A DNA stretch of 64,000 nucleotides from Enchytraeus crypticus (Eukaryota > Annelida > Clitellata > Enchytraeida > Enchytraeidae): assembly GCA_905160935.1 (NCBI GenBank), contig CAJHZI010000780.1, positions 277,001-341,000 of the forward strand, given 5' to 3'. A program made the position numbers and the translations under genes. Within the stretch, counting starts at the first letter, position 1; each line of letters begins with the position of its first letter. Of this stretch, positions 1-64,000 are shown piece after piece. Below the pieces are notes generated by a model, which was given only the letters and a program-made list of their open reading frames with translations, had not been told where the DNA came from and made no database searches.

Positions 1-459
1 CAGAATCAATTACACTTTGCTTTCACTATTTTAAATTTCATCAAATTAATGCTATATGATTTTATTTTCATCATATTAATAGCTAAATGCCAAAAAACTA
101 CTTCAGTGTCACACCCAAGAGTTGATCAATACTGATAGCCAGTGGTTAAATTGAGAATTTAGAGCTACAAGAACGGTCAGAATCTTTCGTGCCCTCCTGT
201 AATGTATTTACCATTCTCCTGGAATCTAATGCGGGCCCCTAGCAGGGGTAAGCACCAGAAAAAATGAATAGTAGTTGTAGAATGCACTTATGTGTACAAG
301 CAACACTTGTAATCGTAGGTGCTGGAAAAAGAAGGCATCAAACTAGTCCCAATCCACTCCACTAAAAGTGATCTATGACTACGAGAGCTAGGAGAACTGA
401 GTTCTCTTGCCTCCCCCCACCCACTTAAATCCCTGCTGATAGAGGTCTAGCTCACTTAC
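1..459. other. no feature seen (kinase intron or 3' flank)
   Basis: This stretch is downstream of the last kinase exon in the window. I see no further exon with kinase-like translation, so the rest of that gene probably lies left of the window. Confidence 0.5.
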
Positions 460-1491
460 AAGTCCATTGTGGCCTCTGATGTTAGTCCATGATTCCACAG
501 GCTCCTTTACAACCTAACAAAAATTAGAATAGATATCATTACATTTGCTCTACTTATTTACTTCGTTCTACAACAGATCAAGAATGATAAATTTAATAGA
601 TATAGTTTTAATAAACTATACAATAATAGTTTATTAAATAGTTTCAATAGTTTATAATAGAGAATATTAAATAGTTTACATTTCATTGTCTACAAAAACC
701 TTGATTTACACTATAGAAGAGCACTTAGAAAGGGACTCTTAGTTCACTGCCCACTGGCAGGTCCATGGTAGATAATGCCTCCAATCTTCTCTGTCTTCCG
801 CTTTCCTCTTCACAAGGAAAGGGACTAAGACAGAAATAAGTAAGACCCTGAAACTAGAATGTTCTAATAATCTCCTGATAATGCAATGTTCATCTAAAAA
901 AGGCAAAGCGTAATATAAATACACTGAAGAAGTGAAGAGTCTACCTGAACTATGTCAGGAAATGCCTCAAAATAATTCAACAGCGTCGTCTTACCGCAGC
1001 CAATATTTCCCTCAATAGACACCTATAAAAACACAAGAAGTATAAAGTTATAAAACATTCATGAAGGTGGATTTTGGCTGTGCCGATACATTGCGCTTTT
1101 AAATGTCTCAGATCTTCCTACAGCAGCACCAAATTAAAATAATCGTATTATTTCATAATAATTGTTGTGTGTATAGTACTGTTGTAAGTTCTTATTTGTT
1201 ATTTTCTATAGTATAGTAATGACCTAGTGTGACAATTGCAAACACTAAAAAAATCTTTCAGCACTTTAACAAGGATGTCTCCATTTTGCCTTCGAGTGAG
1301 AAAACTTAAATAGTACGAAAATAGCAAATAAATCATATAGCTTAATTGAATACACTATAGAAATTTAAAATTTTGAAGAAAAATTACCAAATGAAGACAA
1401 TTCTAAACAACAGGAAACTATATGAGGATAGAAGTTACCGTAAACTGCTTTTGACTGAAATTAAGCTTTTTCATCATTCCATGTACGCCCT
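460..1491 (-). CDS. TK2: deoxynucleoside kinase, TK2-like (partial, 3 exons)
   Basis: Deoxynucleoside kinases phosphorylate deoxynucleosides in the salvage pathway; TK2 does so in mitochondria. Minus-strand exons: 1491..1439, 1022..945 and 513..460, all joined in phase 0 with GT-AG introns. The second exon encodes a P-loop, GNIGCGKTT, in the context VSIEGNIGCGKTTLLNYF. The third encodes EPVESWTNIRGHNGL, which resembles the EPVSKWRNVRGHNPL region of TK2 more than dCK. The first exon ends QKQFT and holds an in-frame ATG at 1477..1475. It also has a possible acceptor (CAG at 1494..1492), so it may be internal and follow a leader-peptide exon that I could not find. The lid and substrate-binding C-terminal half is missing because the gene leaves the window at base 1. 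Family assignment is strong; the exact orthologue is less certain. Confidence 0.85.
739..815 (-). repeat. non-LTR retrotransposon tail (LINE-C) in kinase intron
   Basis: The minus strand encodes KRKAEDREDWRHYLPWTCQ and a stop. A second copy at 34945-35155 (plus) encodes a similar but longer end. The RKAEDREEW-type motif is typical of the C-terminus of reverse-transcriptase ORFs of non-LTR elements. It lies in the intron between kinase exons 2 and 3. Confidence 0.65.
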
Positions 1492-1659
1492 CTGCGGATT
1501 GTGAAATACAAATAATTGAAGACATCAAATACTTTAATATATAATTTTCTGTTTATCTACTAGATCTCTAACATTATACGAACAAACAATAAATGAATAA
1601 AGTACAATAAACACAAGTGGACTTCAAGGAGATATTGGTCTCTTAACCGAAAGCTGAGC

Positions 1660-1800
1660 AACAATACAACAACAATACGATTAGAGTGCTGCTGTTATCC
1701 ACGACAAAACTAAGCACTGTGGAACCAAATCAAAGCCGATGAGCAGAGTTAGAAGTCCATAAACCGTGCAAGCCAAAACCCCAGTATTCAGTTAAAGGAA
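1660..1800 (-). repeat. Repeat D copy (TTG-tailed)
   Basis: It begins on the plus strand with CAACAACAATACGATTAGAG and continues with GTGCTGCTG and the GATGAGCAGAG block shared with copies at 21010 and 37080. Read on the minus strand, it ends in TTG repeats, the expected polarity of a retroposon tail. Confidence 0.7.
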
Positions 1801-2264
1801 GGGTACTAGCGGAATGGAGGTCTTTACGTGATGGTCTCAGTTCGTGGACATTCGATAGGAAAAATCAAGATCAAAAATGAAAAGCAAGCCTAGGAACAGA
1901 ACCTGCAAATTCTCATCAGAAGTGGGATACCTAACAGACCGGGTAACTGGCTGATCAGTAACTAAAAAGATGCCTTAAAATAGCCAAACAAAAGCTCTAA
2001 GCTTTACAATTATCACGAATTGCTGTTTCGGCCCAACTTACAAATAAGAAGCATGCTAATAGAAATTTTAAAAAATGAACACATCAGGAAATATTACATT
2101 CAAAAACTTTGATAAATTGCCATTTGCTAAACTTACCCAACTCATCAATATCAAACATAGGAAAGGCTGGCATAGCATTGTCCATTCTGTATCTGGAGCT
2201 TGTGATCTTTACATGTATCAGATTCAATATAGCTGAGGCTCCTTAAATCTAAAGAAGTTACACC

Positions 2265-2267
<3 letters not shown>

Positions 2268-2335
<68 letters not shown>
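2268..2335. repeat. (TA)n microsatellite
   Basis: About 68 bases of uninterrupted alternating TA. Confidence 0.95.
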
Positions 2336-2337
<2 letters not shown>

Positions 2338-2596
2338 CCATTTTTATCAGGACTAAACGGACTAAATTTTAAAAATTCACATTTGACTTATTCTTTACAG
2401 TAAATGTATCATACATATTATAGTCTCATTATAATAGTTGGCTTTTTGTGAACGTACGTGTGTGATCAGCAATTAAAATCAGTTATTAGTGATGAGTATT
2501 AGTTGCAAAAATAAGGGCTTTGTTTATTAATACTTCAGGCCTACTCAGATGTTTATAAATAAAGATTCCCGCCATGCTAATGCAGTTTAGTGTTAC

Positions 2597-2725
2597 CAAC
2601 AACAACAACAACAGATTTAGAGTCCGACTGTCGTCCATGGCAACATTGAGCATTATAGTACCAAATCCACTCCGATGAGAAGAGTGTGGGGTCCAAAGAG
2701 TGTGGAGAGTTGATTGCGGGAGTCT
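2597..2725 (-). repeat. Repeat D copy
   Basis: Same family as 1660-1800. A CAA-repeat start, then TTAGAGTCCGACTGTCGTCC and GATGAGAAGAG. It lies tail to tail with the plus-strand copy that ends at 3205. Confidence 0.65.
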
Positions 2726-2859
2726 TTCGTAAAATCAAACAGCTTTGTAATTCGACGGAAGCAGCATCGTAAAACAATTAGGCAATATGCACTGAAACTA
2801 CTACAACCGATTCGTTGTTCTGCCGGTGTCTCAATAAAACTTTTACTTGACTTAATCAG

Positions 2860-3205
2860 CCTACTCCTATGCTGCACCGCAGATCAGGAATTCTCTTTCA
2901 TCTACTCTTTAGAATTCGTCCTTTAAATCACATCGCCCTCCGCTTTCCTATGAGCAGTTCTATATGCAGTTGAAGACCCATCTTTTCCGTCTCTTTTTTC
3001 CATCCAGTGCCTATGAGTTGCGACCAGAACGCAAGCCTCCTTTTCTTTAATTTCCTTTATCTTTGGACTGATTTTTTGGATATTGTCATTTGCGCCGTTT
3101 TGGACCTTCTTTTTGAACACCGGCTGGGATTTGTCTCAATAGTGCTCGATGTTTTCATTGGCGACAATAGCACTCTAATTATTGTTATGTTATGTTTATG
3201 AGCGT
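2860..3205 (+). repeat. Repeat D, longest copy, with LINE-like coding end
   Basis: The 5' part translates to a QLKTHLFRL-like end, the motif that closes many CR1/L2-type reverse-transcriptase ORFs. It is followed by a 3' UTR-like stretch and the family end GCGACAATAGCACTCTAATT with a degenerate TTG tail. This suggests Repeat D is the 3' end of a non-LTR retrotransposon. The copy is 5'-truncated and the coding part is not open for any length. Confidence 0.6.
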
Positions 3206-3214
3206 CGTTGTAGA

Positions 3215-4080
3215 AAAGCTCCTCTTGCACTAGGCAAAACTTGCAGGGAGAACTGCTGCAATCTTTGCTAATCTAAAATTCTTATGTAACGCTTCTGCAA
3301 TTGGTTCCAAAAACAATTTTAAATCAAGCAGATTGAAAAGTGGGTCTGATCTATTCAATCTTAGCTTCGTTACGTTGCAACAATCGGATAAGCTAATGAA
3401 GCTCATTTTAATTATGAAGGTCTACCACATTAAGTTCTAGCTCAGCAGCCTTTCTATTTTAAGCAGTGTGTAGACTCGGGCAGTGTGGGAGTCTGCGCGT
3501 AGGTAACAAGATATGGGACCTACGTATCACTGATGGCGGGTTCTGACGGTGTGGTTTAAATGAACTGTTCGATTGTCGTTATTAAAGTGCATTACACTTC
3601 AATCAAACATCTTAAATAAGCAATGTCTTAAATGAGCATCTGATGCTCCTGATTTTTCCTAGCGGTCATGCCTCGAGGTCCCAGCAGCCGTCAAACGCAG
3701 TTAACACTGTTATGTTATGGTAATCAGCAATAAAAATCACTATTTTTGTTGACCATTTTTGGGGTGGCCACGGGGGTGGCCAGCCCTTCATTTGGGATGG
3801 CTGTGGCCACCCCTCAGAACCGCCACTGTGCGGTTCTAACTTTTAAGACTATGCGAATTAGCAACCATTTATAATTAGAAACAAAAAGGATTGGATAATT
3901 ATAATGGACGTATGATTCATTGTATGATCACTAGTGACGTAAAAAATATAACCCTCATACGTCTTGGCCCAATCATCTTGCAGATCTCTATAGGATAACT
4001 CATCAGGCGCTCAGTAAGTCCAAGGACAGTCATTTTCTTCTCTAGTAAATGGCAAGATGCCTACTGCAGTCTACCTCAAC
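3215..4080. other. AT-rich intergenic DNA, no gene seen
   Basis: No open frame or exon-like island. A short GC-rich tract at about 3755-3830 repeats GGTGGCCA-type words and looks like the end of a decayed DNA element. That reading is weak. Confidence 0.5.
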
Positions 4081-4114
4081 TGGAATATTATTAAAAAATA
4101 ATATTATAGTATTA

Positions 4115-4166
4115 ATAGTCTCTAATAGTATTAAAAATACATATTATTAATACTATTAGAGACTAT
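4115..4166. repeat. 20-bp perfect inverted repeat (hairpin)
   Basis: ATAGTCTCTAATAGTATTAA at 4115-4134 is the exact reverse complement of 4147-4166, with a 12-base AT-rich loop. It sits just before a SINE-B copy. No poly-T tract or gene end follows, so it is not read as a terminator. Confidence 0.85.
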
Positions 4167-4191
4167 ACTCCAAGGGGCAAACAGTACATAC

Positions 4192-4430
4192 ATTACAGTA
4201 AAATGATCAACTATGTTGATATCTATCACTTTTAATACCACATGTTTAACTCGTTAGGCAAATTATTCCATTTTCCGTGTAACCAGTCCAGTGAATGTCA
4301 GAGATTTTATTCTCAGATCAGCGCGGCTCGGAATCGAATCCACGAGGGTTCAATTCACCTCAGGATCTCTCGTTTAAAACTATAAAGCGATACCCGTCGC
4401 CTCTAACCAATGCACTATTGACACATTGAC
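4192..4430 (-). mobile_element. SINE-B copy (tRNA-derived)
   Basis: Read on the minus strand it has a tRNA-like head with a diverged B box, then the block CTGAGGTGAATTGAACCCTC, and ends in AAAAGTGATAGATATCAACA. This copy is nearly full length compared with those at 39792, 42794 and 43808. Confidence 0.75.
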
Positions 4431-4939
4431 TTCATAAAAGCTTTAACTCTAAAGGATGCGACCACCGAGATAATTTCCCATTTCATTCTTTTGTATCAGC
4501 ATTTATCGACTAAAAGAAAACAAGACTAGTGCAGCATTTGTTGTCTATTCTGTTCTAAGGTTTTAAGCTCTAATTAGTATTAATTTTAACGAAGAATGTC
4601 AATAATAAAACATTAACATTTAAATACAATTTATAGTCGTAAATTTAACTTAAATGCAACTTTCACAAAATTTAGTAGAATTAAAAAAAAGACATCACAA
4701 TAAACTACAGTGATAGATTATTCAATTGAAATACTGAAAATCTATCAGAAATGTCTGAATAAAATTTTAAATTTATGTAACGCTAATCGAAGCTGGTGTT
4801 AATTTTGTGAAGCCAAGGTTACATTGGCACTTAGATGAACTCATTGTTTAACTTGATAATCAAATTGAATAATTAATAAACACAGCAATACTGAGAAAAT
4901 ACTTTATGAACTTTAAAGAAAACTGAATAGTAATAACAC

Positions 4940-5077
4940 GGCTGGAGCCAGTGGTGAAGTCGGTAAGACATTCGACCGCGGAACAGTGTGTGCGGGGTTC
5001 AAATCCTGGGCTCACCCATCACTGACATCACTTTCGAGTGAGAAAACTGACGTGAACATTAGCTTTACCAGATTTTA
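4940..5077 (+). mobile_element. SINE-A copy, next to zinc-finger stop codon
   Basis: Full-length copy. The A box TGGTGAAGTCGG and B box GGTTCAAATCC fit RNA polymerase III internal promoters. The tail reads GAGTGAGAAAACTGACGTGA. It ends about 8 bases before the last coding base of the minus-strand zinc-finger gene (5085), so it would form the start of that gene's 3' UTR in antisense. Confidence 0.9.
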
Positions 5078-5084
5078 ATCTATT

Positions 5085-7114
5085 TTACGTCAGCATCGTT
5101 TCTTGAACACCAGTACATTTAACAGATCTCTTTTTATGTAGTTTAAGATCCGCGCGTTGTTTATAAGCTTTCCCGCAGACATCACACGAGAAAGGTTTTT
5201 CACCGGTATGAGTTCTCATGTGGGATTGTAGATGTCCATACTGAGAGAATCTTTTGTCGCAATACTCGCAGCGATACGGTTTGACACCCGTGTGCACACG
5301 CATGTGCACCGTCAGAGCTCCGCTGAACAGAAAACACTTTCCACACTTACTACACGCGTACTTCCTTTCTCGCGTGTGAGTAGCAATGTGTTGACGTAGC
5401 AGTGAAACGCTGACGTATTTCTTATTGCAAATATCGCATTCCTCGAATCTTGACCCGTGAATTCGCTGGTGGAGTCTTAGACTACTCAGCGTGGCATAGG
5501 TTCTGTTGCATTTCCCACAAACATGATATTTACCCCGTAGCGCCTTCCTAGCCCCAATTCTATCTCGGACTCTATATCCAGCGTGCTTCTCAGCCACGTG
5601 TCTATACAAGGCTTTCCTACCCGCACACTTCACACCACATCTTCCACAGGTTCTCAACAGCGGTTTACCCTGACCATGTCGCAACATATGTTCCTGCAGC
5701 GTTGCCTTCTGCGTGAACGAATGCCCACACAAGTCACAAAGGTGAGGTCGCCGTCCCGAGTGCAAGAGTTGGTGTCGTAGAAGATTTGATCTTTGAGAGA
5801 ACCGAGCTAAACATTGACTGCACTCAAACGGTTGTTCGCGAGTGTGTGAACGCATGTGAACGATCAGATAGTTCGGCTGACTGAACGCTTTGTTACATAC
5901 GCTACAGACATATGCCTTCATTGGCCTAGAGATGTACTTGCAGGTTTTTTCAGTTCTCTTGTCGGTTCTCCTGAATCCAGCATTTACAGCAGATTTAGAA
6001 ATTACAGGTTCTTTTAATCTTATATATTTTATACTGCTCGGAATTAGTTGGTCTGGTGAATATTCAGAATTTGGTTTTTCTACAGATGCTGAGGTAACAC
6101 TGTCAAGCTTTCTATATAATTTTTCTACAGATGTTGAGATAATACTGTCATGAATTTTAGACGGATCTTCTACTGATACTGAGGTAACATTGTCAACATT
6201 TCTAGATGGTTTTTCTACTGAGGATGCGGTAAAACTGTTAAGAGTTCTAGACAAATTTTCTACAGATGCTGAGGTAACACGGTTAAGCGTTCTAGATGAT
6301 TTTTCTACAGGTGGTAAGGTAACACTGTCAAGAGAATTAGACAGTTTTTCTAGAGATACTGAGGTAACACTGTCAAGAGTTCTAGATGATTTTTCTACTG
6401 ATGCTGAGGTAACACTGTTAAGCGTTTTAGAAGGCTTTTCTACAGAAGCTGTGGTAGCACTGGTAACATTTCTAGATATTTCACTGTTCTCTGAGGAAAT
6501 AATTGATGCAGTGATCTCTTGACCTTCACCTTCATTGAGTGTGTCAGCTCTCCTTGACCTTACCATAGTAGTTTCTTGATCAACTCTGAAACAACGTAAT
6601 CTATCAAATAACAATAAATCTTTGAATGTATGCAGGCAGTAAAAGATTTTCAAATATATTGTAGCTGGGTATTTTTCATAGACAGAAAAGATATACTGTA
6701 AAGTGGACTCAAAGACCGGACACTGGCCATGACACCGCTACGCTATACAAATTGTCGGAGGTTATTATAATTATTGCTGTCTGCCCTATGTTTAGAGACA
6801 ATAGGAAACTATAGATTCATTTTGATACAAGATATTTTAGATATAAAAATGTTAAACAGAAATGTTTATTGTAGCAATAATAATTTTACACTCATATAAC
6901 TACTGACTAATTAGAAAATTTCAATGTAGAAAAATGACGCCAAGAAATACAACGGCTTCAGGATACAATGATATTAATTTCAGATTTTATGATGTATATA
7001 ATTACATATATTTAATTGTGTATATAATAATTTTATATATGTAGATATATATGTGTATATAATTGTTTCTTATTATAAATATATATTTTATATATATATT
7101 CTTCTATATATAGG

Positions 7115-7153
<39 letters not shown>

Positions 7154-7574
7154 AGAAAAAATAATTTTAACAAAAATTAATTAAAGATGTTAAAGCCAGA
7201 CAAATCAGTGCATACACTATAGTATATCTGCTGAGCTGCTCGTTAGATACTCCGAGGTCTCTGAGATGTCTGAAGATCAGTGCAAGAGATTCCGTGCCGA
7301 CTCGCTCGGCCGGGAGTCTCACTTCTCCCAGATACATGAAGTCCAGCACAATCTCGAGCACTGACGAATCTATCCCAATCATATGCACCTTTGCAACAGG
7401 TTCAGAAATTCTCGAAAAAGCGTCTCTGAAAATGTGACTATTCGAGGCCAGCACGGCGCGATGTACTGGGAACTCTCGATCGTCCGCTAACAGCACGGCA
7501 TCGCAGAGTGTTCCAGTCCTGCGGAACTTGTGAAACTGCAGACAGATGTCTCTAGAATGTTCGGCGGAGGCCAT
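5085..7574 (-). CDS. BTB domain / C2H2 zinc-finger protein
   Basis: Predicted nuclear DNA-binding regulator. Two coding exons: 7574..7216 and 6585..5085. The intron has donor GTATGC and acceptor TTTCAG and the phases match, giving 619 residues. Exon 1 encodes a BTB/POZ dimerisation domain (about residues 10-115; [20 protein letters not shown] is diagnostic). Exon 2 opens with a low-complexity linker of about nine 15-residue repeats (residues about 159-292, consensus [15 protein letters not shown]), then nine C2H2 fingers from about residue 345 to 610. The seventh to ninth are joined by TGEKP-like linkers. The last finger is C2HC (final ligand Cys in KKRSVKC), and finger 4 has a basic, diverged core. 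There is no BACK domain. The orthologue is not identifiable from the fingers by eye. The upstream ATG at 6653 in the exon 2 frame is inside the intron and is not used in this model. Confidence 0.88.
6046..6465 (-). repeat. 45-bp coding minisatellite in zinc-finger gene
   Basis: About nine imperfect in-frame copies of a 45-base unit. On the plus strand each reads like GATTTTTCTACTGATGCTGA plus AGGTAACACTGTC. Each unit encodes 15 residues rich in Ser, Thr, Val and Glu, so length changes keep the frame. Confidence 0.85.
7115..7151. repeat. (TA)n microsatellite in BTB-ZF intron
   Basis: Alternating TA run close to the donor of the only intron. Flanking sequence from 7000 is also strongly AT-rich. 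Confidence 0.9.
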
Positions 7575-8497
7575 TCTTCACTGAAAAATGTTAAAATGCG
7601 TCTTAAACAAGCATGCTATTCCCTTTGAAATCTGTCTCTGGTTAATAATATATTTTCTGTTGTTTACAATTTGCATCAAGTATTCTTAAATGCAACATAG
7701 CTTCCTCAACTTGTGTACATGAATTACTTTAATAGAAACATGAGAGTGCTATATATGCAGGGCTTAGAGCCTATGTAGTTGTTCACTAATTCACTGACCT
7801 AATTTTTAAAAAATTATTTGATCAGACATGCTGATGTACATCAACAAAAGATATGTCTGATTCGATTTATTAATCTTCAATTCTGACCCACAATTACTGT
7901 AAAACTTCTTTTCAAATCGACTTTTCGCTTTTTTACATACGTGTAGTCATTCTCTTAGGCTAAATTTGTATCCAATTGCTACAGTTAGAATAATTTCATT
8001 ACCAAAGTTATTATTTTAAAAGCTTGTGACTGTGTCGTATCTATGGTATAGAGAATGTTTACGAGTAACGGTTGCTAAGCAACTACAGGTGCTGTGCTTT
8101 GATTAATATCTAATATTCCTCAATTTGTTTTCGAATATTATTATTTACTTTTGTAGCGTCAACTTAGGAGGTTTAGAAAGGTATAAAGTTTATATTATCA
8201 GGTAAAAAGCATTAATTGATAGAATTCGTAAGAGATAAATTAGCCATTGCCGTATAATGTATAAAAATTATATAGATTTCAACTGGGTTAGATTATTCCA
8301 ATCACTTAATATTTTAAGTACCCTATAGTCCTGTATAAGAATATATGAAACATCAGCAGTATTCCTGGGTGTAGGACTAATTAAATGAATGCTGATCAAC
8401 TAAAATTAAATATTTAACATTCTTCTGATTTTATTTTAAAGGATATATCAATCACTCCACAACCTTCATATCCATCAGTTTCCCAAACAATCTAATC
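7575..8497. promoter_or_regulatory. shared upstream region of BTB-ZF and TEKT1
   Basis: The two genes are divergent, with 923 bases between their start codons. A likely 5' UTR exon of TEKT1 ends near 8180 (AAG before GTATAAAG). An acceptor is possible at 8439-8441 (TTTTAAAG), which would leave a short leader before the ATG at 8498. No clear TATA box is seen on either side. Confidence 0.45.
8071..8083. promoter_or_regulatory. X-box-like RFX site upstream of TEKT1
   Basis: GTTGCTAAGCAAC is a perfect palindrome of two RFX half-sites (GTTGC/GCAAC). RFX factors control ciliary genes in animals, and tektin is a ciliary protein. It lies about 100 bases upstream of the possible 5' UTR exon end near 8180. 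Confidence 0.6.
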
Positions 8498-9788
8498 ATG
8501 GCAAACCTTTATCGGCCACCTCCTAAGTTTATGCCGCCGGAGTGGGTTATAAACAATCAGATGAAGTACGCGAATGCCGAAGGAGAGAGGGCTGCTGCGG
8601 AGAGACTCGCTGATGAGGTCATCAGGGTCATTGACGAAACTACGAAAACAACCACCAGGGTTCAGCGAGATGTCAACAAAAAACTAGGTATTAATCAGTC
8701 AGTCATACAACCGACCAGGGGCGTCTTCTCCCCTCTTTGGTGTAGGACGCAAAACACAACTTGGTGGGGTATCGTACTATTGTACCCCCTAAGTTTGATT
8801 TTCAGGTAAACCTAAGAAATTTGTGACGCAAACTGTGTCATCAGTTATATGGCGATGACAGCCCTTCATCCGATCAATCTGTCTGTGAATCATGCAATCA
8901 ATCAATCAATATCATAAAATTAATCAATCAATCTGTCAGTCAAGCAGTCAATGTGTATATTGTATTTCGCTGTAAGGGAAATCCAGAAAGTTCCAGTGCA
9001 GAGTTAAGTCATTCTCGATCCTGTTCTGTGATATTTTAATTTTAAATTATTTGTCGCATACCAGGATATGAAGTTTAAAAATCAGATTCAGGTTCAAGAT
9101 TTAAAATATCTAATTCAAGTATCCTAGCATTAGACCAACAACTGTGTAATTGTTTGATATTGGTTTGAACAATGCAGTTAAAATATAATCACTTTTACGT
9201 GTTACTTGAAAAGAATATGTAATTTAGAATGCACGGACAGCTTGGATCAAGTCTTGCAAGTACCTGTTTAATTGATGGATCTTAAGACTGATTGATTGAT
9301 AGACTGACTGATTGATTGATGGATGATATGATTGATTGATTGATAGACTGACTGATTGATTGATTGATGATATGATTGATTGATTGATTGACTGATTGAT
9401 TGATTGAATGATTGATTTATGATAGGATTGATTGATTGAATGACTGTTGATTGACGATACGATTGAAAATATGATTGATTGATTGATAGAATGACTGACT
9501 GATTGATTGATTCATGGTATGATTGATAGCTTGATAGAATGATTCAATGATTGATTGATAGAATGTCTGATTGATTGATTTGTGGATTGAAAACGAGCAG
9601 ATCAGAGGATCGAGGAGGTTAAGTTCTGGGACAAGGAGGTGGGAGATAAGTTGGAGAGTTTTAGGAGTGAGAGCGATGCACTGCTGATGTATGAGGAGAG
9701 ACTGGACAGAGCCATGGCGGCTCTGATACAACCGCTCAGTGTGGCTCAGCAGTGCCTGGCTTACAGGTCCTCCCGCATTCTTACTTCT

Positions 9789-9822
<34 letters not shown>

Positions 9823-12800
9823 CAATTAATCAATCAATCAAACAACCAACCAATCAATCAATCAATCAATAATAATTTAACGTCCGGTTCCTCACCATAA
9901 GGCAATGGCAGGGACGTCTCTTGCAGACTCTACACAAACAGGCGCCAAAGCACCACACTATGACGACTGAGTACACGGAGATCACGAGAGAAAGCTATAT
10001 CAAAGCAGTTCAACTCCAAGATCCAAGGCAAGCAGGTCAAAATTTAGACCAGTGGGGGAAAGAGATGGGTTCTATCATATCTCTTATCATCTCTCTCTAG
10101 TGTTCTGCCAAGCAGCAGGTCCAAAGTACATATTCCTACTCACAGGCTGATTTTCGTGCTCCGTAAGGAGCATGCCATCGATTAAAGCACACGTTGATGC
10201 AGCCGAGAGCTTGGGAATAATATGGCTTCTGAGGTAGTTTCCCATTGCCTTCGTCAGTTCTATAATGAATTAACTGCCATTTAATCCTGGGGAAAATTTT
10301 ATGGTGAAGTGGGCTCCCTCTCTTATCTTTTGCTGTATATTACAGTATATAGTGTTATATAAATTTATATTTATATAATTCTTCACTTATTTGTAAATTT
10401 CATTTATTTAGAATTGTAACTCTGCTTTGATGTATATATTAATCATTACTTAGATTAGATCAATATCATCATTCATACGTTTACATATGAATGTAAGCAC
10501 TTATTTATTTTATTTATTATTTATTATTATTATTTTTTTAATATTTTATTTTATTATTTATTTATTTAGTATTACTTATTTTATTTTTTATTTTTTATTT
10601 TATTTTAATTTAATTTTATTAATTTTGTTTTGGAGAATTTTTATTAATTAATTATTTATTATCATTTATTTATTTTATTTTATTTTATTTTTTATTTTAT
10701 TATTTTTTTATTTATTTACACGCATGTTGACCTCCTGACTCCACGTTGCAGGCAGCAGCGGCAGGGAATAGACCTGGTGCACGACCAGGCGGAGAGAGAG
10801 CTGCTCAAGGAGGTGGAGGTGCTCCAGGGAGCAGCGGCTCTGCTCGCTCGCAGCAAGGAGCAAGTGACGGAGCAGCTCAGGTGAGGTGGACTCTTCTAGA
10901 TTGATGAGATAGTAAAGAAGCTATTTAAGACAACACCTGGTAATAATAATAATAACAAAGGTTTAACGTCCGTTTCCTCATCCAAGGATGGTGTCAGGGA
11001 CGTCCCCACACAACACATCACTTCAGATCAATTCACCCAGACCTATCTGCAAAAGAAATGTGCTGAGGAGAAGCAAGGTCCTAAATGAAAGCCAGTCCGG
11101 TGATCAAAAATGGGCGAGGTAGATTGATTTTGTCTACGGTGGGAAAAGGTAAGTTTTAAGCTTGCTAGAGAATGTTGAAAGAGAAAAACAAGAGCGAAGA
11201 TTAGCAGGTAAAGAGTTCCAGATTGTCGGTGCTGCGTAAGAAAATAAACGTCTGCCTAATGATGTGAGAATATTTGGAGCAGAGAGAAGATTGGCATCGG
11301 TGGAACGAAGTGCACATGAGGGACGATAGTACACCATGTTAGGACCCATACTTGGGTTTGTTTAATTCTTTTATGACCACGTTGTAGACGGTCTACCCCA
11401 CACTGTCAATGTACCTCTGTGAACTTCTTAATGGTTCTTGGAATATTTGGTTCCTCTTTGTACAATGTTGATATCATCTTGCCCTGTACACACATATTTA
11501 CATCCACCTGATTTTTTATGTAAATATTTTCGCAATATCTTTCTGATCAATTTTGATAAATTCTCAGTTCATTTAATTTTGCTTTAGCTTTTGATATCTA
11601 AAAATCAATAAATATAGTACATAAATAAAATAAATAAATTATGAACTTGATCTGCAGGCTGAATCGTAAAGTGGCCTACAAGCTGGACAAAGACCTTGTG
11701 GACAAGTTCAAGGCTTTGTCCATAGACGAGTACAACAGGGAGCTAAAGAAAGGAAACCTACCAGCGTCTGGAGCAACAATAACAACAGCCAAACTCTCTA
11801 ATGAGTATGTAATAAGATTGTTGCCAGTTCTTGTTACTTATTCTTGTATTTTGAGGAATATATTTCCTCTGTTTCCTGGAACAATGAAATAGACGTTAAA
11901 GAAAAGCGGATCACTCCAGACCAGTGGCAGGTCATGCATCATATGAATGCATCATATGAATGCATCATATGAATGCATCATTGCAGGTACACCGCTCCAG
12001 GCCAGTGGCGGGTCATGCGTCATATGAATGCATCATATGAATGCATCATTGCAGGTACACCGCTCCAGACCAGTGGCGGGTCATGCATCATATGAATGCA
12101 TCATATGAATGCATCATTGCAGGTACACCACTACAGACTAGTGGTAGGTCATGCATCATATGAATGCATCATATGAATGCATCATTGCAGGTACACCACT
12201 CCAGACCAGTGGCAGGTCATGAATCATATGAATGCATCATATGATGCTGCATTGTAGGTACACCACTCCAGATCGGTGGCGGGTCTTGCATCATATGAAT
12301 GCATCATATGATGCTGCATTGTAGGTACACCACTCCAGACCAGTGGCAGGTCATGCATCATATGAATGCATCATATGAATTCATGAATGCATCATATGAA
12401 TGCATCATATGATGCTTCGTTGCAGGTACACCACTCCAGATCAGTGGCAGGGGTTCACAACACAGAACATCAACGAGGCAGAGAAGCAGAGACAGAACAC
12501 GGCTTCCCTTAGAAACATCCTCGACGGAATATTTCTGTCGACATACGAGGACGTACTGAGACAAAAGGAAGCCACGGATGCAGCTCTGTTACGTCGTATT
12601 GAAGAGACAAGAGATGCCAAGAATAAACTGGAGGATCATCTGGCTAAGGTTGGTGGAAGGCTTCCCTTAGGATATGTGTCAGCTGATTTCATTGAAATAT
12701 CTAAAAGAGTAGTCAATTTATTTTAATATCTGACAATTTTGTCGATTGACTTTGCATTCAATTATTTGATACTTTGTTTTATTGCAGTTGAAAGATAAAT

Positions 12801-13720
12801 TATGGTTTTATAATATTTAATTATTGTTATTCCTGTCATATTTGCTGTAATAAAAGTTGAATAGATTTAGAGCCGATATTGAGAAAACCTTATTAATTTA
12901 TTAATTTTAAACTTTTTATATTGGTTTATTTTAAGTAATTTATTGATTTGTAGTATCAGTTTCGCTCAACCTCTTTATTGATTAATTTCTGGAAGGATTT
13001 CTGGATTGATCACTCGGTCGATCGATTGGTTGAGTGATTGATTGATTGACTGATTGATTGAATGACTGACTGATTGATTGATTGATTGATTGATTGACCA
13101 GGTGAAGGCACAGATAGTAGAGATGGATGATAACGTAGAGAGATTAGAGAGAGCTATAGAAGACAAACAAGACCCCCTCTCTCTCTCTCTCTCTCACGAG
13201 ACTTGATTGATTGATTGATTGATTGATTGACCAGGTGAAGGCACAGATAGTAGAGATGGATGATAACGTAGAGAGATTAGAGAGAGCTATAGAAGACAAA
13301 CAAGACCCCTTCTCTCTCTCTCTCTCTCACGAGACTTGATTGATTGATTGATTGATTGACCAGGTGAAGGCACAGATAGTAGAGATGGATGATAACGTAG
13401 AGAGATTAGAGAGAGCGATAGAGGACAAACAAGACCCTCTCTCTCTCGCTCACACTAGACTCGACAACAGAACCTACCGGCCTAACATCGAGTTGTGTCG
13501 TGATAGCGCCCAGTACCGACTGGTCGAGGAGGTGCTCATCATCGGTCAGTCCCTGGACAAGCTGAGGACGTCCCTGACAGCGGTGAAGAGCTCCATCAAG
13601 AATCTGCTGAGACGACAGGTGGAGCTAGAGGAAGAGATAGAGGTCAAGGTTAAGACCCTGTACATCGATGAGGCGCAGTGTATGGCTCTTAGACGATCCA
13701 GCCACGTACAGCAGTTCTAG
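8498..13720 (+). CDS. TEKT1: tektin-1 (six exons)
   Basis: Tektins are coiled-coil filament proteins inside the doublet microtubules of cilia and flagella. Exons: 8498..8687, 9601..9766, 10752..10880, 11658..11804, 12426..12648, 13364..13720. All introns are GT-AG, all phases agree, and the product is 403 residues (human TEKT1 is 418). The start reads MANLYRPPPKFMPPEW, like the PPKFLPSEW start of TEKT1. Exon 3 gives QGIDLVHDQAERELLKEVEV, and the last exon carries the tektin signature RPNIELCRD and ends IDEAQCMALRR. The start ATG is the first after a possible 5' UTR acceptor. AATAAA follows at 14116. The exon 5 head, exon 6 head and the stop-codon region are each copied in neighbouring DNA (separate entries). 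Tektin-1 fits better than tektin-2 or -4, based on recalled sequences. Confidence 0.92.
8862..8952. repeat. AATC-type tetranucleotide tract, TEKT1 intron 1, donor side
   Basis: Imperfect AATCAATC and GTCAGTCA words on the coding strand, in the first third of intron 1. They are complementary to the GATT-type tract at 9271-9592 at the other end of the same intron. Confidence 0.8.
9271..9592. repeat. GATT-type tetranucleotide tract, TEKT1 intron 1, acceptor side
   Basis: About 320 bases of GATTGATTGA with TGACTGAC and GATAGAATGA variants. It ends 8 bases before the exon 2 acceptor AACGAGCAG. Confidence 0.9.
9787..9872. repeat. AATC tract after TEKT1 exon 2 donor
   Basis: AATCAATC repeats start about 20 bases after the donor GTCCTC. 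They run straight into an antisense LINE-B end (9873), whose own 3' tail is this tetranucleotide. The tract is therefore at least partly a retroposon tail. Confidence 0.85.
9873..10085 (-). mobile_element. LINE-B 3' end (TTGA-tailed), antisense in TEKT1 intron 2
   Basis: On the plus strand TTTAACGTCCGGTTCCTCAC, then CAGGGACGTC and AAACAGGCGCCAAAGCACC. It is colinear with the longer copy at 26385-26880, which includes reverse-transcriptase C-terminal coding sequence. Truncated at its 5' end. Confidence 0.75.
10085..10330. repeat. Repeat F copy
   Basis: Shares several blocks, including GGCTTCTGAGGTAGTTTCCC and TTTAATCCTGGGG, with 33125-33475. The family could not be named. Confidence 0.6.
10500..10735. 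repeat. TTTA-rich low-complexity tract
   Basis: Imperfect ATTT and TTTA repeats in TEKT1 intron 2, ending about 15 bases before the region of the exon 3 acceptor. Confidence 0.85.
10938..11350 (-). mobile_element. LINE-A 3' end with RT C-terminal remnant
   Basis: The minus strand encodes an end with RLFSYAAPTIWNSLP and TFSSKLKTYLF, followed by a 3' UTR ending GAGGAAACGGACGTTAAACC and a TTA-type tail. APxxWNSLP...KxxLKTxLF is the usual C-terminus of CR1/Jockey-group reverse-transcriptase ORFs. The copy is 5'-truncated. It fills much of TEKT1 intron 3. Confidence 0.8.
11909..12345 (+). repeat. 68-bp array of decoy TEKT1 exon 5 acceptors
   Basis: Six copies of ATTGCAG/TGTAG plus the exon 5 head GTACACCACTCCAGACCAGT, with heads starting at 11987, 12055, 12123, 12191, 12258 and 12325. 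A seventh, acceptor-less copy begins near 11909. The real exon head starts at 12426. Between the heads lies CATATGAATGCATCATATGA filler. Copies 1-4 keep CAG; copies 5 and 6 have TAG. Each holds about 25 nt of exon sequence that stays close to the true exon. Confidence 0.92.
13025..13363 (+). repeat. two decoy copies of TEKT1 exon 6 head
   Basis: GATT tracts carry CAG plus the exon head GTGAAGGCACAGATAGTAGA at 13102 and 13235; the real exon begins at 13364. The unit is about 130 bases. Each copy keeps roughly 100 nt of exon, then runs from a CT-expanded version of the exon's CTCTCTCGCTCAC into AGACTTGATTGA, where the true exon reads AGACTCGACAAC. The join between exon copy and TTGA tract is therefore at microhomology. 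Translated in the exon frame, both decoys reach TGA soon after. Confidence 0.93.
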
Positions 13721-14072
13721 ATCAATAGATCAATTGATCAATAGCTCAATAGATCAATAGATCAGTGGATCAGTGGATCAATAGATCAGTGGATCAGTGG
13801 ATCAATAGATCAGTGGATCAGTAGATCAGTAGATCTATAGATCAGTGGATCAATAGATCAGTAGATCAATAGATCAGTGGATCAATAGATCAGTGGATCA
13901 ATAGATCAATAGATCGGTAGATCAATAGATCAGTAGATCAATAGATCAGTGGATCAATAGATCAGTGGATCAATAGATCAGTGGATCAATAGATCAATAG
14001 ATCAACAGATCTGTGGATCAATAGATCAGTAGATCAATAGATCAGTGGATCAATAGATCAATAGATCAGCCA
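13721..14072. repeat. GATC minisatellite at TEKT1 3' end
   Basis: About 350 bases built from GATCAATA and GATCAGTG 8-mers, starting at the first base after the TEKT1 stop. At its far end (14066-14089) a second copy of the exon's last bases, AGCCACGTGCAGCAGTTCTAG minus one base of identity, appears again. The array therefore sits between two copies of the stop-codon region. Confidence 0.9.
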
Positions 14073-14569
14073 CGTGCAGCAGTTCTAGAGAACCTGGAGC
14101 TGATCGATAGATTACAATAAACAATTATTTATTAATTACAATGCGATCATGATTAAAATAAACAATTAATGGTTATTTGTATAGTGCAATGTAATTACAA
14201 TAAACATTCGTCATTTACTAACAGTGCAATTTTATCGCAATAAAGAATTGATAATTATTTGTGTATAGTGCAACCTAATGTTATAAACAAGTCATCTTTT
14301 AACACACAAATCAGCGTCGTCTGTGTGACTGAGACAGTATTGTAAACTGACGTTGTTTTAACTATTTTTCTCTATTGTGGCCTTGCTTAATGGTTTTGAG
14401 TATTTATTAGAGATGGACAAATCTTATCATGTAACTACTAATGAAGAGTTTCTTAGGCTTATGTAGCCAGCACATAGTGGACTGTCTAATGATCTATATG
14501 TTGATGCGGGTTAGAGACGGTGCTTCATGGCGAGCTTCCTAGAGACTCTCTGCTTAGAATTTAGATACA

Positions 14570-14795
14570 TCTCTCTCTCTCCCTCTCTTACTATCCCTCT
14601 CGGTCTCCCTCTCAGAGTCTCTCCCTCTTTCTCTAGCTCTCTCCCTCTCTCTCTCGCTTTTCCCCTCTATCTCATTCTCTCCCTCTCTTTCCCTCCCTCT
14701 CTCACTCTGTCTCTCTCTCTGTCTCTCTCTGTCTCTCTTTCTCTCTCCCTCTCTCTCTTTCTCTCTCTCTCGCTCACCCTCTCTCTCTCTCATAC
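14570..14795. repeat. CT-rich low-complexity tract
   Basis: Pyrimidine-only imperfect CTCTCC and TCTCTC repeats. Open frames through it on both strands are compositional. Confidence 0.95.
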
Positions 14796-14924
14796 AGCTG
14801 ACAGTCATCAGGATTTGTGCATAGACTCTTAGATTCTGGATGCTGTCAATTGCTGATGGCGCTTATAAAAATAAAGCGAAGTTGAAGCTTAATCTGATAT
14901 TATATCTCCCATGTTTTAATTTTA

Positions 14925-15092
14925 TCATTTACCAGCCCTTGCACGAGCCTGCACTAGTGTATCTAACCACTCGAAGGTTTTCTGCCCCCACTTCTCAACA
15001 TTAGACTTTGTGCACTGAGCTGCGCAATGACCTTTGAACTGCTTGTAGACAAAGTCCTTACCATAACAGTCAGTGAAAATGAAAATAAACAT
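14925..15092 (-). CDS. possible terminal exon or small ORF, unidentified
   Basis: An open frame of 55 codons from ATG at 15092 to TGA at 14925. It looks coding: GHCAAQCTKSNVEKWGQKTF, then EWLDTLVQARARAGK and stop, with balanced codons in an otherwise AT-rich region. It could also be a 3'-terminal exon entered at AG just before GAC (15056). I do not recognise the family. PLA2 starts 514 bases away on the other strand. No upstream exon was found between 15100 and 15600. Confidence 0.4.
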   Translation of the reverse strand: MFIFIFTDCYGKDFVYKQFKGHCAAQCTKSNVEKWGQKTFEWLDTLVQARARAGK

Positions 15093-15117
15093 CGGGGTTT
15101 AAACTATAGCAGCGAAT

Positions 15118-15228
15118 CACTAGCTAGAAGCCTGTAGGCACAGTAGGCTGATGCTAGATCTAACAGCCAACAGGCACAGTAGGCTGAAGCTAGATCTAAA
15201 AGCCTATAAGCACAGATGCTGATGCTAT
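15118..15228. repeat. about 44-bp imperfect tandem repeat
   Basis: Three diverged units containing GGCACAGTAGGCTGATGCTA in the region upstream of the PLA2 gene. The remaining upstream DNA shows only a possible TATATAG at 15448-15454, about 150 bases before the start codon. Confidence 0.6.
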
Positions 15229-15605
15229 ATGACTCTTAAAAAATCACCGAGGCTCAAATTTAATCAGTGCCATCTTCAGTTTTCTGTCAGTAAACGGTTG
15301 CTGTAGTTTCAACGAAAGTTTATTTGATCTAAAACGCATTATAAATCTTTAGATCAATTAAACATAGCACATAGGTTGCTGACTTGGAGTAAACAGAATA
15401 TCTTTACGTGTAGGTCCAACTTCGATATCCTAACAATTCAATAAGCCTATATAGTACTAAGAACTGCGACCAGGCACGAATAAAAGCTAATCTACGGAAA
15501 GCTACAACTGATAGCATCGCTTCGGAAAAGGATAAAATCCATAAAAGTAAGAAAAATCTACAAAATTACGTTTTATTTCCTCTAGAACAATCATCAGCTG
15601 TCGCC

Positions 15606-16122
15606 ATGTTGAAGCACCTCTCTGTCTTTCTGTTCCTCTCTCTCGTTCTTCTTACCAGAGCCACTAGCGATGTCCCTCACTCAATCCCATCTAATCCCAC
15701 TCCACCTGGAGAACTTCTTCAACCGGACGTCCGGGAGTACAAGATGGGACACAAGCACCAGTCGAGCATGGCGGACAGGAAGTGGATTAAAGATGATCCA
15801 GATGGCGAGTGGAAGGATGGAATCGTGACGGATTACGATCCGGAGGCGCAGTATGTCGACATTGAGCCGGAGATGCTTCAGGAAGTCCGAGAGAGAGCTG
15901 GAAGAGCGAAACGACAGCTGATAATTCCGGGAACAAACTGGTGCGGAGTGGGAAATGTTTCCAAGGACAATCAGTCTACAGGTAACCTGGCCTCAGTGGA
16001 CAAGTGCTGTAGAGAACACGATCATTGTCCCTATACCATCAGCGGCTTTACGACTAGATATAATCTATACAACTTCCGCTTTCATACGATCAGCCACTGC
16101 GAGTGTGATGATATGTAAGTGT

Positions 16123-16156
<34 letters not shown>

Positions 16157-18093
16157 CAGTCAATCAATCAATAAATTAATAGGCCTAAATAACTCAGTCA
16201 ATCTTTCAATCACTTACTGGCTGGAGCCAGTGGCGAAGTCGGTAAGACACTCGACCGCGGATCAGTATGTGCAGAGTTCAAATCCTGGGCTCGTTCGTCA
16301 CTGACATCGATTTCGAGTGAGAAAACTGACGTTAACCTTAGCGTTACCAGCTTTACAACCAATTACTCAGTCAATTACTCAAACAATACACCAGTAAATC
16401 AGTCAAGCAATAAATCAGTCAAGCATTGAATGAATAAATCAATCAATCTGTCAATCAAGAAATTAGACAATCATTCAATCAATTAATCAGTCAACCAATA
16501 GATCAGTCAAGTAATAAATCAGTCAATCAATAAATGAACAAGTCAATAATTTAATCAATAAATTAATCAATCTGTCAATCAATAAATCAGTCAGTCATTC
16601 AATTAATATCACTCAATCAATCAGGCATGTGATTAACTAGGCAATCAATCAGTCAACCAATTATATGTCATTCATTGACTTCTTCATTAATTCAATTAAT
16701 CAAATATTGTCACTGGAACTTTCGCTTTTATGTAATAGGTAGGCCTAAGTGCAAATGAGATACAAAAATCAATCATCAAATAATTATAAATCGATCAATT
16801 GATAAATCAATCAATCAATCAATCACCAATCAACCCACCGTCAATCAATTATCAATCAACCAAGCATTCAGCAATCATAAATCACCAAGCAGTCATCAAT
16901 AAATCAATCAACCCACCGTCAATCATCAATTAACCATCAATAAATCAATCAACCCACCGTCAATCATCAATTAACCATCAATAAATCAATCAACCCACCG
17001 TCAATCATCAATTAACCATCAATAAATCAATCAACCCACCGTCAATCATCAATTAACCATCAATAAATCAATCAACCCACCGTCAATCATCAATTAACCA
17101 TCAATAAATCAATCAACCCACCGTCAATCATCAATTAACCATCAATATATCATCAACCCACCGTCAAACAATCATCAATCAACCAACAATTACCAATCAT
17201 AAATCAGCAATCAGTCACCAATAAATCAATCAACAATCAATCAACAATCAATCAAATCGTAAGTCCAATACAATCTTGACGACATTGGCTTCCTAACATC
17301 AGATTTCTCAAGGAGGAACCTAGCCATTGGTGATGAATAAACTGGGATGATTTATATCACTTTAAATTAATTTAATTTAATTTAAATTAAATTAAAATTA
17401 AGAAAGCGCCGTGAAGACAAATGACTATAATGCATACTAGTGCACAACGTGGCTTCATTGTTTACAAAGCGCTTCAGTGGATTGTTAAGGGTTTTTAATT
17501 TAAAGTTTTTTAAGTTTTAAAGATAAAATTTCATATAAATTTACTGATAAAATAGCGATCGCTAAATGTTAACTGCTTTTAAATGTTACAGTTCAGAACT
17601 CAAAACGCTTCAGATTTTTTGTATTTTTGAGAAAATTACATGAGCTTTTTGTTCAAGCCGCACTATCCAAGTAGCTCTGCTGATCTACAGAATTTACCAA
17701 ACCAATATTCAATAGGCTGTTGCACTGTAGTTTTAAATTACTTACGTTATTTTTATTTGAAGTTCTTGACATACGGTATACCCGTAGCACGCAGTAGAGA
17801 ATTGCACTAACTCCACAAGACGTTCCAGTGAATAATGAAATCATCAGCAGTGTCTTAGCAACAACAACAACAACGACAACAACAACAACAACATTGTTTA
17901 GTTCATCATAATGTGAGAGATCACAGAGATCTCTATTTGACGTCTCAGTGTAAAAATAGAGTCCAAGAACCAGTACCTCTCGTTTATGTGCACGTGCAGA
18001 GAGTCAAACGGGTTCTCTTATCTCTTCTGAACAGTATTCTAAATTCTGCATTGCCTATGTCAATTTTCTTTCACCATTACTTGATCGTTCTTT

Positions 18094-18130
<37 letters not shown>

Positions 18131-18363
18131 ATCTATCTCTTTATCTATACTTATGTAAACTTTTTTCTTTTTCTCTCTATCTCTGTTGCTATATTCCTCT
18201 CTATCACTATATCTACAGGTATCCATATCGCCTTCTCTGTCTCTAGATCTATACATCTCTCTCTCTTTCTCCATCTCTTTCCCTTTCTCTATCTTTCTCT
18301 CTTTTGCTTTCTCCCTTTTTCTTCTCTTTCTTTCTCTTTCTCCCTCTCTCTCTCTCTCTCTCC

Positions 18364-18403
<40 letters not shown>

Positions 18404-19088
18404 ATATGTCTCACGTAACCTCTAGTGCACTCCTGCACTCGTGAGGTTAGATGCACTAAGGACAGTTAGATGAAGGTCAGCTGCACTTAAGTTGCTCTAT
18501 GACCTCCTGTAAGCAGCATGGGTACATGTACATCATTGTTGCTATTTGGACCTCGACAAGTTTATTAGCTCCAGTTTCTAACAAAGAATCAGTTGAGACT
18601 AAAACTGACTGTTTAATATCGACGAGTGCTACGATTACTACTTTCGTCACTTTATTTCCTTCCTGATTTCTCTCGGAGTTCAATGTCTAACTGCTCCAAA
18701 TCATATATTCCTGAGTAAAGTTTCTAAAATTTCGCTCATGATTTATATTTCAACTCCATTATGCATATTTCAGCTTCAGGACTTGCCGGAAGATGTCTAA
18801 TCACCAGCACGCTCACGTGGTTGTCATTGATGACTATAGCACTCTAATTGTTGTTGTAACTATTTTTATTAATCGTTTTGTTTTGTATATATCAGTTTCA
18901 GGACATGTCTGAAGATGTCTAACCACCAGCACGCCCACGTGGTGGGAGATCTCTTCTTTAACATGCTGGGCATGAAGTGCTTCATCTTCAGACGTGATCA
19001 GGTGTGTGCGGAGAGAGCGTGGTGGGGAAAGTGTGAGCGCCACAAGTATGAATGGTCGGCTGAGACACGCGATGCTATACAGTACTAG
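15606..19088 (+). CDS. group III secreted phospholipase A2 (two exons)
   Basis: A calcium-dependent enzyme that cuts the sn-2 ester of phospholipids; the family includes bee-venom PLA2 and non-venom secreted enzymes. Exons 15606..16114 and 18896..19088, donor GTAAGT, acceptor ATATCAG, phases match, 233 residues. A hydrophobic signal peptide spans residues 1 to about 20, followed by an acidic propeptide ending at a furin-like RAKR (100-103). The catalytic domain has the Ca-binding WCGVG (112-116) and active-site CCREHDHC (134-141, His138/Asp139). Exon 2 supplies a CLK-type helix, paired cysteines and a stop; AATAAA lies at 19126. The long pro-region and missing extra domains resemble invertebrate secreted forms. 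Nothing in the sequence shows whether this one is a venom component. A copy of the exon 2 head lies just upstream (separate entry). Confidence 0.9.
16125..17260. repeat. AATC-rich intron DNA with 41-bp array
   Basis: It starts 10 bases after the PLA2 donor and is dominated by AATCAATC words. Between about 16902 and 17160 a 41-base unit containing AATCAATCAACCCACCGTCA is repeated about six times almost without change, so that part is recent. Confidence 0.9.
16219..16355 (+). mobile_element. SINE-A copy in PLA2 intron
   Basis: Full length, inserted in AATC repeats. A box TGGCGAAGTCGG is perfect; the B-box region reads GAGTTCAAATCC. Tail GAAAACTGACGTTAACCTTA. Confidence 0.92.
17261..18085. other. 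AT-rich PLA2 intron DNA with CAA run
   Basis: No plus-strand exon seen. A (CAA)n run lies at about 17860-17893. A minus-strand candidate exon at 17746-17844 is listed separately. Confidence 0.5.
17746..17844 (-). CDS. candidate first coding exon with membrane segment
   Basis: Thirty-three codons from an ATG to a strong donor (AATAAC followed by GTAAGT at 17745). They encode SLFTGTSCGVSAILYCVLRV, a probable single membrane span, then basic residues. The spacing GTS..SA.LY..YR recalls the N-terminal membrane segment of the mitochondrial ligase MUL1, but I found no other MUL1-like exon nearby. The exon would be nested in the PLA2 intron on the other strand. It could be chance. Confidence 0.3.
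18090..18410. repeat. CT-rich microsatellite tract
   Basis: Imperfect TCTCTC, TTCTCTT and CTATCT repeats. The Ser/Leu/Phe-rich frames in it are not genes. Confidence 0.95.
18774..18824 (+). repeat. decoy copy of PLA2 exon 2 head
   Basis: TTTCAG, then CTTCAGGACTTGCCGGAAGA and on to CACGTGGTTG match the true exon 2 head (from 18896) at most positions and keep its frame. The copy stops after about 47 nt, where it joins the end of a Repeat D tail (18822-18860). The spacing to the real acceptor is about 117 bases. Confidence 0.9.
18822..18860 (+). repeat. Repeat D 3' tail fragment
   Basis: TTGTCATTGATGACTATAGC then ACTCTAATTGTTGTTGT, directly joined to the exon 2 head copy. Confidence 0.7.
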
Positions 19089-19144
19089 AGTATCCGGGGT
19101 GCTCCTTAACATGACGGCTCTAAGGAATAAATTCATAAATTTGT

Positions 19145-19264
19145 GTATATATATATATATATATATATACTATATATATATATGTATATATATATAGTAC
19201 AACTGTAGGCCTAGTATAGGATATATATATATATTCTATACTAGGCTATATATATATATATATA

Positions 19265-19312
<48 letters not shown>

Positions 19313-19425
19313 TATACTAGGCCTACAGTTCTACTATATATATATATATATATATATTTATATCTATATATATCCTATATATATATATATATGTATATAT
19401 ATATCCTATACTAGGCCTACAGTTC

Positions 19426-19467
<42 letters not shown>

Positions 19468-19520
19468 TATACTAGGATAGTATAGGATACTAGGATAGTA
19501 TAGGATATATATATATATAT
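19145..19520. repeat. TA satellite with long inverted arms
   Basis: Alternating TA interspersed with AGGCCTACAGTT / AACTGTAGGCCT blocks. The block around 19196-19222 (AACTGTAGGCCTAGTATAGG) is repeated inverted at 19310-19335 and again near 19405-19430, so large cruciforms are possible. A related single unit lies at 19920-19980. Confidence 0.85.
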
Positions 19521-19550
19521 CATTACTACAGTCTGCACTTTATCGCTACA

Positions 19551-19675
19551 GAACAACAACAACAGAATTAGAGTGTTACTGTCGTCCATGAGAACATTGA
19601 GAACTATGGTACTAAATCCGATGATCCGAGTTTGGGGTCCAGAATTCTAAACTGAAAGCTTTTCAGAAGTTTTAA
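19551..19675 (-). repeat. Repeat D copy
   Basis: CAACAACAACAGAATTAGAG, then TGTTACTGTCGTCCATGAGA and TGATCCGAGTTTGGGG. Complete at the tail, truncated at the other end. Confidence 0.65.
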
Positions 19676-19751
19676 AGATATAACACTGTATGGTTTAGCA
19701 AATGACAACAAGTAGGCCTAGATTGTCGTGTTAGGTTACTAGGAAGTAGAT

Positions 19752-19815
19752 GTTTGGAAGTGATCCATTGGTCTAAGATATCCGAGATTCAAATCCCGGT
19801 AGCGCCATTCCTAAA
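19752..19815 (+). other. tRNA-like fragment
   Basis: ATCCATTGGTCTAAGATAT and GAGATTCAAATCCCGGTAGC give an A-box-like and a good B-box-like segment with a 3' end GTAGCGCCA. The 5' acceptor strand needed to pair with it is not found. Read as a tRNA pseudogene or SINE head, not a tRNA gene. Confidence 0.4.
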
Positions 19816-20069
19816 CGAGCGAAATCCCCACCGATCAGCTCATTGTCATACGATCGTCACAAGAATTTCGTTCGTAAAGGAAAGGCTACAGAACCATAGG
19901 AGTAGAGTACAGTTGTAGACCTAGTATAGCTTAAACATATATTATATATACTATATAATACAGCTGTAGGCCTAGTACGTCTATAGGACTACATGATAGG
20001 CCAATAAGTCCATGAAAACTTGAACGTTTAGATCGATATCTCCATAATTACACAAATATTGTTGTATGA

Positions 20070-20165
20070 TATATGCATATGTATATATATATATATACTG
20101 TATATATATAATTATATATGTATATATATATATATATATAATTGTGTGTATATATATATACATGT
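20070..20165. repeat. imperfect TA microsatellite
   Basis: TATATATATATACTG and similar runs. Confidence 0.85.
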
Positions 20166-21005
20166 ATATTAATTATTCTTATTATTTTTATTATTTATAC
20201 TTTTATATTAGTACCACTATTAATATCAGATATTACTGATATAGAAATCAATTTAGCTGATCATGATAGTTAAGTAAATTTATCATTTAAAGTTCTAGAG
20301 TTTAAGTATTAGGCCCATATAGTAATAAAGCAATTAAATTACTAAATAATGATTCTTGAATTTTTAACAGTACAGCAATGAATACAAATTCAGAAATTCT
20401 ATGTGTTAGATTATTATTATGATATATTAGTTATTCTTATCTGAACAGATCTTTGGTACTACTACATTTATATCTGTGGCATATATTAAAATTGTTTAAG
20501 AGGTACAATTTCAATGAAATCGTTAACTTTTACATTCGGTAGAAAAATTATTGAAACCACGTATTTTTTGCATACTAATGAAGTTTGCGATTTAATTTTA
20601 AGTTATTCACCTAAATAGAAAATCGCTTGCGAAATATGTCAAAATAAAAGGAAATCTGTAAATAAGGGATTAGAGGTAATTGGAAAGTCTTATTCAATGG
20701 ACCTGCCATTGGGTAATTTACTGAGAGAAGGAATGATTACATTTTATAGCCAATGGCTACTAAATACTGTAAGGTAAATGTACAGCTTTAGCATCTTTAC
20801 GTTGCCATTGTCTTAATTTAGTTCATAGAATTGTTAATTAGAAGCTATATCTTATGTGAATACAGATAGCCAGTATGGCGTATAGATCAGATAAATGTGA
20901 CCAGCTTAATTAACGCCCATAAACAGACAAACTCAACTTTCTAGAGTCAGTGGTAAAAACTACAATACTAAAGCCTCATACTAGTAATACTAATACTAAT
21001 ATTAA
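20166..21005. other. AT-rich DNA, no gene seen
   Basis: No exon candidates. A short match to the LINE-C end, ATGGACCTGCCATTGGGTAA, lies near 20698-20717 and is probably a remnant. Confidence 0.45.
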
Positions 21006-21009
21006 TACT

Positions 21010-21150
21010 AAATATTAAATAACAACAACAATACGATTAGAGTGCTACTGTTGTCCATGACAACATTTAGCACTGTGATACCAAATCAAAGCCGATGAGC
21101 AGAGTGAGGGGTCCATAAACGGTGCGAGCCAAAATCCGGATGGTCAGTCT
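21010..21150 (-). repeat. Repeat D copy
   Basis: CAACAACAATACGATTAGAG start with GATGAGCAGAGTGAGGGGTC and CATAAACGGTGCGAGCC. It is one of the best-preserved copies, close to 37080-37220. Confidence 0.75.
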
Positions 21151-21477
21151 AAGGCTAGCGTTGATCTATTCAATTGCATAATAGCTTTTTAATTAAAATA
21201 AGTGCACTAATTACACTAATTAAGCACATTTTAATATTAATTAATAATTTATTTTATAATCTTCTATCATCTCTGCTCTACTGGTAAGTGAAACTTTCAG
21301 CCTCTTCCTATTAGCATCTGTTCCATGTAATCAGCTCAGAATGGCTGTGTAGGAGTGGCTGTAGCTCTGGTCGATAAACAAGACAATTAACACATCCATG
21401 ATGACAATTGATCTCGGTTTAGCTCTCCTGATTATAGCCGCAGCAAAACAGATTACATAGAGAAATAGAGGCTGAGG

Positions 21478-21640
21478 CTTAACTATAGGCCCCCTAGGAT
21501 ACATAGGCTTAACTATAGGCCCCCTAGGATACATAGGCTTAACTAGTCCCCCAAGGATACATAGGCTTAACTAGGCTCCCTAGGCCTCATAGATTTAACT
21601 AGGCTCCCTATGCCTCATAAACTTGAGCTAGGCACCCTAG
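21478..21640. repeat. 30-bp tandem repeat
   Basis: Unit AGGCTTAACTATAGGCCCCC plus TAGGATACAT, two near-identical copies followed by about three decayed ones. Confidence 0.8.
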
Positions 21641-21681
21641 GCTTCGTCGTCAATTGGAAATAAACTCGCGTTGTTTGGTAT

Positions 21682-21806
21682 AAAGCTGGTAAAGCTAATG
21701 TTAACGTCAGTTTCCTCACTCGAAAGCTATGTCAGTGACGGGCGAGCCCAGGACTTGAACCCCGCACATACTGATCCGCGGTCGAGTGTCTTACCGACTT
21801 CGCCAG
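21682..21806 (-). mobile_element. SINE-A copy, head trimmed
   Basis: Minus-strand B box GGTTCAAGTCC and full tail TGAGGAAACTGACGTTAACA. About 12 bases of the tRNA head are missing. Confidence 0.85.
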
Positions 21807-21924
21807 TATTAGATTAATCGAGTCACTTTATTGCAGATGAATAGATCGCAATAGAATTATTTACTATCCCGCCTCTAGTGTGCCTTCGTGAATCTAAACC
21901 GTCTCACTGGAAGTTACCACTGGT

Positions 21925-22015
21925 TTGGATTTGGTTTCAAAGTGCTCGATGTTGTATTGGACAAATGGGCAGTCTTAGCACTATGTGTTGTTGTTTTTTT
22001 CATTGTTGTTGTTGT
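21925..22015 (+). repeat. Repeat D 3' end
   Basis: AAAGTGCTCGATGTTGTATT then GGCAGTCTTAGCACTATGTG and a TTG tail. Confidence 0.6.
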
Positions 22016-22215
22016 CGCCATCCAGCCATTAATCATTAGATCTTATTTTGTATGAGCCGTTCAGAATGACAAGTCTCTGACTGAAATGAGAATAGATTCT
22101 AACAAATCTAACTTATTCGGGAATCTAACTGATCCCCATCAAATGAATTTCATTTCAATCGCCTCCGCTTATTGAATCTTTCTACCAGGTGCTTCCTGCC
22201 AGGAGCGTATAGTAC

Positions 22216-22437
22216 GAAAAATCATGATTAATCAATGGTTCGCTAATGTAACAAATGTCTAGTACTGTATGTAAAATCATGATTAATCAATGGTTCGCTA
22301 ATGTAACAAATGTCTAGTACTGTATGTAAAATCATGATTAATCAATGGTTCGCTAATGTAACAAATGTCTAGTACTGTATGTAAAATCATGATTAATCAA
22401 TGGTTCGCTAATGTAACAAATGTCTAGTACTGTATGA
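22216..22437. repeat. 55-bp tandem repeat, four near-identical copies
   Basis: Unit containing AATCATGATTAATCAATGGT and GTCTAGTACTGTATGT. The copies show no differences that I can see, so the expansion is recent or homogenised. Confidence 0.93.
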
Positions 22438-22611
22438 AAAATCAGTTGGTCGCCCTTAAATCCACGTTTTGCTTAAATTTGTTAAACATCACATCCTAAA
22501 CGGTGCTTATTTTTCTATCTTATGTACGTTTATACAGTCAGATACCGCCCGGCAGGAATTGAATCTATAGCCTTTCACAACCAGCTGCCTGGAGGAGTAA
22601 AAGCTAAATAA

Positions 22612-22737
22612 AAAGCTAAGGTTAACGTCAGTTTCCTCACTCGAAAGCGATATCAGTGATGGGCGAGCCCAGGATTTAAACCCGCACCTACTGATCCGCG
22701 GTCGAGTAGCTTACCGACTTCGCCACTGGCTCCAGCC
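22612..22737 (-). mobile_element. SINE-A copy
   Basis: Complete head GGCTGGAGCCAGTGGCGAAG on the minus strand; the B box is decayed (GGGTTTAAATCC). Tail intact. Confidence 0.88.
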
Positions 22738-22809
22738 AAAAATTATGTTCTGCTCCAGTACACCCTTAGATTTCATTCTCAACTAAATCTACTTTTTAAA
22801 AATATTTTT

Positions 22810-23170
22810 TCCATTTTTGCAATGGCAACAGAGACAGGGATGTGTATCGAACCTGTGGCCTCTGCTTTATTATCTAATCAACATCGTCCTCCCTTGAACC
22901 ACAGTTTAACTTGGGTCGGGATACGAATAGACTGTCTCAAATCCCTATTTGAGACTTTTCATTTGAGACATTTTGTCCCTATTTGGGACTTTTCCATTCG
23001 TTTAAATTTTTTAGCAATTTCTGGAGCATAGCGCTCACCAACCGAATGCCCTTTCTGACGTTGGTATGGATCTTAGTGCTTTAGACGCCTTCTACGCCAC
23101 GTGCAGTCACCGGCTGGTCAACTCTTCAAATATCCTGGACACAACACGAGCCTTTTGCTTTATTATCTAA
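22810..23170. repeat. Repeat E copy
   Basis: Contains TTGGGTCGGGATACGAATAG and ACTGTCTCAAATCCC, shared with 24885-24965 and in part with 61920-61955. Internal ATTTGAGAC / ATTTGGGAC repeats occur. Family unknown. Confidence 0.5.
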
Positions 23171-23997
23171 TGAACAAAGTAATACGTGATTTAATGAAGC
23201 AACACAATACACTACTATTTATTGTCTTTAAGGCTACACAAAACTTAAACGTAAACAATTGATTAGAGAAAGTTTTGATTTAACAGTAGAGCGAAACTGT
23301 ATGGAAATATAAGATGCATCTAATACATTACTGAGTGCTGATTAAACTGAAGTCATGTTTATAATACTGCTGAACTGAAGGCACTGGAAAACAGGCAATA
23401 AGGCACTTGAGTTCTTAAACTAAACGTAAAGAATAAGTTATTCGATTCTAGACTAGAACGATTATGTAGTTATAAAAAGCAACTGTTCTTGTTACATAGA
23501 CGTTTAAACAGCTCGGACCCTGTAAGCACATTGAAAATCTACACTCCAAGCTCTTCGTCGAGAGAGTTCTGGATAGGATTGGCTAGGGTGCCCAATGTTA
23601 TCATGAAATAGTTTTAATTTTATGTACTATTACAAAGAAACCTTTTAGTCTAAAAACGTATGTAAATCAAATGGAAAACGTTACTATTCGAAGGGAAATT
23701 CATCAGCCGGGAAAACCCGGATAAGATCAAGGAAATTCATCAGACGGGACAACCCCGATAAGATAAAGGAACAATTTGAAATTTCAAAACAAAAATATTT
23801 GTCAGTAAAGAAGAAAACATATCTCTAGTCCGACAGACTGCAGTTGTGGTCAGAACATTGTCATGTGGACATTTGGTCATAGAAAATAAATTATAGACTT
23901 GTCGAGTGATTAACATTTAACGTAATCATTTTGTGCACGTGGTTTAAAAAAAGATTTTTTATCAGAACTTAGGGTCACCCTGCCTCTCTCAGCCTGT
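23171..23997. other. FABP 3' flank, no gene seen
   Basis: AT-rich. It holds a near-duplicate pair, AAATTCATCAGCCGGGAAAA at 23696 and AAATTCATCAGACGGGACAA at 23733. No clear polyadenylation signal lies close to the FABP stop. Confidence 0.45.
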
Positions 23998-24070
23998 TCA
24001 CGAAGCCTTGACGTAGTGACGAGTGGCCACAACGTCCTTGGCCTTGCATGTCTGAAATATAACAACAATG

Positions 24071-24104
<34 letters not shown>

Positions 24105-24340
24105 GTACTATTATATTGATCTCAGTGGGTAACATTATTGTCAAGTTGTCAGATTCCGAATTAATAGTTAAAATCTTGTGCTCACCGGTCACTGATGTGC
24201 CTTTAGATAGGATGACGACATTAAGCTGTTTTTAGGCTTTGATAAGATGTTAATAGAAGTATCAACTAATTAAACTTTGCGTCGATACGAAGCTGGTATT
24301 AGATGATTGTGAATTGTGCGGTAGGATTAAGCATTTTACA

Positions 24341-24392
<52 letters not shown>

Positions 24393-27300
24393 ATTATATA
24401 ATATATATATATATATATATTATATTAACATATATATATATACATGTATACATGTATATATACATGCGTATGTATATAGAATACACATTTATACTTTTAA
24501 TTTTCTAAAAGGAAGGTATGCTCTGCGTTGAAAAAGCCTGCAGCTGGAGAACATATTTCTAATCAACTAATAGCAAATTGTAGGAATCTATGCATTGGAC
24601 CTATCATTTGAGAGTATAGAGAAGGAGATATGCTTACCACGGTCATCTTGTCTCCGTTGACCTCACGAATGATGACCGAGGGGATATCCCCTTTCTGGTC
24701 CTGTACCAGCTTGTTTCCATCCAGTGTAAACGTCGTCTACACATTAGTAGCAGCAAAAACACAGTTAAAACTGATCTACACATTAGAACTTATTCATTCG
24801 AGTTCATTTGTAACCATTTAAAATTTCTTGAGATAATTTTTGTGAGTCGTCTACCTAATCATCAACATCATCATCATCTTCCCTTGAATCCCAGTGTAAC
24901 TAGGGTCGGACTACGAATAGACTGTCTCAAATCCTCTCTATCACACATCATATTCGATTTGTCTACATTTTAACAATGCTAATGCATAGATCAGACTAAA
25001 CCTCGTCTAGATGATAGACTCAAATATTAAAATTAGCAATAATTAGGAAATGAATTTTAACCAGTATGGGCATTATAATATAAACACGAAATATGTCTCA
25101 TTACTTTGATTAACTAGTAGTTGCATTTTTCATGGCTACAGACGTAGCGGTTTATTGGTTTTGATAGACTGATCGCCAGACAGACATGCCTACAGATGTA
25201 GCGGTTTTTTGGTTTTGATACACAAACATGCCTACAGACGTAGCGGTTTATTAGTATCGATTGACTGATAGACCCCTACCTTCATCTGTCGATCGTCGAC
25301 TGTGGTCTCATCGAACTCGACTCCAAGTTTGAATTCGACTTTCGAGTTCTTGAAGGTCGTCTCGCTCTTGAGGGTCCAGGTGTCGCCCTCTATGGAGATG
25401 TAGAGAGTCGGCTTAGCAGAGCTGCCAACCTTAGCCATGATAGTGCCAACTCCTGCCGAATTAATTATTTTAATATGATATTTAAGGTGATTAAAATTTA
25501 AAAAATATATAATAAAATATGAGCCCGACTTCTAGTGAATCATACATTACATATAGTTCAAATTATACAAAGATTGAAGGTGCACAGAGGCATGAGAGTC
25601 CCTGACATTGCCTTGTGGCGAGGAACCAGACGTTAAATGATTATTGATTTATTGAATGAATGATCGATTGAGAGAGGCATTCTCCAAAACTATTCTCTGA
25701 CATCTGAAATTAGACAAAAGGGACAAACAGGTAGCTAAGGTTACAAGTTTTATTTCTAGAGAATAAAAGAATTTGACAGTTAAGAAATTCGGTAATAAAA
25801 CTTTTCGATGCACAGTTGCACTGACCGTGGGTGAATAAATTAAAACAATCTTCGTGTGAACAAAATAAAATACGACATAATTGCGAGATCATTGGATTAG
25901 TTGATAAGTTGACGGCGGGATTAGCGCACTTGGTTTAGTTGCGCGTCAATTATCGAAGTTAAGCTGCATCGACCTCGGTTAGTACTTTGTGGGTGACCAC
26001 CTTGGAAGACCGAGTGTTGGTAAAAGCTTAGGGGGGAAAAATCCCAGGGTGATGGAAGGTTATTCTTAAATCCGCGCCGGCTGCAATTGATGCGCCACAA
26101 AAAGCAACGGTTACTAATAACCATGGAGAGGAAGGAGGAAATGGGACTTAAACATGCATCTGTGCTTCCTGATCCAGTGTTCCGTTATGTTATGTTATGT
26201 ATTTGATTTAGTATGTTCAATGTGCGGCAACTAAGTCACGCATTTGTTCGTGACTCAATTAAATGAAAATAACTACTACGTGATAAATGGTTGCTACAGA
26301 AGATTGTGAAAATGGTAACTGTGAGGTGACTTAGTTAATTAGAGAAAAATTAATTAACCATGAGCCTGCAAAATCTCTCAATCAATCAATCACTCAATAA
26401 GAATTTAACGTCCGGTTCCTTGCCATAAGGCGATGTCAGGGACGTCTCTTACAGAATCTACACAAACAGGCGCCAAAGCACCGAACGATGACGATTGAGT
26501 ACACAAAGACTACAAGAGAAAGCGAGATCAAAATAGTGCAAGTCCAAGATCCAAGGCAAACGGGTCAAAATTTAGACCGATGGCGCGGAAGGAGATGGGT
26601 TTTTGCTTGCCAGGGAAAGTACTAATACAGTTACAGGATCGAAAATCTTGTGGCAGAGAGTTCCATGTTGTCGGAGCAGAAAACATACAGGAGCGCCTGT
26701 CCATGGCAGATTTAATGTTTGGTACAGTGAGAAGGCTTTTACTGGAGGAGCGAAGACTACGAGAGGGTTGATAGAATTTCGGTGACTGCGTTGTTTCCAT
26801 CTGTGAAGTATTTTTAATTTTAAATTCTCGTCCAAGGCTCTGTATTACACTTGCTAAACTACAGCTCTATTATTAGAAGCTATAGTATAACATCGCCTTT
26901 TAATGAGGAAACTGACGTAAACTGAATATTAACTTTCTCATCATCAGCAGTTCCTTGCGTTCTGTACAGTACATATTAGCTATACAGTATTAGCTATACA
27001 GTATTAGCTATACAGTATTAGCTTTAGAAGCTCTAGAATTGTCCTAATGCTATTAAAAATGTTCTTTCAAGTATTATTGTGAGCTATTCGTGCTAATAAG
27101 ATTGATTTAAGAGTCTTATTTCACGCTCTTATTTTTACTACATAACAGCTTAAAATAACAACTATTAACAAAAGCCACAAAGGGGAAATAGGAGGACATA
27201 ATGAAAACTGCAAAAACAGCAACCTAGAAAGGAAACTCTACGGATTAGTAGGCCTATGTGCGGGGTCCAAATCCTGGGCTCTCCCGTCACTGACATCGCT

Positions 27301-27502
27301 TTCAATTGTGGAATCTGACATGTTAACATTAGCTTTACTTTGCTTTTTACAGCACATGCGTATGACATGTGTGTAAGTATACGGAATAAATTAAATAAAG
27401 AATTAAAATAAAATAAGTAAATTACATACCGACAGCCTTCATGTACTCATCAAAGTTCTCGCTCTTCTCCATGTTCCACTTGCCAACAAAAGCCTGAGCC
27501 AT
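23998..27502 (-). CDS. fatty-acid-binding protein (four exons)
   Basis: A cytosolic lipid carrier of the FABP/CRABP family. Exons: 27502..27430, 25452..25280, 24736..24638, 24051..23998. Every intron is GT-AG, phases match, and the product is exactly 132 residues. Intron positions follow the conserved four-exon plan of animal FABPs. The start is [20 protein letters not shown], exon 2 holds [18 protein letters not shown], exon 3 holds [12 protein letters not shown] and [11 protein letters not shown], and exon 4 ends in RHYVKAS. The Arg-x-Tyr pair near the C-terminus and the Arg of VIIRE are the residues that usually bind the fatty-acid carboxylate. It is muscle/heart- or brain-type-like, but invertebrate members do not map to vertebrate subtypes. 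A TATA box lies upstream. Confidence 0.95.
24071..24103. repeat. (TTA)n microsatellite
   Basis: Eleven TTA units in FABP intron 3, about 20 bases upstream of the exon 4 acceptor on the coding strand. Confidence 0.9.
24340..24480. repeat. TA-rich microsatellite
   Basis: Interrupted (TA)n in FABP intron 3. Confidence 0.9.
24885..24965. repeat. Repeat E fragment in FABP intron 2
   Basis: AGGGTCGGACTACGAATAGA then CTGTCTCAAATCC; same order as 22890-22940. Confidence 0.55.
25135..25255. repeat. tandem repeat in FABP intron 2
   Basis: Three copies of a unit with CTACAGACGTAGCGGTTTAT, starting about 25 bases inside the intron from the exon 2 donor. Unlike the arrays in other genes, it does not include exon sequence. 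Confidence 0.75.
25595..25675 (+). mobile_element. LINE-B 3' tail, in FABP intron 1
   Basis: GTCCCTGACATTGCCTTGTG, GCGAGGAACCAGACGTTAAA and a TTGA-type tail. Confidence 0.7.
25910..26190 (+). other. 5S rRNA-like element (SINE3 or pseudogene)
   Basis: Bases 25910-26030 align by eye along most of a 5S rRNA gene: GAAGTTAAGCTGCATCGACC at the A box, GGTTAGTACTTTGTGGGTGA and CCACCTTGGAAGACCGAGTG at the C box, then an AAGCTT end. Many changes, including the 5' third, argue against a working 5S gene. About 150 more bases follow (CGCGCCGGCTGCAATTGATG, ATGCGCCAC) without a poly-T stop, as in 5S-derived SINEs. Only one copy is in the window, so a dispersed 5S pseudogene is the alternative. It lies in FABP intron 1. 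Confidence 0.7.
26385..26880 (-). mobile_element. LINE-B 3' end with RT remnant
   Basis: On the minus strand, two overlapping frames give [18 protein letters not shown] and [18 protein letters not shown], with a frameshift before the KxKPxxF end. A 3' UTR follows with GGTGCTTTGGCGCCTGTTTG, GACGTCCCTGACATCGCC, GGAACCGGACGTTAAATTC and a TTGA tail. It is the longest LINE-B copy and lies in FABP intron 1. The ORF is broken. Confidence 0.8.
27239..27340 (+). mobile_element. SINE-A copy, 5'-truncated
   Basis: Starts within the tRNA part (GTGCGGGGTCCAAATCC) and keeps the tail TGACATGTTAACATTAGC. Located in FABP intron 1, about 90 bases from the exon 1 donor. Confidence 0.75.
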
Positions 27503-27628
27503 GATGATGATCTTTAGCTTACTATTACTAGAGTGAAATCAGAACGTAAAGAGCTGCTCTCTGGTGTTATACAGTGTCTGGTCGTAGTGATGAAGCAAGC
27601 GTCTGACTCAACCAATCGTCCGAGTCCA

Positions 27629-27635
27629 ATTTATA
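27629..27635 (-). promoter_or_regulatory. TATA box of FABP gene
   Basis: TATAAAT on the minus strand, 127 bases upstream of the ATG. A reversed CCAAT (GATTGGTT) lies just downstream at about 27610. Transcription would start near 27600. Confidence 0.55.
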
Positions 27636-27667
27636 GTCTGCTAATCTGGTCTGGTAGAGTAGGGGTG

Positions 27668-27955
27668 GGTGAAGAGAGAGAGAGAGAAAGAGTGAGAGAT
27701 GAGAGATAGAGATAGAGATGGAGAAATAGAGGGAGAAAAGAGAGGAAGTGAAAGTGAGAGAGAGTGAGAGAGAAGAGAGAGCTGCGAGATAGAGATGAGA
27801 GAGAGTGTGAGAAAGAGAGAGAGAGAGAGTGAGAAAGAGAGAGAGAGAGAAAGAGAGAGAAAAGAGAAAGAGAGGGTGAGGGAGAGACAGACAGACAGAT
27901 AGACAGACAGATTAAGAAGAAAGTTGGAGCGATAGAATAAGAGAGAGGGGACAAT
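27668..27955. repeat. GA-rich microsatellite upstream of FABP
   Basis: Purine-rich GAGAGA and GAGAAAGAG runs with GACA/GATA units at the end, about 40 bases upstream of the TATA box. Confidence 0.95.
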
Positions 27956-28278
27956 TTGGTAATTATTTGTAACCGCGTTCAGACATAGTTTCAGAGTAAA
28001 AATATTAAACTAAAAAGGGCGGATAAAGTAGACCTTACTAACAATTGGGCTTCTGTTAACTCTAAACTCAATCGGTTCAATAACCTGAAACATTTATTTG
28101 ACACGTAATTGATGAATTGCCATAAACAAACAAGTTGATACATAAATCATGGGTGAGTGACCTCAGACACAGCCAATGGTAGGCTCTTACTCTCAATCCA
28201 GTGCTGGTGGAGATCAACAGATCTTAAACAAATACCAGAGGGAAGAGCTGCTGGTAGCAGTGGTAATCTTGATCAATG

Positions 28279-28412
28279 GTTGGAGCCAATGGCGAAGTCG
28301 GTAACATACTCGACCGCGGATCAGTATGTGGGGGTTCAAATCCTGAGCTCGCACGTCACTGACATCGCATTCGAGTGAGGAAACTGACGTTAACCTTAGC
28401 TTTACCAGCTTT
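28279..28412 (+). mobile_element. SINE-A copy
   Basis: Near full length; head GGTTGGAGCCAATGGCGAAG (one B-type change), perfect B box GGTTCAAATCC, tail to TTTACCAGCTTT. Confidence 0.9.
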
Positions 28413-28850
28413 AATATGGAACAGCTGCTGATAGAAATGGTAGGGTAGTATGGAACAGCTGCTGGTAGTAATGGCAGTATGGAACAGCTGCAGGTAGTAA
28501 CAATGGCAGTACGGAACAGCTGCTGATAGCAATGGCAGTATAGAACAGCTGCTGGTAGTAGTGGCAGTATGGAACAGCTGCAGGTAGTAGTGGTAGAATG
28601 GAACAGCTGCTGGTAGTAGTGGTAGTATGGAACAGCTGCTGGTAGTAGTGGTAGAATGGAACAGCTGCTGATAGAAGTGGTAGAATGGAACAGCTGCTAG
28701 TAGTAGCGGTAGAATGGAACAGCTGCTGGTAGTCATGGTAGCATGGAACAGCTGCTGGTAGTCATGGTAGCATGGAACAGCTGCTGGTAGTCATGGTAGC
28801 ATGGAACAGCTGCTGGTAGTCATGGTAGAATGGAACAGCTGCAGTCTTAC
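28413..28850. repeat. 27-30-bp minisatellite
   Basis: About 15 units of ATGGAACAGCTGCTGGTAGT plus AGTGGTAG, starting right after the SINE-A copy. The last four units are nearly identical. Confidence 0.93.
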
Positions 28851-29097
28851 ACACGTAATGGAGAACTATGGATCATATTAGTTTGCAGACAGATTTTATG
28901 GCAGATTTTATGACTTCTTCGTTCATAACAAAACACCGAAAACTTGTGAAATATGATGAGTACTTATATTAGAGTACAACAATTATGGAAATTTAATTAC
29001 TATGGACTTTTAGATAATTAATATACACGTATAATGTATCATCATTCTAGATAATTAATATATAATATTCAATATATTTCAATTTAATATATAATAT

Positions 29098-29335
29098 ACA
29101 CTTTCCGTTGTAAGTTGAAAACACATCTCTTCCCACCATAGATTTTATTTTTTTGCCTGACTGTCTTTTAATCGCCGGACCGGCACTGTTTAGGATCTTT
29201 TATTTCTCTTCAGCGCGTGTTATTTTCAGATCGATTGGGGTGAATCGATTTGTAGTGACATGTGATGGGAGGACGTCCCTGACATCATCCTTGTATGAGG
29301 AAACGGACGTTAAACCTTTATTATTAATGTAACAA
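29098..29335 (+). mobile_element. LINE-A 3' end
   Basis: GTTGAAAACACATCTCTTCC (LKTHLFP-like end), then a 3' UTR ending GACGTCCCTGACATCATCC, GAGGAAACGGACGTTAAACC and TTATTATTA. Confidence 0.75.
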
Positions 29336-29455
29336 CAATTAGAGTGATACAGTCATCAATGAAGACATCGAGCACTATTGAGACAAAATCAAGCAAAAGT
29401 TAAATCCAAAAAACAGTGGAAATTCCAAAATCCAGAAAATCAGTTCAAAGAAAAA
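29336..29455 (-). repeat. Repeat D copy
   Basis: CAACAATTAGAGTGATACAG, CATCAATGAAGACATCGAGC and the AAAAGTTAAATCCAAAAAAC block. It lies tail to tail with the LINE-A end. Confidence 0.65.
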
Positions 29456-29504
29456 AAATTATGTATACTTATTCGAGTGCAACTATTAGTAGTGGTACAT
29501 ACAG

Positions 29505-29745
29505 TATTGTGATATCTGTACCGTGGTACGTACAGTGCTATTGTAAAGTATCGTGGTACGTTTAGTACTATTGTAAAGTATCGTGGTACGTACAGTGCTA
29601 TTGTAAAGTACCGTGGCTAATACAGTACTATGGTAAAGTACCGTGGTTAATACAGTACTATGGTAAAGTACCGTGGTTAATACAGTACTATGGTAAAGTA
29701 CCGTGGTTAATACAGTACTACTGTAAATGACCGTGATTTGTTCAC
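29505..29745. repeat. 30-bp minisatellite
   Basis: Unit TAAAGTACCGTGGTTAATAC plus AGTACTATGG, about eight copies; the central three are almost identical. Confidence 0.92.
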
Positions 29746-29882
29746 AGTTAAGTACTACTGTACCAAGGGTTTCTTATTACAAGTGATTCGTTGAGCAGCC
29801 TCCAATTCTAAGAAAAGATCATAAAGTCTCCCGTTACATCATCTGTAACTCGTAATAAAAGTGTATTGTAAACAACAACAAC

Positions 29883-29883
29883 A

Positions 29884-29946
<63 letters not shown>

Positions 29947-29948
29947 GC
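29883..29948. repeat. (ACT)n microsatellite
   Basis: About 20 ACT units, followed by CAACAG and CAACAA. Confidence 0.95.
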
Positions 29949-30084
29949 AACAGCAACAACAACAACAAGTAACTGATGATTACCCACAGTAGCCGCTCCA
30001 GACTGATAATTTATGATATTATCATCAATGTCTACAACTTGCATAATCGTTACGCAATGAAGTTAAGATGTTTGATTGACTCAC

Positions 30085-30181
30085 ATTGTGACACACTTTC
30101 CAGGTCCAATCTGCTTGACTAATTCGCTTCCAGACCTAATGGCAGATCCTCGTAGGCTTGTTCCAGGGCTTCTATAACGTC
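30085..30181 (-). CDS. orphan coding exon, unidentified gene
   Basis: A 97-nt island on the minus strand between an AG (GACGCCAG) and a strong donor, GTGAGT. One frame is open across it and reads RSPGTSLRGSAIRSGSELVK, then QIGPGKCVT. The composition and splice signals look real in an otherwise repeat-filled region. No partner exon was found within several kilobases. I do not recognise the protein. Confidence 0.4.
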
Positions 30182-30244
30182 CTGGCGTCACTAATGGACG
30201 AAGGAACAGGAGTTAAAATTTTAATTTATTTATTAACTGAATAA

Positions 30245-30312
30245 CAACTTATGTCCCTGACATTGCCTTATAGCGAGGAACCGGACGTTAAATTCTTATT
30301 GATTTATTGATG
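30245..30312 (+). mobile_element. LINE-B 3' tail
   Basis: GTCCCTGACATTGCCTTATA, GCGAGGAACCGGACGTTAAA and a TTGATTTATTGA tail. Confidence 0.7.
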
Positions 30313-30439
30313 TCTGATTCTAGACGTCCTTCAATAAGACCATCAAAACAGTTGTCTAAGTGATTGTAGCTTTAATCTAGACTACCATCATCTACAACCG
30401 ATGCGGCAGCACACTAGCCGCTTTAAGGAATTTTTTACC

Positions 30440-30882
30440 CAATAGCACAGCTGCTGAGGTAGCTGTGACCAATAGTACAGCTGCTGTGACCACTAGTACA
30501 GCTGCTGTGACCACTAGTACAGCTGCTGTGACCACTAGTACAGCTGCTGAGGTTGCTGTGACCACTAGCACAGCTGCTGAGGTTGCTGTGACCACTAGCA
30601 CAGCTGCTGAGGTTTCTGTGACCACTAGCACAGCTGTTGAGGTAGCTGTGACCACTAGTACAGACCAGCTGAGGTTGCTTTGACCACTTGTACAGCTGTT
30701 GAGGTAGCTGTGACCACTAGCACAGCTGTTGAGGTAGCTGTGACCACTAGCACAGCTGTTGAGGTAGCTGTGACCACTAGCACAGCTATTGAGGTAGCTG
30801 TGACCACTAGCACAGCTGTTGAGGTAGCTGTGACCACTAGCACAGCTGCTAAGGTTGCTGTGACCGAGTCATTTAAAACTTA
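30440..30882. repeat. 30-bp minisatellite
   Basis: Unit CACAGCTGTTGAGGTAGCTG plus TGACCACTAG with shorter 18-bp variants. About 16 units; frames through it encode Ala/Thr/Val repeats on both strands. Confidence 0.94.
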
Positions 30883-31178
30883 TTAACTGCACTCAATGAC
30901 CCGACCAATTAGTCGACTGGAAGTTATCTACTAATTGGCTTCTAATGCGCTTCTAACAAATGATTTGAGTTCACTGTGTGAACGGGCTGTAGCTACTGTT
31001 CTCAAAGTTATCGACCTTTTTAATGCTGAATATTAGATAACAGAGGCTAATTAAAACTTATATTGTTTATATATTACCGGCCTGAATATTTTCAGTTTAG
31101 TTAGCTGATATTTTAACCTGCGGAGCCGATACAATTAAAGTAAAAACTTATCTTAAATAATCTAATATACATGTATAT

Positions 31179-31220
<42 letters not shown>

Positions 31221-32184
31221 AAGTGTGTTTATCAGATCAAAACACAGCATATATCATACAAAATAAAAACAAGCACACATGAAATAGTCAAATTGAGTAG
31301 TAAGCAAAATAATATTAAATAAAATTTGAAGCAGGGAAAAATAACATCAATGAAATAAATCCAGCAGAGACAGAAACAATCGGCCATGTTAGAAAATATG
31401 TTTCAATCGAGTACTGAGTATAGAATTGTCGCATTGTTACAACCACTACAAAGCAGTTCAGTCTCAGTTTAGTTCATCTGTTTACAATTCAGAGTCTGGG
31501 ATATATCTGCAACACGTCCTGAGTTCTAATCCAGGTCGCAGCCTTTGAGTTATCAGCAGATAAGCTAAACAAATAAGCGTAGAGTTTGACCTGTGGGGAT
31601 AAAGCTGACACAGCTGTGCGTGGTTAATGGAATAACCATAGTAGTTAATCTATACTAGACACTACAGGACTTTCAATAATTCTATTCAAACAAGAGTTGT
31701 GCTGGCACTGATACTGTTGAAGCATGCTATTATAAAACTCAGCCAAATGTCAAATTGCGTAATTTGAAGGTTATAATTGTAATAAATGCCTGTAGATTAC
31801 ATAAATATGACATAGAGGGGAGTATAGCGTAAAGCTATGACAAGTTAATGCTTAATGTTAGCAATCACTGTTGATGTTAATATTATTGTCAATGTAATAA
31901 TATTGTTGCTAATGTTAATTTAAATGCTAATATAAGAATAAGATGCTACATAGTGACCTCTCTCTCTCTAAACCTCTATGCATGTTAAGTGAAGAATTAA
32001 AGTTCTAACGCTTCATCTGATCAAAAACACTCCCAGTGTTCGCATAACAAATAGTAGCTAATCCTAAATTAAAAGTACATTGTCTTTAAAATTAAATTAA
32101 TGCCAATTTAACTGTTAAGTGTAAATTATATTAGCAGACTATTTTTTGCTCATTAGAGTAAATCAACGTTTTCATATTAGTGAG
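30883..32184. other. AT-rich DNA, no gene seen
   Basis: A (GA)n run lies at about 31172-31214. Nothing else was recognised. Confidence 0.5.
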
Positions 32185-32262
32185 TGGCACGAGAGATGTC
32201 TAGTGCTCGTTGTTGTCGTGGACGACAGTAGCACTCTAGTTGTTATTGTGTCTACTCTTTGA
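32185..32262 (+). repeat. Repeat D 3' end
   Basis: GTGCTCGTTGTTGTCGTGGA then CGACAGTAGCACTCTAGTTG. Confidence 0.65.
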
Positions 32263-32265
32263 TTT

Positions 32266-32865
32266 GCGCATATGTAGACTAATAGTATTCTTTATTTTTT
32301 TATTTAGTTTTTATTTAATTTAAATGATTTGGTCATGTCATACATTAGAGATAGAAAAGTCTCACAAAATACAGCAATTTCACATGAAATGAAAAGGACA
32401 CAAAGGTCCGAAGACTCTAACATGTGCCCCAATAAGAGAATAAAATGATAAAATATTTAAGCATCACTACAATATCATAGTATTTACAACATTAGAATGG
32501 TCACATTATTTATTGTTTCATTGAAATGACACAATTTTAAATTTTCATGAGCACCTATGAGGGAGGGATGAGTCCCCCCTCTATTCAAATATGTGCTCAA
32601 GTTGACTTATAACAAGTTGATAGCGCAGAGATAGGAGGTTTAGCCGTGATAAACTATGGGGACAAAGTCTCGTCCGCGACATTCAGCTGTACAGCGTAGT
32701 AATGAGATACGATGATGAATGAAAGTCACCCATTTGACCCGAGATAAACAGTCGATGATAATAGATGATGATGATGATAATAGATGGTGATATGAAATCT
32801 CTGCTGGTGCTGTATTCAGCGTTCATTTTGCTCCCGTGGTTGATGCTATGCTAATATACAGTGCA
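32266..32865. other. AT-rich DNA, no gene seen
   Basis: A short GATGATGATAATAGATG repeat lies near 32760-32790; nothing else was recognised. Confidence 0.45.
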
Positions 32866-32976
32866 TCGGTAAGTTATTCTACCGCGGATCAGTATGTGCG
32901 GGATTCAAATCCTGGGTTCGCCCGTGACTGACATCGCTTTCGAGTGAAGAAACTGACGTTAACATTAGCTTTTTTA
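32866..32976 (+). mobile_element. SINE-A copy, 5'-truncated
   Basis: Begins at CATCGGTAAG inside the A box, has B box GATTCAAATCC and the whole tail. Confidence 0.82.
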
Positions 32977-33124
32977 CTTTGCACGAGGCTTACATCTACT
33001 ACAAGTAAAGACCCTCTTGCACATACAACAAGCATCAATGTTACAGCATGATTGCCAGTGTACGGCTTATTGAAAGCTCACCAGGTTGAATCTCTTTCAA
33101 TGCCTCTTATTTGAATCTCTTCTT

Positions 33125-33475
33125 TCTCTTCAGTGCACTGCCAATTGGTAGGTTCAAGGTACATATTCATACTCAAAGTCTGCTTTCTCGTTCCATAAGA
33201 GCACTCCTTAGATCAACAAGTTAATCCCTTCACAAAGTCTATGCCTTATCCATACCTTATGTAGCCTATAGCTTGGGAAAAATATGGCTTCTGAGGTAGT
33301 TTCCCGTTGCCTTTCTCAGTTAGGTGGTTTAATTACCATCTAATCCTGGGGGAAAATATTTCATGGTGAGGTGGGTCCCTTCTTGCCATTCTCAGCTTCT
33401 GCCTTCAGTCGCCTCTTACGTACACGCGGCAGATTTTTTGCGGGTACCCTATTCTGGGGGAATCTATAATCAGAT
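33125..33475. repeat. Repeat F copy (longer)
   Basis: Colinear with 10085-10330 and extends beyond it to TGCGGGTACCCTATTCTGGG. A decayed third match (GGTTCTAAGGTAGTTTACCT) lies near 55670. Confidence 0.6.
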
Positions 33476-33575
33476 ACTACTGTTATCATCAAATACTATA
33501 ACTAAATAATGTCATAACCAGATAATTCTGTAATTAGATAATGCTACAAACAGTTAATGCTGTAAATGCATTCTG

Positions 33576-33671
33576 ATCCCCGAGGATCAGTATGTGCGGG
33601 GTTCAAATCGTGGGCTCGCCCGTCACTGACATTGCTTTCGAGTAAGAAAACTGACGTTAACCAGCTTTTTA
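33576..33671 (+). mobile_element. SINE-A copy, 5'-truncated
   Basis: GAGGATCAGTATGTGCGGGG onward; tail shortened to GACGTTAACCAGCTTTT. Confidence 0.8.
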
Positions 33672-33679
33672 AACAGAGA

Positions 33680-34140
33680 ATGCTATAATCGGATAATATT
33701 ATAAACAGATAATGCAATAAACAGATAATGCTACAAACAGATAATGATATAATCAGATAATGCTATAACCAGAAAATGCTGTAGTCAGACAATGCTATAA
33801 TCAAATAGGCCTAATGCTATAATTAGATAATGCTGTAATCAAATAGGCCTAATGCTATAATTAGATAATGCTGTAATCAAATAGGCCTAATACTATTATT
33901 AGATAATGCTGTAATCAAAAAGGCCTAATGCTATAATTAGATAATGTTGTAATCAAATAGGCCTAATGCTATAATTAGATAATGCTATAATTAGATAATG
34001 CTATAATTAGATAATGCTATAATTAGATAATGCTATAATTAGATAATGCTATAATCAGATAATCCTATAATTAGATAATGCTATAATTAGATAATGCTAT
34101 AATTAGATAATGCTATAATTAGATAATGCTGTAATCAGAA
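33680..34140. repeat. 18-bp minisatellite
   Basis: Units of TAATTAGATAATGCTATA, some with ATCAAATAGGCCTAATGC inserts forming 36-bp higher-order units in the middle. Confidence 0.92.
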
Positions 34141-34417
34141 AATTAATCAGGTTATGAAACATCATCAAATTGTGTCGAATTTGTTTTTTAATTAAATTTT
34201 CAGACTTTCAGAAAATATTTAACAGCCTGAACTTTCAAACCGTAGACAAGTATGAGTCATGGGTTGCTCAAATGTCACATAACATCTGTTGTGGTCCATG
34301 GACAAACTTACCACGTGAAACTTATAATACACTAGAGAACCTGTAGGCGGCCATCTTGAAGTATTCTACTCGGTCGGATGTCTTTCTTTTCTGATGCGAA
34401 TATACAGTGTACGTATG

Positions 34418-34555
34418 GGCTGGAGCCAGTGGCGATATCGGTAAGTTATTCGACCGCGCATCACTGTGTGTGGGGTTCAAAATCCTGGCCTCGCCCGATA
34501 CTGACATCGCCTTCGAGTGAGGAAACTGACGTTAACCTTAGCTTTACCAGCTTTA
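34418..34555 (+). mobile_element. SINE-A copy
   Basis: Full length; A box TGGCGATATCGG, B box with one extra A (GGTTCAAAATCC), tail TGAGGAAACTGACGTTAACC. Confidence 0.9.
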
Positions 34556-34944
34556 CCTTTCTCGTGGTGTACGACTTCCGACAGCTGCTTGAGTAGGATA
34601 TCAATTTATTTATTTAGTAGATAAATTAATCGTTAGCTAAATGCTAAAATTACTACATATAGGTACACAGCAAGCCAAACTGACAGATATTCATATAGGG
34701 AGTAGGCAATAAGCGTAATTATAATTATAATATAATTAATCTTACTTTGCGCTAGGCATTTATTAAAACACTTGTGTTAATAGTGTTAGAGGATGTGGAT
34801 GATGTAAGGCCACGGTGTAATTCATACAGCTTCAAGCATTCCTACGTTACATAGATTCATAGAATGTTTCAATGTACGAATTAATTAAACCACTATATCA
34901 TGTTCGGTCAACCACGGTTAGTTTAAAGAAACTATTTTGCAGTT

Positions 34945-35155
34945 ATTTTGCAGTAATTAAGTGGAAAGGGTGGAAAGTCTATTAAAAGAGGTCCTAGAAG
35001 GTAGAATGGAAGAAAAAAGAGGCACAGGCAGGCAGAGATTAGGTATGTTAGATGATTTAAAGATCTACTCGTATGTGGAAACGAAGAGAAAAGCGGAGGA
35101 CAGAGAAGAGTGGAAGCGTTATATACCATGGACCTGCCAGTATTTAGTGCACTAA
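34945..35155 (+). mobile_element. LINE-C 3' end with RT C-terminus
   Basis: An open frame encodes a stretch with VLEGRMEEKRGTGRQRLGML and KRKAEDREEWKRYIPWTCQ, then a stop. The EGRxEGKRxRGRxR...AEDREEWR pattern is the usual C-terminus of non-LTR reverse transcriptases. 5'-truncated; matches 739-815. Confidence 0.75.
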
Positions 35156-35529
35156 GAGAGAGAGACAGAGAGAATTAAGTTGATCTTGAATTCGTAATAT
35201 AGGATTTGCAGTTTAATATATCACAATAAATCGGCATATAAGCATCTGCAACAGTTACGTCCAGGCCTTCTCGTCGCTAATTGTCATTGACAGGAAGAAG
35301 TTGAAGTAAAGCAGCTCGATTTAGATGCTGATGCAGTTGCTGATGGTGCTACAGTTGTGACATTGAAAGAGCAAGCCCAGAGTAAACACAGTGAACATTT
35401 GCCTATTATTGACTCTACAATTTAACATTTGACTGCCTGTCGTTATTGACGCATCAGATTACAATCAATCTAAGAGTTTATGTAATATCTGAGTAAACTA
35501 GCCTCAGATTACAATTCTAATGTGTACGT

Positions 35530-35562
35530 ACATGTATATATGTATATATATATATATATATA

Positions 35563-35621
<59 letters not shown>

Positions 35622-35622
35622 A
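35530..35622. repeat. (TA)n microsatellite
   Basis: Interrupted once by TACTG. Confidence 0.95.
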
Positions 35623-35954
35623 GTTTATGTAATGGCAAATTAGGCCACAATATGAGTCTGAGATTTACCCCCCCCCTCCCTCCGGGTGTTTTTCTAACTC
35701 CCTCTCTCTCCAGTATGATCCCTATCAACGGCTCTATAGACTTGCTGATTCGCCCAGACTTGATGGAATTGGGTCAAATGAGTTCATTGGCATTTATCAA
35801 AGTTTTTATCTGTGGTTACAGACCGAGAGTGAAACTTAAGAGATGGTTGATATAGAGATATATAGTTACGTAGACTACCATGCTCACGTACAAGCAGACA
35901 TACACCTGAGTACACACGGGTGTGCGCATAGGCACACGTGCAGTCATTCAAACA

Positions 35955-36165
35955 GATGTGCACTAGGCCTATAGGCATACACATACGTGCACTAGGCCTA
36001 TAGGCATACACATAAGTGCACTATGCCTATGGACATACACATACGTGCACTAGGCCTATAGGTATACACATACGTGCACTAGGCCTATAGGTATACACAT
36101 ACGTGCACTAGGCCTATAGGCATACACATACGTGCACTAGGCCTATAGGCATATGCATTATGCAC
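35955..36165. repeat. 29-bp minisatellite
   Basis: Unit CACTAGGCCTATAGGCATAC plus ACATACGTG, about seven copies. A CA-rich tract follows to about 36290. Confidence 0.93.
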
Positions 36166-36289
36166 ATATGCACATATAAGTTGCACCCAGTCTGAACATA
36201 CGCACATATGCACATACATACACGCACACAAGTACACACGCACACACACATACACACACGCACATACACACATACACATGCACATACAC

Positions 36290-36847
36290 ACACTGTCTGA
36301 GATGTTACATGATACGCCAGTGTGTGAGTACAAAGTCATGAGCGTAACTTTACGATCATTTCAACATCGGTTTAACTAATTATCAACGAGTCTGCAAGAT
36401 TAATGTTCACACACATTCCTGCTCCTCAAATTTCAACAGACCACTAAAGTTTATATAAATGTGTTTAACATTAAGATCAGAAGCAAAAGGCTTCTCTTCA
36501 AGGCGACTCTGCTCTTTCCAGTCACAAATATTGTCAAGAGTTTATTGCAGCTCCTACGAAACACAATGTAAAACACGATGCACATACATTAAACATATCG
36601 ACCGCATCTAGATTCTAGTTCGTAAAATGATGTTGCCCGTGTTGTGTCCGTATCACTGCGAGTAAAAATCGATCAAATACTCGTGTCCCACGAGTAGACT
36701 AAAAGTAAATGCATGGAAGGCACTGAGAAACCACGTCAGAGGCAGATCAGTTGAGGGCAGTCAGCAAAAGCAAGTGTCGACAATGAGTTGAAATTGATTG
36801 ATTCTGTAAATGTTCAGTACAACGGAGAGAAAAATGTAACGTTATAG

Positions 36848-36880
<33 letters not shown>

Positions 36881-37080
36881 GTAGACCTTATCTCCCAGTT
36901 TCTCCATCGAGTAGCATGTCAGGGACATCTCACGTCCACTAGTCGCTGTCACAGATGAAAGTAACAAGAAATCACTTGTGATACCACTTATGAAACCTAT
37001 AGGCTGTAGTTTTCTTAATTTTTCATTGCATGGTAGTTTAGACGTTGTAACTAAACCACACGAAGCATTGATCTATAAAC
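36290..37080. other. no gene seen
   Basis: AT-rich. At 36846-36878 an AATC run leads into GTCAGGGACATCTC at about 36920, a weak antisense LINE-B-like end. Confidence 0.45.
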
Positions 37081-37225
37081 AATAATAACAACAATACGAT
37101 TAGAGTGCTACTGTTGTCCATGACAAAATAGAAAGCTGTGGAACCAAATAAAAACCGATGAGCAGAGTGAGGGGTCCATAAACGGTGCTAACCAAAATCC
37201 GGGTCATCAGTTCAAGGTAAAGTCC
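37080..37225 (-). repeat. Repeat D copy
   Basis: CAACAATACGATTAGAGTGC, CTACTGTTGTCCATGAC, GATGAGCAGAGTGAGGGGTC and CAAAATCCGGGTCATCAG. Well preserved. Confidence 0.75.
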
Positions 37226-37484
37226 GGTAAAGTCCATAGCCCCGTGCTCACTTATGAGCGAAATAGAAATACGAAACTGTATCTTAGCTGCCAATTCGTC
37301 TAATATGTCATCTACCAGCATGTATCGCTGAGTGCCCGTGTTTGTTTGTCTTCCTGTATGCCTCTGGATACGCCTGTGTATCGGTCATACATCACTGCTG
37401 CAGATTAGCTCTGACAACCGAACGAAATCTGTTAACAGTTAAATAAATCATGTGAAACAAGTTACATAAATAAAACCACGTCAA

Positions 37485-37615
37485 CTTCCCTTCAACAGCG
37501 TTACCATGTGTACTTCTATTTCACTTCAACAGTGCTACCATGTGTACGTTAAATTCACTTCAACGGTGTTACCATGTTTACGCCTAATTTTTACAACAGT
37601 GTTGCCATGAATAAT
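37485..37615. repeat. about 46-bp tandem repeat
   Basis: Four imperfect copies of TTCAACAGTGCTACCATGTG plus flanking TACGTTAAATTCAC. Confidence 0.75.
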
Positions 37616-37989
37616 AACATAACATTACAGTCAGGAAGCAATTATATGCTTGTTTAAGACAATAAAAATTCAGTAAGAGAGTATTGTCATAAACGGCTTT
37701 GTTGCGTGGAATTCAATGCGATGAATTAAAACATGTTTCTTTCTCTAATGCGATGTCAGGGACGTCTCAAGCAACATAATCAAGTTTAGGAATCCCAGCA
37801 ACATCACCGTCAGTTAATCACTGAATGACCCAAAACAAAAACAGCAGTATTATAAAAATCCTTATCTCCACACTGTGCTCTAGTTTGCAATCCTGGCTGG
37901 AGTAAGAAATGCGTAGAAATCAGTCCAGTTCCCACTGTGTGCAAACACCTTCCGGAATGGATTGAATGTTCATTGGATTCATCTAGCCA

Positions 37990-38320
37990 GGTTTTGTCAG
38001 GATCACAGTAGAGTTGTTGTTATTGTTGTTGTACTATTGTTGTTGTTGTTAAAAGCTAAGGTAAAGCTAAGGTTAACGGCAGTTTCCTCACTCGAAATCG
38101 ATGTCAGTGACGAGCGAGTCCAGGATTTGTACCCCGCACATACTGATCCGCAGTTGAGTATCTTACCGACATCGCCACTGGCTCCAGCCTACAGCATGGA
38201 GGCTAAAATGTTGTTGAATTGTTGCCGTTGAATTGTTATTGTTGTTGTTGTTGTTGCAGCTGTTATTGTTGTAGCTGCTGTTGTTGTTGCAGCTGTTGTT
38301 GTTGTTGTTGTTGTTGCTAT
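37990..38320. repeat. TTG microsatellites flanking a SINE-A
   Basis: (TTG)n at about 38012-38050 and 38222-38320 on either side of the SINE at 38051-38189. The right run also has GCAGCTG interruptions. Confidence 0.85.
38051..38189 (-). mobile_element. SINE-A copy inserted in TTG repeats
   Basis: Complete minus-strand copy; the B box is mutated (GGTACAAATCC). The tail carries a repeated AAGCTAAGGT. Confidence 0.9.
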
Positions 38321-38340
38321 GACCTATGTTATCATTCCAG

Positions 38341-38409
38341 ACACGAGCTGATCCTGCCTATATACGGACGACATCAGACATCATGCAGCGAATGGCCTCA
38401 GATTATTAA
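38341..38409 (+). CDS. possible 3'-terminal exon, unidentified
   Basis: After a TTG-rich, pyrimidine-containing tract and TTCCAG, one frame reads TRADPAYIRTTSDIMQRMAS, then DY and a stop. The composition is coding-like, but the piece is only 22 codons and no upstream exon is recognised. It could be chance. Confidence 0.25.
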   Translation, partial: TRADPAYIRTTSDIMQRMASDY

Positions 38410-38949
38410 ATTAAACAATTTAACTTATAATATACGTTATCCTTGAAGCCAATGAGCGGCGCTTATTGCAGCTATTTGTGTCAGATGTTGCAATGTGGAC
38501 GAATGCATCAAGCAATCACCTCAGAACCGCATTACATGACAACAATCTAGGATCGATTTTCAATAAATTATATTAATTTTAAAAATTTACAATAACGTCG
38601 ATGTAACTCCGTAGAGAGATTAATCGAGTTCCTCTGCAGGTCTTTTACATTCAACGACGGTACAATGTTAATATACTCTTGACATAGTACGGGTGTTCCT
38701 AGTACATTGTTCATAGCTGCAGCAATTAATAAAAGACTAAATTTCTGTTATGTTATTTTCACAGTTAATATGATTTTGAACTCCGCACACTAGGGGTACA
38801 TTATCTCCTAAGCCATTGACTCTATCAATAAACCTATCTAAGTGAAAAATCGTATCGCTTCTTGATTTTGAATCTGATCTTATCTACTCTATATCGGATG
38901 GTTTAATCAGATAAATTACAATAAACATTTCTTTACTATAAAAACATTA

Positions 38950-39225
38950 GTAGATAGGGGTGGATCCAGAAATTTTTTCGGGGGGCAGAAATTTTTTCAC
39001 GACCTTTTATTAATTTTCTTAATCATGCCTCGTTGTGTTTTTGAATGACTGAAATGCTAGGCTATGATCCCCCCCCTTCTCTTCGAGACCCTAGCAGATC
39101 ACTGGTAAATGTCATTTTAAATTACTTCTCGTTAATTTATGACAAAATTTTTAAGAAAAATATTGCGAAAAGCTTTCGGGGGGGGCATGGCCCCCCTTGG
39201 CCCCCCACTGGTTCTGCAACTGCTG
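38950..39225. mobile_element. decayed DNA-transposon-like element
   Basis: Begins GGGGTGGATCCAGAAATTTT and ends CATGGCCCCCCTTGGCCCCC. A GGATCCAG-type end with G/C homopolymer blocks is common in hAT-like elements and MITEs. Terminal repeats are not clean, so this is a guess from style. Confidence 0.35.
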
Positions 39226-39791
39226 GTAGTTCAGAAGTGGCTGAAACACTTGACATGTTACCATCCCATGCAGAAACTCTCTGACGTGTTACCATCCCAT
39301 GCAGAATCTCGTAGAATTTGATACAAGCCGGTCTGGCTCAGGTAACATGGACTCATCACTCCAGCTCCAATAAACATCCCAGTTCATAAACAACGCTCAT
39401 GGGGTCATAAATTATGACGGAGAAAAATTGCCTCCAGCCGATAAACATTTATCTTCACTTTCGCTATTCATGTTCTTTCAGCGAAACAAAAGTTCCTCAG
39501 ACGTCAGTTTAAAAACTGCTACAACTGAAAGGAAATCTAATAAATATATCAAGGGACTATCTCTTGCAGTGTAGTAGAAACTGACATTTTTATGGTCCTT
39601 TCTCCGTCTAAACGTATGTAATTACGGATAAGCCCTTGTAGTAGAACAATAAATGAGATTTGATTTCAGCAATTTTGTTTTGACAAGTGAGACCCTGTGC
39701 GGTGCCGATCCGATGTACAAAGGCCTAGATAGATTATTATGTTTTATCTTTGCTGAATACCGAATGATTTCAAGCGATGTAAATTTAAAAC
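39226..39791. other. no gene seen; small duplication
   Basis: TGTTACCATCCCATGCAGAA occurs at about 39256 and again, as GTGTTACCATCCCATGCAGA, at about 39286. Each copy has a pyrimidine-poor AG, so a splice role is unlikely. Confidence 0.45.
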
Positions 39792-40016
39792 ATGCATTAT
39801 AGTGAAATGATCAACTACGTTGATATCTATCACTTTTAATACCACATGTTAAATCCGTTAGGCAATTTATTCCATTTTCCGTGTAACCAGTCCAGTGAAT
39901 GTCAGAGATTTTACTCTCAGATCAGAGCGGCTGGGATTCGAACAGCGAGAGTTCAATTCACCTCAGGATATGTCATTTAAAACTTCGTAACTTTACCCTT
40001 ACGCTATTAAGACATT
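39792..40016 (-). mobile_element. SINE-B copy
   Basis: GCATTATAGTGAAATGATCA end on the plus strand; B box region GTTCGAATCCC on the minus strand. Confidence 0.78.
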
Positions 40017-42025
40017 CTGATATCTGCTATCTATATTATTATATAATATTAATCTAATTTTAATGTTATATAGTAGTTTTGATGCTATCTAGATTATTAG
40101 GCCTACGTGATATTACTATTCTATATTAATCTACTTAAAGGCCACTAGTAGTTAGCCCTTTCATATTATTTAAACTTAAAATCTCTCAAAACTTAAGTTT
40201 TTACTTTTACAAGTCTTCATAATTAAATTACATTTATGTTTTGTGTATCTCTCTTCGATGCTCTGCACTTAAACATTTGTTCAGATTCGAGCCCGTCTCC
40301 CTCCTGCCTTTCAGTCAAGCTTCTTGCAATGTGACTAGATAGCTCGTTAAAATCTTGGAAATAATTTGATCAGGTTTTATTTTGACATCTGTTATATTTT
40401 ATGAAAGAATAAATAATTGAACAATTTGATGGAACACTTTACACTGTTCTCTCACAAACAGCGATGATGTATGCGAGATTCTATAGACATGGTTCTTAAA
40501 TACCAGTCATGTCATTATCCGCCATCTTCAAAGTCTTCAAAACTTTCATTAAACTTAATAACAAATCGTAATGGAACGAGTACAAAGCACTCATTAACTA
40601 ATTAATTAAATAAATAATTAATTATTTAAGTAATTATTTATTAATTACTTTAATTACCTAATTAGCTAAAGAACATTGTGCCAATGCAGAAATTGAAGAC
40701 GATATCAAGGTCATATCAGACAACAAAAATATAAGAGAAATCATTCTACTTTTAGAAATTATAGATCTAGGTTGAAATTGAAAGAAAAGTCCATGGACTG
40801 GGCAAACGAAGTAAAAATTTCATGTGGATTAATTGCGCATAATGAATTTACCGTCCGTTACGTTAATCCCAAAGCACATCAGGGTCATCCGCCGTTTTCC
40901 GAGTAAAAATGTTATATATTTTTTAACTTAAATTCTACACTCGATGTGTATGATTTCCACGCTCAAGTGGCTGCAGATGAAGAACTTGTCTGAATGTTGT
41001 AATGTGTCTGCACTCAAAACTCTGCCTCTGGCGCCAAATCAACTCAGCCAGCTCTTGTTTCTAATCCTACCAACGATTTATAATTAAAATAACCCAACAT
41101 TCATTGACTAGTTGTTCGGGCATGTTGCTTCTAACCATCATACCGTGGTTGCCACACTACCTACATCCATAAACACTAGGTCTAAGTTTTAACTTAACTT
41201 ACGGGTTTAGGAAATCTTTAAGACTTGTAACACCAGTCTAGTCGTAACTTCATATCTCAACATAAAGAAACTGTAAAGGAAAAAACAAACAAACTATACT
41301 GTAATTATGCTAACGGAAAGGTCGCCATTCTGCACTGTTGCACGATTAAGAATCTTCGCCAGTGGACTGAGAAGACTAACATTAGTAGCTCGGACTGGTT
41401 TTAAATAGAATATGGAGTGCTCGTAATGCATGAATATATTTATTTATTCTTTATTCTTTCTTGTGTGTTGTAATGTAGACCATGTTAGTTTGTCACTGTT
41501 GTATTAATTTGCTGCCTTTGGATGAAAATAACAATTGATATGAAGAATTTCCCATATTTATGGAATTAACTTGCATTCCGCTCCAGCTAAACTCACCGCG
41601 CCTCTAATTAGAGCGCTGCTAGGTGCAAAGCTGTAAAACTTCCACGAGACTGTTAAAACTGGACCACGCTGTAGGGAGGAGACGAGCTAGGGGGAGGGGT
41701 GCTAGGGGGTGGGGCCAGTGATCGATGTAGAAAACATAAATTTTGTTTTCGTGTCTGAAACCTGCGTCAGCTGTCAATCAAACGGAAGGGAATCTAGTTT
41801 ATGAACCTTGGCTCTCTTAAATAGCTAGAAGATGTGTGGATTGATGATTTATGTGCGTCTCTCTCTCTCCCTCTCTCTCAGATATTAATACGTGAGTCTG
41901 TTTTATAACCTGCATTTATTAGAGTTGCACTACGCACAATGTTACAGGCAGGATGTGAGCGCGTGTAACATTGATTCTCTCCAATCAAAACACCTGATCA
42001 AGTTTCATTAACTCTCCATCCACGC
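40017..42025. other. AT-rich DNA, no gene seen
   Basis: No exon candidate. A GC-rich patch at about 41660-41725 (GGGGGAGGGGTGCTAGGGGG) could form a G-quadruplex, but no gene start is recognised near it. Confidence 0.45.
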
Positions 42026-42029
42026 TCAT

Positions 42030-42510
42030 AGAGGTAGCTGTGTGGTACAGTGGTACAGTGGCAGAGTGGTACAGTGGTACAGTAGCAGAGTGGTACAGTG
42101 GTACAGTGGTACAGTGGTACAGTAGCAGAGTGGTACAGTGGCAGATTGGTACAGTGGTACAGTATCAGAGTGGTACAGTGGTACAGTAGCAGAGTGGTAC
42201 AGTGGCAGAGTGGTACAGTGGTACAGTAGCAGAGTGGTACAGTGGTACAGTAGCAGAGTGATACAGTGGCAGATTGGTACAGTGGTACAGTAGCAAAGTG
42301 GTACAGTGGCAGAGTGGTACAGTGGTACAGTAGTAGAGTGGTACAGTGGTACAGCGGTACAGTATCAGAGTGGTACAGTGGTACAGTAGCAGAGTGGTAC
42401 AGTGGTACAGTGGCAGAGTGGTACAGTGGTACACTGGTACAGTGGCAGAGTGTTACAGTTGTACAGTGGTACAATAGCAGAGTAGTACAGTGCTACAGTA
42501 GCACCCTGAT
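42030..42510. repeat. minisatellite of GGTACAGT and GGCAGAGT 10-mers
   Basis: About 45 units of roughly 10 bases (TGGTACAGTG, TAGCAGAGTG). The long Tyr/His/Cys/Thr-rich frames in it are compositional. Confidence 0.94.
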
Positions 42511-42544
42511 TGTTGTTGTTGTTGAATATTCATTCGTCTATTCA

Positions 42545-42610
42545 AGGCTAGGCTCGTTGCTGATGACGTCCCTGATCAATTGTCTTATACAGCTGAGAAA
42601 TGAACGTTAA
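42545..42610 (+). repeat. LINE-A/B-like 3' tail, decayed
   Basis: GATGACGTCCCTGATCAATT then AGCTGAGAAATGAACGTTAA. Confidence 0.5.
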
Positions 42611-42793
42611 ATCTGTACTGATCAATACTTGGGCCAGTAAATATGTATGGAAAGTCAGTACTGTGAAAGCGATTGAGCACTAGGCATCCACCAAACCGTG
42701 CTGAATACATGCTGGTATTCGACAATTTTCTTTTTTTTTAAATTTTCATAGACGGTTGAAGGCTTTTCTCTTTGACCTCTCAAAATAAATAAA

Positions 42794-43020
42794 CACGCAT
42801 TATAGTGAAACGATCAGATATGTTTAAATCTATCACTTTTAATACCACATGTTTAAACCGTTAGGAAATTAATTCCTTTTTCCGTGTTACCGGTCCAGGG
42901 AATGTCCGAGATTTTACTCTCAGATCAGCGCGACTGGGATTTGAACCCACGAGGGTTTGGTTCACCTCAGGATCTGTCATTTAAAACTTCATGACGTTAC
43001 CACTACGCTATGAAGACATT
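42794..43020 (-). mobile_element. SINE-B copy
   Basis: Minus-strand B box GGTTCAAATCC is perfect, and the tail AAAGTGATAGATTTAAACAT is present. It gives the best evidence that SINE-B is tRNA-derived. Confidence 0.82.
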
Positions 43021-43079
43021 CAATTCTCTCCTATTCAACCAGTGCACAGGAACTGAGTTCAACACGTAAACCTCCATTC

Positions 43080-43235
43080 CACTGGTACCCTTCCTCGGAC
43101 TGACCTCCCGGATTTTGACTTAAACCGTTTTGGGCCCCATACTCTGCTTGTCGGACTGGATTTGGTACCAATGTGCTCAATGTTGTCAAGGACGGCAGTA
43201 ACACTCTAATTCTGTTGTTGTTGTTGTTCTACATT
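43080..43235 (+). repeat. Repeat D 3' end
   Basis: GACCTCCCGGATTTTGACTT, GTGCTCAATGTTGTCAAGGA, GGCAGTAACACTCTAATTC and a TTG tail. Confidence 0.7.
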
Positions 43236-43569
43236 ATATTTCTCAGACCACATCAAAGAAAATTCCTCATCTTGTCTCATTATAAGTTAGAGTCATGCCG
43301 TGCATCAAGGGATTCATCGTTTTTAGAGTTGATAGCATCAAGCTCTCCGAGAAAAATCTCCTCTGAAGATAATTCCCGATGAAGAAAATAAACTTTTTTT
43401 TAAAATTTCAGAACGTCACAACTTCGTATTGCTTTACAAAACACCGCAACGAAAACAATGAGAAGTTTAACGTGCAACGTTAGTTAAACTTTCATATAAT
43501 TCTATATCTAGAAGTAAAGCTCAAATATTTAGTATTTCTCATTCATGATTCTGACATAATTAGTTATTT

Positions 43570-43686
43570 GGCTGGAGCCAGTGGCGACGTCGGTAAGATA
43601 CTCGATCGCGGATCGGTGTGTGCGGGGTTCAAATCCTGGGCTCGCCCGTCACTCACGTGCTTTCGAGTGAGAAAACTGAAAATTAT
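43570..43686 (+). mobile_element. SINE-A copy, tail shortened
   Basis: A box TGGCGACGTCGG and B box GGTTCAAATCC are intact; the tail ends at GAGAAAACTGAAAA. Confidence 0.88.
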
Positions 43687-43807
43687 CTTTTTAAATTACT
43701 AGCCACATATACAACATGTATCTTCTGGACGTGATGGAATGCTTGAAATATCCCGGGCTTAAAGTCGAACGTTTACACGAGAGATGCATAGAATACCGCA
43801 GACGTTA

Positions 43808-44036
43808 GAATGTCTCAATAGCGTAGGGGTAACGGCATGAAGTTTTAAACGACAAATCCTGAGGTGAATTGAACCCTCGTGGGTTCTAACTCCGGCCGCG
43901 CTGATCTGAGAATAAAATTTTGGACATTCACTGGACTGGTTATACGGAAAATGGTCTAAATTGCCTAACGGATTAAACATGTGGTTTTAAAAGTGATAGA
44001 TATCAACATAGTTGATTATTCACTATAATGCGTGTT
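43808..44036 (+). mobile_element. SINE-B copy
   Basis: Plus-strand copy with A-box-like AATAGCGTAGGGGTAACG and full 3' end CATAGTTGATTATTCACT. Useful as the reference orientation. Confidence 0.8.
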
Positions 44037-44499
44037 TAGTTTACTTTTTACGTTTATACTTTTTACTTGACGTTGCAAAGCAAGGAAACGCTGTAATAGA
44101 GACAGTAACTTTCTACATGTATTCAATTAGATAGTTTCATTAAATCCTTTTTCAACAGGATGTAATTTTATTCGATGATGTAACATCCAAATGAAGAGAT
44201 ACAACCACTGCACAGTCCACTAGTGTAGTATTCACAGTTTTACTAGATTTATCTATCTAGCTTTAGCAATGGACTCCAGGACAACTAAATAGTTCCTGTA
44301 GAAACAATTTCTTATAGACAAAATTAGTTTTCATTTGGCTCAAATCACTGGCTCAATAATTAAAGATTCAGGAAGGAAAGATTAAGGAAGGAAAGATTAA
44401 GGAAGAAAAGATTAAGGAAGAATTCCTACCGATGATCTAATTATGGAAATATAGTCTCCATTCCCTTCGACGTGTTAACGGGATTGGAAAAATTGTAGA
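44037..44499. other. upstream region of the phosphatase gene
   Basis: No TATA box evident. A short GGAAAGATTAAGGAA tandem repeat lies at about 44372-44420. Confidence 0.4.
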
Positions 44500-47400
44500 A
44501 TGGCAACAGTCGATAATATCATTCAGCGACTTACACAAGGTGGGCGAATCAATCAATCAATCAATCAATCAAATATCCAATCATTCTATCTACCAGTCAC
44601 TCAGTTAATTAGAGTCAATGAATCACTGAATTAATCAATGAATAAATGAGTAAATGAATGAATGAATCAATCAATCAATGAATTAGTCAATCAGTCGATT
44701 GATCATTCAACGAATCAAAGAAAGAATCATGTAAATCAGCTTTGAATCAACCAATCAACTAATTAATCCATCAGTAAATCATCAAACCAAGTAATCAATA
44801 AATCAATCAGTCAGCTAGTCTGTCGATCAATCGGTCAATAGCTCAGTAAATTAAACTATCTACTATATCTTTCTATATCAATCAATCAATCAGTCAATCA
44901 ATAATCAATTAGATTCGTAATCAATCTATCTCATAAAATTAGTCCAAGTAAGCAATCATTTAAATAGCCTTAATCTTTAAGTAAAAATTATTGATGGATT
45001 GATTGATCAATGGATTGATTGATCGATTTATGGACTGGCTGATTTATCGATTGACTAAATGTTAGATTGATCGATTGACTGAATGTTTGATTGATTGATT
45101 GATTGGTTGACTGACTGACTGTTTGATTGATTGCCTGACTGACTGTTTGATTGATTGATTAATTGACTGACTGATTGACTGATTGATTGATTGACTGATT
45201 GATTGATTGATTAACTTATTGATTGATTGATTGATTGAGGAGCAGGGCCTGTGGGAGGAAGGGAAAGTGTGACCCTATCATACGCAGCCATACTCTACCT
45301 GTGCACCCAGTGTGTCATCACGGGTTGATCGATTGATTGATTGATTGACTGATTGATTGATTGATTGCTGATCAGGACCTGTGGGCGGCAGGGGCAGTGT
45401 TATCCTATCGTACGCTGACATACGCTACCTGTGCGCCCAATGTGTGACGAATAGATTGATTGATTGATTGACTGATTGATTGATTGATTGACTGATTTAT
45501 TGATTGATTGATTGCTGATCAGGATCTGTGGGCGGCAGGGGCAGTGTTACGGTATCGTACGCTGATATACGCTACCTGTGCACCCAGTGTGTGGCGAATA
45601 GAGTGATTGATTGATTAATTGATTGATTAATTAATTTATTGATTGATTGCTGATCAGGGCCTGTTGGAGGCAGGGGTAGTGTGACCCTATCGTACGCGGA
45701 CATACGCTACCTGTGCGCCCAGTGTGTCAGGGTGCTGCAGTGTCAACCCATGCTCATCGAGCTCAAACCTCCCCTGAACGTCTGCGGTGGGTGACAACAA
45801 CAACAACACTTACAGCTTAGACAATGACAACATCACACATTATAGAACCAAAGCCAAACTGACGAGCAAATATCAAAAAGATCAAACCATCGGTTCAAAT
45901 CCAATATCCAGAATACCAGTTCAAGAAAATTAAATTAAATAAAGTTTACCAATTGGTACACACTTACATGTACATGTAAACATGTGCTACCATGCATGCA
46001 TATATTCATATTACCCACTAGCTAATTTCTTTTCCTAAAACAATCTATTGATTGATTGATAAAGCTTAGAATTGTTTTATAGATAAAGTGTGCTTAATAT
46101 TCAATAGTGATTTGATTAGTTTGGATATTTCTTATTGATTTCTCTAATAAAATTTTCTATGCAATTTTGATTGATTGAAGCTTCTCTTATTTGATTTTAT
46201 AGCCTAGGCCTATTGATTGATTGATGCATTGATGGATTGGTCCAGACTTTTGCCTCTCTAATCTAATTGATTGATTGAGTGACTTATTGATATCGACTCA
46301 GTCTGTATCTCACTGATTGATTGACTGCTTCATTCATCTGGACTCTACCTGATTAACTAATTGATTGATACAGACCACATTGCTTCCAGGCCCTCACTAT
46401 CATTTCATTACTAATTATTATCTGGAGCCAGTGACAATGTCGGTAAGATACTCGACCGCGGATCAGTAGGCGCGGGCTTAAAATCCTGGGCTCGCCCGTC
46501 ACTGACTTCGCATTCGAGTGAGGAAACTGACGTTAACATTAGCTTTAGCTTGACTTTTAAACATTTATTTCAGACTACCACCATTTTATTACTAGCTTTA
46601 CTATGAGCTTTTTAAAATTTTAGGCGATATTCACGGTCAGTACACGGATTTGTTGAGAATTTTCCACCACGGGGGGACCCCCCCTCAGGTGAACTACCTG
46701 TTCCTGGGGGACTACGTGGACAGGGGAGACCAGTCCATAGAGGTCATCAGTCTGCTGATGGCCTACAAGGTCAAGTACCCGGAGAACTTCTTCTTGCTCA
46801 GAGGCAACCACGAGGACTACGTCATCAACGAAATGGGCGGCTTCAGAAAGGAGTGTTAGTAGAATAGGAAATATAATAAAAAACGTATTATTTAGTTGAT
46901 TAAAAGCAGCATTTGGTTGATTAAAAGTAGTATTTAATTGATTAAAAGTAGTATTGTTCGATAATTTATTAGCTGATTGATTGATTGAGTGATTTGACGG
47001 ATGGATTGAAAATATATTGATTGATGTGTAGGTGGATTAACCTAGCGATTCATTTGATTGATGTGTAGGTGGATTAACCTAACGATTCATTTGATTGATG
47101 TGTAGGTGGATTAACCTAGCGATTCATTAGATTGATGTGTAGGTGGATTAACCTAACGATTCATTTGATTGATGTGTAGGTGGATTAACCTAGCGATTCA
47201 TTAGATTGATGTGTAGGTGGATTAACCTAACGATTCATTTGATTGATGTGTAGGTGGATTAACCTAGCGATTCATTTGATTGATGTGTAGGTGGATTAAC
47301 CTAGCGATTCATTTGATTGATGCAGGTGAGGACAGGTTTGTTGGTGTAGGAGTGAAGGTGTGGGAAGAGATCAATGAAGTGTTCAAGTGGATGCCCGTCA

Positions 47401-50033
47401 TGGCTCTGATCAACGGGCGAATAGCCTGCATGCACGGAGGTCAGATACTAACAAAATACTGATATACTAGAAATACGGGTTTTATAAAGCTGGTAAAGAT
47501 AATGTTAACGTCAGTTTCCTCACTCGAAAGCGATGTCAGTGACGGGCGAGCCCAAGATTTAAACCTCGCACATACTTAATAACTTTAATATAGCTTAATT
47601 TAATAACTTTAATATCTTTGTACTTAATTCACCATACTAACAATTAATTATCAGTACCTATTAAGATATGTTGGCAAAAGTATTTTACCGACATCGCCGC
47701 TGGCTCCAGCCAGTAGTCGGTAAAATATTCCACCGCGGATCAGTATGTGGAGGGTTCAAACCCTGGGCTCGCCCGTCACTGACATTGCTTACGAGTGAGG
47801 AAACCGACGTTAACATTAGCTCTACCTTTTTTTACAAAATTCAAATTTTTATGAAACAATGCACTTTTATGCAGAGCGTTTATGAAATGGTTCATTTTCT
47901 GCAGTAGCTATTATTAAATAATTTACTTTTTGACTACAGTTTTTGTGAAATAATTCGTATTTATGCTAAAATATTAATTGCCATATTAACTATGCAAATT
48001 AAACGTAAATAAATACAGTGATATAAACAAATAACTAGAAACTGTTTTATTAAAATTAGAATTGCTTGTACCTAATTACGTTCATCCTATTTCGCCAAGG
48101 GGTGACTAAGTGTATTTCATTTGGCGCCGCCTCTGTTCCATGTTTTACGAGGAATAAATAACTGCACCAATCGTAAACTGTACGCGTCGTAAGAATCGAC
48201 TATAATCACGAAGTGAGAAGACAATGGCAACTATCTCAGGGACCATATAGAAACCATTGCCAGAGTGGCAGCTACATAGTAAGGTTATATCTGTTCAGTA
48301 AGCTTGTCACTTGTTCTGTGTGGCTCAGGAATTTCCTCGAAGATCAAGAGCCTTGATCAGATCCGTCGAATTAAGCGACCACTAGAACGCCTCAATAAAG
48401 GTTTGTCTCTGTCTAATCAATCAATCAATCTATCAGTCAATCAATCAATCAATCAATCAATTAGAATTAAGAGAAGCTCTTTTCTCTAGTAAGCATGTGT
48501 TATCAAGTCGAACAAGATTGATGTGCTAATTAGTGTTGACCCATTCCAAACAGAATTTGTTCTAAAGGGATACCAGTCAGAACCGAGAGAAAGCAACAAG
48601 AATCCAATTCAGATCTCGATACCATATTTCGAAATCTATAGGCTATATTAAAATTTACAGGAGGCATAATTAGTGTGTTATAGCTGCCTTTGTAATACAA
48701 GTAATTAATGATTGAACTTGGCTGAGACGGTAACATCGACAAAGCGTTGATTGATTGGAATATTAATTTTCGACTGGTCTATTTAATATTTGAAGGGTGA
48801 GGCTTGTTGATTGATAGGCGTGGCCTATGACCTAGTGTGGGCGGATCCACGAGTGATTGACTGCGTGACGTTGATTGATTGACTGAAAGGCGTGGCCTGT
48901 GACCTACTGTTTGACGTTGATTGATTGACTGATAGGCGTGGCCTGTGACCTAGTGTGGGCGGATCCCAGGGATAACCTGGCTGGAGGGAAGGACTTTGTG
49001 TTCAATGACTCACGCAACCTCTCCTGTTACTTCAGCTCCGATAGTGTGGAGGACTTCCTCGAGAGATTTGACCTTGACCTCATCATCAGGGCCCACGAGG
49101 TTTGGTAGCATTCGTCAAGTTAGCCAGTTTCTCCTTTCGGTAAAGCTGCTAAAGCTTATGTTAACGTCAGTTTTCTCACTATAAAGCGATGTAAGTGAAG
49201 AGCGAGCTCAGGATTTGAACCCGCATCTACTGATCCGCGGTCGAATATCTTAATGACATCGCCACTGGCTCCAACCAGTTTGGTAGCATTCTTTAAGTTA
49301 GTCAGGCAGTTTATCTCTTGACTCCACTTCTCGGCTAATACAGCGTTTAAGAAGGAACTGACCTGATGACACACAATGTCTCGGTGGCTCATTGTGTAAG
49401 CGCGTTAGTCAACGGCATGAAGTTTTAAAATGCTGTTCCTGAGGTCCTGGGATCAATTCGCGATAGAGCTGATCAGAGAGTTAAAACCTCGGACATACAC
49501 CTTTTAGGATACACTGATACAACTGACGTCTTGAAGAGAATACTTTTAGGAGTCTGACCTTGACGTTAAACCCACACTTAAATAAATAAATACAAATAAG
49601 TGCAGATCGCAGGACTTGGACAGCCACATGCCCAGGTAATAATTTCATAATTATAAGATAATAATAATAATACTAATAACAATAATAATAATAATAATTA
49701 ATCAAGATATAATATACCTATAATTTCTCAAGATATTAGTGGATGATATCAACAGTATTTTGCAGTAGATTTTATGTTTTGTTGCAGTGCAAGGACAATG
49801 GTTACGAGTTTTTCGCAGGCAAGAGGCTGGTAACACTGTTCTCAGCACCCAACTACTGTGGCAGGAAGAACAACGAGGCTGCTGTTATCTCTATAGACTG
49901 CAACCTCGTCTGCAGCTTCAATGTACGTTGTTGTTGTTGTTGTTGTTAGTGCCGATATCTCTATAGACTGCAACCTCGTCTGCACCTTCGATGTTGTTGT
50001 TGTTGTTAGCCTGAGCTCCAGCCGCGTTACTGA
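44500..50033 (+). CDS. PP1-like serine/threonine protein phosphatase (eight exons)
   Basis: A PPP-family metallophosphatase closest to PP1. Exons: 44500..44539, 45658..45786, 46624..46854, 47326..47439, 48329..48400, 48936..49099, 49788..49922, 50010..50033. All phases agree, giving 302 residues. The start [13 protein letters not shown] aligns with the N-terminus of PP1. Metal and catalytic motifs are present: GDIHGQ, GDYVDRG, RGNHE, a CMHGG in place of CCHGG, RAHE and SAPNYCG. Divergence is clear in the [10 protein letters not shown] loop (PP1: INRIYGFYDEC) and the acidic [12 protein letters not shown] stretch, so it is a PP1-like paralogue rather than PP1 itself. Some donors are weak (GTCAGA, GTTAGT, GTGGGC). 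The last exon (ELQPRY and stop) is the least certain; another acceptor at about 50055 would also give a short tail. Exon-edge copies surround exons 2, 4, 6 and 7 (separate entries). Confidence 0.88.
44545..44960. repeat. AATC-type arm, phosphatase intron 1
   Basis: Starts 6 bases after the donor and holds about 400 bases of AATCAATC-type words, many degenerate. It faces the GATT-type arm at 44990-45657 in the same intron. Confidence 0.88.
44990..45657. repeat. GATT-type arm, phosphatase intron 1
   Basis: GATTGATTGA, TGACTGAC and GATCGATT words running up to the true exon 2 acceptor. It contains the three decoy exon heads. Confidence 0.88.
45243..45596 (+). repeat. three decoy copies of phosphatase exon 2 head
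   Basis: Acceptor-like CAG plus about 74 nt of exon head at 45246, 45376 and 45523; the true exon starts at 45658. All read close to CCTGTGGGCGGCAGGGGCAG and end near CCCAGTGTGTG, keeping the [12 protein letters not shown] translation. The unit is 130-147 bases with GATT filler. Used as exons, each would soon hit a stop in the filler. Confidence 0.93.
46431..46555 (+). mobile_element. SINE-A copy in phosphatase intron 2
   Basis: Head TCTGGAGCCAGTGACAATGT (mutated A box), B box decayed (GGCTTAAAATCC), tail intact. Confidence 0.88.
46975..47322 (+). repeat. 37-bp array abutting phosphatase exon 4 acceptor
   Basis: Eight copies of GATTGATGTGTAGGTGGATT plus AACCTAGCGATTCATTT. Each contains TGTAG followed by GTGGAT, which mirrors the true junction GATGCAG followed by GTGAGG at 47325/47326. 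The array probably arose from the acceptor region itself. Alternating AACCTAGCG / AACCTAACG variants suggest two-unit steps. Confidence 0.85.
47485..47711 (-). mobile_element. SINE-A copy, interrupted
   Basis: The minus-strand copy is split by about 100 bases of AT-rich DNA (about 47577-47675, AATAACTTTAATATAG repeated). Both halves are otherwise intact. Confidence 0.82.
47708..47826 (+). mobile_element. SINE-A copy, head-to-head with the previous one
   Basis: Starts in AGCCAGTAGTCGG (A box shortened by 4 bases), B box GGTTCAAACCC, full tail. With the minus-strand copy it forms a near-perfect inverted pair in intron 4. Confidence 0.85.
48418..48470. repeat. AATC tract after phosphatase exon 5
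   Basis: Begins 17 bases after the donor GTTTGT. GATT-type words lie at the other end of this intron, from 48745 to 48935. Confidence 0.88.
48814..48935 (+). repeat. two decoy copies of phosphatase exon 6 head
   Basis: GATAG plus GCGTGGCCTATGACCTAGTG (33 nt of exon head) at 48818, and GAAAG plus GCGTGGCCTGTGACCTACTG (about 21 nt) at 48890. The true exon starts at 48936 after GACTGATAG. The second decoy has AAG instead of TAG. Confidence 0.92.
49142..49277 (-). mobile_element. SINE-A copy near phosphatase exon 6 donor
   Basis: Full-length minus-strand copy starting 42 bases after the donor. It is flanked by a 30-base imperfect direct repeat (GTTTGGTAGCATTCGTCAAG at 49100; GTTTGGTAGCATTCTTTAAG at 49279) that includes the donor. 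Confidence 0.9.
49393..49592 (+). mobile_element. SINE-C, SINE-B-like
   Basis: GTCAACGGCATGAAGTTTTA and CTGTTCCTGAGGTCCTGGGA match the SINE-B head, but the 3' half differs and ends TTGACGTTAAACCC with a AAATA tail. A partial second copy is at 61825-61905. Confidence 0.6.
49955..49992 (+). repeat. duplicated tail of phosphatase exon 7
   Basis: 38 bases, ATATCTCTATAGACTGCAAC to TTCGAT, repeat the last 38 bases of exon 7 (49885-49922) with three changes. TTG runs ending in TTAG lie on both sides. Confidence 0.93.
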
Positions 50034-50133
50034 CATTTGTCTTCCATCTGTAGAGCAGACTGCAAGAAAATATCAGGCTGTCATGCTGCCTAACATGATT
50101 CAATCCACAGGCATCAGGCATGCTGCCTAACAT

Positions 50134-51446
50134 TAGGCATGATATGATGAGGATGATGATGATATGATGATAGCGATATGATGATGATAATCATGATGAT
50201 GCCGATATATGATGATGATATGATGATGATGATGCCGATATATGATGATGATATGATGATGATGATGCCGATATATGATGATGATATGATGATGATGATG
50301 CCGATATATGATGATGATATGATGATGATGCCGATATATGATGATGATATGATGATGATGATGCCGATATATGATGATGATATGATGATGATGATGCCGA
50401 TATATGATGATGATATGATGATGATGATGCCGATATATGATGATGATATGATGATGATGCCGATATATGATGATGATATGATGATGATGATGCCGATATA
50501 TGATGATGATATGATGATGATGATGCCGATATATGATGATGATATGATGATGATGATGCCGATATATGATGATGATATGATGATGATGATGCCGATATAT
50601 GATGATGATATGATGATGATGATGCCGATATATGATGATGATATGATGATGATGATGCCGATATATGATGATGATATGATGATGATGATGCCGATATATG
50701 ATGATGATATGATGATGATGCCGATATATGATGATGATATGATGATGATGATGCCGATATATGATGATGATATGATGATGATGATGCCGATATATGATGA
50801 TGATATGATGATGATGATGCCGATATATGATGATGATATGATGATGATGATGCCGATATATGATGATGATATGATGATGATGCCGATATGATGATGATAT
50901 GATGATGATGATGCCGATATGATGATGATGATATGATGATGCCGATATGATGATGATATGATGATGATGATGCCGATATATGATGATGATATGATGATGA
51001 TGATATGATGATGCCGATATGATGATGATGATGCCGATATATGATGATGATATGATGATGCCGATATATGATGATGATATGATGATGCCGATATATGATG
51101 ATGATATGATGATGCCGATATATGATGATGATATGATGATGATGATGCCGATATGATGATGATGATGCCGATATATGATGATGATGATATGATGATGCCG
51201 ATATATGATGATGATGATATGATGATGCCGATATGATGATGATGATGCCGATATATGATGATGATGATATGATGATGATGATGCGGATATGATGATGATG
51301 ATGATGCCGATAGATGAAGATGATGATGCCGATATGATGATGATGATGCTGATATGATGATGATGATGATAATCATGATGATGCTGATATGATGATGATG
51401 ATGATGATGATATGATGATGATGATGATAATCATGATGATGCTGAT

Positions 51447-51481
<35 letters not shown>

Positions 51482-51950
51482 AATCATGATGATATCGATA
51501 TGATGATGATGATGATGATATGATGAGGATGATGATGCCGATATGATGAGGATGATGATAATGCTGATATGATGAGGATGATGATAATACTGATATGATG
51601 AGGATGATGATAATACTGATATGATGAGGATGATGATAATGCTGATATGATGAGGATGATGATAATGCCGATATGATGAGGATGATGATAATACTGATAT
51701 GATGAGGATGATGATAGTACTGATATGATGAGGATGATGATAATGCTGATATGATGAGGATGATGATAATGCGATATGATGAGGATGATGATAATACTGA
51801 TATGATGAGGATGATGATAATGCTGATATGATGAGGATGATGATAATACTGATATGATGAGGATGATGATAATGCTGATATGATGAGGATGATGATAATG
51901 CTGATATCATGAGGATGATGATAATACTGATATGATGCCGATGTAATCAT
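50134..51950. repeat. 1.8-kb GATGAT minisatellite, 33-bp unit
   Basis: Units of GCCGATATATGATGATGATA plus TGATGATGATGAT (33 or 30 bases) to about 51290, then degenerate GATGAT, then 26-28-base units with GATATGATGAGGATGATGAT to 51945. It begins about 100 bases after the phosphatase stop. Six-frame openness here is a product of the repeat. Confidence 0.96.
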
Positions 51951-52974
51951 CATCATCATCATCCTCATCATATCAACACACAAGAGCTGATACACGTTAT
52001 TTCAGACTCTGAGTCCACTCAAGGCTTAGCTGCTTCAACCCATCACTATGATAGACTTTTACCCCATTTCCTCATCCCACGATGACGTCAGGTACCCCAA
52101 GCAATAGTCAACCAGCAACATCATCTGAGCAACAACAACAACGACTGTAGCTAAGCTCAGAATTTTTCAAGTGAACAGCAGACTTGCTTAATCATCAGGT
52201 TACAGGTTCAACTACAGCAACATCTACAAACAACTCTAGCAGTGAACTTAAATTAGAAATTAACGTTAAATCCACTGTTTTCTTACGCTTTGTAGGTCTA
52301 ATATACAATGTCATCACGAAACTCTTACCTATTACATAGGTGACTCTAAGTGCAACGTAACGATATATAAACTATAGCATGGCAACCAACGGTCATTAGT
52401 CGATTAATCGAGCCTTTAATATAGACACTACTATAAACTAAAGACTGAATTTAGTGAGGCCGGAATAGTTGTAACGACTAGAGTGAGACCAATGATTAAG
52501 ACTCAATGTTTATGTTGTAAGACTTGCTGCTAATTGCAGCATGTACTGCTCTAACAACCGTCGAATGGTGTTAACGGAAAATACAAATGAAATTTAATTA
52601 AACCATACAGTCATAATCCCTGCGGAATATAAATTGTAAATATCTGAAAGGCTAATACTTTATTAGGATTATTACTGTTCAATTCAGAGTTTGGTAAGGT
52701 TCTAATAAAGGATAGGCAGGGAAAAACCAAAGACCTCTTGCTCTAGAGACATGCATTCAAGTCAGAAACAAGCAAGTTTGTATCTATTCGTAAATTTTGG
52801 CAAATTAGATTAGCATTTATTTTGCAGATAAGTCAAATTCTAAATTAATCATTCAAAATTGCTAAAAATTCAGACAGTGGCCACACTAAGCAAAAACAGT
52901 TTGTCGTACAGAACTATATGACATGAATTTTTGACAACTTATTGGAAAATTGGAATAGGGAAAATTCCACAAAT
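51951..52974. other. AT-rich DNA, no gene seen
   Basis: Between the phosphatase minisatellite and the LINE-B tail; nothing recognised. Confidence 0.5.
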
Positions 52975-53065
52975 GCCTCTAAAACATTAAGAGACGTCCT
53001 TGACATTGCCCTAAGGTGAGGAACCGGACGCTAAATTCTTATTGATTATTGATTGATTGATTGAT
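52975..53065 (+). mobile_element. LINE-B 3' tail
   Basis: GACGTCCTTGACATTGCCCT, GTGAGGAACCGGACGCTAAA and a TTGATTATTGA tail. Confidence 0.72.
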
Positions 53066-53174
53066 TAAGAAACTTAAAGGTTCTCAACACCCATACAGCA
53101 TTATCAGCGACCCTGAACACTGCAGCAATGGCTACGTATATTTACAACAGATAAGTACATGTCATACTGCGTTT

Positions 53175-53245
53175 ACCGTCAATCAATCAGTCAATAAGAA
53201 TTTAACGTCCGGTTCCTCGCCATAAGGCAATGTCAGGGACGTCGA
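53175..53245 (-). mobile_element. LINE-B 3' tail
   Basis: AATC tail, AATTTAACGTCCGGTTCCTC and CAATGTCAGGGACGTC. Tail-to-tail with the preceding copy. Confidence 0.72.
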
Positions 53246-53303
53246 CAGGTCTACAGACTTTACTTAATACGGCTTTTTATAATTTAACTAAATGAGTCCA
53301 ACG

Positions 53304-54112
53304 TTAGAAGAGTTTTAGATGCCCTGTGACTTGATCGACAAGTTCTTTAGGACCTGAAATTATAATACACATTTCTTTAACAAAAGAGTGCTGCAATTTG
53401 ATTAATTAACAATGGAAATATATTACATGTATGTTACAAAAGTAAATCAGAATATGTTGCTTAAATAATAATAATAATAATAATAATGGTTTAACGTCCG
53501 TTTCCTCATCCGGGGATGATGTCAGGGATGTCCTCACAGCACACATCACTACAGATCAATTCACCCAGACCAATCTGCCAAAGAAATATACTGAGGAGAA
53601 GTAAGGTCCTAAACCAAAGCCAGTCCGGTGATCAAAAATGGTCAGGTTTATTGAAAAATTGTCATTAAAATATCAATTGTACAGTTTAACCTATTTGAAG
53701 ACAAGAATAAGTTGTACGTCACATCTCGTCTACTGCAGAATTATTTAATGTTACAGCAAAAATATTCATTTCACTCACGAAGCATAAAAAGATCAACGTT
53801 GTCATAGTGTTACAAACTCAGAGACGAGCATTTACAACTTGATGGCGCTACCTGACGCTCTACCCACTGAGCTGTTCAGACATTCGTTTAAATCTACTGT
53901 TACTAGACAAGATCATCAGAGCCTGACGCACACCTGAGCCACACCGGGCAGAGGTCAGTTGAATAGATGATTAAATACCTCGTCCTACCTACCTGTATGA
54001 CTATCTCAATGACTGATTGATTGATATATTGATTGATTGATACCTGGTCCTACACCTAGCACAGTCCTGGAGCCTGGAGCAATCTGAGTCCTGCCTGTAT
54101 GACTATCTCATT

Positions 54113-54187
<75 letters not shown>

Positions 54188-57126
54188 TGATTGATCGATC
54201 GATTGATTGATTAATTGATACCTGGTCCTACACCTAGCACAGTCCTGGAGCCTGGAGCAACCTGAGTTCTGCCTGCATCCCTTACCAGGCTGGTAACAAG
54301 TCCAGCGTTCTTAGCATTGGACGCCAACTCCAGTCTAAATAACAAAATAAATAACAATTAGAGTGCTACAGTCATCAATGACAACATCGAGCACTATTGA
54401 GACAAAATCAAGCCGGCGAGCAAAAAGAAGGTCCAAAAACGGTGCAAATTCCAAAATCCAGATAATCAGTCCAAAGTAAAGGGAATTAAAGAAAAGGAGG
54501 TTTAGGAGCAGGTCTACAACAGTCATCAACTATTAAACATGGTTCTGATGTAAAATAACGATTTAACGTCTGATTTCACACCCGAAAGTGACGTCAGGGA
54601 CGGCTCTAGCAGATATTACACACAGTTCTGCAGTACAGTGAAAATTTAACGACTGATTTCACACTCCAAAGTGACATCAGGGACGACTCTAGCAGATACT
54701 ACAACTACAGGTAGTTGTGCGCTTTCAGAACTTGTAGCTACAGAGATAAATGAGAAAGTATCTCTCTCTGCTACACACTATATTAATGCTTGAAATAATG
54801 ACACTACAAACCAACTCCAAATATTAAAAAGAAAAAGAATAACATCAATTGAACTGGACGAGTCCGAAGTATTTTAGAGTACGCAAAAATGCAAGGTCGG
54901 TAGATGAAACAAGTAAAAGTGATAACTATAACTGTGTTAGCTTTAATGTCAGTTTTCGTTTAATCAAAAAACAGAGTAGATACTAAAGGCTTGAGCTTTT
55001 AATTTTAGGCTGGAGCCAGTGGCGATGTTGGCAAGATATTTCGACTACGGATCAGTACATGCGGAGTTCAAATCCTGGGCTCTCCCGTCACTGACATTGC
55101 TTTCGAGTGAGGAAACTGACAGTAATATTAGAATTGTTAAATGTCTGCAGCCATGTCTACATGTAAGTGGAACTTTAAATCATCTAGCAACACTCCTACT
55201 TGGTTTTATATACCATATACTTGTCATAAACATACACATTGTAATTTAATGTAGAAAAACTACGCGACCACAATACTATTTGCTTTTATATACCATATAC
55301 TTATACTTAAACGCTGCTTATATTCAACTTACAGCGACTGCTCTGAATCAGTCCTAAGAACGACCTTGGCCTGACCTTGACCTCTCCATGCCTCAAGTAG
55401 GTCGGGGTATTTGTCGTTGAGCTGCTGGTAAGCCATCACAGCAGCATGGCAGCACTGAGTAGATACAATACAATACAATACAATACATCATCATCATCAC
55501 AGCAGCATGGCAGCACTGAGTAGATATAATACAGTATAATACAGTAAAATACAGTACAGTACACTAAACTACAATACAATATAATACAATAATATATACT
55601 AAAACAGAATCCTTCACAAAAGGCTAAGACTTATCACAACATAGAGCAGTCAATAAATTAAGAAAATGTGGTTCTAAGGTAGTTTACCTTTGCCCTAATA
55701 AGTGTTTTCTTACAATAACATCACTTAAAATTTTCAGGTTGTCTTGAGACAAAGTGGAAAATTATATATAAGAGAAAACGCTCAAGAGTAGAGAATTGCA
55801 TAGCGTTAAGAAATCTCAATCAGAGCTCACATCACTGAAAAAGCTTAAATTATCGAAATGCAGCAACAACAAACAAATCAAGCACAATAGAATTGTTGAT
55901 GATTTAACCTGCGCTGGACATTGGTCCATATCCACGAATAGGACAGTTATCAAAAATCTATAAATCATATCCATGTAGAGGATATTAATCAAAAATCTGA
56001 GAAATATATCAAGAATCTAGGCAGCCTATTTAAAGAAACATTTCTCAAAATATGGCTTCCCACACATCGCCTTATGCAAGAAAATATAATTAATTAAAAT
56101 CTTCATTAAAATGAATAAATGAATTAAAATGAATAAATGAATTAAAAAGAATAAACACATTAAATTAATACAAAGATTGTTGTATTTACAAATACCTGTG
56201 CGGCAGTTTTTCCTTTTCCCATCTTCAGATCAGTTCTGACAATCAACACTAGCTTGCACTCCCCGCTAGGATTGTCGGCAAACCCTTCTGACATAATCTA
56301 CGAAAATAGCGACAAAATAAGTTCAATACTGAATGATTAATTTATCAAATATATAATGAATAATTGTAATTACAATAATAATTATTCTCTAAAGAGAATA
56401 ATTTTAGGGAGCAATTGCCAAGCTATAAATTGTACAAGTTATAAATGTATAAAAAACATGTGTATAATGTCCAAAACAAACCAGGACTGTAGGCTATGAT
56501 AGCGAGAAATATGTTTAACACAGCCAGCAGAAATAGTAAAGAGAATAATTAAATACATGTAGATAACACTAAATACATTTTGAAATACCAAAAATTGTAA
56601 AATACTAAAGCTGCAAATCTTAGTCTAGAGCTCTAACATTTAACAGACTGTAAAATACACAATACACATCAGAGGCAATATTCTGATGATTTTATTGTTC
56701 ATGACAAGTCACAGACATTTCACTATTTTCAATTTTAAATTACTGTTGTACAATTACAGTTCAATTTACAGTATCATTTATTATAAAATACAATATTTAA
56801 TCATTAAATTAATCCAGAAATTAGAAATAAAATCATTAGCAAAGAATATAATATATTCTCGTACATAAAAAGTAACCTAACAATTAGAGTGCTACCGTCG
56901 TCCAGAACAACATCGAGCATTATTGAGACAAATCCACACCAGTGAGAAAAAAGAAAATCCAAAACGGTACAAATTCCAAAATCCTGAATATTGACAGTGT
57001 TACCTCAGTTCGACGTAAAGGAAACTGTCTACTTGCTCCACTCCTCTTCCATAGTAGCCACCCCACCCCCAGACCACAGCTCAGACCTATAGCTGCTCCC
57101 ACAATCAGGCTGTCAGCTACCATCAT
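53304..57126 (-). CDS. PTRH2: peptidyl-tRNA hydrolase 2 (five exons)
   Basis: The Pth2-type enzyme releases peptides from peptidyl-tRNA; the animal protein is anchored in the outer mitochondrial membrane. Exons: 57126..57004, 56297..56196, 55454..55333, 54334..54222, 53353..53304. Phases agree and the product is 169 residues (human 179). The N-terminus has one membrane segment ([19 protein letters not shown]). The catalytic domain shows [28 protein letters not shown] (catalytic His) and [20 protein letters not shown], and ends [11 protein letters not shown]. The start is the first ATG of a tandem pair. Introns include SINE-A, Repeat D, a LINE-A end and copies of exon edges (separate entries). 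COA7 is divergent, with about 1.3 kb between the starts. Confidence 0.95.
53468..53650 (-). mobile_element. LINE-A 3' end, in PTRH2 intron 4
   Basis: AATAATAAT tail, GGTTTAACGTCCGTTTCCTC and GATGTCAGGGATGTCC, then CAATTCACCCAGACCAATCT. Matches 10938-11100 closely; the coding part is absent. Confidence 0.8.
53838..53885 (-). other. tRNA-like fragment
   Basis: Minus-strand CAGCTCAGTGGGTAGAGCGT is a perfect tRNA D-arm/A box. The B-box side (AAGTTGTAAATGC) is decayed and no cloverleaf can be drawn. Likely a SINE head or tRNA pseudogene. Confidence 0.4.
53980..54100 (-). repeat. duplicated tail and donor of PTRH2 exon 4
   Basis: On the coding strand, 54097..54044 repeats the last about 53 nt of exon 4 (GCTCCAGGCTCCAGGACTGT to GGACCAG) followed by the donor GTATCAATC. 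A shorter, older copy with GTAGGACGAGGTATTTAATC lies at about 54000-53980. Spacer DNA is GATA and AATC repeats. Confidence 0.9.
54113..54186. repeat. (GATA)n microsatellite
   Basis: About 18 GATA units between PTRH2 exon 4 and its duplicated tail. Confidence 0.96.
54345..54505 (-). repeat. Repeat D copy, PTRH2 intron 3
   Basis: AACAATTAGAGTGCTACAGT, CATCAATGACAACATCGAGC and GGTCCAAAAACGGTGCAAAT. It starts 11 bases upstream of the exon 4 acceptor, so its TTG tail on the coding strand lies against the splice site. Confidence 0.75.
54550..54710 (-). repeat. two tandem LINE-tail-like units
   Basis: ATTTAACGTCTGATTTCACA, CGAAAGTGACGTCAGGGACG and CTCTAGCAGATA occur twice (54560 and 54645), about 85 bases apart. 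A variant of the shared LINE/SINE end. Confidence 0.6.
55008..55130 (+). mobile_element. SINE-A copy, PTRH2 intron 3
   Basis: Head GGCTGGAGCCAGTGGCGATG; A box TGGCGATGTTGG; B box AGTTCAAATCC; tail GAGTGAGGAAACTGACAGTA. Confidence 0.9.
55493..55520 (-). repeat. decoy copy of PTRH2 exon 3 acceptor and head
   Basis: The coding strand reads TATCTACTCAG, then TGCTGCCATGCTGCTGTGAT, exactly as at the true exon 3 start (55454), and then GATGATGATGTATTG filler up to the true acceptor. The 21-nt exon head is identical. Confidence 0.92.
55521..56160. other. PTRH2 intron 2, AT-rich
   Basis: ATACAGTA and AATACAATAC repeats near 55525-55600; a decayed Repeat F piece near 55670. No exon seen. Confidence 0.5.
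56878..57002 (-). repeat. Repeat D copy at PTRH2 exon 1 donor
   Basis: ACAATTAGAGTGCTACCGTC to CCAAAATCCTGAATATTGAC. It occupies the first 120 bases of intron 1, starting within a few bases of the donor at 57003. Confidence 0.7.
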
Positions 57127-58425
57127 TAGGCTTTACTCGTCTAAAGTAACAACACAAACTATGACAATTTAACTTAACTTAACTAATTTATACTAGTTCA
57201 GGAAGTCGAAAGACTCGTAACACCAATCTAGTAGTAAATAGCACACCTCATCATAGAATTTATTCGTAAAGTTCATACCACATCACATAAAAATTCGTAA
57301 ATTTCATACCTTATCATACAAAAATACTCAATTTCTAAATTAATGAAAATAGGCCAGATGGAATTATTAACTACACAAATTATAAATAATTACCTTTTGA
57401 CTTAAATATAGCGAAAATTTGATGATTTTCCTTAAATTTTACGCAAAACGTGAAAGTTTATAATGATTGAGTAACAGCAAAATGTAAACAAACCGGTATA
57501 GAATTCCCGGATTGGGAATTTTAATTTCATAGAAGTGTGATCTTTTTCAAGTTCTTCAAATTTGTAAACAAATCGCATGCTAAAATGTTAAAAATAACCT
57601 TGATAATAAAATTTGCAGCTAAATGCACGAAATAACTCTGAACTAAACTTAGGAAAGATGTATAAGATAACGAGAAACGCCTATAGTTATATATGAGAGG
57701 CGGTGATGAACAGGCTGTAATTTCAATCAGGTTCTAGCGAAGAATATCCTTTAGTGACATTAAAGAGCAATTCAGAAACCGGCAAAACTTTTAGATTTGC
57801 ATATTACATCTATTTGAATGATTAACTTTATAAGTCCGTGTTATGCTAGTTTCAGTTTATCGTTCTAGCAACCGACAAATTTACTAAAAATATAAGACGT
57901 CTGTTGTATGTCGTCAGATGATTAAATGAATGCTGAAAAGGCAGTGAAATCTACACTGGAAGTCAAATTTTTAAGCTCCTGTCTGTATTTAAAAATGGTC
58001 AATACTGAGCCATTTGTAACAGAATGCTCTTTAGTGAGTGATAAACACACTGTAAATATAATTTTATTTTTATTAAGTCCAAGAGTCTGCAAGAGAATTA
58101 AATATAATGGGTCGTAACACAATCATATTTGTGTTAAATAGATTTAAGCATAGTCAAAATAACACTTTGCAATTTTATTACCCATTGGAATATCCTGTTT
58201 AAATTGATGATTTTTTAAATAAATTTTTTTGGAAGTTTTGTTTGACACTATAGCTATGTTTTTTAAAAATTACAACTAAAATACTAAACCTGAATGTGTA
58301 TAGTGTATAATTTTGTATTACAAACATGTAAATCATTGTGTGTATTTTTTGTACAGGCTTCCGATACTTTCTTAAGATATTGCATTTTATAATAACTTGT
58401 ACCACATAACTTTTAAACTGAGAAT
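57127..58425. other. divergent PTRH2/COA7 upstream region
   Basis: AT-rich, without an obvious TATA box or CpG-rich stretch. A PTRH2 5' UTR exon is possible. No repeats recognised. Confidence 0.4.
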
Positions 58426-59127
58426 ATGTCAGGGTTAGCTGGATTGTACGACCTAAAGGATGAAAATCAAGCCAAGGAATATCTGGATAAAATTGGAATA
58501 GAATACCGATTTCAATGCTACCATGAAAAAATTCCAGAAGGCTGCCATCGATTGGCCGATTTCCTGGAAGCCTTTCACAACGACTGGGATAAATCGCGAT
58601 TGGTCTACGAGAAGAACTGCAAAGAGAATAAATACGGCCAGAGCTGTCTGAAATTTGGTAATTACAATCTCGTTGGACGTGGCGGAGAAAAAAATATACC
58701 CATCGCTTACGAGACATTCATTCGCGGATGTGATAATGGACATGCTCCATGTTGTCATAACGCAGCTCTCCTACAACAGACTGGCGAAGCTAATAGTGAT
58801 GGTGCAGCAAATTTTTCCAAATCAGCAGAATTACTTAAGAGGGGTTGTCGAGGAGGCAACACACCCAGCTGTGCTCTACTCAGTGCTCATTATATAACGG
58901 GCAAGGAGGGCCTGCCCAAGGATATGAGCCAGGCGTTTGAGTACGCGAGGAGGGCGTGTGATGAGGGGCCTGGGCATATGCCGTCGTGCGCTAATCTAGC
59001 GAGGATGTATCGGTTAGGAGAGGGTACGAAGAAGAATCTAGAACTGGCTGAGAAATACTTACGGAAAGCTAAAGAAATGCACAGTAGTGCCACGCAGCAC
59101 GAGAAACCTTTAACTTTTGGAGAATGA
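58426..59127 (+). CDS. COA7: cytochrome c oxidase assembly factor 7 (single exon)
   Basis: COA7 is a Sel1-repeat protein of the mitochondrial intermembrane space that supports complex IV assembly. The single open frame gives 233 residues (human 231). Start MSGLAGLYDLKDENQAKEYL; then QCYHEKIPEGCHRLADFLEA; five Sel1-like helical repeats with paired cysteines (about residues 34-215), for example KNCKENKYGQSCLKFGNYNL and RRACDEGPGHMPSCANLARM; and the family's conserved end KPLTFGE. An in-frame stop precedes the ATG closely, so the start is secure. No intron is seen, whereas I recall several exons in vertebrate COA7. Two AATAAA-type signals lie in a duplicated 3' region. Confidence 0.95.
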   Translation: MSGLAGLYDLKDENQAKEYLDKIGIEYRFQCYHEKIPEGCHRLADFLEAFHNDWDKSRLVYEKNCKENKYGQSCLKFGNYNLVGRGGEKNIPIAYETFIRGCDNGHAPCCHNAALLQQTGEANSDGAANFSKSAELLKRGCRGGNTPSCALLSAHYITGKEGLPKDMSQAFEYARRACDEGPGHMPSCANLARMYRLGEGTKKNLELAEKYLRKAKEMHSSATQHEKPLTFGE

Positions 59128-59397
59128 GTTGTGAAGTTGTGATGTGAATTTGTGTATGAAAATGTAAGAACTAGTTGAAGAACTTATAAATCCTGTACTG
59201 CTAATGAACTGGCGTTAATATGTTCACAGCTAGTTATGTGCAGATAATCTAAATCAACTCAGATTTAATGTTTGATTCTATACGTAAGATGACGCCAGGA
59301 CTTCACTAGTTCTTCTAAATTTATATCATATCGACTAACGAATGAATTCATCTCGTAACGAGATTTTCTTCAACGTATGCTTTGTATCACGTGTGAA

Positions 59398-59661
59398 GTA
59401 TATGCAAATATAAACAATTCATAAATCTAAAATATTAACAATTCATAATTCAAATATTTAACTATTAAATATTACTTCTTTTCTACGTATATAGTTGTTA
59501 ATATATCTACTATTGCAAGGCCAATAAAAGTATATGCAAATATAAACAATTCATAAATCTAAAATATTAACAATTCATAATTCAAATATTTAACTATTAA
59601 ATATTACTTCTTTTCTACGTATATAGTTGTTAATATATCTACTATTGCAAGGCTAATAAAG
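59398..59661 (+). repeat. 132-bp direct duplication of COA7 3' end
   Basis: Bases 59398-59529 and 59530-59661 are almost identical, starting GTATATGCAAATATAAACAA and ending CAAGGCCAATAAAA / CAAGGCTAATAAAG. Each carries AATAAA (59523 and 59655), so the polyadenylation signal is doubled. Confidence 0.93.
59655..59660 (+). terminator. candidate COA7 polyadenylation signal (second copy)
   Basis: AATAAA about 530 bases after the stop; an equal candidate is at 59523-59528. Confidence 0.4.
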
Positions 59662-59814
59662 ATGATTGGATGTGATACTATATCAGCCCTATAGTCCACT
59701 GGTCTTGGATGTAATGCATTGACTTTTCAAGTACATTTTCTATTATATTCTACAGAAGAGAGTAGATCGACAATTCTTTTTAGATCAAATATCATTTAGC
59801 CAATCAGACATCAG

Positions 59815-59905
59815 TACAACAACAATGTAATAACTGCTATCATCTTCCTTGACAACATCGAGTACTATGAAGACAAGGAAAAATCCGATGAGCTTAATGT
59901 GCAAT
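59815..59905 (-). repeat. Repeat D fragment
   Basis: CAACAACAATGTAATAACTG, TGACAACATCGAGTACTATG and AAAAATCCGATGAGC. Confidence 0.6.
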
Positions 59906-60695
59906 CAATTAAATGGATCTATTTTTTTATTTCAAAGGAAAAGCTATTAAATGTATGGAGGCTTTTAGCGGCTAATTACGGTTCTAGAATCAGAATGAAA
60001 AAGATCTACTTGCAGATTCTCAACGGCCCTGAAATATTAATACATAGCAGTCAGTCATCGTTTACTGCGTTTTTCTCATTAAATGATAATACATATTATA
60101 TATGGAATGTTAAACTAACTTATGTCAGTCATATGCAACAGTTTGCATTTCAACGTTTTAATTCCTAAAACCAGTATCAATGGAAGGACTGTCTACCAAG
60201 CAAAATGATTTAACATAGACGTCAGCAATTTAATAGCACAACAAGCATCTACAGCATTAGACGCTTCATCTGTAAATTTAATGTGCAAATGTTTATCATG
60301 GATAAATCGATACTGAACAGTCTTTATCTTGCTAATACAAAAGTTTGAAACGGCAACTTAGATCAATTAACCATTAGTTATTTTATTCATTTATGTATAT
60401 CAGAGAAAATTTAGCAAAGTTAAAATCGAGCATATAATGTACTTCAGATATTACAGTGCAAATTCAAATATATCTCAATTGGCAATCATATCCCAGAAAA
60501 TTCTGAGGAATGAAAAATTCAAATAAATTAAATAAATACAATCAATCTACTACTTAATCTATGCTAATATGACAGCGACATACTGCACAAATGTCAGAGT
60601 ATAATTATAATGACATACGTCATCCCTGCAGACATACTATTGTATCAAAACTGCAAAGTTCAACAAGTATTAAATAAACTACACTCTTCTGTATA
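59906..60695. other. AT-rich DNA, no gene seen
   Basis: An open frame from 59899 (89 codons) has no recognisable features and AT-driven composition. Confidence 0.45.
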
Positions 60696-60697
60696 TT

Positions 60698-60752
60698 TGA
60701 CGTCCCTGACATCATCCTTGGATGAGGAAACTGATGTTAAACCTTAATTTTT
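60698..60752 (+). mobile_element. LINE-A 3' tail
   Basis: GACGTCCCTGACATCATCCT, GGATGAGGAAACTGATGTTA and AACCTTAATTTTT. Confidence 0.7.
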
Positions 60753-60952
60753 TTCAACGTTTTCTGCGCCAGCACACGTATATTACAGTAATTTAGCATC
60801 AAAGTCCTCACTTAAGTTGCACGTCAATTTACATGTCACCCACTACCATTGAGATGACAAAGCTGTCAGCTGAAAAGCTACACATCTTCCTGGGAACTTT
60901 ACATACATTTTTAATTAATTTTACATTGAATTTGAAAAATGAAGTTCAAAAA

Positions 60953-61093
60953 AACACGCATTATAGTGAAATGATCAACTATGTTGATATCTATCACTTT
61001 TTACCACATGGTTAAACCGTAAGGCAATTTAGACCACTTAAAATCCTTGAAACCAGTCCAGTGAATGTCCAAGATTTTACTCCGAGATCAGCT
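60953..61093 (-). mobile_element. SINE-B copy, head missing
   Basis: CACGCATTATAGTGAAATGA to TTTACTCCGAGATCAGC; the tRNA part is absent. Confidence 0.72.
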
Positions 61094-62040
61094 AAGCTTA
61101 AAGTAAGCTTAAGCTTATCTAACTTTTTAACTTCTCACAAAGCCAAAGCCACAGAATCAAATAACAATGTTATATTATTTTAATTCCATTTTTGATCTTA
61201 GTTAATTAAAGTCAATTTTATTCTACATATACAATTTTAGTGTGATAATTTCAATTTTACATACACCTGTAGAATAGATCTATTGAGCTTTGAACCCAAA
61301 ACATTTATAAGCATAAAGTTTAGAACACTACCAGTAGGACTACACACTGAATAGCTATATACATAGGAATGGTAAATTTGAAATTTAAAAAAAACAATGA
61401 TTCAATAATTCAGATTCATATACTACAAAACAATTAGCAAAATGTTTACCAATAATTCTAATAAGTATAATAACAAAAAAGTATAACAAATTCTTAATGC
61501 AATAACCTTGTCCCATTCAGTGAGTTAGCTAGCAGAAGGAAAGGCACAAAAATTAGCAAAAAATACATAAAGACAAATAATTTCGCCACACCCAAACTCA
61601 CGTCAAAAATATACATCAAACAGATATATACCAACATAGAGAGATATATCTACACATATAGATAGACAAACCAATACATCTTCAGAAATACACACACACT
61701 ACCCGGCATACAAACACATACACACATACTAAGCATCAACCATCCATATACTCCAAACAAGCCAATAAAATGCATTCAATGTTGTGCGAGATCCACAGCA
61801 ATGATTTTATAATTATTGATAGCAAATCATGACGTTTTAAATGGCTGTTCCTGAGGTCATGGAATCAATTTCTGGTCAAACTGATCAGAGTGTCAGAATC
61901 TGGGTTCCCAGTCTTTAACTAATTAATCTGCCTTGAATCCCAGTTTAACTAAGGGCGAGATCAACTAACTAATTTTTAATTGATTTAACCAATTAGCAAT
62001 AAATTTAAGTAAATTAATTTAGACAATTTTCCTTCTACGA
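61094..62040. other. AT-rich DNA, no gene seen
   Basis: SINE-C partial at 61825-61905 (ATGGCTGTTCCTGAGGTCAT) and a Repeat E scrap at 61925-61955. Nothing coding recognised. Confidence 0.45.
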
Positions 62041-62044
62041 GAAA

Positions 62045-62115
62045 TGTTTGCCCTTCATATCAATGTATGAAGGGCAAACATATGTCTTATGTCTGTATGT
62101 TTGCCCTTCATATCT
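62045..62115. repeat. 15-bp hairpin with a third copy
   Basis: TGTTTGCCCTTCATA (62045-62059) pairs with 62066-62080; TGTTTGCCCTTCATATC recurs at 62099, where it joins a truncated SINE-A. Confidence 0.85.
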
Positions 62116-62117
62116 AT

Positions 62118-62192
62118 CTAATCCTGGGCTCGCCCGTCACAGACATCGCCTTCGAGTGAAGAAACTGACGTTAACATTAGCTTTACCAGCTA
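62118..62192 (+). mobile_element. SINE-A copy, 3' half only
   Basis: Starts at ATCCTGGGCTCGCCCGTCAC; tail complete to CTTTACCAGC. Confidence 0.8.
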
Positions 62193-62497
62193 TGTGTTTG
62201 TTTAAAAAGAGTATGTAAGATTTAGTAACCCTGTCTAAATTAAATTATTAAGTTGGATTAACTTATGTAGAGTTAACTTAGCAGTAGCACCAATACATTC
62301 AGAAGCACACCTACGCTGAACACAAACAATTGCAAGTATACTCCTATAATCCTGCACACGTGCATATCGCCATGCACCAGAACACATTGTATGCTAAATT
62401 TTATCCATTCACATACATTAGCGCTCTAAATAGCAAAAAACAAATCGACAGAGAAATAGCTTCGCTACATTACTACAGGTACAGACAGTATAGTAAA

Positions 62498-62634
62498 AAG
62501 CTGGTAAAGCAAAGGTTAACGTCAGTTTCCACACTCGAAAGTGATGTCAGTGACGGGCGAGCCCAGGATTTGAACCCCACACCTACTGATCCGCGGTCGA
62601 GTATCTTACCGATATCGCCACTCACTGGCTTCAG
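62498..62634 (-). mobile_element. SINE-A copy
   Basis: Near full length, minus strand; B box GGTTCAAATCC, a 4-base duplication (CACT) in the head. Confidence 0.9.
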
Positions 62635-62675
62635 TACTACCAGCTAGAGAGAGCAGGAGATCACTACAATAGAAT

Positions 62676-62713
62676 CCTATTTACCTCTAACAGTATTGTT
62701 AGAGGTAAATAGG
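62676..62713. repeat. 17-bp perfect hairpin
   Basis: CCTATTTACCTCTAACA pairs with TGTTAGAGGTAAATAGG around a 4-base loop, 41 bases beyond the SINE-A copy. Confidence 0.9.
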
Positions 62714-63245
62714 CTTTCTTTTAGATATAAATTTAAATGTAATTTTTACTTAGATTATTACTATGGAACTCTTTCTGTAGAGTAGTCTCGAAGACCGATT
62801 TCTGCCTTGACACTGCTATAACAGTTTTCGTTGTTGATAAAAAATAAAAATAATAACTGCTGTTGTGGCACGATTACAGTTGATAGAACAAATTGCATGA
62901 GGAACAGAGTGGAATGTAAATAGTCTTCATTCTTTAACACAAAATCATGGATTCTAGACACCATATGGAGTGGACAAGAATGCTTACACTGCGTATTGTG
63001 CATATTGCACAAAAAGCATAAGAGAAAAATGAGCATTTATAGCATAAAGTGAATAAATATGGACACTGTTTAGCAAAATTTCTCGAAATTATTTCACTTC
63101 CAGACACATATAAAAAATATTTCAAATAGCTATCAATATGAGTTTCAGGCCAGAGCATATTTATGTGGTTTCAATCACAAATAGATAATTGAATGTTTAA
63201 TACATATATACCACCATTATCAGAAATACTTGAAGTTAGATGGCA
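62714..63245. other. arfaptin 3' flank, no gene seen
   Basis: Probably the 3' UTR of the arfaptin gene on the minus strand. AT-rich; nothing else recognised. Confidence 0.4.
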
Positions 63246-63407
63246 CTAGCTGCCCTTCTCTAGAAATGAAGACAGTTTCTCGGAGGTGGGTGTCTTCATG
63301 CGAATATTAAACTGCTTCAGAGTCTCCTCGAGTCCAATCTGATTACCAGAGAAATACGCCGCCACAGCATTGTGAAACATCAGCAGCTGCTTGTGCATCA
63401 CCTTCAC
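63246..63407 (-). CDS. ARFIP: arfaptin, last exon
   Basis: Arfaptins are BAR/AH-domain proteins that bind Arf and Arl1 GTPases on Golgi membranes. This exon runs from an acceptor (GCAG, next base 63407) to a TAG at 63246 and encodes 53 residues: [40 protein letters not shown], then a short tail ending FLEKGS. This matches the end of the AH domain, where arfaptins read KVLHNQLxLFHNAIxAYFAGNQxxLEQTLKQFxIKLxTP. Vertebrate proteins end SWLEEQ; here the tail differs. The remaining exons are right of the window. Arfaptin-1 and -2 cannot be separated from this piece. Confidence 0.92.
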
Positions 63408-63419
63408 CTGCATCATTCA

Positions 63420-63745
63420 ATCAATCAATCAATCACCTTCACCTGCATCATTCAATCAATCAATCAATCACCTTAACATGCATCAATCAATCAATCACTA
63501 TCACCTGCGTCTATCAATCAATCAACTTCATCTGCATCAATCAGTCAATCAACTTCATCTGCATCAATCAGTCAATCAATCACCTTCACTTGCGTCAATC
63601 AATCAGTCAATCAATCACCTTCACCTGCGTCAATCAATCAGTCAATCAATCACCTTCACCTGCGTCAATCAATCAGTCAATCAATCACCTTCACCTGTGT
63701 CAGTCAATCAGTCAATCAATCACCTTCACCTGCATTATTCAATCA
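63420..63745 (-). repeat. array of ten decoy arfaptin acceptors
   Basis: The coding strand repeats GATTGATTGACGCAG followed by GTGAAGGTG, which is the real acceptor plus the first nine exon bases. Plus-strand positions of the CACCTTCACCTGC-type blocks are about 63435, 63469, 63497, 63522, 63550, 63581, 63617, 63651, 63687 and 63721. The unit is 25-36 bases. Most keep both CAG and GTGAAGGTG; a few read ATG, AAG or TAG-like variants. Confidence 0.93.
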
Positions 63746-64000
63746 ATGAAATGTTAATCAATTTATAGAAAACACTATGCAGGTACTCTACTGATTAGTT
63801 AATCAATGATTTTAGATGATTCGTGAATCACAACATTAACCTGTCCACTAGCCTGCCCAATCAATAAATCAATCAAATCAAATTTGAGTTGATAAATCAA
63901 CTGACAAGTCAGCGGGTATTAGCGGATTGAAAAGTTCACAAAATCCAAAGGTGGCTATCCCCTGGATAAACTTGTCGATTTCTAGCTATCGGAACGTCAT
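63746..64000. other. arfaptin intron DNA, no exon seen
   Basis: Contains GATT-type words on the coding strand near 63850-63890. No arfaptin-like translation found up to the window end. Confidence 0.5.

Follow-up and report, generated by a model that had tools for sequence, protein, structure and literature searches.

Results

Genes of the window and copies of their exon edges

The stretch of DNA analyzed, here called the window, comprises 64,000 nt of Enchytraeus crypticus contig CAJHZI010000780.1 (positions 277,001-341,000, forward strand). The six exons of a TEKT1 gene join into an intact 403-aa frame, which was assigned to the Pfam tektin family (PF03148); judged by this protein, the animal lies near the annelids. 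The PP1-like gene matched Metallophos and STPPase_N, and the other gene families matched in Pfam were group III PLA2, PTH2 and Sel1, the Sel1 gene being presumably COA7-like. A further gene, which we take to be arfaptin from the sequence of its 56-aa last exon, gave no Pfam match with that exon.

Copies of exon edges were located by a strict scan: the 24 exonic nucleotides bordering each edge had to find a match at no fewer than 19 of 24 positions within 2.5 kb. Of 27 edges entered, copies were detected at seven; the effective number of edges was 26, since the probe for PTRH2 exon 3 was not located. For PTRH2 exon 4 the probe coincided with the decoy copy, and the arfaptin edge lay outside the scan; the last arfaptin exon and PTRH2 exon 3 were read by eye. 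Over the whole window, truncated copies lie near nine exon edges and near the stop region of TEKT1 (Table 1), as the first-pass annotation had described for TEKT1, PLA2, the PP1-like gene, PTRH2 and arfaptin. Its count of one or two extra donors stood, whereas its approximately 25 extra acceptors came to 21 strictly, or 23 with the arfaptin CAG^ATGAAG pair (^ marks the exon boundary). The exonic part of the copies, put earlier at 9-100 nt, was measured in 18 loci, a set that excludes TEKT1 exon 5 and PLA2, and ranged over 10-88 nt.

Table 1. Exon-edge copies and related features of the window (positions of the window)
Feature	Coordinates	Strand	Remarks
TEKT1 gene	8498..13720	+	intact joined frame; Tektin family E 8e-122
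TEKT1 exons	8498-8687, 9601-9766, 10752-10880, 11658-11804, 12426-12648, 13364-13720	+	
Sense (TGAT)n tract, no decoy	9289..9580	+	ends ~20 nt before TEKT1 exon 2 acceptor
68-bp array before TEKT1 exon 5	11947..12412	+	six decoy acceptors AG^GTACACC
TEKT1 exon 5 decoys, first exon base	11987, 12055, 12123, 12191, 12258, 12325	+	real 12426
133-bp array before TEKT1 exon 6	13035..13363	+	two decoy acceptors 13102, 13235; real 13364
TEKT1 stop-region copies	13700..14089	+	copies at 13700 and 14068, far side of TAGATCAA array
PLA2 exon 2 decoy head	18780..18901	+	first exon base 18780; real 18902; strict scan
PP1-like exon 2, three decoy heads	45246..45657	+	45246, 45376, 45523; real 45658
37-bp array before PP1-like exon 4	47017..47322	+	not an exon-edge copy
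PP1-like exon 6, two decoy heads	48818..48935	+	48818, 48890; real 48936; strict scan
PP1-like exon 7 tail and donor side copied	49923..49992	+	3' of real donor (last exon base 49922)
PTRH2 exon 4 donor-edge copy downstream	54044..54221	-	decoy last exon base 54044; real 54222
PTRH2 exon 3 decoy head (1)	55455..55515	-	first exon base 55515; real 55454; by eye
35-bp array before last arfaptin exon	63408..63747	-	read by eye; real 63407
Arfaptin decoy CAG^GTGA sites, six	63729, 63694, 63659, 63624, 63504, 63442	-	

The strict scan revealed one further, degraded copy at the TEKT1 exon 5 acceptor besides the six listed. Seven acceptors of this exon have a common core, TTGCAG or TTGTAG followed by GTACACC, and the full exon follows only the last of them. 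Each decoy of TEKT1 exon 6 consists of tract, CAG and about 90 nt of exon. The decoy heads of PP1-like exon 2 are accompanied by (TGAT)n tracts, and the exon 7 donor of the same gene had one copy in the strict scan. In PTRH2, sense (ATCA)n follows both the real and the decoy donor of exon 4, and the repeat flanking the exon 3 decoy is TGTAT/TATTG, not TTGA. The arfaptin array holds two CAG^ATGAAG sites in addition to its CAG^GTGA decoys, and its junction lies at the exon word GTGAT, with a 4-nt match to the tract.

The duplication of the TEKT1 stop region copied no splice site. An edge copy had also been thought probable at PP1-like exon 4; it was rejected, since the 37-bp units upstream have only the tract and AG^GTG in common with the real edge.

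Edge copies in dynein and kinesin genes

To determine recurrence beyond the window, 16 dynein and 10 kinesin genes with 96 introns between them were used, the kinesin loci being taken from a longer list. Resolution of 77 of 80 dynein gaps and 27 of 35 kinesin gaps gave 104 introns, from which the 96 were retained at a score of at least 5 and, for kinesins only, a deviation of at most 3, with one L018 intron removed by hand. Four HMM pieces (three of C775, one of C199) were excluded by hand as truncated copies, a choice that decides which copy counts as real.

Copies were found at 12 of the 96 acceptor edges (22 copies) and at seven of the 96 donor edges (16 copies), confirming that the phenomenon recurs outside the window. 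AG was kept in 19 of the 22 acceptor copies, 11 edges having at least one such copy, and GT in 14 of the 16 donor copies, so that several repeat units each carry an intact splice dinucleotide. This retention is about that predicted from 92% base identity. Among 35 curated decoys, whose mean identity was 0.92, AG was kept in 34, a count biased upward because the decoys were curated; the 96-intron count is preferred. The copies lie head to tail and contain intron end plus exon start, or exon end plus intron start. Every acceptor copy lay upstream of the real edge, and the donor copies lay downstream of it except at arrays L016 and L029, where the wrong copy was likely chosen as real.

Clusters of tract followed by NCAG were examined next. 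Of the 657 sites, the first 100 listed include 41 that form 16 clusters, and eight of these acceptor clusters were picked by hand from coordinates alone, leaning to large ones; all eight were repeated exon heads, with an open frame of at least 37 aa after the outermost copy. Of four donor clusters picked by hand, one (L042) repeats a long exon tail, in two (L043 and L044) the repeated donor is accompanied by no more than 4-5 exon bases, and the reading of L045 is unclear.

(TGAT)n tracts at acceptors

A TGAT match of 11 nt was present within 100 nt of the acceptor in 19 of the 96 introns and an ATCA match in none; with 9-nt matches the numbers were 20 and 0. Judged by its words, the acceptor-side tract resembles branch sites. 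It is possible, although we think it doubtful, that the tract is functional, an AG-free array of branch-site-like TTGAT/CTGAT words that may be kept or promoted at 3' splice sites, with the decoys coming along. The strand and position of the tracts are consistent with this. Tract centres per kb were 2.5 for TGAT and 0 for ATCA in the last 100 nt of introns (24 versus 0 tracts), 0.57 and 0.03 in mid-intron, and 0.21 and 0.73 in the first 100 nt, and AGTT and AACT tracts were nearly absent from introns. Moreover, in 72 tract-free introns the eight YTRAY words occurred 44 times at -45..-14 against about 22.7 expected, TTGAT 8 times (2.9 expected), CTGAT 8 (2.6) and CTAAT 9 (2.9). Genome-wide, (TTGA)6 was found 11,428 times and the reversed word 256 times, and the tract was followed by NCAG at 657 sites and by NAGC at 161.

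On the other hand, the tract-free introns were enriched more strongly in ATTAT (23 versus 5.7 expected), TATTA (24 versus 6.6) and TGTTG (18 versus 5.1), and compatibility with U-rich sequence or a mutational strand bias could yield the identical tract pattern. The genome-wide CAG comparison is confounded, NCAG being closer to the repeat than NAGC, and NAGC is an unclean control because it also takes in acceptors of the forms CAG^C and TAG^C. Open frames of at least 40 aa followed 13 of 19 NCAG sites and 9 of 19 NAGC sites, not a clear difference (p 0.10), the sites being 19 of the 657 and 19 of the 161, spread along the first 100 listed. The count in reverse orientation, CAG after ATCA (2,944), is inflated, a single change being enough to turn the repeat into TCAG, and was discarded as uninformative. 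In human CFTR, a (GATT)n of 5-7 repeats, polymorphic in length, lies 33 nt before exon 7, and in a minigene the 6-repeat allele, tested together with c.869+11C>T, gave a minor degree of exon skipping similar to that with 7 repeats (PMC4449874); this also speaks against a functional tract.

Distribution of copying within introns

The first-pass annotation had regarded the copying as aimed at exon edges. That splice sites recruit duplication and keep making candidate alternative sites is improbable, even with 12 acceptor and seven donor edges copied in 96 introns and the highest copy rate on the acceptor side of the intron. Local-copy rates in the 96 introns were 23.5% in the last 200 nt (acceptor side), 16.1% on the donor side and 11.4% in mid-intron; in the exon they were 11.9% at the head and 2.4% at +40..60, the low interior rate reflecting selection as well as mutation. 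The acceptor side was copied more than mid-intron (p 0.02), and exon heads less than the last 200 nt (p 0.0003). Against mid-intron, exon heads showed a paired mean difference of -0.047 (77 introns, p 0.06). No edge peak was seen across the 96 introns, and a first profile on 73 of 77 dynein introns had a similar shape. Edge-crossing copies in this sample were thus no more common than copies elsewhere in introns, the outcome named beforehand as counting against the claim, and these rates do not support edge-specific duplication. Chance contributed little: 20,381 of 146,695 positions were copied in the 16 real dynein loci, and 4 and 6 of about 159,600 in first-order Markov versions of them, a chance rate of about 3e-5.

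A TTGA tract, the sequence to which the copying had been ascribed earlier, was absent from the last 150 nt at seven of the 12 copied acceptors (Fisher p 0.17). Such tracts are not required, which likewise argues against recruitment at the edge.

Test of pairing between intron ends

Complementary tracts at the two ends, ATCA after donors and TGAT before acceptors, might pair and thereby draw the two splice sites close to each other, as Lin et al. in 2016 reportedly described for AC/GT repeats in fish. Both tracts are present in TEKT1 intron 1 and PP1-like introns 1 and 5, they co-occur beyond expectation with 11-nt matches (3 of 4 versus 10 of 75; p 0.013, against 0.14 with 9-nt matches), and one intron (L017) pairs very strongly. 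However, when 95 introns of at least 240 nt were folded, cognate ends paired no better than swapped ends (p 0.24), with eight introns in the best 5% against 4.75 expected. Donor-like AGGTAAG plus tract gave 90 raw genome-wide matches with ATCA and 88 with TGAT, or 80 and 62 distinct sites hand-counted from lists, at most a mild bias. Pairing as a general rule was rejected on the folding and the donor counts, and as an explanation of the arrays it is very improbable.

Assembly and haplotypes

Inflation of the arrays by repeated or mis-phased reads is scarcely credible: although the TEKT1 exon 6 copies are identical over their first 24 exon bases, substitutions usually separate copies, as the identity of the curated decoys indicates, and decoys are common to related genes, as in two related dynein genes with about 85-87% nt identity in large blocks, where the same exon has a single diverged decoy in one gene and two in the other. 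A search for a second haplotype with TEKT1 exon 6 retrieved nothing beyond that locus in the window and its decoys. This allele search gave no direct sign of copy-number polymorphism, which weighs against the reading of the arrays proposed below.

Discussion

The copying of exon edges is real and widespread, and looks like spill-over from vigorous growth of intron repeats, with edges not themselves the target. The arrays are probably a by-product of very active, mostly neutral local tandem duplication in introns. Such copying is commonest in the acceptor-side intron, often with a sense (TGAT)n or related tract. A duplication that runs between the tract and a word resembling it, 10-90 nt into the exon, would yield a unit of tract, AG and exon head, or of exon tail, GT and tract. 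At acceptors the 3'-most copy, and at donors the 5'-most, would retain the rest of the exon; this outermost copy is predicted to be the one spliced, while inner copies would behave as intron and duplications inside exons would be removed. Since the outermost copy keeps the whole exon, the reading frame would survive and the arrays persist; judged from sequence, they may be nearly neutral.

The junctions suggest that the DNA event was replication slippage or unequal exchange. Short junction homology is expected of either, and where the junction could be read, tract and exon are joined at short words that match. The tract junction was readable in 10 loci, and mean microhomology there was 2.75 nt against a null of 0.33, a mean reached in none of 20,000 simulations, with zero at three of the ten. 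A readable tract was absent from the junction in eight of the 18 loci measured, and the tract-word mechanism is not universal. The earlier proposal of slippage or exchange at short tracts is supported at the readable short-word junctions, but a TTGA tract is not a requirement.

The statement that no named system is like this one was too strong: tandem duplication across intron-exon borders and minisatellites carrying splice sites are already known. That new introns arise by tandem duplication is well established, although few source sequences have been identified, as summarized in PMC4974935. Boundary-crossing duplication in published intron gain likewise leaves a shortened exon head on the upstream side together with a second set of 3' splice signals, but as far as described there a single event was reported as a new intron, whereas here many multi-copy arrays are known from sequence. 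The human 6-16/IFI6 minisatellite has multiple splice donor sites, each repeat unit bearing an exon-edge splice site (Turri et al. 1995, via PMC4526556); that account concerns one human gene, the donor side and reported alternative use, and the present arrays are mostly of acceptors and in many genes. The CFTR (GATT)n is the same tetranucleotide just 5' of an acceptor, but exon-head copies are not mentioned in the excerpt of that report (PMC4449874). In Drosophila, local tandem duplication also supplied new splice sites, in novel introns derived from coding sequence; as outlined in that source, coding sequence with a proto-splice site was duplicated, not sequence across existing edges (PMC2891723). 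The C. elegans minisatellite CeRep25B is also found near splice decisions, being over-represented near alternative splicing regions, but it carries short motifs, and the abstract does not describe copies of adjacent exon edges (PMC4039745). The density of edge copies and their link to the tract look new.

If about one acceptor in eight has copies, as in the 96 introns sampled, the genome would offer many natural replicates of differing age. The arrays further raise a well-defined question about splicing, TEKT1 exon 5 with its seven same-core acceptors being the example. Tentatively, and with less confidence than in the neutral by-product, sense-oriented, branch-site-like (TGAT)n tracts, present in about one sampled intron in five, may seed the 3' splice sites of this genome and act as duplication hot spots that multiply a complete acceptor module of branch words, AG and exon head, so that about one acceptor in eight would have a ladder of near-identical decoys. 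Were this true, the genome would hold a standing supply of sequence from which alternative acceptors and new introns could arise, and the arrays would serve as a natural system for studying how the spliceosome chooses among identical 3' splice sites.

Results

Exon-edge copies in the window and the genome

The first-pass annotation had described pieces spanning exon boundaries as copied, with their splice sites, into adjacent introns. Such copies are present at exons 5 and 6 of TEKT1, exon 2 of PLA2, exons 2, 6 and 7 of the PP1-like gene, exons 3 and 4 of PTRH2 and the last exon of arfaptin, and the TEKT1 stop region is also copied; the array upstream of PP1-like exon 4, a further suggested case, is not an exon-edge copy. 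Pfam confirmed the TEKT1, PP1-like, PLA2, PTRH2 and COA7-like proteins. Among the 120 TEKT1 relatives listed, the best named were from Platynereis (56%), Ridgeia (52%) and Lingula (49%), and metagenome proteins reached up to 70%, which makes the source animal annelid-like.

The suggested recurrence beyond the window was borne out by dynein and kinesin introns and by clusters of tract + NCAG sites, the tract being a sense-oriented (TGAT)n or (TTGA)n repeat. In the genome searched (524 Mb, 802 contigs), one dynein domain revealed tandem exon pieces: an exon in three copies in contig C775, and a truncated single copy beside exons in each of contigs C775 and C199. Introns were resolved for 16 dynein and 10 kinesin genes, and 96 were used. 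Twelve acceptor edges were copied (22 copies, AG kept in 19) and seven donor edges (16 copies, GT kept in 14). As a check that used no gene models, tract + NCAG sites were listed across the genome; of the 100 first-listed, 41 had a same-strand neighbour within 600 nt, giving 16 clusters. Eight of these acceptor clusters were fetched, together with four donor clusters. All eight were repeated heads whose outermost copy continued into an open frame of at least 37 aa (predicted exons). Among the donor clusters, a long exon tail was repeated in L042; the repeats of L043 and L044 held the donor with only 4-5 exon bases, and L045 had no clear assignment as a repeated exon tail.

Distribution and formation of the copies

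For the 96 introns, non-microsatellite 24-mers were scored for a copy no more than 1.5 kb away. Such a copy existed for 23.5% of those in the final 200 nt of introns, 16.1% of those following donors, 11.4% of those in the middle of introns, 11.9% in exon heads, 6.4% in exon tails and 2.4% of those lying 40-60 nt inside the exon (chance level from Markov-chain versions of the dynein loci, about 0.003%). Copying was not edge-specific in this sample, the rate declining from intron to exon with no peak at the edge, as would be expected if introns duplicate freely while exons are purged. Targeting of edges is not supported by present evidence.

At ten loci where a decoy (a truncated edge copy with a look-alike splice site) directly abuts a readable tract, the junction exon word matched the tract over a mean of 2.75 nt, against a null expectation of 0.33 nt (none of 20,000 simulations reached the observed mean); three of the ten had no match. 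Junction words included TGAT (arfaptin), TGATT (locus L037) and ATTGATT (locus L041). The natural reading, an inference, is that such copies arise when a tract and a tract-like word in the exon undergo slippage or unequal exchange.

Exon heads in 35 curated decoys averaged 92% identity to their real counterparts, and in 23 decoys a simple acceptor score equalled or exceeded that of the real site. In 29 of the 35, all three frames contained a stop between the decoy and the real acceptor, so decoy use would usually truncate the protein. At L041, each decoy head holds an acceptor followed 30 nt on by donor-like CAG|GTGGGT; these heads could serve as in-frame 30-nt mini-exons.

The oriented tract

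(TTGA)6 occurs 11,428 times in the genome (overlapping counts), and its reversed word 256 times. Across the 96 introns, the density of TGAT tracts per kb was 2.5 over the final 100 nt, 0.57 in the middle and 0.21 over the initial 100 nt; for tracts of the reverse complement, ATCA, it was 0 near acceptors and 0.73 near donors. The (TTGA)6 24-mer reached about 3 times its genome density in introns (5 hits only) and, over the final 124 nt of introns, about 12 times that density (3 hits only). In the window, the 37 kb outside mapped multi-exon genes, a stretch containing zinc-finger and BTB-like frames, held three tracts, TGAT and ATCA together. Genome-wide CAG counts agreed in direction with the intron set, with imperfect controls, and donors across the genome showed at most a mild orientation bias.

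Even in tract-free introns, YTRAY words including TTGAT showed about twofold enrichment at the expected branch-site positions, and T/A-rich words, for example ATTAT, were enriched there more strongly still. Its acceptor-side position and the YTRAY enrichment give the tract the look of a multiplied branch-site word. Pairing of intron ends, ATCA after donors with TGAT before acceptors, was tested and failed. The evidence at present does not support a function.

At loci L017, L018 and L023 and at PTRH2 exon 3, acceptors are directly preceded by another oriented repeat, (TGTAT)n or (TATTG)n, which also adjoins copied edges.

Other features

The fourteen matches to a tRNA-like core word (at most 5 mismatches in 22), none called a tRNA by ARAGORN, probably represent a SINE family. 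The GATATATGATGATG-type array (1.8 kb) directly follows the last placed PP1-like exon and probably lies inside the next intron. The 45-bp repeat is exonic and in frame, within a long open frame that, read by eye, appears to encode a C2H2 zinc-finger protein. A dynein heavy chain whose open frames are long, and two adjacent kinesins with a nearly intron-free domain, have intron-rich relatives in the genome and are possible retrogenes. The phosphoesterase matches on two contigs, equal in score and frame length, are possibly a duplicated or second-haplotype stretch.

Coordinates of features in the window, a fetched locus and other contigs
Feature	Sequence	Position	Strand
tRNA-like core word	window	4971, 16250, 28309, 32877, 34449, 43601, 46451, 47728, 55040	+
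tRNA-like core word	window	21786, 22706, 38158, 49245, 62601	-
GATATATGATGATG-type array	window	50139-51937	
45-bp tandem repeat	window	6075-6481	
Long open frame	window	5085-6737	-
Decoy heads	L041	211-435	
Dynein heavy chain	C178	634799-637527	
Two kinesins	C252	65170-68659	
Phosphoesterase match	C4	355702-355968	
Phosphoesterase match	C442	850998-851264	

Discussion

In potato, a new intron is reported to have arisen by tandem duplication across an intron-exon boundary (PMC4974935, which traces the duplication-to-intron model to Rogers 1989). IFI6 carries several splice donors within one minisatellite (cited in PMC4526556), and a (GATT)n tract precedes CFTR exon 7 (PMC4449874). Among the matches listed from open-licence full-text literature, neither acceptor-linked TGAT tracts nor genome-wide exon-edge arrays were reported. 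Exon-edge copying is a real and recurrent phenomenon that belongs to a known kind; its density, judged from this genome alone, looks unusual, and the oriented tract at acceptors is unexpected.
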